Assembly (NCBI GenBank): GCA_037893245.1
Contig: JBAIAA010000784.1
Location: 744,001 to 808,000, forward strand
Length of the DNA: 64,000 nucleotides
DNA from: Crossaster papposus
Taxonomy: Eukaryota > Echinodermata > Asteroidea > Velatida > Solasteridae
Direction: 5' to 3'
Part shown: positions 1-64,000 of the stretch, piece after piece
How the letters are laid out: the number at the start of each line of letters is the position of its first letter
How positions within the stretch are numbered: position 1 is the stretch's first letter
The notes under the pieces: generated by a model
Seen by the model: the letters and a program-made list of their open reading frames with translations, nothing else
Told to the model about the DNA's origin: nothing
Databases searched by the model: none
Made by a program: the position numbers and the translations under genes

Positions 1-28
1 TGTTTGTTGTTTTTCTAAATTTACATGA

Positions 29-100
29 GGCATGGTGGCGCAGTGGAAGCTTGCTGGGCCTATAACCCAGAGTGCCGAGGATCAAAACCTCGTTCTGCTG
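29..100 (+). pseudogene. Cassette A: initiator-tRNA-like with UAU anticodon (type copy)
   Basis: A 72-nt tRNA-shaped cassette. The 5' acceptor arm GGCATGG faces TTCTGCT with a mismatch at the fifth pair and G:U pairs at both ends. The anticodon stem CTGGG/CCCAG is perfect. The loop is CCTATAA, so the anticodon is TAT rather than CAT, in every A copy I read. The D-stem has one mismatch. The T-arm is CGAGG-ATCAAAA-CCTCG, so the B box reads GGATCAAAACC. The discriminator is G rather than A. A T5 run follows at 109-113. About 81 intact A copies exist, normally 401 bp before each B (408 bp where cassette C carries the 7-bp duplication). Probably not a working tRNA: the anticodon changed, but the body is initiator-like and the acceptor is damaged. 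Confidence 0.85.
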
Positions 101-134
101 CTAATAAGTTTTTGGTATGACTTGAAGTACTCGA

Positions 135-206
135 CTCAGAGTGACAAAGTAGACCCTTTCTTGGTCAGTAACCGAGAGTTCGGATGATCACAACCTCGGT
201 CTGCTC
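135..206 (+). pseudogene. Cassette A': strongly decayed initiator-tRNA relic (type copy)
   Basis: This stretch aligns without gaps over all 72 positions to cassette B, with 47 of 72 identical by my hand count. The anticodon stem still pairs (CTTGG/CCGAG with one G:U), but the loop is TCAGTAA, so the anticodon position reads AGT. The 3' end still reads CCTCGGTCTGCT, close to CCTCGCTCTGCT. The D-arm is lost and the T-stem has two mismatches. The A and B boxes are not recognisable. A T4 run lies at 214-217. It is present once per unit between A and C and is as homogeneous as the better cassettes. Best reading: an older tRNA copy trapped in the unit before it was amplified. Confidence 0.8.
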
Positions 207-255
207 AGGATAATTTTGTATTTGATAGGGATTTCATTTTCATTAAAAATAGTTA

Positions 256-327
256 CGCAGAGTAGTGCAGCGGGAGCGTGATGGGCCCATAGCCCAGAGG
301 TCCGAGGACCAAAACCTCGCTTTGCTA
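256..327 (+). tRNA. Cassette C: initiator tRNA-Met-like, CAT anticodon (type copy)
   Basis: 72 nt. Acceptor CGCAGAG/CTTTGCT pairs except for the first pair (C1 against U72) and one G:U; the discriminator is A. The D-stem ATGC/GCGT pairs. The anticodon stem TGGG/CCCA has a mismatch at its outer pair; the loop is CCCATAG with anticodon CAT. The T-arm is CGAGG-ACCAAAA-CCTCG, so the B box (GGACCAAAACC) is off consensus. A T5 run lies at 336-340. The anticodon loop of this cassette is where the array gains or loses 7 bp. Normal copies start 174 bp before each B. Copies around 38-43 kb and 56.1 kb read TAT. Could be a weakly transcribed gene or a pseudogene. Confidence 0.7.
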
Positions 328-429
328 ACTAGGTATTTTTGCTTCACTGCTATTCACATTTAATAAATATTGTAGAATGTTTTTAGAATGTCTGCTTTCA
401 TTTTGTTTGCATTTTCTAAATTTACATGA
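328..429 (+). other. C-to-B spacer (type copy)
   Basis: 102-bp AT-rich spacer repeated in every full unit. It holds the T5 terminator of C, an AATAAATATT stretch about 60-70 bp before B that could act as an upstream TATA-like element, a tandem TAGAATGTTTT/TAGAATGTCTG pair, and ATTTTGTTTGCATTTTC before B. I see no gene in it. The D-to-A spacer (726-829) is its paralogue, with AATAATTATT and TTGTTTGTTG in the corresponding places. Confidence 0.7.
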
Positions 430-436
430 GGCATAG

Positions 437-447
437 TGGCGCAGTTG
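437..447 (+). promoter_or_regulatory. Pol III box A of cassette B
   Basis: TGGCGCAGTTG fits the A-box pattern TRGYNNANNNG and spans the D-arm. The same 11-bp position in A is TGGCGCAGTGG, in C TAGTGCAGCGG and in D TGGTGCAGTGG. The decayed A' and B' cassettes do not keep it. Confidence 0.7.
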
Positions 448-479
448 AAGCGTGCTGGGCCCATAACCCAGAGGTCCGA

Positions 480-490
480 GGATCGAAACC
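480..490 (+). promoter_or_regulatory. Pol III box B of cassette B
   Basis: GGATCGAAACC matches the initiator form of the B box (consensus GGTTCGANNCC, with A54 as in eukaryotic initiator tRNAs). It is the expected TFIIIC contact. D carries GGACCGAAACC, A carries GGATCAAAACC and C carries GGACCAAAACC, so B has the strongest site in the unit. Confidence 0.7.
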
Positions 491-506
491 TCGCTCTGCT
501 AACAAG

Positions 507-511
507 TTTTT
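507..511 (+). terminator. Pol III T5 terminator after cassette B
   Basis: TTTTT begins 6 nt after the discriminator base of B, a usual distance for a Pol III terminator. Cassette A has an equivalent run at 109-113. Confidence 0.65.
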
Positions 512-532
512 GGTATGACATGAGGTACTCGA

Positions 533-604
533 CTCGGAGTGACAAAGTAGACACTTTCTTGGTCAGTACCCGAGAGTTTGGTTGACCACAACCTCGGTCT
601 GCTC
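533..604 (+). pseudogene. Cassette B': decayed initiator-tRNA relic (type copy)
   Basis: Counterpart of A' in the second half-unit, also exactly 72 nt and gapless against B. It keeps CTTGG/CCGAG in the anticodon stem and CCTCGGTCTGCT at the 3' end; the T-stem is more decayed than in A'. Its anticodon loop is TCAGTAC. No T4 run follows closely (TTATTTCC instead), so a Pol III terminator is missing here. Copies normally start 103 bp after each B. In the copies at 59592 and 61193 one base is missing (AAAGTGACAC instead of AAAGTAGACAC). Confidence 0.78.
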
Positions 605-653
605 AGGATAATTATTTCCTTGAAAGTGATTTCATTTTCATTACAAATAGTTA

Positions 654-725
654 CGCAGAGTGGTGCAGTGGGATCGTGATGGGCCCATAACCCAGAGGCC
701 CGAGGACCGAAACCTTGCTCTGCTA
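654..725 (+). tRNA. Cassette D: initiator tRNA-Met-like, CAT anticodon (type copy)
   Basis: 72 nt. The acceptor CGCAGAG/CTCTGCT is Watson-Crick apart from the first position (C1 against U72), the best acceptor in the unit; the discriminator is A. The anticodon stem has a mismatch at its outer pair, and the loop CCCATAA gives CAT. The D-stem GTGC/TCGT has one mismatch. The T-arm is CGAGG-ACCGAAA with CCTCG in most copies; in this copy CCTTG gives a G:U pair. Copies normally start 224 bp after each B, except in the 46.5-51.7 kb half-units. Seven-bp deleted versions are listed separately. Copies that follow B at 18101, 20504, 22099, 23702, 27721 and 29324 begin TACACAG instead of TACGCAG. Confidence 0.72.
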
Positions 726-733
726 AAGAGGTA

Positions 734-738
734 TTTTT
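734..738 (+). terminator. Pol III T5 terminator after cassette D
   Basis: TTTTT lies 9 nt after the end of D, inside GGTATTTTTGC. The paralogous run after C is at 336-340 in an almost identical context. Confidence 0.6.
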
Positions 739-1056
739 GCTTCACTGTTATTCAAATTTAATAATTATTTTAGAATGTTTTTAGAATGTCTGCTTTTATT
801 TTGTTTGTTGTTTTTCAAAATTTACATGAGGCATGGTGGCGCAGTGGAAGCTTGCTGGGCCTATAACCCAGTGTGCCGAGGATCAAAACCTCGTTCTGCT
901 GCTAATAAGTTTTTGGTATGACTTGAAGTACTTGACTCGGAGTGACAAAGTAGACCCTTTCTTGGTCAGTAACCGAGAGTTCGGATGATCACAACCTCGG
1001 TCTGCTCAGGATAATTTTGTATTTGATAGGGATTTCATTTTCATTAAAAATAGTTA

Positions 1057-1135
1057 CGCAGAGTAGTGCAGCGGGAGCGTGATGGGCCCATAGCCCATAG
1101 CCCAGAGGTCCGAGGACCAAAACCTCGCTTTGCTA
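1057..1135 (+). pseudogene. Cassette C with duplicated anticodon loop (79 nt)
   Basis: CCCATAG is present twice in tandem, so the loop cannot form the normal seven-base anticodon loop. This 7-bp gain is what makes an 808-bp unit. The same form starts at 2666, 4275, 5884, 9903, 25130, 26739, 30752 and 32361. The copies at 6692 and 10711 have a second-repeat variant (CATATCCCAG) and are separated by exactly the 4,019-bp higher-order period. Confidence 0.9.
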
Positions 1136-4100
1136 ACTAGGTATTTTTGCTTCACTGCTATTCACATTTAATAAATATTGTAGAATGTTTTTAGAATGTC
1201 TGCTTTCATTTTGTTTGCATTTTCTAAATTTACATGAGGCATAGTGGCGCAGTTGAAGCGTGCTGGGCCCATAACCCAGAGGTCCGAGGATCGAAACCTC
1301 GCTCTGCTAACAAGTTTTTGGTATGACATGAGGTACTCGACTCGGAGTGACAAAGTAGACACTTTCTTGGTCAGTACCCGAGAGTTTGGTTGACCACAAC
1401 CTCGGTCTGCTCAGGATAATTATTTCCTTGGAAGTGATTTCATTTTCATTACAAATAGTTACGCAGAGTGGTGCAGTGGGATCGTGATGGGCCCATAACC
1501 CAGAGGCCCGAGGACCGAAACCTCGCTCTGCTAAAGAGGTATTTTTGCTTCACTGTTATTCAAATTTAATAATTATTTTAGAATGTTTTTAGAATGTCTG
1601 TTTTTATTTTGTTTGTTGTTTTTCTAAATTTACATGAGGCATGGTGGCGCAGTGGAAGCTTGCTGGGCCTATAACCCAGAGTGCCGAGGATCAAAACCTC
1701 GTTCTGCTGCTAATAAGTTTTTGGTATGACTTGAAGTACTCGACTCAGAGTGACAAAGTAAACCCTTTCTTGGTCAGTAACCGAGAGTTCGGATGATCAC
1801 AACCTCGGTCTGCTCAGGATAATTTTGTATTTGATAGGGATTTCATTTTCATTAAAAATAGTTACGCAGAGTAGTGCAGCGGGAGCGTGATGGGCCCATA
1901 GCCCAGAGGTCCGAGGACCAAAACCTCGCTTTGCTAACTAGGTATTTTTGCTTCACTGCTATTCACATTTAATAAATATTGTAGAATGTTTTTAGAATGT
2001 CTGCTTTCATTTTGTTTGCATTTTCTAAATTTACATGAGGCATAGTGGCGCAGTTGAAGCGTGCTGGGCCCATAACCCAGAGGTCCGAGGATCGAAACCT
2101 CCCTCTGCTAACAAGTTTTTGGTATGACATGAGGTACTCGACTCGGAGTGACAAAGTAGACACTTTCTTGGTCAGTACCCGAGAGTTTGGTTGACCACAA
2201 CCTCGGTCTGCTCAGGATAATTATTTCCTTGAAAGTGATTTCATTTTCATTACAAATAGTTACGCAGAGTGGTGCAGTGGGATCGTGATGGGCCCATAAC
2301 CCAGAGGCCCGAGGACCGAAACCTTGCTCTGCTAAAGAGGTATTTTTGCTTCACTGTTATTCAAATGTAATAATTATTTTAGAATGTTTTTAGAATGTCT
2401 GCTTTTATTTTGTTTGTTGTTTTTCAAAATTTACATGAGGCATGGTGGCGCAGTGGAAGCTTGCTGGGCCTATAACCCAGTGTGCCGAGGATCAAAACCT
2501 CGTTCTGCTGCTAATAAGTTTTTGGTATGACTTGAAGTACTCGACTCAGAGTGACAAAGTAGACCCTTTCTTGGTCAGTAACCGAGAGTTCGGATGATCA
2601 CAACCTCGGTCTGCTCAGGATAATTTTGTATTTGATAGGGATTTCATTTTCATTAAAAATAGTTACGCAGAGTAGTGCAGCGGGAGCGTGATGGGCCCAT
2701 AGCCCATAGCCCAGAGGTCCGAGGACCAAAACCTCGCTTTGCTAACTAGGTATTTTTGCTTCACTGCTATTCACATTTAATAAATATTGTAGAATGTTTT
2801 TAGAATGTCTGCTTTCATTTTGTTTGCATTTTCTAAATTTACATGAGGCATAGTGGCGCAGTTGAAGCATGCTGGGCCCATAACCCAGAGGTCCGAGGAT
2901 CGAAACCTCGCTCTGCTAACAAGTTTTTGGTATGACATGAGGTACTCGACTCGGAGTGACAAAGTAGACACTTTCTTGGTCAGTACCCGAGAGTTTGGTT
3001 GACCACAACCTCGGTCTGCTCAGGATAATTATTTCCTTGAAAGTGATTTCATTTTCATTACAAATAGTTACGCAGAGTGGTGCAGTGGGATCGTGATGGG
3101 CCCATAACCCAGAGGCCCGAGGACCAAAACCTCGCTCTGCTAAAGAGGTATTTTTGCTTCACTGTTATTCAAATTTAATAATTATTTTAGAATGTTTTTA
3201 GAATGTCTGCTTTTATTTTGTTTGTTGTTTTTCTAAATTTACATGAGGCATGGTGGCGCAGTGGAAGCTTGCTGGGCCTATAACCCAGAGTGCCGAGGAT
3301 CAAAACCTCGTTCTGCTGCTAATAAGTTTTTGGTATGACTTGAAGTACTCGACTCAGAGTGACAAAGTAGACCCTTTCTTGGTCAGTAACCGAGAGTTCG
3401 GATGATCACAACCTCGGTCTGCTCAGGATAATTTTGTATTTGATAGGGATTTCATTTTCATTAAAAATAGTTACGCAGAGTAGTGCAGCGGGAGCGTGAT
3501 GGGCCCATAGCCCAGAGGTCCGAGGACCAAAACCTCGCTTTGCTAACTAGGTATTTTTGCTTCACTGCTATTCACATTTAATAAATATTGTAGAATGTTT
3601 TTAGAATGTCTGCTTTCATTTTGTTTGCATTTTCTAAATTTACATGAGGCATAGTGGCGCAGTTGAAGCGTGCTGGGCCCATAACCCAGAGGTCCGAGGA
3701 TCGAAACCTCGCTCTGCTAACAAGTTTTTGGTATGACATGAGGTACTCGACTCGGAGTGACAAAGTAGACACTTTCTTGGTCAGTACCCGAGAGTTTGGT
3801 TGACCACAACCTCGGTCTGTTCAGGATAATTATTTCCTTGAAAGTGATTTCATTTTCATTACAAATAGTTACGCAGAGTGGTGCAGTGGGATCGTGATGG
3901 GCCCATAACCCAGAGGCCCGAGGACCGAAACCTCGCTCTGCTAAAGAGGTATTTTTGCTTCACTGTTATTCAAATTTAATAATTATTTTAGAATGTTTTT
4001 AGAATGTCTGCTTTTATTTTGTTTGTTGTTTTTCAAAATTTACGTGAGGCATGGTGGCGCAGTGGAAGCTTGCTGGCCCTATAACCCAGAGTGCCGAGGA

Positions 4101-5049
4101 TCAAAACCTCGTTCTGCTGCTAATAAGTTTTTGGTATGACTTGAAGTACTCGACTCAGAGTGACAAAGTAGACCCTTTCTTGGTCAGTAACCGAGAGTTC
4201 GGATGATCACAACCTCGGTCTGCTCAGGATAATTTTGTATTTGATAGGGATTTCATTTTCATTAAAAATAGTTACGCAGAGTAGTGCAGCGGGAGCGTGA
4301 TGGGCCCATAGCCCATAGCCCAGAGGTCCGAGGACCAAAACCTCGCTTTGCTAACTAGGTATTTTTGCTTCACTGCTATTCACATTTAATAAATATTGTA
4401 GAATGTTTTTAGAATGTCTGCTTTCATTTTGTTTGCATTTTCTAAATTTACATGAGGCATAGTGGCGCAGTTGAAGCGTGCTGGGCCCATAACCCAGAGG
4501 TCCGAGGATCGAAACCTCGCTCTGCTAACAAGTTTTTGGTATGACATGAGGTACTCGACTCGGAGTGACAAAGTAGACACTTTCTTGGTCAGTACCCGAG
4601 AGTTTGGTTGACCACAACCTCGGTCTGCTCAGGATAATTATTTCCTTGAAAGTGATTTCATTTTCATTACAAATAGTTACGCAGAGTGGTGCAGTGGGAT
4701 CGTGATGGGCCCATAACCCAGAGGCCCGAGGACCGAAACCTCGCTCTGCTAAAGAGGTATTTTTGCTTCACTGTTATTCAAATTTAATAATTATTTTAGA
4801 ATGTTTTTAGAATGTCTGCTTTTATTTTGTTTGTTGTTTTTCTAAATTTACATGAGGCATGGTGGCGCAGTGGAAGCTTGCTGGGCCTATAACCCAGAGT
4901 GCCGAGGATCAAAACCTTGTTCTGCTGCTAATAAGTTTTTGGTATGACTTGAAGTACTCGACTCAGAGTGACAAAGTAGACCCTTTCTTGGTCAGTAACC
5001 GAGAGTTCGGATGATCACAACCTCGGTCTGCTCAGGATAATTTTGTATT

Positions 5050-8000
5050 TGATAGGGATTTCATTTTCATTAAAAATAGTTACGCAGAGTAGTGCAGCGG
5101 GAGCGTGATGGGCCCATAGCCCAGAGGTCCGAGGACCAAAACCTCGCTTTGCTAACTAGGTATTTTTGCTTCACTGCTATTCACATTTAATAAATATTGT
5201 AGAATGTTTTTAGAATGTCTGCTTTCATTTTGTTTGCATTTTCTAAATTTACATGAGGCATAGTGGCGCAGTTGAAGCGTGCTGGGCCCATAACCCAGAG
5301 GTCCGAGGATCGAAACCTCGCTCTGCTAACAAGTTTTTGGTATGACATGAGGTACTCGACTCGGAGTGACAAAGTAGACACTTTCTTGGTCAGTACCCGA
5401 GAGTTTGGTTGACCACAACCTCGGTCTGTTCAGGATAATTATTTCCTTGAAAGTGATTTCATTTTCATTACAAATAGTTACGCAGAGTGGTGCAGTGGGA
5501 TCGTGATGGGCCCATAACCCAGAGGCCCGAGGACCGAAACCTCGCTCTGCTAAAGAGGTATTTTTGCTTCACTGTTATTCAAATTTAATAATTATTTTAG
5601 AATGTTTTTAGAATGTCTGCTTTTATTTTGTTTGTTGTTTTTCAAAATTTACGTGAGGCATGGTGGCGCAGTGGAAGCTTGCTGGGCCTATAACCCAGAG
5701 TGCCGAGGATCAAAACCTCGTTCTGCTGCTAATAAGTTTTTGGTATGACTTGAAGTACTCGACTCAGAGTGACAAAGTAGACCCTTTCTTGGTCAGTAAC
5801 CGAGAGTTCGGATGATCACAACCTCGGTCTGCTCAGGATAATTTTGTATTTGATAGGGATTTCATTTTCATTAAAAATAGTTACGCAGAGTAGTGCAGCG
5901 GGAGCGTGATGGGCCCATAGCCCATAGCCCAGAGGTCCGAGGACCAAAACCTCGCTTTGCTAACTAGGTATTTTTGCTTCACTGCTATTCACATTTAATA
6001 AATATTGTAGAATGTTTTTAGAATGTCTGCTTTCATTTTGTTTGCATTTTCTAAATTTACATGAGGCATAGTGGCGCAGTTGAAGCGTGCTGGGCCCATA
6101 ACCCAGAGGTCCGAGGATCGAAACCTCGCTCTGCTAACAAGTTTTTGGTATGACATGAGGTACTCGACTCGGAGTGACAAAGTAGACACTTTCTTGGTCA
6201 GTACCCGAGAGTTTGGTTGACCACAACCTCGGTCTGCTCAGGATAATTATTTCCTTGAAAGTGATTTCATTTTCATTACAAATAGTTACGCAGAGTGGTG
6301 CAGTGGGATCGTGATGGGCCCATAACCCAGAGGCCCGAGGACCGAAACCTCGCTCTGCTAAAGAGGTATTTTTGCTTCACTGTTATTCAAATTTAATAAT
6401 TATTTTAGAATGTTTTTAGAATGTCTGCTTTTATTTTGTTTGTTGTTTTTCTAAATTTACATGAGGCATGGTGGCGCAGTGGAAGCTTGCTGGGCCTATA
6501 ACCCAGAGTGCCGAGGATCAAAACCTTGTTCTGCTGCTAATAAGTTTTTGGTATGACTTGAAGTACTCGACTCAGAGTGACAAAGTAGACCCTTTCTTGG
6601 TCAGTAACCGAGAGTTCGGATGATCACAACCTCGGTCTGCTCAGGATAATTTTGTATTTGATAGGGATTTCATTTTCATTAAAAATAGTTACGCAGAGTA
6701 GTGCAGCGGGAGCGTGATGGGCCCATAGCCCATATCCCAGAGGTCCGAGGACCAAAACCTCGCTTTGCTAACTAGGTATTTTTGCTTCACTGCTATTCAC
6801 ATTTAATAAATATTGTAGAATGTTTTTAGAATGTCTGCTTTCATTTTGTTTGCATTTTCTAAATTTACATGAGGCATAGTGGCGCAGTTGAAGCGTGCTG
6901 GGCCCATAACCCTGAGGTCCGAGGATCGAAACCTCGCTCTGCTAACAAGTTTTTGGTATGACATGAGGTACTCGACTCGGAGTGACAAAGTAGACACTTT
7001 CTTGGTCAGTACCCGAGAGTTTGGTTGACCACAACCTCGGTCTGCTCAGGATAATTATTTCCTTGAAAGTGATTTCATTTTCATTACAAATAGTTACGCA
7101 GAGTGGTGCAGTGGGATCGTGATGGGCCCATAACCCAGAGGCCCGAGGACCGAAACCTCGCTCTGCTAAAGAGGTATTTTTGCTTCACTGTTATTCAAAT
7201 TTAATAATTATTTTAGAATGTTTTTAGAATGTCTGCTTTTATTTTGTTTGTTGTTTTTCTAAATTTACATGAGGCATGGTGGCGCAGTGGAAGCTTGCTG
7301 GGCCTATAACCCAGAGTGCCGAGGATCAAAACCTCGTTCTGCTGCTAATAAGTTTTTGGTATGACTTGAAGTACTCGACTCAGAGTGACAAAGTAGACCC
7401 TTTCTTGGTCAGTAACCGAGAGTTCGGATGATCACAACCTCGGTCTGCTCAGGATAATGTTGTTTTTGATAGGGATTTCATTTTCATTAAAAATAGTTAC
7501 GCAGAGTAGTGCAGCGGGAGCGTGATGGGCCCATAGCCCAGAGGTCCGAGGACCAAAACCTCGCTTTGCTAACTAGGTATTTTTGCTTCACTGCTATTCA
7601 CATTTAATAAATATTGTAGAATGTTTTTAGAATGTCTGCTTTCATTTTGTTTGCATTTTCTAAATTTACATGAGGCATAGTGGCGCAGTTGAAGCGTGCT
7701 GGGCCCATAACCCAGAGGTCCGAGGATCGAAACCTCGCTCTGCTAACAAGTTTTTGGTATGACATGAGGTACTCGACTCGGAGTGACAAAGTAGACACTT
7801 TCTTGGTCAGTACCCGAGAGTTTGGTTGACCACAACCTCGGTCTGCTCAGGATAATTATTTCCTTGAAAGTGATTTCATTTTCATTACAAATAGTTACGC
7901 AGAGTGGTGCAGTGGGATCGTGATGGGCCCATAACCCAGAGGCCCGAGGACCGAAACCTCGCTCTGCTAAAGAGGTATTTTTGCTTCACTGTTATTCAAA

Positions 8001-9070
8001 TTTAATAATTATTTTAGAATGTTTTTAGAATGTCTGCTTTTATTTTGTTTGTTGTTTTTCTAAATTTACATGAGGCATGGTGGCGCAGTGGAAGCTTGCT
8101 GGGCCTATAACCCAGAGTGCCGAGGATCAAAACCTCGTTCTGCTGCTAATAAGTTTTTGGTATGACTTGAAGTACTCGACTCAGAGTGACAAAGTAGACC
8201 CTTTCTTGGTCAGTAACCGAGAGTTCGGATGATCACAACCTCGGTCTGCTCAGGATAATTTTGTATTTGATAGGGATTTCATTTTCATTAAAAATAGTTA
8301 CGCAGAGTAGTGCAGCGGGAGCGTGATGGGCCCATAACCCAGAGGCCCGAGGACCGAAACCTCGCTTTGCTAACTAGGTATTTTTGCTTCACTGCTATTC
8401 ACATTTAATAAATATTGTAGAATGTTTTTAGAATGTCTGCTTTCATTTTGTTTGCATTTTCTAAATTTACATGAGGCATAGTGTCGCAGTTGAAGCGTGC
8501 TGGGCCCATAACCCAGAGGTCCGAGGATCAAAACCTCGCTCTGCTAACAAGTTTTTGGTATGACATGAGGTACTCGACTCGGAGTGACAAAGTAGACACT
8601 TCCTTGGTCAGTACCCGAGAGTTTGGTTGACCACAACCTCGGTCTGCTCAGGATAATTATTTCCTTGAAAGTGATTTCATTTTCATTACAAATAGTTACG
8701 CAGAGTGGTGCAGTGGGATCGTGATGGGCCCATAACCCAGAGGCCCGAGGACCGAAACCTCGCTCTGCTAAAGAGGTATTTTTGCTTCACTGCTATTCAC
8801 ATTTAATAAATATTTTAGAATGTTTTTAGAATGTCTGCTTTTATTTTGTTTGTTGTTTTTCTAAATTTACATGAGGCATGGTGGCGCAGTGGAAGCTTGC
8901 TGGGCCTATAACCCAGAGTGCCGAGGATCAAAACCTCGTTCTGCTGCTAATAAGTTTTTGGTATGACTTGAAGTACTCGACTCAGAGTGACAAAGTAGAC
9001 CCTTTCTTGGTCAGTAACGGAGAGTTCGGATGATCACAACCTCGGTCTGCTTAGGATAATGTTGTATTTG
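5050..9070 (+). repeat. Five-unit higher-order repeat, copy 1 (4,019 bp)
   Basis: Contains B at 5257, 6065, 6873, 7674 and 8475. Markers found at +4,019 bp in copy 2: TCTGTTCAGG after B' (5425), CCATATCCC in C (6722), CCCTGAGG in B (6910), GTTGTTTTTGAT (7458), TGTCGCAG in B (8482), a CATTTAATAAATATTTTAG spacer (about 8800), and AACGGAGAG in A' with CTTAGG (9015-9052). Confidence 0.88.
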
Positions 9071-12000
9071 ATAGGGATTTCATTTTCATTAAAAATAGTT
9101 ACGCAGAGTAGTGCAGCGGGAGCGTGATGGGCCCATAGCCCAGAGGTCCGAGGACCAAAACCTCGCTTTGCTAACTAGGTATTTTTGCTTCACTGCTATT
9201 CACATTTAATAAATATTGTAGAATGTTTTTAGAATGTCTGCTTTCATTTTGTTTGCATTTTCTAAATTTACATGAGGCATAGTGGCGCAGTTGAAGCGTG
9301 CTGGGCCCATAACCCAGAGGTCCGAGGATCGAAACCTCGCTCTGCTAACAAGTTTTTGGTATGACATGAGGTACTCGACTCGGAGTGACAAAGTAGACAC
9401 TTTCTTGGTCAGTACCCGAGAGTTTGGTTGACCACAACCTCGGTCTGTTCAGGATAATTATTTCCTTGAAAGTGATTTCATTTTCATTACAAATAGTTAC
9501 GCAGAGTGGTGCAGTGGGATCGTGATGGGCCCATAACCCAGAGGCCCGAGGACCGAAACCTCGCTCTGCTAAAGAGGTATTTTTGCTTCACTGTTATTCA
9601 AATTTAATAATTATTTTAGAATGTTTTTAGAATGTCTGCTTTTATTTTGTTTGTTGTTTTTCAAAATTTACGTGAGGCATGGTGGCGCAGTGGAAGCTTG
9701 CTGGGCCTATAACCCAGAGTGCCGAGGATCAAAACCTCGTTCTGCTGCTAATAAGTTTTTGGTATGACTTGAAGTACTCGACTCAGAGTGACAAAGTAGA
9801 CCCTTTCTTGGTCAGTAACCGAGAGTTCGGATGATCACAACCTCGGTCTGCTCAGGATAATTTTGTATTTGATAGGGATTTCATTTTCATTAAAAATAGT
9901 TACGCAGAGTAGTGCAGCGGGAGCGTGATGGGCCCATAGCCCATAGCCCAGAGGTCCGAGGACCAAAACCTCGCTTTGCTAACTAGGTATTTTTGCTTCA
10001 CTGCTATTCACATTTAATAAATATTGTAGAATGTTTTTAGAATGTCTGCTTTCATTTTGTTTGCATTTTCTAAATTTACATGAGGCATAGTGGCGCAGTT
10101 GAAGCGTGCTGGGCCCATAACCCAGAGGTCCGAGGATCGAAACCTCGCTCTGCTAACAAGTTTTTGGTATGACATGAGGTACTCGACTCGGAGTGACAAA
10201 GTAGACACTTTCTTGGTCAGTACCCGAGAGTTTGGTTGACCACAACCTCGGTCTGCTCAGGATAATTATTTCCTTGAAAGTGATTTCATTTTCATTACAA
10301 ATAGTTACGCAGAGTGGTGCAGTGGGATCGTGATGGGCCCATAACCCAGAGGCCCGAGGACCGAAACCTCGCTCTGCTAAAGAGGTATTTTTGCTTCACT
10401 GTTATTCAAATTTAATAATTATTTTAGAATGTTTTTAGAATGTCTGCTTTTATTTTGTTTGTTGTTTTTCTAAATTTACATGAGGCATGGTGGCGCAGTG
10501 GAAGCTTGCTGGGCCTATAACCCAGAGTGCCGAGGATCAAAACCTTGTTCTGCTGCTAATAAGTTTTTGGTATGACTTGAAGTACTCGACTCAGAGTGAC
10601 AAAGTAGACCCTTTCTTGGTCAGTAACCGAGAGTTCGGATGATCACAACCTCGGTCTGCTCAGGATAATTTTGTATTTGATAGGGATTTCATTTTCATTA
10701 AAAATAGTTACGCAGAGTAGTGCAGCGGGAGCGTGATGGGCCCATAGCCCATATCCCAGAGGTCCGAGGACCAAAACCTCGCTTTGCTAACTAGGTATTT
10801 TTGCTTCACTGCTATTCACATTTAATAAATATTGTAGAATGTTTTTAGAATGTCTGCTTTCATTTTGTTTGCATTTTCTAAATTTACATGAGGCATAGTG
10901 GCGCAGTTGAAGCGTGCTGGGCCCATAACCCTGAGGTCCGAGGATCGAAACCTCGCTCTGCTAACAAGTTTTTGGTATGACATGAGGTACTCGACTCGGA
11001 GTGACAAAGTAGACACTTTCTTGGTCAGTACCCGAGAGTTTGGTTGACCACAACCTCGGTCTGCTCAGGATAATTATTTCCTTGAAAGTGATTTCATTTT
11101 CATTACAAATAGTTACGCAGAGTGGTGCAGTGGGATCGTGATGGGCCCATAACCCAGAGGCCCGAGGACCGAAACCTCGCTCTGCTAAAGAGGTATTTTT
11201 GCTTCACTGTTATTCAAATTTAATAATTATTTTAGAATGTTTTTAGAATGTCTGCTTTTATTTTGTTTGTTGTTTTTCTAAATTTACATGAGGCATGGTG
11301 GCGCAGTGGAAGCTTGCTGGGCCTATAACCCAGAGTGCCGAGGATCAAAACCTCGTTCTGCTGCTAATAAGTTTTTGGTATGACTTGAAGTACTCGACTC
11401 AGAGTGACAAAGTAGACCCTTTCTTGGTCAGTAACCGAGAGTTCGGATGATCACAACCTCGGTCTGCTCAGGATAATGTTGTTTTTGATAGGGATTTCAT
11501 TTTCATTAAAAATAGTTACGCAGAGTAGTGCAGCGGGAGCGTGATGGGCCCATAGCCCAGAGGTCCGAGGACCAAAACCTCGCTTTGCTAACTAGGTATT
11601 TTTGCTTCACTGCTATTCACATTTAATAAATATTGTAGAATGTTTTTAGAATGTCTGCTTTCATTTTGTTTGCATTTTCTAAATTTACATGAGGCATAGT
11701 GGCGCAGTTGAAGCGTGCTGGGCCCATAACCCAGAGGTCCGAGGATCGAAACCTCGCTCTGCTAACAAGTTTTTGGTATGACATGAGGTACTCGACTCGG
11801 AGTGACAAAGTAGACACTTTCTTGGTCAGTACCCGAGAGTTTGGTTGACCACAACCTCGGTCTGCTCAGGATAATTATTTCCTTGAAAGTGATTTCATTT
11901 TCATTACAAATAGTTACGCAGAGTGGTGCAGTGGGATCGTGATGGGCCCATAACCCAGAGGCCCGAGGACCGAAACCTCGCTCTGCTAAAGAGGTATTTT

Positions 12001-13090
12001 TGCTTCACTGTTATTCAAATTTAATAATTATTTTAGAATGTTTTTAGAATGTCTGCTTTTATTTTGTTTGTTGTTTTTCTAAATTTACATGAGGCATGGT
12101 GGCGCAGTGGAAGCTTGCTGGGCCTATAACCCAGAGTGCCGAGGATCAAAACCTCGTTCTGCTGCTAATAAGTTTTTGGTATGACTTGAAGTACTCGACT
12201 CAGAGTGACAAAGTAGACCCTTTCTTGGTCAGTAACCGAGAGTTCGGATGATCACAACCTCGGTCTGCTCAGGATAATTTTGTATTTGATAGGGATTTCA
12301 TTTTCATTAAAAATAGTTACGCAGAGTAGTGCAGCGGGAGCGTGATGGGCCCATAACCCAGAGGCCCGAGGACCGAAACCTCGCTTTGCTAACTAGGTAT
12401 TTTTGCTTCACTGCTATTCACATTTAATAAATATTGTAGAATGTTTTTAGAATGTCTGCTTTCATTTTGTTTGCATTTTCTAAATTTACATGAGGCATAG
12501 TGTCGCAGTTGAAGCGTGCTGGGCCCATAACCCAGAGGTCCGAGGATCAAAACCTCGCTCTGCTAACAAGTTTTTGGTATGACATGAGGTACTCGACTCG
12601 GAGTGACAAAGTAGACACTTCCTTGGTCAGTACCCGAGAGTTTGGTTGACCACAACCTCGGTCTGCTCAGGATAATTATTTCCTTGAAAGTGATTTCATT
12701 TTCATTACAAATAGTTACGCAGAGTGGTGCAGTGGGATCGTGATGGGCCCATAACCCAGAGGCCCGAGGACCGAAACCTCGCTCTGCTAAAGAGGTATTT
12801 TTGCTTCACTGCTATTCACATTTAATAAATATTTTAGAATGTTTTTAGAATGTCTGCTTTTATTTTGTTTGTTGTTTTTCTAAATTTACATGAGGCATGG
12901 TGGCGCAGTGGAAGCTTGCTGGGCCTATAACCCAGAGTGCCGAGGATCAAAACCTCGTTCTGCTGCTAATAAGTTTTTGGTATGACTTGAAGTACTCGAC
13001 TCAGAGTGACAAAGTAGACCCTTTCTTGGTCAGTAACGGAGAGTTCGGATGATCACAACCTCGGTCTGCTTAGGATAATGTTGTATTTGA
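9071..13090 (+). repeat. Five-unit higher-order repeat, copy 2 (4,019 bp)
   Basis: Contains B at 9276, 10084, 10892, 11693 and 12494 and carries every copy 1 marker in the same order. The register ends at the next unit (B at 13295), which has TCTGCTCAGG where both copies have TCTGTTCAGG. Because copy 1 already overlaps the end of the dimer series, the pentamer looks like a later event built on the dimers. Confidence 0.88.
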
Positions 13091-16000
13091 TAGGGATTTC
13101 ATTTTCATTAAAAATAGTTACGCAGAGTAGTGCAGCGGGAGCGTGATGGGCCCATAGCCCAGAGGTCCGAGGACCAAAACCTCGCTTTGCTAACTAGGTA
13201 TTTTTGCTTCACTGCTATTCACATTTAATAAATATTGTAGAATGTTTTTAGAATGTCTGCTTTCATTTTGTTTGCATTTTCTAAATTTACATGAGGCATA
13301 GTGGCGCAGTTGAAGCGTGCTGGGCCCATAACCCAGAGGTCCGAGGATCGAAACCTCGCTCTGCTAACAAGTTTTTGGTATGACATGAGGTACTCGACTC
13401 GGAGTGACAAAGTAGACACTTTCTTGGTCAGTACCCGAGAGTTTGGTTGACCACAACCTCGGTCTGCTCAGGATAATTATTTCCTTGAAAGTGATTTCAT
13501 TTTCATTACAAATAGTTACGCAGAGTGGTGCAGTGGGATCGTGATGGGCCCATAACCCAGAGGCCCGAGGACCGAAACCTCGCTCTGCTAAAGAGGTATT
13601 TTTGCTTCACTGTTATTCAAATTTAATAATTATTTTAGAATGTTTTTAGAATGTCTGCTTTTATTTTGTTTGATGTTTTTCTAAATTTACATGAGGCATG
13701 GTGGCGCAGTGGAAGCTTGCTGGGCCTATAACCCAGAGTGCCGGGGATCAAAACCTCGTTCTGCTGCTAATAAGTTTTTGGTATGACTTGAAGTACTCGA
13801 CTCAGAGTGACAAAGTAGACCCTTTCTTGGTCAGTAACCGAGAGTTCGGATGATCACAACCTCGGTCTGCTCAGGATAATGTTGTATTTGATAGGGATTT
13901 CATTTTCATTAAAAATAGTTACGCAGAGTAGTGCAGCGGGAGCGTGATGGGCCCATAGCCCAGAGGTCCGAGGACCAAAACCTCGCTTTGCTAACTAGGT
14001 ATTTTTGCTTCACTGCTATTCACATTTAATAAATATTGTAGAATGTTTTTAGAATGTCTGCTTTCATTTTGTTTGCATTTTCTAAATTTACATGAGGCAT
14101 AGTGGCGCAGTTGAAGCGTGCTGGGCCCATAACCCTGAGGTCCGAGGATCGAAACCTCGCTCTGCTAACAAGTTTTTGGTATGACATGAGGTACTCGACT
14201 CGGAGTGACAAAGTAGACACTTTCTTGGTCAGTACCCGAGAGTTTGGTTGACCACAACCTCGGTCTGCTCAGGATAATTATTTCCTTGAAAGTGATTTCA
14301 TTTTCATTACAAATAGTTACGCAGAGTGGTGCAGTGGGATCGTGATGGGCCCATAACCCAGAGGCCCGAGGACCGAAACCTCGCTCTGCTAAAGAGGTAT
14401 TTTTGCTTCACTGTTATTCAAATTTAATAATTATTTTAGAATGTTTTTAGAATGTCTGCTTTTATTTTGTTTGTTGTTTTTCTAAATTTACATGAGGCAT
14501 GGTGGCGCAGTGGAAGCTTTCTGGGCCTATAACCCAGAGTGCCGAGGATCAAAACCTCGTTCTGCTGCTAATAAGTTTTTGGTATGACTTGAAGTACTCG
14601 ACTCAGAGTGACAAAGTAGACCCTTTCTTGGTCAGTAACCGAGAGTTCGGATGATCACAACCTCGGTCTGCTCAGGATAATTTTGTATTTGATAGGGATT
14701 TCATTTTCATTAAAAATAGTTACGCAGAGTAGTGCAGCGGGAGCGTGATGGGCCCATAACCCAGAGGCCCGAGGACCGAAACCTCGCTTTGCTAACTAGG
14801 TATTTTTGCTTCACTGCTATTCACATTTAATAAATATTGTAGAATGTTTTTAGAATGTCTGCTTTCATTTTGTTTGCATTTTCTAAATTTACATGAGGCA
14901 TAGTGGCGCAGTTGAAGCGTGCTGGGCCCATAACCCAGAGGTCCGAGGATCGAAACCTCGCTCTGCTAACAAGTTTTTGGTATGACATGAGGTACTCGAC
15001 TCGGAGTGACAAAGTAGACACTTTCTTGGTCAGTACCCGAGAGTTTGGTTGACCACAACCTCGGTCTGCTCAGGATAATTATTTCCTTGAAAGTGATTTC
15101 ATTTTCATTACAAATAGTTACGCAGAGTGGTGCAGTGGGATCGTGATGGGCCCATAACCCAGAGGCCCGAGGACCGAAACCTCGCTCTGCTAAAGAGGTA
15201 TTTTTGCTTCACTGTTATTCAAATTTAATAATTATTTTAGAATGTTTTTAGAATGTCTGCTTTTATTTTGTTTGTTGTTTTTCTAAATTTACATGAGGCA
15301 TGGTGGCGCAGTGGAAGCTTGCTGGGCCTATAACCCAGAGTGCCGAGGATCAAAACCTCGTTCTGCTGCTAATAAGTTTTTGGTATGACTTGAAGTACTC
15401 GACTCAGAGTGACAAAGTAGACCCTTTCTTGGTCAGTAACCGAGAGTTCGGATGATCACAACCTCGGTCTGCTCAGGATAATTTTGTATTTGATAGGGAT
15501 TTCATTTTCATTAAAAATAGTTACGCAGAGTAGTGCAGCGGGAGCGTGATGGGCCCATAACCCAGAGGCCCGAGGACCGAAACCTCGCTTTGCTAACTAG
15601 GTATTTTTGCTTCACTGCTATTCACATTTAATAAATATTGTAGAATGTTTTTAGAATGTCTGCTTTCATTTTGTTTGCATTTTCTAAATTTACATGAGGC
15701 ATAGTGTCGCAGTTGAAGCGTGCTGGGCCCATAACCCAGAGGTCCGAGGATCAAAACCTCGCTCTGCTAACAAGTTTTTGGTATGACATGAGGTACTCGA
15801 CTCGGAGTGACAAAGTAGACACTTCCTTGGTCAGTACCCGAGAGTTTGGTTGACCACAACCTCGGTCTGCTCAGGATAATTATTTCCTTGAAAGTGATTT
15901 CATTTTCATTACAAATAGTTACGCAGAGTGGTGCAGTGGGATCGTGATGGGCCCATAACCCAGAGGCCCGAGGACCGAAACCTCGCTCTGCTAAAGAGGT

Positions 16001-19000
16001 ATTTTTGCTTCACTGTTATTCAAATTTAATAATTATTTTAGAATGTTTTTAGAATGTCTGCTTTTATTTTGTTTGTTGTTTTTCTAAATTTACATGAGGC
16101 ATGGTGGCGCAGTGGAAGCTTGCTGGGCCTATAACCCAGAGTGCCCAGGATCAAAACCTCGTTCTGCTGCTAATAAGTTTTTGGTATGACTTGAAGTACT
16201 CGACTCAGAGTGACAAAGTAGACCCTTTCTTGGTCAGTAACCGAGAGTTCGGATGATCACAACCTCGGTCTGCTCAGGATAATGTTGTTTTTGATAGGGA
16301 TTTCATTTTCATTAAAAATAGTTACGCAGAGTAGTGCAGCGGGAGCGTGATGGGCCCATAGCCCAGAGGTCCGAGGACCAAAACCTCGCTTTGCTAACTA
16401 GGTATTTTTGCTTCACTGCTATTCACATTTAATAAATATTGTAGAATGTTTTTAGAATGTCTGCTTTCATTTTGTTTGCATTTTCTAAATTTACATGAGG
16501 CATAGTGGCGCAGTTGAAGCGTGCTGGGCCCATAACCCAGAGGTCCGAGGATCGAAACCTCGCTCTGCTAACAAGTTTTTGGTATGACATGAGGTACTCG
16601 ACTCGGAGTGACAAAGTAGACACTTTCTTGGTCAGTACCCGAGAGTTTGGTTGACCACAACCTCGGTCTGCTCAGGATAATTATTTCCTTGAAAGTGATT
16701 TCATTTTCATTACAAATAGTTACGCAGAGTGGTGCAGTGGGATCGTGATGGGCCCATAACCCGGAGGCCCGAGGACCGAAACCTCGCTCTGCTAAAGAGG
16801 TATTTTTGCTTCACTGCTATTCACATTTAATAAATATTTTAGAATGTTTTTAGAATGTCTGCTTTTATTTTGTTTGTTGTTTTTCTAAATTTACATGAGG
16901 CATGGTGGCGCAGTGGAAGCTTGCTGGGCCTATAACCCAGAGTGCCGAGGATCAAAACCTCGTTCTGCTGCTAATAAGTTTTTGGTATGACTTGAAGTAC
17001 TCGACTCAGAGTGACAAAGTAGACCCTTTCTTGGTCAGTAACCGAGAGTTCGGATGATCACAACCTCGGTCTGCTCAGGATAATGTTGTATTTGATAGGG
17101 ATTTCATTTTCATTAAAAATAGTTACGCAGAGTAGTGCAGCGGGAGCGTGATGGGCCCATAGCCCAGAGGTCCGAGGACCAAAACCTCGCTTTGCTAACT
17201 AGGTATTTTTGCTTCACTGCTATTCACATTTAATAAATATTGTAGAATGTTTTTAGAATGTCTGCTTTCATTTTGTTTGCATTTTCTAAATTTACATGAG
17301 GCATAGTGGCGCAGTTGAAGCGTGCTGGGCCCATAACCCAGAGGTCCGAGGATCGAAACCTCGCTCTGCTAACAAGTTTTTGGTATGACATGAGGTACTC
17401 GACTCGGAGTGACAAAGTAGACACTTTCTTGGTCAGTACCCGAGAGTTTGGTTGACCACAACCTCGGTCTGCTCAGGATAATTATTTCCTTGAAAGTGAT
17501 TTCATTTTCATTACAAATAGTTACGCAGAGTGGTGCAGTGGGATCGTGATGGGCCCATAACCCAGAGGCCCGAGGACCGAAACCTCGCTCTGCTAAAGAG
17601 GTATTTTTGCTTCACTGTTATTCAAATTTAATAATTATTTTAGAATGTTTTTAGAATGTCTGCTTTTATTTTGTTTGATGTTTTTCTAAATTTACATGAG
17701 GCATGGTGGCGCAGTGGAAGCTTGCTGGGCCTATAACCCAGAGTGCCGGGGATCAAAACCTCGTTCTGCTGCTAATAAGTTTTTGGTATGACTTGAAGTA
17801 CTCGACTCAGAGTGACAAAGTAGACCCTTTCTTGGTCAGTAACCGAGAGTTCGGATGATCACAACCTCGGTCTGCTCAGGATAATGTTGTATTTGATAGG
17901 GATTTCATTTTCATTAAAAATAGTTACGCAGAGTAGTGCAGCGGGAGCGTGATGGGCCCATAGCCCAGAGGTCCGAGGACCAAAACCTCGCTTTGCTAAC
18001 TAGGTATTTTTGCTTCACTGCTATTCACATTTAATAAATATTGTAGAATGTTTTTAGAATGTCTGCTTTCATTTTGTTTGCATTTTCTAAATTTACATGA
18101 GGCATAGTGGCGCAGTTGAAGCGTGCTGGGCCCATAACCCAGAGGTCCGAGGATCGAAACCTCGCTCTGCTAACAAGTTTTTGGTATGACATGAGGTACT
18201 CGACTCGGAGTGACAAAGTAGACACTTTCTTGGTCAGTACCCGAGAGTTTGGTTGACCACAACCTCGGTCTGCTCAGGATAATTATTTTCTTGAAAGTGA
18301 TTTCATTTTCATTACAAATAGTTACACAGAGTGGTGCAGTGGGATCGTGATGGGCCCATAACCCAGAGGCCCGAGGACCGAAACCTCGCTCTGCTAAAGA
18401 GGTATTTTTGCTTCACTGTTATTCAAATTTAATAATTATTTTAGAATGTTTTTAGAATGTCTGCTTTTATTTTGTTTGTTGTTTTTCTAAATTTACATGA
18501 GGCATGGTGGCGCAGTGGAAGCTTGCTGGGCCTATAACCCAGAGTGCCGAGGATCAAAACCTTGTTCTGCTGCTAATAAGTTTTTGGTATGACTTGAAGT
18601 ACTCGACTCAGAGTGACAAAGTAGACCCTTTCTTGGTCAGTAACCGAGAGTTCGGATGATCACAACCTCGGTCTGCTCAGGATAATTTTGTATTTGATAG
18701 GGATTTCATTTTCATTAAAAATAGTTACGCAGAGTAGTGCAGCGGGAGCGTGATGGGCCCATAACCCAGAGGCCCGAGGACCGAAACCTCGCTTTGCTAA
18801 CTAGGTATTTTTGCTTCACTGCTATTCACATTTAATAAATATTGTAGAATGTTTTTACAATGTCTGCTTTCATTTTGTTTGCATTTTCTAAATTTACATG
18901 AGGCATAGTGTCGCAGTTGAAGCGTGCTGGGCCCATAACCCAGAGGTCCGAGGATCAAAACCTCGCTCTGCTAACAAGTTTTTGGTATGACATGAGGTAC

Positions 19001-22000
19001 TCGACTCGGAGTGACAAAGTAGACACTTCCTTGGTCAGTACCCGAGAGTTTGGTTGACCACAACCTCGGTCTGCTCAGGATAATTATTTCCTTGAAAGTG
19101 ATTTCATTTTCATTACAAATAGTTACGCAGAGTGGTGCAGTGGGATCGTGATGGGCCCATAACCCAGAGGCCCGAGGACCGAAACCTCGCTCTGCTAAAG
19201 AGGTATTTTTGCTTCACTGTTATTCAAATTTAATAATTATTTTAGAATGTTTTTAGAATGTCTGCTTTTATTTTGTTTGTTGTTTTTCTAAATTTACATG
19301 AGGCATGGTGGCGCAGTGGAAGCTTGCTGGGCCTATAACCCAGAGTGCCCAGGATCAAAACCTCGTTCTGCTGCTAATAAGTTTTTGGTATGACTTGAAG
19401 TACTCGACTCAGAGTGACAAAGTAGACCCTTTCTTGGTCAGTAACCGAGAGTTCGGATGATCACAACCTCGGTCTGCTCAGGATAATGTTGTTTTTGATA
19501 GGGATTTCATTTTCATTAAAAATAGTTACGCAGAGTAGTGCAGCGGGAGCGTGATGGGCCCATAGCCCAGAGGTCCGAGGACCAAAACCTCGCTTTGCTA
19601 ACTAGGTATTTTTGCTTCACTGCTATTCACATTTAATAAATATTGTAGAATGTTTTTAGAATGTCTGCTTTCATTTTGTTTGCATTTTCTAAATTTACAT
19701 GAGGCATAGTGGCGCAGTTGAAGCGTGCTGGGCCCATAACCCAGAGGTCCGAGGATCGAAACCTCGCTCTGCTAACAAGTTTTTGGTATGACATGAGGTA
19801 CTCGACTCGGAGTGACAAAGTAGACACTTTCTTGGTCAGTACCCGAGAGTTTGGTTGACCACAACCTCGGTCTGCTCAGGATAATTATTTCCTTGAAAGT
19901 GATTTCATTTTCATTACAAATAGTTACGCAGAGTGGTGCAGTGGGATCGTGATGGGCCCATAACCCAGAGGCCCGAGGACCGAAACCTCGCTCTGCTAAA
20001 GAGGTATTTTTGCTTCACTGCTATTCACATTTAATAAATATTTTAGAATGTTTTTAGAATGTCTGCTTTTATTTTGTTTGTTGTTTTTCTAAATTTACAT
20101 GAGGCATGGTGGCGCAGTGGAAGCTTGCTGGGCCTATAACCCAGAGTGCCGAGGATCAAAACCTCGTTCTGCTGCTAATAAGTTTTTGGTATGACTTGAA
20201 GTACTCGACTCAGAGTGACAAAGTAGACCCTTTCTTGGTCAGTAACCGAGAGTTCGGATGATCACAACCTCGGTCTGCTCAGGATAATGTTGTATTTGAT
20301 AGGGATTTCATTTTCATTAAAAATAGTTACGCAGAGTAGTGCAGCGGGAGCGTGATGGGCCCATAGCCCAGAGGTCCGAGGACCAAAACCTCGCTTTGCT
20401 AACTAGGTATTTTTGCTTCACTGCTATTCACATTTAATAAATATTGTAGAATGTTTTTAGAATGTCTGCTTTCATTTTGTTTGCATTTTCTAAATTTACA
20501 TGAGGCATAGTGGCGCAGTTGAAGCGTGCTGGGCCCATAACCCAGAGGTCCGAGGATCGAAACCTCGCTCTGCTAACAAGTTTTTGGTATGACATGAGGT
20601 ACTCGACTCGGAGTGACAAAGTAGACACTTTCTTGGTCAGTACCCGAGAGTTTGGTTGACCACAACCTCGGTCTGCTCAGGATAATTATTTTCTTGAAAG
20701 TGATTTCATTTTCATTACAAATAGTTACACAGAGTGGTGCAGTGGGATCGTGATGGGCCCATAACCCAGAGGCCCGAGGACCGAAACCTCGCTCTGCTAA
20801 AGAGGTATTTCTGCTTCACTGTTATTCAAATTTAATAATTATTTTAGAATGTTTTTAGAATGTCTGCTTTTATTTTGTTTGTTGTTTTTCTAAATTTACA
20901 TGAGGCATGGTGGCGCAGTGGAAGCTTGCTGGGCCTATAACCCAGAGTGCCGAGGATCAAAACCTCGTTCTGCTGCTAATAAGTTTTTGGTATGACTTGA
21001 AGTACTCGACTCAGAGTGACAAAGTAGACCCTTTCTTGGTCAGTAACCGAGAGTTCGGATGATCACAACCTCGGTCTGCTCAGGATAATTTTGTATTTGA
21101 TAGGGATTTCATTTTCATTAAAAATAGTTACGCAGAGTAGTGCAGCGGAAGCGTGATGGGCCCATAGCCCAGAGGTCCGAGGACCAAAACCTCGCTTTGC
21201 TAACTAGGTATTTTTGCTTCACTGCTATTCACATTTAATAAATATTGTAGAATGTTTTTAGAATGTCTGCTTTCATTTTGTTTGCATTTTCTAAATTTAC
21301 ATGAGGCATAGTGGCGCAGTTGAAGCGTGCTGGGCCCATAACCCAGAGGTCCGAGGATCGAAACCTCGCTCTGCTAACAAGTTTTTGGTATGACATGAGG
21401 TACTCGACTCGGAGTGACAAAGTAGACACTTTCTTGGTCAGTACCCGAGAGTTTGGTTGACCACAACCTCGGTCTGCTCAGGATAATTATTTCCTTGAAA
21501 GTGATTTCATTTTCATTACAAATAGTTACGCAGAGTGGTGCAGTGGGATAGTGATGGGCCCATAACTCAGAGGCCCGAGGACCGAAACCTCGCTCTGCTA
21601 AAGAGGTATTTTTGCTTCACTGTTATTCAAATTTAATAATTATTTTAGAATGTTTTTAGAATGTCTGCTTTTATTTTGTTTGATGTTTTTCTAAATTTAC
21701 ATGAGGCATGGTGGCGCAGTGGAAGCTTGCTGGGCCTATAACCCAGAGTGCCGGGGATCAAAACCTCGTTCTGCTGCTAATAAGTTTTTGGTATGACTTG
21801 AAGTACTCGACTCAGAGTGACAAAGTAGACCCTTTCTTGGTCAGTAACCGAGAGTTCGGATGATCACAACCTCGGTCTGCTCAGGATAATGTTGTATTTG
21901 ATAGGGATTTCATTTTCATTAAAAATAGTTACGCAGAGTAGTGCAGCGGGAGCGTGATGGGCCCAGAGGTCCGAGGACCAAAACCTCGCTTTGCTAACTA

Positions 22001-22190
22001 GGTATTTTTGCTTCACTGCTATTCACATTTAATAAATATTGTAGAATGTTTTTAGAATGTCTGCTTTCATTTTGTTTGCATTTTCTAAATTTACATGAGG
22101 CATAGTGGCGCAGTTGAAGCGTGCTGGGCCCATAACCCAGAGGTCCGAGGATCGAAACCTCGCTCTGCTAACAAGTTTTTGGTATGATAT
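13091..22190 (+). repeat. Mosaic of 3,204-bp and 4,005-bp higher-order periods
   Basis: All units here are 801 bp except the 794-bp one ending at B 22099. TTTGATGTTTTT plus CCGGGGATC recurs at 13671, 17676 and 21681 (4,005 bp, five units). TGTCGCAG/CTTCCTTGG in B and B' (15698 and 18902), GTGCCCAGG in A (about 16141 and 19345) and the ATTCACATTTAATAAATATTTTAG spacer (about 16817 and 20021) recur at 3,204 bp (four units). The two registers overlap, so at least two exchange events are superimposed. Confidence 0.75.
21932..21996 (+). pseudogene. Cassette C lacking the anticodon (65 nt)
   Basis: GGGCCCAGAGG replaces GGGCCCATAGCCCAGAGG: seven bases including the anticodon are gone. This is the reverse of the 7-bp gain and the only C copy of this type I found; it makes a 794-bp unit. 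Confidence 0.88.
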
Positions 22191-25100
22191 GAGGTACTCG
22201 ACTCGGAGTGACAAAGTAGACACTTTCTTGGTCAGTACCCGAGAGTTTGGTTGACCACAACCTCGGTCTGCTCAGGATAATTATTTTCTTGAAAGTGATT
22301 TCATTTTCATTACAAATAGTTACACAGAGTGGTGCAGTGGGATCGTGATGGGCCCATAACCCAGAGGCCCGAGGACCGAAACCTCGCTCTGCTAAAGAGG
22401 TATTTTTGCTTCACTGTTATTCAAATTTAATAATTATTTTAGAATGTTTTTAGAATGTCTGCTTTTATTTTGTTTGTTGTTTTTCTAAATTTACATGAGG
22501 CATGGTGGCGCAGTGGAAGCTTGCTGGGCCTATAACCCAGAGTGCCGAGGATCAAAACCTCGTTCTGCTGCTAATAAGTTTTTGGTATGACTTGAAGTAC
22601 TCGACTCAGAGTGACAAAGTAGACCCTTTCTTGGTCAGTAACCGAGAGTTCGGATGATCACAACCTCGGTCTGCTCAGGATAATTTTGTATTTGATAGGG
22701 ATTTCATTTTCATTAAAAATAGTTACGCAGAGTAGTGCAGCGGGAGCGTGATGGGCCAATAGCCCAGAGGTCCGAGGACCAAAACCTCGCTTTGCTAACT
22801 AGGTATTTTTGCTTCACTGCTATTCACATTTAATAAATATTGTAGAATGTTTTTAGAATGTCTGCTTTCATTTTGTTTGCATTTTCTAAATTTACATGAG
22901 GCATAGTGGCGCAGTTGAAGCGTGCTGGGCCCATAACCCAGAGGTCCGAGGATCGAAACCTCGCTCTGCTAACAAGTTTTTGGTATGACATGAGGTACTC
23001 GACTCGGAGTGACAAAGTAGACACTTTCTTGGTCAGTACCCGAGAGTTTGGTTGACCACAACCTCGGTCTGCTCAGGATAATTATTTCCTTGAAAGTGAT
23101 TTCATTTTCATTACAAATAGTTACGCAGAGTGGTGCAGTGTGATCGTGATGGGCCCATAACCCAGAGGCCCGAGGACCGAAACCTCGCTCTGCTAAAGAG
23201 GTATTTTTGCTTCACTGTTATTCAAATTTAATAATTATTTTAGAATGTTTTTAGAATGTCTGCTTTTATTTTGTTTGATGTTTTTCTAAATTTACATGAG
23301 GCATGGTGGCGCAGTGGAAGCTTTGCTGGGCCTATAACCCAGAGTGCCGGGGATCAAAACCTCGTTCTGCTGCTAATAAGTTTTTGGTATGACTTGAAGT
23401 ACTCGACTCAGAGTGACAAAGTAGACCCTTTCTTGGTCAGTAACCGAGAGTTCGGATGATCACAACCTCGGTCTGCTCAGGATAATGTTGTATTTGATAG
23501 GGATTTCATTTTCATTAAAAATAGTTACGCAGAGTAGTGCAGCGGGAGCGTGATGGGCCCATAGCCCAGAGGTCCGAGGACCAAAACCTCGCTTTGCTAA
23601 CTAGGTATTTTTGCTTCACTGCTATTCACATTTAATAAATATTGTAGAATGTTTTTAGAATGTCTGCTTTCATTTTGTTTGCATTTTCTAAATTTACATG
23701 AGGCATAGTGGCGCAGTTGAAGCGTGCTGGGCCCATAACCCAGAGGTCCGAGGATCGAAACCTCGCTCTGCTAACAAGTTTTTGGTATGACATGAGGTAC
23801 TCGACTCGGAGTGACAAAGTAGACACTTTCTTGGTCAGTACCCGAGAGTTTGGTTGACCACAACCTCGGTCTGCTCAGGATAATTATTTTCTTGAAAGTG
23901 ATTTCATTTTCATTACAAATAGTTACACAGAGTGGTGCAGTGGGATCGTGATGGGCCCATAACCCAGAGGCCCGAGGACCGAAACCTCGCTCTGCTAAAG
24001 AGGTATTTTTGCTTCACTGTTATTCAAATTTAATAATTATTTTAGAATGTTTTTAGAATGTCTGCTTTTATTTTGTTTGTTGTTTTTCAAAATTTACATG
24101 AGGCATGGTGGCGCAGTGGAAGCTTGCTGGGCCTATAACCCAGAGTGCCGGGGATCAAAACCTCGTTCTGCTGCTAATAAGTTTTTGGTATGACTTGAAG
24201 TACTCGACTCAGAGTGACAAAGTAGACCCTTTCTTGGTCAGTAACCGAGAGTTCGGATGATCACAACCTCTGTCTGCTCAGGATAATTTTGTATTTGATA
24301 GGGATTTCATTTTCATTAAAAATAGTTACGCAGAGTAGTGCAGCGGGAGCGTGATGGGCCAATAGCCCAGAGGTCCGAGGACCAAAACCTCGCTTTGCTA
24401 ACTAGGTATTTTTGCTTCACTGCTATTCACATTTAATAAATATTGTAGAATGTTTTTAGAATGTCTGCTTTCATTTTGTTTGCATTTTCTAAATTTACAT
24501 GAGGCATAGTGGCGCAGTTGAAGCGTGCTGGGCCCATAACCCAGAGGTCCGAGGATCGAAACCTCGCTCTGCTAACAAGTTTTTGGTATGACATGAGGTA
24601 CTCGACTCGGAGTGACAAAGTAGACACTTTCTTGGTCAGTACCCGAGAGTTTGGTTGACCACAACCTCGGTCTGCTCAGGATAATTATTTCCTTGAAAGT
24701 GATTTCATTTTCATTACAAATAGTTACGCAGAGTGGTGCAGTGGGATCGTGATGGGCCCATAACCCAGAGGCCCGAGGACCGAAAACTCGCTCTGCTAAA
24801 GAGGTATTTTTGCTTCACTGTTATTCAATTTTAATAATTATTTTAGAATGTTTTTAGAATGTCTGCTTTTATTTTGTTTGTTGTTTTTCTAAATTTACAT
24901 GAGGCATGGTGGCGCAGTGGAAGCTTGCTGGGCCTATAACCCAGAGTGCCGAGGATCAAAACCTCGTTCTGCTGCTAATAAGTTTTTGGTATGACTTGAA
25001 GTACTCGACTCAGAGTGACAAAGTAGACCCTTTCTTGGTCAGTAACCGAGAGTTCGGATGATCACAACCTCGGTCTGCTCAGGATAATTTTGTATTTGAT

Positions 25101-27811
25101 AGGGATTTCATTTTCATTAAAAATAGTTACGCAGAGTAGTGCAGCGGGAGCGTGATGGGCCCATAGCCCATAGCCCAGAGGTCCGAGGACCAAAACCTCG
25201 CTTTGCTAACTAGGTATTTTTGCTTCACTGCTATTCACATTTAATAAATATTGTAGAATGTTTTTAGAATGTATGCTTTCATTTTGTTTGCATTTTCTAA
25301 ATTTACATGAGGCATAGTGGCGCAGTTGAAGCGTGCTGGGCCCATAACCCAGAGGTCCGAGGATCGAAACCTCGCTCTGCTAACAAGTTTTTGGTATGAT
25401 ATGAGGTACTCGACTCGGAGTGACAAAGTAGACACTTTCTAGGTCAGTACCCGAGAGTTTGGTTGACCACAACCTCGGTCTGCTCAGGATAATTATTTCC
25501 TTGAAAGTGATTTCATTTTCATTACAAATAGTTATGCAGAGTGGTGCAGTGGGATCGTGATGGGCCCATAACCCAGAGGCCCGAGGACCGAAAACTCGCT
25601 CTGCTAAAGAGGTATTTTTGCTTCACTGTTATTCAATTTTAATAATTATTTTAGAATGTTTTTAGAATGTCTGCTTTTATTTTGTTTGTTGTTTTTCTAA
25701 ATTTACATGAGGCATGGTGGCGCAGTGGAAGCTTGCTGGGCCTATAACCCAGAGTGCCGAGGATCAAAACCTCGTTCTGCTGCTAATAAGTTTTTGGTAT
25801 GACTTGAAGTACTCGACTCAGAGTGACAAAGTAGACCCTTTCTTGGTCAGTAACCGAGAGTTCGGATGATCACAACCTCGGTCTGCTCAGGATAATTTTG
25901 TATTTGATAGGGATTTCATTTTCATTAAAAATAGTTACGCAGAGTAGTGCAGCGGGAGCGTGATGGGCCCATAGCCCAGAGGTCCGAGGACCAAAACCTC
26001 GCTTTGCTAACTAGGTATTTTTGCTTCACTGCTATTCACATTTAATAAATATTGTAGAATGTTTTTAGAATGTCTGCTTTCATTTTGTTTGCATTTTCTA
26101 AATTTACATGAGGCATAGTGTCGCAGTTGAAGCGTGCTGGGCCCATAACCCAGAGGTCCGAGGATTGAAACCTCGCTCTGCTAACAAGTTTTTGGTATGA
26201 CATGAGGTACTCGACTCGGAGTGACAAAGTAGACACTTTCTTGGTCAGTACCCGAGAGTTTGGTTGACCACAACCTCGGTCTGCTCAGGATAATTATTTC
26301 CTTGAAAGTGATTTCATTTTCATTACAAATAGTTACGCAGAGTGGTGCAGTGGGATCGTGATGGGCCCATAACCCAGAGGCCCGAGGACCGAAACCTCGC
26401 TCTGCTAAAGAGGTATTTTTGCTTCACTGTTATTCAAATTTAATAATTATTTTAGAATGTTTTTAGAATGTCTGCTTTTATTTTGTTTGTTGTTTTTCAA
26501 AATTTACATGAGGCATGGTGGCGCAGTGGAAGCTTGCTGGGCCTATAACCCAGAGTGCCGAGGATCAAAACCTCGTTCTGCTGCTAATAAGTTTTTGGTA
26601 TGACTTGAAGTACTCGACTCAGAGTGACAAAGTAGACCCTTTCTTGGTCAGTAACCGAGAGTTCGGATGATCACAACCTCGGTCTGCTCAGGATAATGTT
26701 GTTTTTGATAGGGATTTCATTTTCATTAAAAATAGTTACGCAGAGTAGTGCAGCGGGAGCGTGATGGGCCCATAGCCCATAGCCCAGAGGTCCGAGGACC
26801 AAAACCTCGCTTTGCTAACTAGGTATTTTTGCTTCACTGCTATTCACATTTAATAAATATTGTAGAATGTTTTTAGAATGTCTGCTTTCATTTTGTTTGC
26901 ATTTTCTAAATTTACATGAGGCATAGTGGCGCAGTTGAAGCGTGCTGGGCCCATAACCCAGAGGTCCGAGGATCGAAACCTCGCTCTGCTAACAAGTTTT
27001 TGGTATGACATGAGGTACTCGACTCGGAGTGACAAAGTAGACACTTTCTTGGTCAGTACCCGAGAGTTTGGTTGACCACAACCTCGGTCTGCTCAGGATA
27101 ATTATTTCCTTGAAAGTGATTTCATTTTCATTACAAATAGTTATGCAGAGTGGTGCAGTGGGATCGTGATGGGCCCATAACCCAGAGGCCCGAGGACCGA
27201 AACCTCGCTCTGCTAAAGAGGTATTTTTGCTTCACTGTTATTCAAATTTAATAATTATTTTAGAATGTTTTTAGAATGTCTGCTTTTATTTTGTTTGTTG
27301 TTTTTCTAAATTTACATGAGGCATGGTGGCGCAGTGGAAGCTTGCTGGGCCTATAACCCAGAGTGCCGAGGATCAAAACCTCGTTCTGCTGCTAATAAGT
27401 TTTTGGTATGACTTGAAGTACTCGACTCAGAGTGACAAAGTAGACCCTTTCTTGGTCAGTAACCGAGAGTTCGGATGATCACAACCTCGGTCTGCTCAGG
27501 ATAATGTTGTTTTTGATAGGGATTTCATTTTCATTAAAAATAGTTACGCAGAGTAGTGCAGCGGGAGCGTGATGGGCCCATAGCCCAGAGGTCCGAGGAC
27601 CAAAACCTCGCTTTGCTAACTAGGTATTTTTGCTTCACTGCTATTCACATTTAATAAATATTGTAGAATGTTTTTAGAATGTCTGCTTTCATTTTGTTTG
27701 CATTTTCTAAATTTACATGAGGCATAGTGGCGCAGTTGAAGCGTGCTGGGCCCATAACCCAGAGGTCCGAGGATCGAAACCTCGCTCTGCTAACAAGTTT
27801 TTGGTATGACA
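22190..27811 (+). repeat. Seven-unit higher-order repeat, copy 1 (5,622 bp)
   Basis: B copies at 22900, 23702, 24503, 25311, 26112, 26920 and 27721. Markers repeated 5,622 bp later: TGGGCCAATAGCC in C (22754 and 24358), GAAGCTTTGCTGG one-base insertion in A (about 23320), ACCTCTGTCTG (about 24268), GAATGTATGC with TATGATATG (25267-25400), TGTCGCAG with GGATTGAAACC (26119-26170), and two 7-bp C duplications (25130, 26739). Confidence 0.9.
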
Positions 27812-30800
27812 TGAGGTACTCGACTCGGAGTGACAAAGTAGACACTTTCTTGGTCAGTACCCGAGAGTTTGGTTGACCACAACCTCGGTCTGCTCAGGAT
27901 AATTATTTTCTTGAAAGTGATTTCATTTTCATTACAAATAGTTACACAGAGTGGTGCAGTGGGATCGTGATGGGCCCATAACCCAGAGGCCCGAGGACCG
28001 AAACCTCGCTCTGCTAAAGAGGTATTTTTGCTTCACTGTTATTCAAATTTAATAATTATTTTAGAATGTTTTTAGAATGTCTGCTTTTATTTTGTTTGTT
28101 GTTTTTCTAAATTTACATGAGGCATGGTGGCGCAGTGGAAGCTTGCTGGGCCTATAACCCAGAGTGCCGAGGATCAAAACCTCGTTCTGCTGCTAATAAG
28201 TTTTTGGTATGACTTGAAGTACTCGACTCAGAGTGACAAAGTAGACCCTTTCTTGGTCAGTAACCGAGAGTTCGGATGATCACAACCTCGGTCTGCTCAG
28301 GATAATTTTGTATTTGATAGGGATTTCATTTTCATTAAAAATAGTTACGCAGAGTAGTGCAGCGGGAGCGTGATGGGCCAATAGCCCAGAGGTCCGAGGA
28401 CCAAAACCTCGCTTTGCTAACTAGGTATTTTTGCTTCACTGCTATTCACATTTAATAAATATTGTAGAATGTTTTTAGAATGTCTGCTTTCATTTTGTTT
28501 GCATTTTCTAAATTTACATGAGGCATAGTGGCGCAGTTGAAGCGTGCTGGGCCCATAACCCAGAGGTCCGAGGATCGAAACCTCGCTCTGCTAACAAGTT
28601 TTTGGTATGACATGAGGTACTCGACTCGGAGTGACAAAGTAGACACTTTCTTGGTCAGTACCCGAGAGTTTGGTTGACCACAACCTCGGTCTGCTCAGGA
28701 TAATTATTTCCTTGAAAGTGATTTCATTTTCATTACAAATAGTTACGCAGAGTGGTGCAGTGTGATCGTGATGGGCCCATAACCCAGAGGCCCGAGGACC
28801 GAAACCTCGCTCTGCTAAAGAGGTATTTTTGCTTCACTGTTATTCAAATTTAATAATTATTTTAGAATGTTTTTAGAATGTCTGCTTTTATTTTGTTTGA
28901 TGTTTTTCTAAATTTACATGAGGCATGGTGGCGCAGTGGAAGCTTTGCTGGGCCTATAACCCAGAGTGCCGGGGATCAAAACCTCGTTCTGCTGCTAATA
29001 AGTTTTTGGTATGACTTGAAGTACTCGACTCAGAGTGACAAAGTAGACCCTTTCTTGGTCAGTAACCGAGAGTTCGGATGATCACAACCTCGGTCTGCTC
29101 AGGATAATGTTGTATTTGATAGGGATTTCATTTTCATTAAAAATAGTTACGCAGAGTAGTGCAGCGGGAGCGTGATGGGCCCATAGCCCAGAGGTCCGAG
29201 GACCAAAACCTCGCTTTGCTAACTAGGTATTTTTGCTTCACTGCTATTCACATTTAATAAATATTGTAGAATGTTTTTAGAATGTCTGCTTTCATTTTGT
29301 TTGCATTTTCTAAATTTACATGAGGCATAGTGGCGCAGTTGAAGCGTGCTGGGCCCATAACCCAGAGGTCCGAGGATCGAAACCTCGCTCTGCTAACAAG
29401 TTTTTGGTATGACATGAGGTACTCGACTCGGAGTGACAAAGTAGACACTTTCTTGGTCAGTACCCGAGAGTTTGGTTGACCACAACCTCGGTCTGCTCAG
29501 GATAATTATTTTCTTGAAAGTGATTTCATTTTCATTACAAATAGTTACACAGAGTGGTGCAGTGGGATCGTGATGGGCCCATAACCCAGAGGCCCGAGGA
29601 CCGAAACCTCGCTCTGCTAAAGAGGTATTTTTGCTTCACTGTTATTCAAATTTAATAATTATTTTAGAATGTTTTTAGAATGTCTGCTTTTATTTTGTTT
29701 GTTGTTTTTCAAAATTTACATGAGGCATGGTGGCGCAGTGGAAGCTTGCTGGGCCTATAACCCAGAGTGCCGAGGATCAAAACCTCGTTCTGCTGCTAAT
29801 AAGTTTTTGGTATGACTTGAAGTACTCGACTCAGAGTGACAAAGTAGACCCTTTCTTGGTCAGTAACCGAGAGTTCGGATGATCACAACCTCTGTCTGCT
29901 CAGGATAATTTTGTATTTGATAGGGATTTCATTTTCATTAAAAATAGTTACGCAGAGTAGTGCAGCGGGAGCGTGATGGGCCAATAGCCCAGAGGTCCGA
30001 GGACCAAAACCTCGCTTTGCTAACTAGGTATTTTTGCTTCACTGCTATTCACATTTAATAAATATTGTAGAATGTTTTTAGAATGTCTGCTTTCATTTTG
30101 TTTGCATTTTCTAAATTTACATGAGGCATAGTGGCGCAGTTGAAGCGTGCTGGGCCCATAACCCAGAGGTCCGAGGATCGAAACCTCGCTCTGCTAACAA
30201 GTTTTTGGTATGACATGAGGTACTCGACTCGGAGTGACAAAGTAGACACTTTCTTGGTCAGTACCCGAGAGTTTGGTTGACCACAACCTCGGTCTGCTCA
30301 GGATAATTATTTCCTTGAAAGTGATTTCATTTTCATTACAAATAGTTACGCAGAGTGGTGCAGTGGGATCGTGATGGGCCCATAACCCAGAGGCCCGAGG
30401 ACCGAAAACTCGCTCTGCTAAAGAGGTATTTTTGCTTCACTGTTATTCAATTTTAATAATTATTTTAGAATGTTTTTAGAATGTCTGCTTTTATTTTGTT
30501 TGTTGTTTTTCTAAATTTACATGAGGCATGGTGGCGCAGTGGAAGCTTGCTGGGCCTATAACCCAGAGTGCCGAGGATCAAAACCTCGTTCTGCTGCTAA
30601 TAAGTTTTTGGTATGACTTGAAGTACTCGACTCAGAGTGACAAAGTAGACCCTTTCTTGGTCAGTAACCGAGAGTTCGGATGATCACAACCTCGGTCTGC
30701 TCAGGATAATTTTGTATTTGATAGGGATTTCATTTTCATTAAAAATAGTTACGCAGAGTAGTGCAGCGGGAGCGTGATGGGCCCATAGCCCATAGCCCAG

Positions 30801-33342
30801 AGGTCCGAGGACCAAAACCTCGCTTTGCTAACTAGGTATTTTTGCTTCACTGCTATTCACATTTAATAAATATTGTAGAATGTTTTTAGAATGTATGCTT
30901 TCATTTTGTTTGCATTTTCTAAATTTACATGAGGCATAGTGGCGCAGTTGAAGCGTGCTGGGCCCATAACCCAGAGGTCCGAGGATCGAAACCTCGCTCT
31001 GCTAACAAGTTTTTGGTATGATATGAGGTACTCGACTCGGAGTGACAAAGTAGACACTTTCTAGGTCAGTACCCGAGAGTTTGGTTGACCACAACCTCGG
31101 TCTGCTCAGGATAATTATTTCCTTGAAAGTGATTTCATTTTCATTACAAATAGTTATGCAGAGTGGTGCAGTGGGATCGTGATGGGCCCATAACCCAGAG
31201 GCCCGAGGACCGAAAACTCGCTCTGCTAAAGAGGTATTTTTGCTTCACTGTTATTCAATTTTAATAATTATTTTAGAATGTTTTTAGAATGTCTGCTTTT
31301 ATTTTGTTTGTTGTTTTTCTAAATTTACATGAGGCATGGTGGCGCAGTGGAAGCTTGCTGGGCCTATAACCCAGAGTGCCGAGGATCAAAACCTCGTTCT
31401 GCTGCTAATAAGTTTTTGGTATGACTTGAAGTACTCGACTCAGAGTGACAAAGTAGACCCTTTCTTGGTCAGTAACCGAGAGTTCGGATGATCACAACCT
31501 CGGTCTGCTCAGGATAATTTTGTATTTGATAGGGATTTCATTTTCATTAAAAATAGTTACGCAGAGTAGTGCAGCGGGAGCGTGATGGGCCCATAGCCCA
31601 GAGGTCCGAGGACCAAAACCTCGCTTTGCTAACTAGGTATTTTTGCTTCACTGCTATTCACATTTAATAAATATTGTAGAATGTTTTTAGAATGTCTGCT
31701 TTCATTTTGTTTGCATTTTCTAAATTTACATGAGGCATAGTGTCGCAGTTGAAGCGTGCTGGGCCCATAACCCAGAGGTCCGAGGATTGAAACCTCGCTC
31801 TGCTAACAAGTTTTTGGTATGACATGAGGTACTCGACTCGGAGTGACAAAGTAGACACTTTCTTGGTCAGTACCCGAGAGTTTGGTTGACCACAACCTCG
31901 GTCTGCTCAGGATAATTATTTCCTTGAAAGTGATTTCATTTTCATTACAAATAGTTACGCAGAGTGGTGCAGTGGGATCGTGATGGGCCCATAACCCAGA
32001 GGCCCGAGGACCGAAACCTCGCTCTGCTAAAGAGGTATTTTTGCTTCACTGTTATTCAAATTTAATAATTATTTTAGAATGTTTTTAGAATGTCTGCTTT
32101 TATTTTGTTTGTTGTTTTTCAAAATTTACATGAGGCATGGTGGCGCAGTGGAAGCTTGCTGGGCCTATAACCCAGAGTGCCGAGGATCAAAACCTCGTTC
32201 TGCTGCTAATAAGTTTTTGGTATGACTTGAAGTACTCGACTCAGAGTGACAAAGTAGACCCTTTCTTGGTCAGTAACCGAGAGTTCGGATGATCACAACC
32301 TCGGTCTGCTCAGGATAATGTTGTTTTTGATAGGGATTTCATTTTCATTAAAAATAGTTACGCAGAGTAGTGCAGCGGGAGCGTGATGGGCCCATAGCCC
32401 ATAGCCCAGAGGTCCGAGGACCAAAACCTCGCTTTGCTAACTAGGTATTTTTGCTTCACTGCTATTCACATTTAATAAATATTGTAGAATGTTTTTAGAA
32501 TGTCTGCTTTCATTTTGTTTGCATTTTCTAAATTTACATGAGGCATAGTGGCGCAGTTGAAGCGTGCTGGGCCCATAACCCAGAGGTCCGAGGATCGAAA
32601 CCTCGCTCTGCTAACAAGTTTTTGGTATGACATGAGGTACTCGACTCGGAGTGACAAAGTAGACACTTTCTTGGTCAGTACCCGAGAGTTTGGTTGACCA
32701 CAACCTCGGTCTGCTCAGGATAATTATTTCCTTGAAAGTGATTTCATTTTCATTACAAATAGTTATGCAGAGTGGTGCAGTGGGATCGTGATGGGCCCAT
32801 AACCCAGAGGCCCGAGGACCGAAACCTCGCTCTGCTAAAGAGGTATTTTTGCTTCACTGTTATTCAAATTTAATAATTATTTTAGAATGTTTTTAGAATG
32901 TCTGCTTTTATTTTGTTTGTTGTTTTTCTAAATTTACATGAGGCATGGTGGCGCAGTGGAAGCTTGCTGGGCCTATAACCCAGAGTGCCGAGGATCAAAA
33001 CCTCGTTCTGCTGCTAATAAGTTTTTGGTATGACTTGAAGTACTCGACTCAGAGTGACAAAGTAGACCCTTTCTTGGTCAGTAACCGAGAGTTCGGATGA
33101 TCACAACCTCGGTCTGCTCAGGATAATGTTGTTTTTGATAGGGATTTCATTTTCATTAAAAATAGTTACGCAGAGTAGTGCAGCGGGAGCGTGATGGGCC
33201 CATAGCCCAGAGGTCCGAGGACCAAAACCTCGCTTTGCTAACTAGGTATTTTTGCTTCACTGCTATTCACATTTAATAAATATTGTAGAATGTTTTTAGA
33301 ATGTCTGCTTTCATTTTGTTTGCATTTTCTAAATTTACATGA
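27812..33342 (+). repeat. Seven-unit higher-order repeat, copy 2
   Basis: Repeats all copy 1 markers in order at +5,622 bp. I noted one clear difference: CCGGGGATC in A at about 24148 in copy 1 is CCGAGGATC at about 29770 here. Identity over more than 5 kb is therefore very high, pointing to a recent duplication. The register breaks in the unit with B at 33343, which has GGCACAG and a CAAAACC T-loop. Confidence 0.9.
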
Positions 33343-36300
33343 GGCATAGTGGCACAGTTGAAGCGTGCTGGGCCCATAACCCAGAGGTCCGAGGATCAAA
33401 ACCTCGCTCTGCTAACAAGTTTTTGGTATGACATGAGGTACTCGACTCGGAGTGACAAAGTAGACACTTTCTTGGTCAGTACCCGAGAGTTTGGTTGACC
33501 ACAACCTCGGTCTTCTCAGGATAATTATTTCCTTGAAAGTGATTTCATTTTCATTACAAATAGTTACGCAGAGTGGTGCAGTGGGATCGTGATGGGCCCA
33601 TAACCCAGAGGCCCGAGGACCGAAACCTCGCTCTGCTAAAGAGGTATTTTTGCGTCACTGTTATTCAAATTTAATAATTATTTTAGAATGTTTTTAGAAT
33701 GTCTGCTTTTATTTTGTTTGTTGTTTTTCTAAATTTACATGAGGCATGGTGGCGCAGTGGAAGCTTGCTGGGCCTATAACCCAGAGTGCCGAGGATCAAA
33801 ACCTCGTTCTGCTGCTAATAAGTTTTTGGTATGACTTGAAGTACTCGACTCAGAGTGACAAAGTAGACCCTTTCTTGGTCAGTAACCGAGAGTTCGGATG
33901 ATCACAACCTCGGTCTGCTCAGGATAATTTTGTATTTGATAGGGATTTCATTTTCATTAAAAATAGTTACGCAGAGTAGTGCAGCGGGAGCGTGATGGGC
34001 CCATAGCCCAGAGGGCCGAGGACCAAAACCTCGCTTTGCTAACTAGGTATTTTTGCTTCACTGCTATTCACATTTAATAAATATTGTAGAATGTTTTTAG
34101 AATGTCTGCTTTCATTTTGTTTGCATTTTCTAAATTTACATGAGGCATAGTGGCGCAGTTGAAGCGTGCTGGGCCCATAACCCAGAGGTCCGAGGATCGA
34201 AACCTCGCTCTGCTAACAAGTTTTTGGTATGACATGAGGTACTCGACTCGGAGTGACAAAGTAGACACTTTCTTGGTCAGTACCCGAGAGTTTGGTTGAC
34301 CACAACCTCGGTCTGCTCAGGATAATTATTTCCTTGAAAGTGATTTCATTTTCATTACAAATAGTTACGCAGAGTGGTGCAGTGGGATCGTGATGGGCCC
34401 ATAACCCAGAGGCCCGAGGACCGAAACTTAGCTCTGCTAAAGAGGTATTTTTGCTTCACTGTTATTCAAATTTAATAATTATTTTAGAATGTTTTTAGAA
34501 TGTCTGCTTTTATTTTGTTTGTTGTTTTTCTAAATTTACATGAGGCATGGTGGCGCAGTGGAAGCTTGCTGGGCCTATAACCCAGAGTGCCGAGGATCAA
34601 AACCTCGTTCTGCTGCTAATAAGTTTTTGGTATGACTTGAAGTACTCGACTCAGAGTGACAAAGTAGACCCTTTCTTGGTCAGTAACCGAGAGTTCGGAT
34701 GATCACAACCTCGGTCTGCTCAGGATAATTTTGTATTTGATAGGGATTTCATTTTCATTAAAAATAGTTACGCAGAGTAGTGCAGCGGGAGCGTGATGGG
34801 CCCATAGCCCAGAGGTCCGAGGACCAAAACCTCGCTTTGCTAACTAGGTATTTTTGCTTCACTGCTATTCACATTTAATAAATATTGTAGAATGTTTTTA
34901 GAATGTCTGCTTTCATTTTGTTTGCATTTTCTAAATTTACATGAGGCATAGTGTCGCAGTTGAAGCGTGCTGGGCCCATAACCCAAAGGTCCGAGGATCA
35001 AAACCTCGCTCTGCTAACAAGTTTTTGGTATGACATGAGGTACTCGACTCGGAGTGACAAAGTAGACACTTTCTTGGTCAGTACCCGAGAGTTTGGTTGA
35101 CCACAACCTCGGTCTGCTCAGGATAATTATTTCCTTGAAAGTGATTTCATTTTCATTACAAATAGTTACGCAGAGTGGTGCAGTGGGATCGTCATGGGCC
35201 CATAACCCAGAGGCCCGAGGACCGAAACCTCGCTCTGCTAAAGAGGTATTTTTGCTTCACTGTTATTCAAATTTAATAATTATTTTAGAATGTTTTTAGA
35301 ATGTCTGCTTTTATTTTGTTTGTTGTTTTTCTAAATTTACATGAGGCATGGTGGCGCAGTGGAAGCTTGCTGGGCCTATAACCCAGAGTGCCGAGGATCA
35401 AAACCTCGTTCTGCTGCTAATAAGTTTTTGGTATGACTTGAAGTACTCGACTCAGAGTGACAAAGTAGACCCTTTCTTGGTCAGTAACCGAGAGTTCGGA
35501 TGATCACAACCTCGGTCTGCTCAGGATAATGTTGTTTTTGATAGGGATTTCATTTTCATTAAAAATAGTTACGCAGAGTAGTGCAGCGGGAGCGTGATGG
35601 GCCCATAGCCCAGAGGTCCGAGGACCAAAACCTCGCTTTGCTAACTAGGTATTTTTGCTTCACTGCTATTCACAGTTAATAAATATTGTAGAATGTTTTT
35701 AGAATGTCTGCTTTCATTTTGTTTGCATTTTCTAAATTTACATGAGGCATAGTGGCGCAGTTGAAGCGTGCTGGGCCCATAACCCAGAGGTCCGAGGATC
35801 GAAACCTCGCTCTGCTAACAAGTTTTTGGTATGACATGAGGTACTCGACTCGGAGTGACAAAGTAGACACTTTCTTGGTCAGTACCCGAGAGTTTGGTTG
35901 ACCACAACCTCGGTCTGCTCAGGATAATTATTTCCTTGAAAGTGATTTCATTTTCATTACAAATAGTTACGCAGAGTGGTGCAGTGGGATCGTGATGGGC
36001 CCAGAGGCCCGAGGACCGAAACCTCGCTCTGCTAAAGAGGTATTTTTGCTTCACTGTTATTCAAATTTAATAATTATTTTAGAATGTTTTTAGAATGTCT
36101 GCTTTTATTTTGTTTGTTGTTTTTCTAAATTTACATGAGGCATGGTGGCGCAGTGGAAGCTTGCTGGGCCTATAACCCAGAGTGCCGAGGATCAAAACCT
36201 CGTTCTGCTGCTAATAAGTTTTTGGTATGACTTGAAGTACTCGACTCAGAGTGACAAAGTAGACCCTTTCTTGGTCAGTAACCGAGAGTTCGGATGATCA

Positions 36301-39300
36301 CAACCTCGGTCTGCTCAGGATAATTTTGTATTTGATAGGGATTTCATTTTCATTAAAAATAGTTACGCAGAGTAGTGCAGCGGGAGCGTGATGGGCCCAT
36401 AGCCCAGAGGTCCGAGGACCAAAACCTCGCTTTGCTAACTAGGTATTTTTGCTTCACTGCTATTCACATTTAATAAATATTGTAGAATGTTTTTAGAATG
36501 TCTGCTTTCATTTTGTTTGCATTTTCTAAATTTACATGAGGCATAGTGTCGCAGTTGAAGCGTGCTGGGCCCATAACCCAAAGGTCCGAGGATCAAAACC
36601 TCGCTCTGCTAACAAGTTTTTGGTATGACATGAGGTACTCGACTCGGAGTGACAAAGTAGACACTTTCTTGGTCAGTACCCGAGAGTTTGGTTGACCACA
36701 ACCTCGGTCTGCTCAGGATAATTATTTCCTTGAAAGTGATTTCATTTTCATTACAAATAGTTACGCAGAGTGGTGCAGTGGGATCGTCATGGGCCCATAA
36801 CCCAGAGGCCCGAGGACCGAAACCTCGCTCTGCTAAAGAGGTATTTTTGCTTCACTGTTATTCAAATTTAATAATTATTTTAGAATGTTTTTAGAATGTC
36901 TGCTTTTATTTTGTTTGTTGTTTTTCTAAATTTACATGAGGCATGGTGGCGCAGTGGAAGCTTGCTGGGCCTATAACCCAGAGTGCCGAGGATCAAAACC
37001 TCGTTCTGCTGCTAATAAGTTTTTGGTATGACTTGAAGTACTCGACTCAGAGTGACAAAGTAGACCCTTTCTTGGTCAGTAACCGAGAGTTCGGATGATC
37101 ACAACCTCGGTCTGCTCAGGATAATGTTGTTTTTGATAGGGATTTCATTTTCATTAAAAATAGTTACGCAGAGTAGTGCAGCGGGAGCGTGATGGGCCCA
37201 TAGCCCAGAGGTCCGAGGACCAAAACCTCGCTTTGCTAACTAGGTATTTTTGCTTCACTGCTATTCACAGTTAATAAATATTGTAGAATGTTTTTAGAAT
37301 GTCTGCTTTCATTTTGTTTGCATTTTCTAAATTTACATGAGGCATAGTGGCGCAGTTGAAGCGTGCTGGGCCCATAACCCAGAGGTCCGAGGATCGAAAC
37401 CTCGCTCTGCTAACAAGTTTTTGGTATGACATGAGGTACTCGACTCGGAGTGACAAAGTAGACACTTTCTTGGTCAGTACCCGAGAGTTTGGTTGACCAC
37501 AACCTCGGTCTGCTCAGGATAATTATTTCCTTGAAAGTGATTTCATTTTCATTACAAATAGTTACGCAGAGTGGTGCAGTGGGATCGTGATGGGCCCAGA
37601 GGCCCGAGGACCGAAACCTCGCTCTGCTAAAGAGGTATTTTTGCTTCACTGTTATTCAAATTTAATAATTATTTTAGAATGTTTTTAGAATGTCTGCTTT
37701 TATTTTGTTTGTTGTTTTTCTAAATTTACATGAGGCATGGTGGCGCAGTGGAAGCTTGCTGGGCCTATAACCCAGAGTGCCGAGGATCAAAACCTCGTTC
37801 TGCTGCTAATAAGTTTTTGGTATGACTTGAAGTACTCGACTCAGAGTGACAAAGTAGACCCTTTCTTGGTCAGTAACCGAGAGTTCGGATGATCACAACC
37901 TCGGTCTGCTCAGGATAATTTTGTATTTGATAGGGATTTCATTTTCATTAAAAATAGTTACGCAGAGTAGTGCAGCGGGAGCGTGATGGGCCTATAGCCC
38001 AGAGGTCCGAGGACCAAAACCTCGCTTTGCTAACTAGGTATTTTTGCTTCACTGCTATTCACATTTAATAAATATTGTAGAATGTTTTTAGAATGTCTGC
38101 TTTCATTTTGTTTGCATTTTCTAAATTTACATGAGGCATAGTGTCGCAGTTGAAGCGTGCTGGGCCCATAACCCAGAGGTCCGAGGATCAAAACCTCGCT
38201 CTGCTAACAAGTTTTTGGTATGACATGAGGTACTCGACTCGGAGTGACAAAGTAGACACTTTCTTGGTCAGTACCCGAGAGTTTGGTTGACCACAACCTC
38301 GGTCTGCTCAGGATAATTATTTCCTTGAAAGTGATTTCATTTTCATTACAAATAGTTACGCAGAGTGGTGCAGTGGGATCGTGATGGGCCCAGAGGCCCG
38401 AGGACCGAAACCTCGCTCTGCTAAAGAGGTATTTTTGCTTCACTGTTATTCAAATTTAATAATTATTTTAGAATGTTTTTAGAATGTCTGCTTTTATTTT
38501 GTTTGTTGTTTTTCTAAATTTACATGAGGCATGGTGGCGCAGTGGAAGCTTGCTGGGCCTATAACCCAGAGTGCCGAGGATCAAAACCTCGTTCTGCTGC
38601 TAATAAGTTTTTGGTATGACTTGAAGTACTCGACTCAGAGTGACAAAGTAGACCCTTTCTTGGTCAGTAACCGAGAGTTCGGATGATCACAACCTCGGTC
38701 TGCTCAGGATAATTTTGTATTTGATAGGGATTTCATTTTCATTAAAAATAGTTACGCAGAGTAGTGCAGCGGGAGCGTGATGGGCCTATAGCCCAGAGGT
38801 CCGAGGACCAAAACCTCGCTTTGCTAACTAGGTATTTTTGCTTCACTGCTATTCACATTTAATAAATATTGTAGAATGTTTTTAGAATGTCTGCTTTCAT
38901 TTTGTTTGCATTTTCTAAATTTACATGAGGCATAGTGTCGCAGTTGAAGCGTGCTGGGCCCATAACCCAGAGGTCCGAGGATCAAAACCTCGCTCTGCTA
39001 ACAAGTTTTTGGTATGACATGAGGTACTCGACTCGGAGTGACAAAGTAGACACTTTCTTGGTCAGTACCCGAGAGTTTGGTTGACCACAACCTCGGTCTG
39101 CTCAGGATAATTATTTCCTTGAAAGTGATTTCATTTTCATTACAAATAGTTACGCAGAGTGGTGCAGTGGGATCGTGATGGGCCCATAACCCAGAGGCCC
39201 GAGGACCGAAACCTCGCTCTGCTAAAGAGGTATTTTTGCTTCACTGTTATTCAAATTTAATAATTATTTTAGAATGTTTTTAGAATGTCTGCTTTTATTT

Positions 39301-42300
39301 TGTTTGTTGTTTTTTTAAAATTTACATGAGGCATGGTGGCGCAGTGGAAGCTTGCTGGGCCTATAACCCAGAGTGCCGAGGATCAAAACCTCGTTCTGCT
39401 GCTAATAAGTTTTTGGTATGACTTGCAGTACTCGACTCAGAGTGACAAAGTAGACCCTTTCTTGGTCAGTAACCGAGAGTTCGGATGATCACAACCTCGG
39501 TCTGCTCAGGATAATTTTGTATTTGATAGGGATTTCATTTTCATTAAAAATAGTTACGCAGAGTAGTGCAGCGGGAGCGTGATGGGCCCATAGCCCAGAG
39601 GTCCGAGGACCAAAACCTCGCTTTGCTAACTAGGTATTTTTGCTTCACTGCTATTCACATTTAATAAATATTGTAGAATGTTTTTAGAATGTCTGCTTTC
39701 ATTTTGTTTGCATTTTCTAAATTTACATGAGGCATAGTGGCGCAGTTGAAGCGTGCTGGGCCCATAACCCAGAGGTCCGAGGATCGAAACCTCGCTCTGC
39801 TAACAAGTTTTTGGTATGACATGAGGTACTCGACTCGGAGTGACAAAGTAGACACTTTCTTGGTCAGTACCCGAGAGTTTGGTTGACCACAACCTCGGTC
39901 TGCTCAGGATAATTATTTCCTTGAAAGTGATTTCATTTTCATTACAAATAGTTACGCAGAGTGGTGCAGTGGGATCGTGATGGGCCCATAACCCAGAGGC
40001 CCGAGGACCGAAACCTCGCTCTGCTAAAGAGGTATTTTTGCTTCACTGTTATTCAAATTTAATAATTATTTTAGAATGTTTTTAGAATGTCTGCTTTTAT
40101 TTTGTTTGTTGTTTTTCTAAATTTACATGAGGCATGGTGGCGCAGTGGAAGCTTGCTGGGCCTATAACCCAGAGTGCCGAGGATCAAAACCTCGTTCTGC
40201 TGCTAATAAGTTTTTGGTATGACTTGAAGTACTCGACTCAGAGTGACAAAGTAGACCCTTTCTTGGTCAGTAACCGAGAGTTCGGATGATCACAACCTCG
40301 GTCTGCTCAGGATAATGTTGTTTTTGATAGGGATTTCATTTTCATTAAAAATAGTTACGCAGAGTAGTGCAGCGGGAGCGTGATGGGCCCATAGCCCAGA
40401 GGTCCGAGGACCAAAACCTCGCTTTGCTAACTAGGTATTTTTGCTTCACTGCTATTCACAGTTAATAAATATTGTAGAATGTTTTTAGAATGTCTGCTTT
40501 CATTTTGTTTGCATTTTCTAAATTTACATGAGGCATAGTGGCGCAGTTGAAGCGTGCTGGGCCCATAACCCAGAGGTCCGAGGATCGAAACCTCGCTCTG
40601 CTAACAAGTTTTTGGTATGACATGAGGTACTCGACTCGGAGTGACAAAGTAGACACTTTCTTGGTCAGTACCCGAGAGTTTGGTTGACCACAACCTCGGT
40701 CTGCTCAGGATAATTATTTCCTTGAAAGTGATTTCATTTTCATTACAAATAGTTACGCAGAGTGGTGCAGTGGGATCGTGATGGGCCCAGAGGCCCGAGG
40801 ACCGAAACCTCGCTCTGCTAAAGAGGTATTTTTGCTTCACTGTTATTCAAATTTAATAATTATTTTAGAATGTTTTTAGAATGTCTGCTTTTATTTTGTT
40901 TGTTGTTTTTCTAAATTTACATGAGGCATGGTGGCGCAGTGGAAGCTTGCTGGGCCTATAACCCAGAGTGCCGAGGATCAAAACCTCGTTCTGCTGCTAA
41001 TAAGTTTTTGGTATGACTTGAAGTACTCGACTCAGAGTGACAAAGTAGACCCTTTCTTGGTCAGTAACCGAGAGTTCGGATGATCACAACCTCGGTCTGC
41101 TCAGGATAATTTTGTATTTGATAGGGATTTCATTTTCATTAAAAATAGTTACGCAGAGTAGTGCAGCGGGAGCGTGATGGGCCTATAGCCCAGAGGTCCG
41201 AGGACCAAAACCTCGCTTTGCTAACTAGGTATTTTTGCTTCACTGCTATTCACATTTAATAAATATTGTAGAATGTTTTTAGAATGTCTGCTTTCATTTT
41301 GTTTGCATTTTCTAAATTTACATGAGGCATAGTGTCGCAGTTGAAGCGTGCTGGGCCCATAACCCAGAGGTCCGAGGATCAAAACCTCGCTCTGCTAACA
41401 AGTTTTTGGTATGACATGAGGTACTCGACTCGGAGTGACAAAGTAGACACTTTCTTGGTCAGTACCCGAGAGTTTGGTTGACCACAACCTCGGTCTGCTC
41501 AGGATAATTATTTCCTTGAAAGTGATTTCATTTTCATTACAAATAGTTACGCAGAGTGGTGCAGTGGGATCGTGATGGGCCCATAACCCAGAGGCCCGAG
41601 GACCGAAACCTCGCTCTGCTAAAGAGGTATTTTTGCTTCACTGTTATTCAAATTTAATAATTATTTTAGAATGTTTTTAGAATGTCTGCTTTTATTTTGT
41701 TTGTTGTTTTTTTAAAATTTACATGAGGCATGGTGGCGCAGTGGAAGCTTGCTGGGCCTATAACCCAGAGTGCCGAGGATCAAAACCTCGTTCTGCTGCT
41801 AATAAGTTTTTGGTATGACTTGAAGTACTCGACTCAGAGTGACAAAGTAGACCCTTTCTTGGTCAGTAACCGAGAGTTCGGATGATCACAACCTCGGTCT
41901 GCTCAGGATAATTTTGTATTTGATAGGGATTTCATTTTCATTAAAAATAGTTACGCAGAGTAGTGCAGCGGGAGCGTGATGGGCCCATAGCCCAGAGGTC
42001 TGAGGACCAAAACCTCGCTTTGCTAACTAGGTATTTTTGCTTCACTGCTATTCACATTTAATAAATATTGTAGAATGTTTTTAGAATGTCTGCTTTCATT
42101 TTGTTTGCATTTTCTAAATTTACATGAGGCATAGTGGCGCAGTTGAAGCGTGCTGGGCCCATAACCCAGAGGTCCGAGGATCGAAACCTCGCTCTGCTAA
42201 CAAGTTTTTGGTATGACATGAGGTACTCGACTCGGAGTGACAAAGTAGACACTTTCTTGGTCAGTACCCGAGAGTTTGGTTGACCACAACCTCGGTCTGC

Positions 42301-44000
42301 TCAGGATAATTATTTCCTTGAAAGTGATTTCATTTTCATTACGAATAGTTACGCAGAGTGGTGCAGTGGGATCGTGATGGGCCCAGAGGCCCGAGGACCG
42401 AAACCTCGCTCTGCTAAAGAGGTATTTTTGCTTCACTGTTATTCAAATTTAATAATTATTTTAGAATGTTTTTAGAATGTCTGCTTTTATTTTGTTTGTT
42501 GTTTTTCTAAATTTACATGAGGCATGGTGGCGCAGTGGAAGCTTGCTGGGCCTATAACCCAGAGTGCCGAGGATCAAAACCTCGTTCTTCTGCTAATAAG
42601 TTTTTGGTATGACTTGAAGTACTCGACTCAGAGTGACAAAGTAGACCCTTTCTTGGTCAGTAACCGAGAGTTCGGATGATCACAACCTCGGTCTGCTCAG
42701 GATAATTTTGTATTTGATAGGGATTTCATTTTCATTAAAAATAGTTACGCAGAGTAGTGCAGCGGGAGCGTGATGGGCCTATAGCCCAGAGGTCCGAGGA
42801 CCAAAACCTCGCTTTGCTAACTAGGTATTTTTGCTTCACTGCTATTCACATTTAATAAATATTGTAGAATGTTTTTAGAATGTCTGCTTTCATTTTGTTT
42901 GCATTTTCTAAATTTACATGAGGCATAGTGTCGCAGTTGAAGCGTGCTGGGCCCATAACCCAGAGGTCCGAGGATCAAAACCTCGCTCTGCTAACAAGTT
43001 TTTGGTATGACATGAGGTACTCGACTCGGAGTGACAAAGTAGACACTTTCTTGGTCAGTACCCGAGAGTTTGGTTGACCACAACCTCGGTCTGCTCAGGA
43101 TAATTATTTCCTTGAAAGTGATTTCATTTTCATTACAAATAGTTACGCAGAGTGGTGCAGTGGGATCGTGATGGGCCCATAACCCAGAGGCCCGAGGACC
43201 GAAACCTCGCTCTGCTAAAGAGGTATTTTTGCTTCACTGTTATTCAAATTTAATAATTATTTTAGAATGTTTTTAGAATGTCTGCTTTTATTTTGTTTGT
43301 TGTTTTTTTAAAATTTACATGAGGCATGGTGGCGCAGTGGAAGCTTGCTGGGCCTATAACCCAGAGTGCCGAGGATCAAAACCTCGTTCTGCTGCTAATA
43401 AGTTTTTGGTATGACTTGAAGTACTCGACTCAGAGTGACAAAGTAGACCCTTTCTTGGTCAGTAACCGAGAGTTCGGATGATCACAACCTCGGTCTGCTC
43501 AGGATAATTTTGTATTTGATAGGGATTTCATTTTCATTAAAAATAGTTACGCAGAGTAGTGCAGCGGGAGCGTGATGGGCCCATAGCCCAGAGGTCCGAG
43601 GACCAAAACCTCGCTTTGCTAACTAGGTATTTTTGCTTCACTGCTATTCACATTTAATAAATATTGTAGAATGTTTTTAGAATGTCTGCTTTCATTTTGT
43701 TTGCATTTTCTAAATTTACATGAGGCATAGTGGCGCAGTTGAAGCGTGCTGGGCCCATAACCCAGAGGTCCGAGGATCGAAACCTCGCTCTGCTAACAAG
43801 TTTTTGGTATGACATGAGGTACTCGACTCGGAGTGACAAAGTAGACACTTTCTTGGTCAGTACCCGAGAGTTTGGTTGACCACAACCTCGGTCTGCTCAG
43901 GATAATTATTTCCTTGAAAGTGATTTCATTTTCATTACAAATAGTTACGCAGAGTGGTGCAGTGGGATCGTGATGGGCCCATAACCCAGAGGCCCGAGGA
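33343..44000 (+). repeat. Mixed two- to four-unit higher-order repeats (1,595-bp dimer clearest)
   Basis: The pair of units with B at 34945 and 35746 (markers CCCAAAGG, GATCGTCATGGG, CACAGTTAATAA, deleted D) recurs 1,595 bp later at 36540 and 37341. Further on, C copies with CCTATAG (38-43 kb), a T7 run GTTTTTTTAAAA (39311, 41709, 43306) and deleted D copies recombine in other orders. Units with B at 41326/42128 and 42922/43724 share some markers at 1,596 bp but differ in the D deletion. Confidence 0.78.
35970..36034 (+). pseudogene. Cassette D lacking the anticodon (65 nt)
   Basis: GGGCCCAGAGGCCCG replaces GGGCCCATAACCCAGAGG. Seven bases, including CAT, are missing, so this D cannot decode. 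Identical forms start at 37565, 38359, 40756 and 42352, all inside the 35-43 kb domain. The 42352 copy follows ATTACGAAT instead of ATTACAAAT. Confidence 0.9.
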
Positions 44001-46400
44001 CCGAAACCTCGCTCTGCTAAAGAGGTATTTTTGCTTCACTGTTATTCAAATTTAATAATTATTTTTGGAATGTTTTTAGAATGTCTGCTTTTATTTTGTT
44101 TGTTGTTTTTCTAAATTTACATGAGGCATGGTGGCGCAGTGGAAGCTTGCTGGGCCTATAACCCAGAGTGCCGAGGATCAAAACCTCGTTCTGCTGCTAA
44201 TACGTTTTTGGTATGACTTGAAGTACTCGACTCAGAGTGACAAAGTAGACCCTTTCTTGGTCAGTAACCGAGAGTTCGGATGATCACAACCTCGGTCTGC
44301 TCAGGATAATTTTGTATTTGATAGGGATTTCATTTTAATTAAAAATAGTTACGCAGAGTAGTGCAGCGGGAGCGTGATGGGCCCATAGCCCAGAGGTCCG
44401 AGGACCAAAACCTCGCTTTGCTAACTAGGTATTTTTGCTTCACTGCTATTCACATTTAATAAATATTGTAGAATGTTTTTAGAATGTCTGCTTTCATTTT
44501 GTTTGCATTTTCTAAATTTACATGAGGCATAGTGGCGCAGTTGAAGCGTGCTGGGCTTATAACCCAGAGGTCCTTGGATCGAAACCTCGCTCTGCTAACA
44601 AGTTTTTGGTATGACATGAGGTACTCGACTCGGAGTGACAAAGTAGACACTTTCTTGGTCAGTACCCGAGAGTTTGGTTGACCACAACCTCGGTCTGCTC
44701 AGGATAATTATTTCCTGGAAAGTGATTCATTTTCATTACAAATAGTTACGCAGAGTGGTGCAGTGGGATCGTGATGGGCCCATAACCAAGAGGCCCAAGG
44801 ACCGAAACCTCGCTCTGCTAAAGAGGTATTTTTGCTTCACTGTTATTCAAATTTAATAATTATTTTAAAATGTTTTTAGAATGTCTGCTTTTATTTTGTT
44901 TGTTGTTTTTCTAAATTTACATGAAGCATCGTTCTGCTGCTAATAAGTTGTTGGTATGACTTGAAGTACTCGACTCAGAGTGACAAAGTAGACCCTTTCT
45001 TGGTCAGTAACCGAGAGTTCGGATGATCACAACCTCGGTCTGCTCAGGATAATGTTGTATTTGATAGGGATTTCATTTTCATTAAAAATAGTTACGCAGA
45101 GTAGTGCAGCGGGAGCGTGATGGGCCCATAGCCCAGAGGTCCGAGGACCAAAACCTCGCTTTGCTAACTAGGTATTTTTGCTTCACTGCTATTCACATTT
45201 AATAAATATTGTAGAATGTTTTTAGAATGTCTGCTTTCATTTTGTTTGCATTTTCTAAATTTACATGAGGCATAGTGGCGCAGTTGAAGCGTGCTGGGCC
45301 CATAACCCAGAGGTCCGAGGATCGAAACCTCGCTCTGCTAACAAGTTTTTGGTATGACATGAGGTACTCGACTCGGAGTGACAAAGTAGACACTTTCTTG
45401 GTCAGTACCCGAGAGTTTGGTTGACCACAACCTCGGTCTGCTCAGGATAATTATTTCCTTGAAAGTGATTCATTTTCATTACAAATAGTTACGTAGAGTG
45501 GTGCAGTGGGATCGTGATGGGCCCATAACCAAGAGGCCCAAGGACCGAAACCTCGCTCTGCTAAAGAGGTATTTTTGCTTCACTGTTATTCAAATTTAAT
45601 AATTATTTTAGAATGTTTTTAGAATGTCTGCTTTTATTTTGTTTGTTGTTTTTCTAAATTTACATGAGGCATGGTGGCGCAGTGGAAGCTTGCTGGGCCT
45701 ATAACCCAGAGTGCCGAGGATCAAAACCTCGTTCTGCTGCTAATAAGTTGTTGGTATGACTTGAAGTACTCGACTCAGAGTGACAAAGTAGACCCTTTCT
45801 TGGTCAGTAACCGAGAGTTCGGATGATCACAACCTCGGTCTGCTCAGGATAATTTTGTATTTGATAGGGATTTCATTTTCATTAAAAATAGTTACGCAGA
45901 GTAGTGCAGCGGGAGCGTGATGGGCCCATAGCCCAGAGGTCCGAGGACCAAAACCTCGCTTTGCTAACTAGGTATTTTTGCTTCACTGCTATTCACATTT
46001 AATAAATATTGTAGAATGTTTTTAGAATGTCTGCTTTCATTTTGTTTGCATTTTCTAAATTTACATGAGGCATAGTGGCGCAGTTGAAGCGTGCTGGGCC
46101 CATAACCCAGAGGTCCGAGGATCGAAACCTCGCTCTGCTAACAAGTTTTTGGTATGACATGAGGTACTCGACTCGGAGTGACAAAGTAGACACTTTCTTG
46201 GTCAGTACCCGAGAGTTTGGTTGACCACAACCTCGGTCTGCTCAGGATAATTATTTCCTTGAAAGTGATTTCATTTTCATTACAAATAGTTACGCAGAGT
46301 GGTGCAGTGGGATTGTGATGGGCCCATAACCCAGAGGCCCGAGGACCGAAACCTCGCTCTGCTAAAGCTAAAGAGGTATTTTTGCTTCACTGTTATTCAA
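44000..46400 (+). repeat. Divergent junction units
   Basis: Units here carry many private changes: TTTTTGGAATG (44062), CATTTTAATTAAAAAT (44331), CTTATAA anticodon loop and CCTTGGATCG in B (44526), GTGATTCATT one-base loss (44724 and 45467), CCAAGAGGCCCAAGG in D (44787 and 45529), ACGTAGAG in D (45490) and a CTAAAGCTAAAG 6-bp duplication after D (46364). They sit between two homogeneous domains. Confidence 0.75.
44925..44939 (+). pseudogene. Remnant of cassette A with 57-bp internal deletion
   Basis: The sequence goes from the first five bases of A (here AGCAT) straight to CGTTCTGCTG at its 3' end. Fifty-seven bases, including the D-arm, anticodon arm and both Pol III boxes, are gone. With the one-base loss in the spacer before D this gives the 743-bp B-to-B distance (44526 to 45269). 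Confidence 0.88.
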
Positions 46401-46474
46401 ATTTAATAATTATTTTAGAATGTTTTTAGAATGTCTGCTTTTATTTTGTTTGTTGTTTTTCTAAATTTACATGA

Positions 46475-49289
46475 GGCATGGTGGCGCAGTGGAAGCTTGC
46501 TGGGCCTATAACCCAGAGTGCCGAGGATCAAAACCTCGTTCTGCTGCTAATAAGTTTTTGGTATGACTTGAAGTACTCGACTCAGAGTGACAAAGTAGAC
46601 CCTTTCTTGGTCAATAACCGAGAGTTCGGATGATCACAACCTCGGTCTGCTCAGGATAATTTTGTATTTGATAGGGATTTCATTTTCATTACAAATAGTT
46701 ACGCAGAGTAGTGCAGTGGGATCGTGATGGGCCCATAACCCAGAGGCCCGAGGACCGAAACCTCGCTCTGCTAAAGAGGTATTTTTGCTTCACTGTTATT
46801 CAAATTTAATAATTATTTTAGAATGTTTTTAGAATGTCTGCTTTTATTTTGTTTGTTGTTTTTCTAAATTTACATGAGGCATGGTGGCGCAGTGGAAGCT
46901 TGCTGGGCCTATAACCCAGAGTGCCGAGGATCAAAACCTCGTTCTGCTGCTAATAAGTTGTTGGTATGACTTGAAGTACTCGACTCAGAGTGACAAAGTA
47001 GACCCTTTCTTGGTCAGTAACCGAGAGTTCGGATGATCACAACCTCGGTCTGCTCAGGATAATTTTGTATTTGATAGGGATTTCATTTTCATTAAAAATA
47101 GTTACGCAGAGTAGTGCAGCGGGAGCGTGATGGGCCCATAGCCCAGAGGTCCGAGGACCAAAACCTCACTTTGCTAACTAGGTATTTTTGCTTCACTGCT
47201 ATTCACATTTAATAAATATTGTAGAATGTTTTTAGAATGTCTGCTTTCATTTTGTTTGCATTTTCTAAATTTACATGAGGCATAGTGGCGCAGTTGAAGC
47301 GTGCTGGGCCCATAACCCAGAGGTCCGAGGATCGAAACCTCGCTCTGCTAACAAGTTTTTGGTATGACATGAGGTACTCGACTCAGAGTGACAAAGTAGA
47401 CACTTTCTTGGTCAGTACCCGAGAGTTTGGTTGACCACAACCTCGGTCTGCTCAGGATAATTATTTCCTTGAAAGTGATTTCATTTTCATTACAAATAGT
47501 TACGCAGAGTGGTGCAGTGGGATTGTGATGGGCCCATAACCCAGAGGCCCGAGGACCGAAACCTCGCTCTGCTAAAGCTAAAGAGGTATTTTTGCTTCAC
47601 TGTTATTCAAATATAATAATTATTTTAGAATGTTTTTAGAATGTCTGCTTTTATTTTGTTTGTTGTTTTTCTAAATTTACATGAGGCATGGTGGCGCAGT
47701 GGAAGCTTGCTGGGCCTATAACCCAGAGTGCCGAGGATCAAAACCTCGTTCTGCTGCTAATAAGTTTTTGGTATGACTTGAAGTACTCGACTCAGAGTGA
47801 CAAAGTAGACCCTTTCTTGGTCAGTAACCGAGAGTTCGGATGATCACAACCTCGGTCTGCTCAGGATAATTTTGTATTTGATAGGGATTTCATTTTCATT
47901 ACAAATAGTTACGCAGAGTAGTGCAGTGGGATCGTGATGGGCCCATAACCCAGAGGCCCGAGGACCGAAACCTCGCTCTGCTAAAGAGGTATTTTTGCTT
48001 CACTGTTATTCAAATTTAATAATTATTTTAGAATGTTTTTAGAATGTCTGCTTTTATTTTGTTTGTTGTTGTTCTAAATTTACATGAGGCATGGTGGCGC
48101 AGTGGAAGCTTGCTGGGCCTATAACCCAGAGTGCCGAGGATCAAAACCTCGTTCTGCTGCTAATAAGTTTTTGGTATGACTTGAAGTACTCGACTCAGAG
48201 TGACAAAGTAGACCCTTTCTTGGTCAGTAACCGAGAGTTCGGATGATCACAACCTCGGTCTGCTCAGGATAATTTTGTATTTGATAGGGATTTCATTTTC
48301 ATTACAAATAGTTACGCAGAGTAGTGCAGTGGGATCGTGATGGGCCCATAACCCAGAGGCCCGAGGACCGAAACCTCGCTCTGCTAAAGAGGTATTTTTG
48401 CTTCACTGTTATTCAAATTTAATAATTATTTTAGAATGTTTTTAGAATGTCTGCTTTTATTTTGTTTGTTGTTTTTCTAAATTTACATGAGGCATGGTGG
48501 CGCAGTGGAAGCTTGCTGGGCCTATAACCCAGAGTGCCGAGGATCAAAACCTCGTTCTGCTGCTAATAAGTTTTTGGTATGACTTGAAGTACTCGACTCA
48601 GAGTGACAAAGTAGACCCTTTCTTGGTCAGTAACCGAGAGTTCGGATGATCACAACCTCGGTCTGCTCAGGATAATTTTGTATTTGATAGGGATTTCATT
48701 TTCGTTAAAAATAGTTACGCAGAGTAGTGCAGCGGGAGCGTGATGGGCCCATAGCCCAGAGGTCCGAGGACCAAAACCTCGCTTTGCTAACGGTATTTTT
48801 GCTTCACTGCTATTCACATTTAATAAATATTGTAGAATGTTTTTAGAATGTCTGCTTTCATTTTGTTTGCATTTTCTAAATTTACATGAGGCATAGTGGC
48901 GCAGTTGAAGCGTGCTGGGCCCATAACCCAGAGGTCCGAGGATCAAAACCTCGCTCTGCTAACAAGTTTTTGGTATGACATGAGGTACTCGACTCGGAGT
49001 GACAAAGTAGACACTTTCTTGGTCAGTACCCGAGAGTTTGGTTGACCACAACCTCGGTCTGCTCAGGATAATTATTTCCTTGAAAGTGATTTCATTTTCT
49101 TTACAAATAGTTACGCAGAGTGGTGCAGTGGGATCGTGATGGGCCCATAACCCAAAGGCCCGAGGACCGAAACCTCGCTCTGCTAAAGAGGTATTTTTGC
49201 TTCACTGTTATTCAAATTTAATAATTATTTTAGAATGTTTTTAGAATGTCTGCTTTTATTTTGTTTGTTGTTTTTCTAAATTTACATGA
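46475..49289 (+). repeat. Half-unit-rich higher-order repeat, copy 1 (2,815 bp)
   Basis: Successive A starts are 46475, 46878, 47685, 48088, 48491 and 49290, so spacing runs 403, 807, 403, 403, 799. The 403-bp steps are half-units made of A, A' and one C/D hybrid, with B and B' missing. The 807-bp unit has the CTAAAG duplication; the 799-bp unit has CTAACGG (2 bp shorter) after C. Relative to copy 2 there is one additional half-unit. Confidence 0.87.
46702..46773 (+). tRNA. C/D hybrid initiator-tRNA-like cassette in a half-unit
   Basis: Starts CGCAGAGTAGTGCAG like C, then continues GTGGGATCG and finishes like D with the CCCATAA loop, ACCGAAA T-loop and CTCTGCT. The preceding ATTACAAAT is D-type while the block before that (GTATTTGATAGGG) is C-type. 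The crossover therefore fell near the 5' end of the tRNA body. Further copies start at 47912, 48315, 49517 and 50727. Confidence 0.85.
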
Positions 49290-51701
49290 GGCATGGTGGC
49301 GCAGTGGAAGCTTGTTGGGCCTATAACCCAGAGTGCCGAGGATCAAAACCTCGTTCTGCTGCTAATAAGTTTTTGGTATGACTTGAAGTACTCGACTCTG
49401 AGTGACAAAGTAGACCCTTTCTTGGTCAATAACCGAGAGTTCGGATGATCACAACCTCGGTCTGCTCAGGATAATTTTGTATTTGATAGGGATTTCATTT
49501 TCATTACAAATAGTTACGCAGAGTAGTGCAGTGGGATCGTGATGGGCCCATAACCCAGAGGCCCGAGGACCGAAACCTCGCTCTGCTAAAGAGGTATTTT
49601 TGCTTCACTGTTATTCAAATTTAATAATTATTTTAGAATGTTTTTAGAATGTCTGCTTTTATTTTGTTTGTTGTTTTTCTAAATTTACATGAGGCATGGT
49701 GGCGCAGTGGAAGCTTGCTGGGCCTATAACCCAGAGTGCCGAGGATCAAAACCTCGTTCTGCTGCTAATAAGTTGTTGGTATGACTTGAAGTACTCGACT
49801 CAGAGTGACAAAGTAGACCCTTTCTTGGTCAGTAACCGAGAGTTCGGATGATCACAACCTCGGTCTGCTCAGGATAATTTTGTATTTGATAGGGATTTCA
49901 TTTTCATTAAAAATAGTTACGCAGAGTAGTGCAGCGGGAGCGTGATGGGCCCATAGCCCAGAGGTCCGAGGACCAAAACCTCACTTTGCTAACTAGGTAT
50001 TTTTGCTTCACTGCTATTCACATTTAATAAATATTGTAGAATGTTTTTAGAATGTCTGCTTTCATTTTGTTTGCATTTTCTAAATTTACATGAGGCATAG
50101 TGGCGCAGTTGAAGCGTGCTGGGCCCATAACCCAGAGGTCCGAGGATCGAAACCTCGCTCTGCTAACAAGTTTTTGGTATGACATGAGGTACTCGACTCA
50201 GAGTGACAAAGTAGACACTTTCTTGGTCAGTACCCGAGAGTTTGGTTGACCACAACCTCGGTCTGCTCAGGATAATTATTTCCTTGAAAGTGATTTCATT
50301 TTCATTACAAATAGTTACGCAGAGTGGTGCAGTGGGATTGTGATGGGCCCATAACCCAGAGGCCCGAGGACCGAAACCTCGCTCTGCTAAAGCTAAAGAG
50401 GTATTTTTGCTTCACTGTTATTCAAATATAATAATTATTTTAGAATGTTTTTAGAATGTCTGCTTTTATTTTGTTTGTTGTTTTTCTAAATTTACATGAG
50501 GCATGGTGGCGCAGTGGAAGCTTGCTGGGCCTATAACCCAGAGTGCCGAGGATCAAAACCTCGTTCTGCTGCTAATAAGTTTTTGGTATGACTTGAAGTA
50601 CTCGACTCAGAGTGACAAAGTAGACCCTTTCTTGGTCAGTAACCGAGAGTTCGGATGATCACAACCTCGGTCTGCTCAGGATAATTTTGTATTTGATAGG
50701 GATTTCATTTTCATTACAAATAGTTACGCAGAGTAGTGCAGTGGGATCGTGATGGGCCCATAACCCAGAGGCCCGAGGACCGAAACCTCGCTCTGCTAAA
50801 GAGGTATTTTTGCTTCACTGTTATTCAAATTTAATAATTATTTTAGAATGTTTTTAGAATGTCTGCTTTTATTTTGTTTGTTGTTGTTCTAAATTTACAT
50901 GAGGCATGGTGGCGCAGTGGAAGCTTGCTGGGCCTATAACCCAGAGTGCCGAGGATCAAAACCTCGTTCTGCTGCTAATAAGTTTTTGGTATGACTTGAA
51001 GTACTCGACTCAGAGTGACAAAGTAGACCCTTTCTTGGTCAGTAACCGAGAGTTCGGATGATCACAACCTCGGTCTGCTCAGGATAATTTTGTATTTGAT
51101 AGGGATTTCATTTTCGTTAAAAATAGTTACGCAGAGTAGTGCAGCGGGAGCGTGATGGGCCCATAGCCCAGAGGTCCGAGGACCAAAACCTCGCTTTGCT
51201 AACGGTATTTTTGCTTCACTGCTATTCACATTTAATAAATATTGTAGAATGTTTTTAGAATGTCTGCTTTCATTTTGTTTGCATTTTCTAAATTTACATG
51301 AGGCATAGTGGCGCAGTTGAAGCGTGCTGGGCCCATAACCCAGAGGTCCGAGGATCAAAACCTCGCTCTGCTAACAAGTTTTTGGTATGACATGAGGTAC
51401 TCGACTCGGAGTGACAAAGTAGACACTTTCTTGGTCAGTACCCGAGAGTTTGGTTGACCACAACCTCGGTCTGCTCAGGATAATTATTTCCTTGAAAGTG
51501 ATTTCATTTTCATTACAAATAGTTACGCAGAGTGGTGCAGTGGGATTGTGATGGGCCCATAACCCAAAGGCCCGAGGACCGAAACCTCGCTCTGCTAAAG
51601 AGGTATTTTTGCTTCACTGTTATTCAAATTTAATAATTATTTTAGAATGTTTTTAGAATGTCTGCTTTTATTTTGTTTGTTGTTTTTCTAAATTTACATG
51701 A
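49290..51701 (+). repeat. Half-unit-rich higher-order repeat, copy 2 (2,412 bp)
   Basis: A starts are 49290, 49693, 50500, 50903, then 51702, so spacing is 403, 807, 403, 799. It shares with copy 1 the GCTTGTTGGG variant in A (49311; next seen at 51723), AACCTCACTTTG in C, the CTAAAGCTAAAG duplication, TGTTGTTCTAAA before A (50886, as 48070) and CATTTTCGTTAAAA (51109, as 48697). Confidence 0.87.
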
Positions 51702-54700
51702 GGCATGGTGGCGCAGTGGAAGCTTGTTGGGCCTATAACCCAGAGTGCCGAGGATCAAAACCTCGTTCTGCTGCTAATAAGTTTTTGGTATGACTTGAAG
51801 TACTCGACTCTGAGTGACAAAGTAGACCCTTTCTTGGTCAGTAACCGAGAGTTCGGATGATCACAACCTCGGTCTGCTCAGGATAATTTTGTATTTGATA
51901 GGGATTTCATTTTCATTAAAAATAGTTACGCAGAGTAGTGCAGCGGGAGCGTGATGGGCCCATAGCCCAGAGGTCCGAGGACCAAAACCTCGCTTTGCTA
52001 ACTAGGTATTTTTGCTTCACTGCTATTCACATTTAATAAATATTGTAGAATGTTTTTAGAATGTCTGCTTTCATTTTGTTTGCATTTTCTAAATTTACAT
52101 GTGGCATAGTGGCGCAGTTGAAGCGTGCTGGGCCCATAACCCAGAGGTCCTTGGATCGAAACCTCGCTCTGCTAACAAGTTTTTGGTATGACATGAGGTA
52201 ATCGACTCGGAGTGACAAAGTAGACACTTTCTTGGTCAGTACCCGAGAGTTTGTTTGACCACAACCTCGGTCTGCTCAGAATAAATATTTCCTTGAAAGT
52301 GATTTCATTTTCATTACAAATAGTTACACAGAGTGGTGCAGTGGGATCGTGATGGGCCCATAACCCAGAGGCCCGAGGACCGAAACCTCGCTCTGCTAAA
52401 GAGGTATTTTTGCTTCACTGTTATTCAAATTTAATAATTATTTTAGAATGTTTTTAGAATGTCTGCTTTTATTTTGTTTGTTGTTTTTCTAAATTTACAT
52501 GAGGCATGGTGGCGCAGTGGAAGCTTGCTGGGCCTATAACCCAGAGTGCCGAGGATCAAAACCTCGTTCTGCTGCTAATAAGTTTTTGGTATGACTTGAA
52601 GTACTCGACTCAGAGTGACAAAGTAGACCCTTTCTTGGTCAGTAACCGAGAGTTCGGATGATCACAACCTCGGTCTGCTCAGGATAATTTTGTATTTGAT
52701 AGGGATTTCATTTTCATTAAAAATAGTTACGCAGAGTAGTGCAGCGGGAGCGTGATGGGCCCATAGCCCAGAGGTCCGAGGACCAAAACCTCGCTTTGCT
52801 AACTAGGTATTTTTGCTTCACTGCTATTCACATTTAATAAATATTGTAGAATGTTTTTAGAATGTCTGCTTTCATTTTGTTTGCATTTTCTAAATTTACA
52901 TGAGGCATAGTGGCGCAGTTGAAGCGTGCTGGGCCCATAACCCAGAGGTCCGAGGATCGAAACCTCGCTCTGCTAACAAGTTTTTGGTATGACATGAGGT
53001 ACTCGACTCGGAGTGACAAAGTAGACACTTTCTTGGTCAGTACCCGAGAGTTTGTTTGACCACAACCTCGGTCTGCTCAGGATAAATATTTCCTTGAAAG
53101 TGATTTCATTTTCATTACAAATAGTTACACAGAGTGGTGCAGTGGGATCGTGATGGGCCCATAACCCAGAGGCCCGAGGACCGAAACCTCGCTCTGCTAA
53201 AGAGGTATTTTTGCTTCACTGTTATTCAAATTTAATAATTATTTTAGAATGTTTTTAGAATGTCTGCTTTTATTTTGTTTGTTGTTTTTCTAAATTTACA
53301 TGAGGCATGGTGGCGCAGTGGAAGCTTGCTGGGCCTATAACCCAGAGTGCCGAGGATCAAAACCTCGTTCTGCTGCTAATAAGTTTTTGGTATGACTTGA
53401 AGTACTCGATTCAGAGTGACAAAGTAGACCCTTTCTTGGTCAGTAACCGAGAGTTCGGATGATCACAACCTCGGTCTGCTCAGGATAATTTTGTATTTGA
53501 TAGGGATTTCATTTTAATTAAAAATAGTTACGCAGAGTAGTGCAGCGGGAGCGTGATGGGCCCATAGCCCAGAGGTCCGAGGACCCAAACCTCGCTTTGC
53601 TAACTAGGTATTTTTGCTTCACTGCTATTCACATTTAATAAATATTGTAGAATGTTTTTAGAATGTCTGCTTTCATTTTGTTTGCATTTTCTAAATTTAC
53701 ATGAGGCATAGTGGCGCAGTTGAAGCGTGCTGGGCCCATAACCCAGAGGTCCGAGGATCAAAACCTCGCTCTGCTAACAAGTTTTTGGTATGACATGAGG
53801 TACTCGACTCGGAGTGACAAAGTAGACACTTTCTTGGTCAGTACCCGAGAGATTGGTTGACCACAACCTCGGTCTGCTCAGGATAATTATTTCCTTGAAA
53901 GTGATTTCATTTTCATTACAAATAGTTACGCAGAGTGGTGCAGTGGGATCGTGATGGGCCCATATCCCAGAGGCCCGAGGACCGAAACCTCGCTCTGCTA
54001 AAGAGGTATTTTTGCTTCACTGTTATTTAAATTTAATAATTATTTTAGAATGTTTTTAGAATGTCTGCTTTTATTTTGTTTGTTGTTTTTCTAAATTTAC
54101 ATGAGGCATGGTGGCGCAGTGGAAGCTTGCTGGGCCTATAACCCAGAGTGCCGAGGATCAAAACCTCGTTCTGCTGCTAATAAGTTTTTGGTAGGACTTG
54201 AAGTACTCGACTCAGAGTGACAAAGTAGACCCTTTTCTTGGTCAGTAACCGAGAGTTCGGATGATCACAACCTCGGTCTGCTCAGGATAATTTTGTATTT
54301 GATAGGGATTTCATTTTCATTAAAAATAGTTACGCAGAGTAGTGCAGCGGGAGCGTGATGGGCCCATAGCCCAGAGGTCCGAGGACCAAAACCTCGCTTT
54401 GCTAACTAGGTATTTTTGCTTCACTGCTATTCACATTTAATAAATATTGTAGAATGTTTTTAGAATGTCTGCTTTCATTTTGTTTGCATTTTCTAAATTT
54501 ACATGCGGCATAGTGGCGCAGTTGAAGCGTGCTGGGCCCATAACCCAGAGGTCCGAGGATCGAAACCTCGCTCTGCTAACAAGTTTTTGGTATGACATGA
54601 GGTACTCGACTCTGAGTGACAAAGTAGACACTTTCTTGGTCAGTACCCGAGAGTTTGGTTGACCACAACCTCGGTCTGCTCAGGATAATTATTTCCTTGA

Positions 54701-57700
54701 AAGTGATTTCATTTTCATTACAAATAGTTACGCAGAGTGGTGCAGTGGGATCGTGATGGGCCCATAACCCAGAGGCCCGAGGACCGAAACCTCGCTCTGC
54801 TAAAGAGGTATTTTTGCTTCACTGTTATTCAAATTTAATAATTATTTTAGAATGTTTTTAGAATGTCTGCTTTTATTTTGTTTGTTGTTTTTCTAAATTT
54901 ACATGAGGCATGGTGGCGCAGTGGAAGCTTGCTGGGCCTATAACCCAGCGTGCCGAGGATCAAAACCTCGTTCTGCTGCTAATAAGTTTTTGGTATGACT
55001 TGAAGTACTCGACTCAGAGTGACAAAGTAGACCCTTTCTTGGTCAGTAACCGAGAGTTCGGATGATCACGACCTCGGTCTGCTCAGGATAATTTTGTATT
55101 TGATAGGGATTTCATTTTCATTAAAAATAGTTACGCAGAGTAGTGCAGCGGGAGCGTGATGGGCCCATAGCCCAGAGGTCCGAGGACCAAAACCTCGCTT
55201 TGCTAACTAGGTATTTTTGCTTCACTGCTATTCACATTTAATAAATATTGTAGAATGTTTTTAGAATGTCTGCTTTCATTTTGTTTGCATTTTCTAAATT
55301 TACATGAGGCATAGTGGCGCAGTTGAAGCGTGCTGGGCCTATAGCCCAGAGGTCTGAGGACCAAAACCTCGCTTTGCTAACTAGGTATTTTTGCTTCACT
55401 GCTATTCACATTTAATAAATATTGTAGAATGTTTTTAGAATGTCTGCTTTCATTTTGTTTGCATTTTCTAAATTTACATGAGGCATAGTGGCGCAGTTGA
55501 AGCGTGCTGGGCCCATAACCCAGAGGTCCGAGGATCGAAACCTCGCTCTGCTAACAAGTTTTTGGTATGACATGAGGTACTCGACTCGGAGTGACAAAGT
55601 AGACACTTTCTTGGTCAGTACCCGAGAGTTTGGTTGACCACAACCTCGGTCTGCTCAGGATAATTATTTCCTTGAAAGTGATTTCATTTTCATTACAAAT
55701 AGTTACGCAGAGTGGTGCAGTGGGATCGTGATGGGCCCATAACCCAGAGGCCCGAGGACCGAAACCTCGCTCTGCTAAAGAGGTATTTTTGCTTCACTGT
55801 TATTCAAATTTAATAATTATTTTAGAATGTTTTTAGAATGTCTGCTTTTATTTTGTTTGTTGTTTTTCTAAATTTACATGAGGCATGGTGGCGCAGTGGA
55901 AGCTTGCTGGGCCTATAACCCAGCGTGCCGAGGATCAAAACCTCGTTCTGCTGCTAATAAGTTTTTGGTATGACTTGAAGTACTCGACTCAGAGTGACAA
56001 AGTAGACCCTTTCTTGGTCAGTAACCGAGAGTTCGGATGATCACAACCTCGGTCTGCTCAGGATAATTTTGTATTTGATAGGGATTTCATTTTCATTAAA
56101 AATAGTTACGCAGAGTAGTGCAGCGGGAGCGTGATGGGCCTATAGCCCAGAGGTCCGATGACCAAAACCTCGCTTTGCTAACTAGGTATTTTTGCTTCAC
56201 TGCTATTCACATTTAATAAATATTGTAGAATGTTTTTAGAATGTCTGCTTTCATTTTGTTTGCATTTTCAGAATTTACATGAGGCATAGTGGCGCAGTTG
56301 AAGCGTGCTGGGCCCATAACCCAGAGGTCCGAGGATCGAAACCTCGCTCTGCTAACAAGTTTTTGGTATGACATGAGGTACTCGACTCGGAGTGACAAAG
56401 TAGACACTTTCTTGGTCAGTACCCGAGAGTTTGGTTGACCACAACCTCGGTCTGCTCAGGATAATTATTTCCTTGAAAGTGATTTCATTTTCATTACAAA
56501 TAGTTACGCAGAGTGGTGCAGTGGGATCGTGATGGGCCCATAACCCAGAGGCCCGAGGACCGAAACCTCGCTCTGCTAAAGAGGTATTTTTGCTTCACTG
56601 TAATTCAAATTTAATAATTATTTTAGAATGTTTTTATAATGTCTGCTTTTATTTTGTTTGTTGTTTTTCTAAATTTACATGAGGCATGGTGGCGCAGTGG
56701 AAGCTTGCTGGGCCTATAACCCAGAGTGCCGAGGATCAAAACCTCGTTCTGCTGCTAATAAGTTTTTGGTATGACTTGAAGTACTCGACTCAGAGTGACA
56801 AAGTAGACCCTTTCTTGGTCAGTAACCGAGAGTTCGGATGATCACAACCTCGGTCTGCTCAGGATAATTTTGTATTTGATAGGGATTTCATTTTCATTAA
56901 AAAAATAGTTACGCAGAGTAGTGCAGCGGGAGCGTGATGGGCCCATAGCCCAGAGGTCCGAGGGCCAAAACCTCGCTTTGCTAACTAGGTATTTTTGCTT
57001 CACTGCTATTCACATTTAATAAATATTGTAGAATGTTTTTAGAATGTCTGCTTTCATTTTGTTTGCATTTTCTAAATTTACATGAGGCATAGTGGCGCAG
57101 TTGAAGCGTGCTGGGCCCATAACCCAGAGGTCCGAGGATCGAAACCTCGCTCTGCTAACAAGTTTTTGGTATGACATGAGGTACTCGACTCGGAGTGACA
57201 AAGTAGACACTTTCTTGGTCAGTACCCGAGAGTTTGGTTGACCACAACCTCGGTCTGCTCAGGATAATTATTTCCTTGAAAGTGATTTCATTTTCATTAC
57301 AAATAGTTACGCAGAGTGGTGCAGTGGGATCGTGATGGGCCCATAACCCAGAGACCCGAGGACCGAAACCTCGCTCTGCTAAAGAGGTATTTTTGCTTCA
57401 CTGTTATTCAAATTTAATAATTATTTTAGAATGTTTTTAGAATGTCTGCTTTTATTTTGTTTGTTGTTTTTCTAAATTTACATGAGGCATGGTGGCGCAG
57501 TGGAAGCTTGCTGGGCCTATAACCCAGAGTGCCGAGGATCAAAACCTCGTTCTGCTGCTAATAAGTTTTTGGTATGACTTGAAGTACTCGACTCAGAGTG
57601 ACAAAGTAGACCCTTTCTTGGTCAGTAACCGAGAGTTCGGATGATCACAACCTCGGTCTGCTCAGGATAATTTTGTATTTGATAGGGATTTCATTTTCAT

Positions 57701-60700
57701 TAAAAATAGTTACGCAGAGTATTGCAGCGGGAGCGTGATGGGCCCATAGCCCAGAGGTCCGAGGGCCAAAACCTCGCTTTGCTAACTAGGTATTTTTGCT
57801 TCACTGCTATTCACATTTAATAAATATTGTAGAATGTTTTTAGAATGTCTGCTTTCATTTTGTTTGCATTTTCTAAATTTACATGAGGCATAGTGGCGCA
57901 GTTGAAGCGTGCTGGGCCCATAACCCAGAGTTCCGAGGATCGAAACCTCGCTCTGCTAACAAGTTTTTGGTATGACATGAGGTACTCGACTCGGAGTGAC
58001 AAAGTAGACACTTTCTTGGTCAGTACCCGAGAGTTTGGTTGACCACAACCTCGGTCTGCTCAGGATAATTATTTCCTTGAAAGTGATTTCATTTTCATTA
58101 CAAATAGTTACGCAGAGTGGTGCAGTGGGATCGTGATGGGCCCATAACCCAGAGGCCCGAGGACCGAAACCTCGCTCTGCTAAAGAGGTATTTTTGCTTC
58201 ACTGTTATTCAAATTTAATAATTATTTTAGAATGTTTTTAGAATGTCTGCTTTTATTTTGTTTGTTGTTTTTCTAAATTTACATGAGGCATGGTGGCGCA
58301 GTGGAAGCTTGCTGGGCCTATAACCCAGAGTGCCGAGGATCAAAACCTCGTTCTGCTGCTAATAAGTTTTTGGTATGACTTGAAGTACTCGACTCAGAGT
58401 GACAAAGTAGACCCTTTCTTGGTCAGTAACCGAGAGTTCGGATGATCACAACCTCGGTCTGCTCAGGATAATTTTGTATTTGATAGGGATTTCATTTTCA
58501 TTAAAAATAGTTACGCAGAGTAGTGCAGCGGGAGCGTGATGGGCCCATAGCCCAGAGGTCCGAGGACCAAAACCTCGCTTTGCTAACTAGGTATTTTTGC
58601 TTCACTGCTATTCACATTTAATAAATATTGTAGAATGTTTTTAGAATGTCTGCTTTCATTTTGTTTGCATTTTCTAAATTTACATGAGGCATAGTGGCGC
58701 AGTTGAAGCGTGCTGGGCCCATAACCCAGAGTTCCGAGGATCGAAACCTCGCTCTGCTAACAAGTTTTTGGTATGACATGAGGTACTCGACTCGGAGTGA
58801 CAAAGTAGACACTTTCTTGGTCAGTACCCGAGAGTTTGGTTGACCACAACCTCGGTCTGCTCAGGATAATTATTTCCTTGAAAGTGATTTCATTTTCATT
58901 ACAAATAGTTACGCAGAGTGGTGCAGTGGGATCGTGATGGGCCCATAACCCAGAGGCCCGAGGACCGAAACCTCGCTCTGCTAAAGAGGTATTTTTGCTT
59001 CACTGTTATTCAAATTTAATAATTATTTTAGAATGTTTTTAGAATGTCTGCTTTTATTTTGTTTGTTGTTTTTCTAAATTTACATGAGGCATGGTGGCGC
59101 AGTGGAAGCTTGCTGGGCCTATAACCCAGAGTGCCGAGGATCAAAACCTCGTTCTGCTGCTAATAAGTTTTTGGTATGACTTGAAGTACTCGACTCAGAG
59201 TGACAAAGTAGACCCTTTCTTGGTCAGTAACCGAGAGTTCGGATGATCACAACCTCGGTCTGCTCAGGATAATTTTGTATTTGATAGGGATTTCATTTTC
59301 ATTAAAAATAGTTACGCAGAGTAGTGCAGCGGGAGCGTGATGGGCCCATAGCCCAGAGGTCCGAGGACCAAAACCTCGCTTTGCTAACTAGGTATTTTTG
59401 CTTCACTGCTATTCACATTTAATAAATATTGTAGAATGTTTTTAGAATGTCTGCTTTTATTTTGTTTGCATTTTCTAAATTTACATGAGGCATAGTGGCG
59501 CAGTTGAAGCGTGCTGGGCCCATAACCCAGAGGTCCGAGGATCGAAACCTCGCTCTGCTAACAAGTTTTTGGTATGACATGAGGTACTCGACTCGGAGTG
59601 ACAAAGTGACACTTTCTTGGTCAGTACCCGAGAGTTTGGTTGACCACAACCTCGATCTGCTCAGGATAATTATTTCCTTGAAAGTGATTTCATTTTCATT
59701 ACAAATAGTTACGCAGAGTGGTGCAGTGGGATCGTGATGGGCCCATAACCCAGAGGCCCGAGGACCGAAACCTCGCTCTGCTAAAGAGGTATTTTTGCTT
59801 CACTGTTATTCAAATTTAATAATTATTTTAGAATGTTTTTAGAATGTCTGCTTTTATTTTGTTTGTTGTTTTTCTAAATTTACATGAGGCATGGTGGCGC
59901 AGTGGAAGCTTGCTGGGCCTATAACCCAGAGTGCCGAGGATCAAAACCTCGTTCTGCTGCTAATAAGTTTTTGGTATGACTTGAAGTACTCGACTCAGAG
60001 TGACAAAGTAGACCCTTTCTTGGTCAGTAACCGAGAGTTCGGATGATCACAACCTCAGTCTGCTCAGGATAATTTTGTATTTGATAGGGATTTCATTTTC
60101 ATTAAAAATAGTTACGCAGAGTAGTGCAGCGGGAGCGTGATGGGCCCATAGCCCAGAGGTCCGAGGGCCAAAACCTCGCTTTGCTAACTAGGTATTTTTG
60201 CTTCACTGCTATTCACATTTAATAAATATGGTAGAATGTTTTTAGAATGTCTGCTTTCATTTTGTTTGCATTTTCTAAATTTACATGAGGCATAGTGGCG
60301 CAGTTGAAGCGTGCTGGGCCCATAACCCAGAGTTCCGAGGATCGAAACCTCGCTCTGCTAACAAGTTTTTGGTATGACATGAGGTACTCGACTCGGAGTG
60401 ACAAAGTAGACACTTTCTTGGTCAGTACCCGAGAGTTTGGTTGACCACAACCTCGGTCTGCTCAGGATAATTATTTCCTTGAAAGTGATTTCATTTTCAT
60501 TACAAATAGTTACGCAGAGTGGTGCAGTGGGATCGTGATGGGCCCATAACCCAGAGGCCCGAGGACCGAAACCTCGCTCTGCTAAAGAGGTATTTTTGCT
60601 TCACTGTTATTCAAATTTAATAATTATTTTAGAATGTTTTTAGAATGTCTGCTTTTATTTTGTTTGTTGTTTTTCTAAATTTACATGAGGCATGGTGGCG

Positions 60701-62690
60701 CAGTGGAAGCTTGCTGGGCCTATAACCCAGAGTGCCGAGGATCAAAACCTCGTTCTGCTGCTAATAAGTTTTTGGTATGACTTGAAGTACTCGACTCAGA
60801 GTGACAAAGTAGACCCTTTCTTGGTCAGTAACCGAGAGTTCGGATGATCACAACCTCGGTCTGCTCAGGATAATTTTGTATTTGATAGGGATTTCATTTT
60901 CATTAAAAATAGTTACGCAGAGTAGTGCAGCGGGAGCGTGATGGGCCCATAGCCCAGAGGTCCGAGGACCAAAACCTCGCTTTGCTAACTAGGTATTTTT
61001 GCTTCACTGCTATTCACATTTAATAAATATTGTAGAATATTTTTAGAATGTCTGCTTTCATTTTGTTTGCATTTTCTAAATTTACATGAGGCATAGTGGC
61101 GCAGTTGAAGCGTGCTGGGCCCATAACCCAGAGGTCCGAGGATCGAAACCTCGCTCTGCTAACAAGTTTTTGGTATGACATGAGGTACTCGACTCGGAGT
61201 GACAAAGTGACACTTTCTTGGTCAGTACCCGAGAGTTTGGTTGACCACAACCTCGATCTGCTCAGGATAATTATTTCCTTGAAAGTGATTTCATTTTCAT
61301 TACAAATAGTTACGCAGAGTGGTGCAGTGGGATCGTGATGGGCCCATAACCCAGAGGCCCGAGGACCGAAACCTCGCTCTGCTAAAGAGGTATTTTTGCT
61401 TCACTGTTATTCAAATTTAATAATTATTTTAGAATGTTTTTAGAATGTCTGCTTTTATTTTGTTTGTTGTTTTTCTAAATTTACATGAGGCATGGTGGCG
61501 CAGTGGAAGCTTGCTGGGCCTATAACCCAGAGTGCCGAGGATCAAAACCTCGTTCTGCTGCTAATAAGTTTTTGGTATGACTTGAAGTACTCGACTCAGA
61601 GTGACAAAGTAGACCCTTTCTTGGTCAGTAACCGAGAGTTCGGATGATCACAACCTCGGTCTGCTCAGGATAATTTTGTATTTGATAGGGATTTCATTTT
61701 CATTAAAAATAGTTACGCAGAGTAGTGCAGCGGGAGCGTGATGGGCCCATAGCCCAGAGGTCCGAGGACCAAAACCTCGCTTTGCTAACTAGGTATTTTT
61801 GCTTCACTGCTATTCACATTTAATAAATATTGTAGAATGTTTTTAGAATGTCTGCTTTCATTTTGTTTGCATTTTCTAAATTTACATGAGGCATAGTGGC
61901 GCAGTTGAAGCGTGCTGGGCCCATAACCCAGAGGTCCGAGGATCGAAACCTCGCTCTGCTAACAAGTTTTTGGTATGACATGAGGTACTCGACTCGGAGT
62001 GACAAAGTAGACACTTTCTTGGTCAGTACCCGAGAGTTTGGTTGACCACAACCTCGGTCTGCTCAGGATAATTATTTCCTTGAAAGTGATTTCATTTTCA
62101 TTACAAATAGTTACGCAGAGTGGTGCAGTGGGATCGTGATGGGCCCATAACCCAGAGACCCGAGGACCAAAACCTCGCTCTGCTAAAGAGGTATTTTTGC
62201 TTCACTGTTATTCAAATTTAATAATTATTTTAGAATGTTTTTAGAATGTCTGCTTTTATTTTGTTTGTTGTTTTTCTAAATTTACATGAGGCATGGTGGC
62301 GCAGTGGAAGCTTGCTGGGCCTATAACCCAGAGTGCCGAGGATCAAAACCTCGTTCTGCTGCTAATAAGTTTTTGGTATGACTTGAAGTACTCGACTCAG
62401 AGTGACAAAGTAGACCCTTTCTTGGTCAGTAACCGAGAGTTCGGATGATCACAACCTCGGTCTGCTCAGGATAATTTTGTATTTGATAGGGATTTCATTT
62501 TCATTAAAAATAGTTACGCAGAGTAGTGCAGCGGGAGCGTGATGGGCCCATAGCCCAGAGGTCCGAGGACCAAAACCTCGCTTTGCTAACTAGGTATTTT
62601 TGCTTCACTGCTATTCACATATAATAAATATTGTAGAATGTTTTTAGAATGTCTGCTTTCATTTTGTTTGCATTTTCTAAATTTACATGC
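51702..62690 (+). repeat. Near-regular 801-bp units, weak dimer at the far end
   Basis: B copies from 52103 to 61890 are mostly 801 bp apart. Small length changes are explained by CCCTTTTCTTGG (+1, 54234), ATTAAAAAAATAG (+2, about 56899) and AAAGTGACAC (-1, 59605 and 61206). The last change together with CTCGATCTG recurs at 1,601 bp (B 59489 and 61090), a local dimer. GTTTGTTTGACC occurs after B at 52103 and 52904 only. CCAGCGTGCC in A occurs at about 54946 and 55920. Confidence 0.75.
55308..55379 (+). pseudogene. B/C chimeric cassette in a 174-bp insertion
   Basis: Begins as B (GGCATAGTGGCGCAGTTGAAG) and ends as C (CCTATAG loop, GTCTGAGGACC, CAAAACC, CTTTGCTAACTAGG). It is followed by a second C-to-B spacer and a normal B at 55482. 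The insertion equals the C-to-B distance, so this looks like unequal exchange between B of one repeat and C of another. Confidence 0.88.
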
Positions 62691-63262
62691 GGCATAGTGG
62701 CGCAGTTGAAGCATGCTGGGCCCATAACCCAGAGGTCCGAGGATCGAAACCTCGCTCTGCTAACAAGTTTTTGGTATGACATGAGGTACTCGACTCGGAG
62801 TGACAAAGTAGACACTTTCTTGGTCAGTACCCGAGAGTTTGGTTGACCACAACCTCGGTCTGCTCAGGATAATTATTTCCTTGAAAGTGATTTCATTTTC
62901 ATTACAAAAAGTTACGCAGCGTGGTGCAGTGGGATCGTGATGGGCCCATAACCCAGAGGTCCGAGGACCAAAACCTCGCTTTGCTAACTAGGTATTTTTG
63001 CCTCACTGCTATTCACATATAATAAATATTGTAGAATGTTTTTAGAATGTCTGCTTTCATTTTGTTTGCATTTTCTAAATTTACATGCGGCATAGTGGCG
63101 CAGTTGAAGCATGCTGGGCCCATAACCCAGAGGTCCGAGGACCAAAACCTCGCTTTGCTAACTAGGTATTTTTGCCTCACTGCTATTCACATTTAATAAA
63201 TATTGTAGAATGTTTTTAGAATGTCTGCTTTCATTTTGTTTGCATTTTCTAAATTTACATGC
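62691..63262 (+). repeat. Rearranged stretch with two chimeric cassettes
   Basis: Order: B (62691), B' (about 62794), a D/C chimera (62915-62986), a B/C chimera (63089-63160), then a normal B at 63263. The D/C chimera starts GCAGCGTGGTGCAG and ends with AGGTCCGAGGACC and CTTTGCT as in C. TTTGCCTCACTG and ACATGCGGCATAG mark the copied spacers. The unit that would carry A and A' between these two B copies is absent. Confidence 0.85.
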
Positions 63263-63486
63263 GGCATAGTGGCGCAGTTGAAGCATGCTGGGCCCATAAC
63301 CCAGAGGTCCGAGGATCGAAACCTCGCTCTGCTAACAAGTTTTTGGTATGACATGAGGTACTCGACTCGGAGTGACAAAGTAGACACTTTCTTGGTCAGT
63401 ACCCGAGAGTTTGGTTGACCACAACCTCGGTCTGCTCAGGATAATTATTTCCTTGAAAGTGATTTCATTTTCATTACAAAAAGTTA

Positions 63487-64000
63487 CGCAGCGTGGTGCA
63501 GTGGGATCGTGATGGGCCCATAACCCAGAGGCCCGAGGACCGAAACCTCGCTCTGCTAAAGAGGTATTTTTGCTTCACTGTTATTCAAATTTAATAATTA
63601 TTTTATAATGTTTTTATAATGTCTGCTTTTATTTTGTTTGTTGTTTTTCTAAATTTACATGAGGCATGGTGGCGCAGTGGAAGCTTGCTGGGCCTATAAC
63701 CCAGAGTGCCGAGGATCAAAACCTCGTTCTGCTGCTAATAAGTTTTTGGTATGACTTGAAGTACTCGACTCAGAGTGACAAAGTAGACCCTTTCTTGGTC
63801 AGTAACCGAGAGTTCGGATGGTCACAACCTCGGTCTGCTCAGGATAATTTTGTATTTGATAGGGATTTCATTTTCATTAAAAATAGTTACGCAGAGTAGT
63901 GCAGCGGGAGCGTGATGGGCCCATAGCCCAGAGGTCCGAGGACCAAAACCTCGCTTTGCTAACTAGGTATTTTTGCTTCACTGCTATTCACATTTAATAA
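63487..64000 (+). repeat. Return to regular register, cut by window edge
   Basis: D at 63487 (with GCAGCGTGG), A at 63663, A' at 63769 and C at 63890-63961 follow with normal spacing. TTTTATAATGTTTTTATAATG in the D-to-A spacer differs from the usual TTTTAGAATG. The window ends in the C-to-B spacer, so the array continues. Confidence 0.88.

What the first reader, a model, noticed from the sequence alone, without database searches (positions are those of the whole stretch)
1..64000. A satellite built entirely from initiator tRNA-Met genes, six cassettes per 801-bp unit
About 470 cassettes of 72 nt, all on one strand, fill 64 kb with nothing else. Clustered tRNA arrays and tRNA-derived SINEs are known, but a long homogeneous satellite whose unit holds six graded copies of the initiator tRNA is unusual. 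I know of no described example with this design.
Basis: partly seen in the sequence, partly recalled or inferred. Interest (0 to 1): 0.9.

Follow-up and report, generated by a model that had tools for sequence, protein, structure and literature searches.

The report
Starfish satellite of decayed initiator tRNAs
This stretch of DNA, probably from a starfish, is a long repeat made of worn-out copies of the transfer RNA gene that starts every protein; related repeats elsewhere in the same genome still hold many perfect copies, which makes it a good place to watch an essential gene turn into bulk repetitive DNA.

Summary
The window is one head-to-tail array with an 801-bp higher-order unit (two ~400-bp monomers, 11% different) holding six initiator-tRNA (iMet)-derived cassettes; 478 were counted, all on the + strand. 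None is an intact gene: the best type (A2) is 69/72 identical with one broken pair; the B types are 45-50/72 with 8-9 broken pairs.

The window is a small part of a family with 20,808 exact matches to a B-cassette 18-mer (about 8.3 Mb at ~400 bp each, 0.8% of a 1.02-Gb genome). The mitochondrial code points to an echinoderm, the gene order to a starfish. In sister arrays (C146, C262) the same unit carries perfect iMet copies. The genome holds 1,281 exact 72-nt iMet sequences; five form an ordinary cluster (C885) with unrelated flanks and identical bodies.

Within the arrays the tRNA parts vary as much as spacers or dead cassettes. Best explanation: a neutral or selfish satellite, founded on a locus with one live and two altered iMet copies and spread by unequal exchange. 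Transcription, chromosomal position and excess over other tRNAs were not tested. Ten full-text searches listed no paper on an iMet satellite.

The parts
1..801 (+). first complete 801-bp higher-order unit in the window (two ~400-bp monomers)
   Evidence: autocorrelation 0.66 at 801; full-length matches at 97-100% on this and further contigs
29..100 (+). cassette A1: iMet-derived, anticodon position reads TAT, 62/72 to intact iMet, 2 broken pairs
135..206 (+). cassette B1: strongly decayed iMet, 50/72, 8 of 21 pairs broken, not matched by Rfam
256..327 (+). cassette C1: iMet-derived, 62/72, 2 broken pairs
430..501 (+). cassette A2: best preserved, 69/72, 1 broken pair, 49.8 bits; G instead of A at position 1
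533..604 (+). cassette B2: strongly decayed iMet, 45/72, 9 of 21 pairs broken
654..725 (+). cassette C2: iMet-derived, 65/72 and 3 broken pairs for the type consensus
46475..48562 (+). stretch with hybrid monomers (A1-B1-C2, A1 cassettes 403 bp apart): mark of out-of-register exchange
   Evidence: order string; A1-type positions 46475, 46878, 47685, 48088, 48491
55308..55553 (+). two A2-like cassettes 174 bp apart (tRNA plus ~102-bp spacer module duplicated)
   Evidence: positions 55308 and 55482; period 174
63089..63334 (+). second place with two A2-like cassettes 174 bp apart
   Evidence: positions 63089 and 63263; period 174
1..64000 (+). whole window: part of a longer + strand array that was read from about C784:720,368 to 848,000

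Best explanation
A tRNA-gene-derived satellite DNA. (1) From sequence comparison: an ancestral ~400-bp locus held three iMet copies in a row: A (an exact iMet), B (already a pseudogene) and C (lightly changed). (2) INFERRED: this locus was amplified at DNA level by unequal crossing-over and gene conversion, the tRNA cassettes themselves acting as short homologies (steps of 174, ~400, 572 and 801 bp). (3) SHOWN: two branches exist. One (C146, C262) keeps a perfect iMet in many units. The other (window type, on many contigs) has an 801-bp dimer unit in which A is no longer exact. (4) SHOWN on the samples read: within both branches the tRNA parts are no better conserved than spacers or the dead B cassette. 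(5) INFERRED: the arrays are mostly silent passengers, and a separate small cluster of five iMet genes (C885), which looks constrained, supplies the cell. Whether the 1,276 other exact copies are transcribed is unknown.
For: Periodicity and cassette order. Hybrid monomers and 174-bp duplications; 174/398/572 steps in the intact branch. Perfect iMet inside the same unit on C146 (three in L041, one in L040); exact 72-mers also on C262 (two listed). Genome-wide counts: 1,281 exact iMet, 20,808 B 18-mers, 6,024 A1-type 34-mers, reversed-pattern controls 0 in each. The three B types share 20 derived bases with the same letter, the three C types share 4 changes, A1/A2 share 2, so B was dead before the family spread while A was exact. 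No constraint in the window: A1 versus A2 consensus differs by 8.3-10.1% in the three cassettes (20 of 213 columns) and 3.8-14.3% in the four spacers (18 of 183). No constraint in the intact branch sample: A 2.68%, B 2.63%, A-B spacer 1.78% deviation over 29 distinct units. C885: five iMet bodies 72/72 identical while homologous flanks differ by 9-19% upstream and 11-15% downstream; flanks unrelated to the satellite (best E 0.027).
Against: A has stayed exactly iMet in the intact branch although the branches differ by about 6-8% in spacers and B; my rough estimate gives 2-3 expected changes in A (P about 0.06-0.12), so weak constraint or conversion from real genes is not excluded. The sample was sorted: 44 of 65 units kept because their A cassette was close to iMet, which lowers the A figure, and units were anchored on the B start, which lowers the B figure. 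T-runs of 4 or more follow 315 of 319 A and C cassettes, so transcription could still end properly. Sequence read from the intact branch is 26.6 kb of C146 and two 0.7-kb pieces of C262. No expression, chromatin or chromosome data.
Confidence: 0.74

Rival explanations
1. The intact branch is a working multi-copy iMet gene array, for example an oocyte supply, and the window is its decayed relative. Pol III would transcribe the perfect A copies from their internal boxes and stop at the T5 run.
For: 1,281 exact 72-nt copies; the three exact ones in L041 score 58.7 bits with no broken pair; T5 run a few nt after A cassettes.
Against: A cassettes in the intact-branch sample carry as many changes as the dead B cassette, including stem and anticodon-loop changes; a separate, apparently constrained C885 cluster exists; the upstream stretch shared by four of five C885 genes has no match in the satellite.
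Confidence: 0.12
2. The arrays have a structural role (centromere or pericentromere, TFIIIC-type boundary) and the tRNA boxes are kept for protein binding, not for making tRNA.
For: Long homogeneous arrays with a higher-order unit and blocks in both orientations, as in many centromeric satellites; tRNA and 5S genes are said to be associated with fission-yeast centromeres (passage in PMC5437419).
Against: The canonical B box is kept only in A2 (61 of 79) and in none of the 81 A1, 78 C1, 81 C2, 82 B1 or 77 B2 cassettes; cassettes are not better conserved than spacers. Position on chromosomes unknown.
Confidence: 0.1
3. A SINE-derived satellite: a tRNA-headed retroposon that became tandem, as described in scaled reptiles (PMC10702118, Background section read).
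For: tRNA-derived parts with Pol III-like boxes in a tandem repeat.
Against: Three separate iMet copies per monomer, each with its own flanks; no simple-repeat tail is seen in the consensus. LINE similarity and dispersed single copies were not tested.
Confidence: 0.03
4. Assembly artefact: an over-collapsed or over-expanded repeat.
For: Long tandem repeats are hard to assemble.
Against: Units of one type differ by about 1%, slightly more when far apart; hybrids and blocks in both orientations occur, and the family lies on many contigs with other sequence between arrays. Exact lengths may still be wrong.
Confidence: 0.01

Closest known systems
OAX / satellite I of Xenopus, PolIII/TAN of the newt Cynops, Rana/polIII of green frogs (listed in PMC10702118, Background section read)
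   Same: tandem repeats described there as holding a tRNA-derived or tRNA-like segment
   Different: here three iMet copies per ~400-bp monomer, six per 801-bp unit, and sister units with a perfect iMet; the paper does not describe such a design for those repeats in the section read
5S rDNA of pikes, Esox (PMC5437419; 12 passages seen)
   Same: a Pol III gene amplified to tens of thousands of copies with higher-order organisation
   Different: different gene; that paper reports no significant erosion of the 5S copies, whereas the window branch is eroded and B and C are altered in both branches
Tandem tRNA gene arrays and clusters: Entamoeba, zebrafish, stickleback, Nematostella (PMC2888827, 12 passages seen); human 1q23.3 tRNA VNTR (PMC4041453, search listing only)
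   Same: tRNA genes in clusters or tandem, mostly parallel, with fast copy-number turnover
   Different: the window carries no intact gene and one tRNA ancestry only; units are short (~400 bp) and the window array was read over 127 kb
SINE-derived satellites of scaled reptiles (PMC10702118, one section and two passages seen)
   Same: satellite with tRNA ancestry
   Different: no SINE body or tail recognised here; gene duplication with flanks fits better than retroposition (inference)

Membership tests
satellite DNA | long head-to-tail tandem array, homogenised units | tested here: met
   801-bp unit across 64 kb, about 1% within-type divergence
satellite DNA | heterochromatic (centromeric, pericentromeric or subtelomeric) position | not testable with these tools
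   contigs unplaced; no FISH or chromatin data
functional initiator tRNA gene | intact 72-nt body with all stems, CAT anticodon, A at position 1 opposite U72 (the last point recalled) | tested here: not met
   0 exact copies in the window; A2 has G at 1 and a T-C mismatch at pair 5-67, others worse. Met by sister-array copies and by C885
tRNA-derived repeat | covariance-model score as tRNA | tested here: met
   217 RF00005 matches over the gathering score in the window; B types not matched over 1-3300, their ancestry shown by alignment instead
tandem tRNA gene array (Entamoeba or zebrafish kind) | units contain intact tRNA genes kept by selection | tested here: not met
   window: no intact gene and no excess conservation of cassettes; intact branch: genes intact in part, no excess conservation over 29 distinct units of one contig
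SINE-derived satellite | SINE body, LINE-derived part and simple-repeat tail; dispersed copies | tested here: inconclusive
   no tail in the consensus by eye; LINE similarity and dispersed copies not tested
Pol III-transcribed unit | A box, B box and T-run terminator | tested here: inconclusive
   T>=4 within 20 nt: A1 78/81, A2 79/79, C1 78/78, C2 80/81, B1 72/82, B2 6/77 (background 0.55); loose A box in 80/81 A1, 67/79 A2, 66/78 C1, 81/81 C2, 0 B; B box only in 61/79 A2; transcription not testable

The most novel reading that the evidence does not exclude
The family is a two-state system for an essential gene: megabase arrays that still carry over a thousand perfect initiator tRNA genes act as a developmentally switched store (egg or early embryo), kept by copying from within rather than by selection on each copy, while the window arrays are its dead, heterochromatic continuation.
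Probability: 0.1. Interest if true: 0.8.

Novelty: new variant of a known kind. Interest (0 to 1): 0.52.

Why it matters
It shows one genome with three stages side by side: a small, apparently constrained iMet cluster; arrays with many perfect copies under no visible constraint; and decayed higher-order arrays of very roughly 5 Mb (6,024 A1-type matches). That gives a series for how an essential Pol III gene becomes satellite DNA. It also raises a testable question: if over a thousand perfect initiator tRNA genes exist, how does the cell keep them from flooding translation initiation, or does it use them? It is also a practical caution, since tRNA counts from such genomes (for example the 6,779 tRNAs reported for the starfish Asterias amurensis, PMC11090083, passage) might be inflated by satellites; that was not tested here.

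Tried and rejected
Selection on window cassettes: cassette and spacer divergence between the two monomer types and against the intact-branch consensus show no difference in favour of cassettes. A first version had B-cassette borders off by 6-8 nt and an alignment that inflated one spacer to 21.4%; one search replaces it.

Selection on intact-branch A cassettes: a first count without sorting cassette lineages gave a misleadingly high A diversity. It was repeated by lineage with B as inner control: of 65 units 21 were set aside as not of the A lineage or out of register, 44 kept, 29 of them distinct. The sorting favours low values for A, and the anchoring favours low values for B.

That tells nothing, so the excess of iMet over other tRNAs is not measured.

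Isolated iMet genes hidden in the counts: 35 copies of a 3' part with a non-A next base. 33 lie on contigs known to carry the family, which does not prove that each lies in an array; of these I read four places, and printed one (C262), an array. The two others (C271, C833) proved to be arrays. Five copies of the 5' part with non-A before it: C885 is a stand-alone gene; the one on C262 is array; three on C146 were not read. A further 84 have A at -1 and non-G at -2: 36 on C146, 44 on C262, 4 on C885. A dispersed gene with GA just upstream would have been missed.

CpG decay as a sign of methylation: transitions at CpG 2.07% versus 0.39% at other C in A2 monomers, but 0.73% versus 0.48% in A1. 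The cells are not independent, so I draw nothing firm.

Literature: ten searches; none of the papers listed reports an initiator-tRNA satellite by its title or abstract start. Long result lists were capped (for example 25 of 315), and subscription papers are mostly not held. Leads opened and dropped: PMC5874043 (scallop satellites), PMC9367165 (brittle star genome), PMC10505914 (initiator tRNA only mentioned with nuclear stress bodies).
Full report
What is in the window. The 64 kb lie at 744,001-808,000 of contig C784 (1,141,936 bp) of a 1,023,315,904-bp genome in 1,841 contigs. Autocorrelation peaks at 801 bp (0.66), with 403 and 398 as sub-peaks. The unit is a dimer of two ~400-bp monomers, about 11% different from each other and about 1% different within each type. 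Each monomer holds three 72-nt cassettes, A, B and C. BLAST found 478 cassettes (A 160, B 159, C 159), all on +. The order A1-B1-C1-A2-B2-C2 is kept in 468 of 477 neighbour pairs. The widest gap between cassettes is 141 nt, so there is no sizeable foreign insert.

Are the cassettes tRNA-like? Rfam gives 217 tRNA matches above its gathering score in the window (150 printed), the best at 49.8 bits. Against the intact iMet of this same genome the type consensuses score: A1 62/72, A2 69/72, C1 62/72, C2 65/72, B1 50/72, B2 45/72. Of 21 stem pairs, 2, 1, 2, 3, 8 and 9 respectively are broken. The B types are not matched by Rfam even at E <= 5 in 1-3300, but their ungapped alignment to iMet exceeds all 2,000 letter shuffles of each. 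No exact iMet is present in the window.

Which organism. The 16,330-bp contig C1841 carries COX1 with 13 TGA codons. Under table 9 (AAA = Asn) positions that I recall as conserved Asn read Asn; under table 5 they read Lys. A tRNA-Pro lies on the opposite strand just before COX1, which I recall as the starfish order. I therefore take it as an echinoderm, probably a starfish. The species was not identified.

The family beyond the window. An 18-mer of the B cassette occurs 20,808 times in the genome (8,804 + 12,004; control 0). In the window it occurs 147 times beside 159 B cassettes. At ~400 bp per unit this is about 8.3 Mb, 0.8% of the genome; units with a changed 18-mer are not counted. The window-type A1 34-mer occurs 6,024 times, very roughly 4.8 Mb if each stands for one 801-bp unit. 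On C784, 20 stretches of 9-10 kb were read. They show + array without a large break from 720,368 to 848,000 (window included), - array at 600-610 and 640-644.9 kb, - array with other sequence in between in the six stretches read from 858 to 960 kb, and + array at 1,020-1,030 kb. Four stretches (680-690, 700-710, 980-990, 1,080-1,090 kb) hold none.

The intact branch. A 35-nt iMet 5' part occurs 2,623 times (111 + 2,512; control 0), and the complete 72-nt iMet 1,281 times (1,240 + 41; control 0). On C146 at 4.32-4.43 Mb the same A-B-C unit (398 bp, plus a 174-bp tRNA-and-spacer module) holds perfect iMet at A in some units (58.7 bits, no broken pair) beside a dead B and a changed C. Listed positions reach over C146 4.31-4.43 and 5.44-6.71 Mb and C262 0.99-2.55 Mb; exact 72-mers on C262 are shown by two places. 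The lists are capped at 100 places. I read sequence only from two parts of C146 (4,320,175-4,336,806 and 4,424,001-4,434,000) and two pieces of C262, so continuity over those spans is inferred from spacing. The two C262 pieces hold a copy with one change (56.4 bits) and a shortened one. The intact-branch unit consensus is about 91% identical to window units.

The ordinary genes. C885 carries at least five iMet genes at 563-574 kb. All five are 72/72 identical. Three neighbours share flanks that differ by 9-11% upstream and 11-15% downstream; a fourth shares 63-75 bp upstream at 81-83%; the fifth shares no flank beyond an A-rich run. None of the flanks matches the satellite well (best E 0.027). 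Identical bodies inside diverged flanks suggest constraint, so these are the likely housekeeping genes.

Constraint in the arrays. In the window, A1 and A2 monomer consensuses differ by 10.1% (A), 8.3% (B) and 9.7% (C), together 20 of 213 columns, against 3.8%, 8.8%, 14.3% and 9.5% in the four spacers, together 18 of 183 (gaps left out). Against the intact-branch consensus the A cassette of A1 changed by 11.1% and that of A2 by 4.2%, with spacers at 6.5-10.0% and 3.2-6.9%. In the intact branch, over 29 distinct A-lineage units, deviation is 2.68% in A, 2.63% in B and 1.78% in the A-B spacer, with changes in stems and anticodon loop (the sorting of units is told under Tried and rejected). So intact copies seem intact because their founder was, not because each is kept.

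Order of events. All three B types share 20 derived bases, the three C types 4 changed sites, and the two window A types 2, while the intact-branch A consensus has none. Hence, before the family spread, B was already a pseudogene, C slightly changed, and A an exact iMet. B and A descend from the same gene, and one changed at about 30% of sites while the other changed at none, so A was then most simply a live gene (inference). Amplification followed. Hybrid monomers (A1-B1-C2), 174-bp duplications and a missing A1 in the window, and the 174/398/572-bp steps in the intact branch, point to out-of-register exchange with tRNA cassettes as homology (inference).

Function. I commit to a neutral or selfish satellite with passenger tRNA remnants (0.74). 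A working store of iMet in the intact branch (0.12) and a structural role (0.10) stay open. T-runs follow nearly all A and C cassettes (315 of 319), but spacers are T-rich (background 0.55), and copies are not independent. The canonical B box survives only in A2 (61 of 79).

Known relatives. Tandem repeats with a tRNA-like part are known in Xenopus (OAX), newts and frogs (PMC10702118, Background section). Massive amplification of a Pol III gene with higher-order structure is known for 5S rDNA in pikes (PMC5437419, passages). tRNA gene clusters are reviewed in PMC2888827 (passages). Asterias amurensis is reported with 6,779 tRNAs and 1.8% satellite (PMC11090083, passages), which may be related but was not tested. 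None of the papers listed in the ten searches reports an initiator-tRNA satellite by its title or abstract start.

Changes made on checking: the number of irregular neighbour pairs is 9, not 10; the segment comparison was redone with corrected borders; perfect copies on C262 were checked.

Noticed in passing
L021 (C784:875001-885000), 41-5627: Four inserts of about 0.70-0.85 kb of an unrelated minisatellite, separated by 0.75-0.80 kb of satellite: a composite array of two repeats amplified together.
   Followed up: partly
L011:4408-6612, L012:2607-4022, L028:3953-5998: Transposon-like open frames between the arrays: 734 aa with a weak DUF4218 match, a 471-aa frame without a match, and 681 aa with a weak Phage_integrase match, both matches below the curated cut-off.
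   Followed up: partly
C8:5208663-5210009 (L042) and C8:2872001-2873343: COX1 family matches without TGA stops on contig C8, unlike the mitochondrial one: contig C8 may be a bacterial symbiont or contaminant in the assembly.
   Followed up: no
C885:562901-571000 (L052, L053): Four of five ordinary iMet genes share an upstream stretch (TTCGCGTGCAATGAA...) about 50 bp before the gene, with no match in the satellite: candidate upstream promoter element.
   Followed up: partly
window, A2 monomers: Transitions at CpG are about five times those at other C (2.07% versus 0.39%), less so in A1 monomers (0.73% versus 0.48%): possible trace of methylation.
   Followed up: partly
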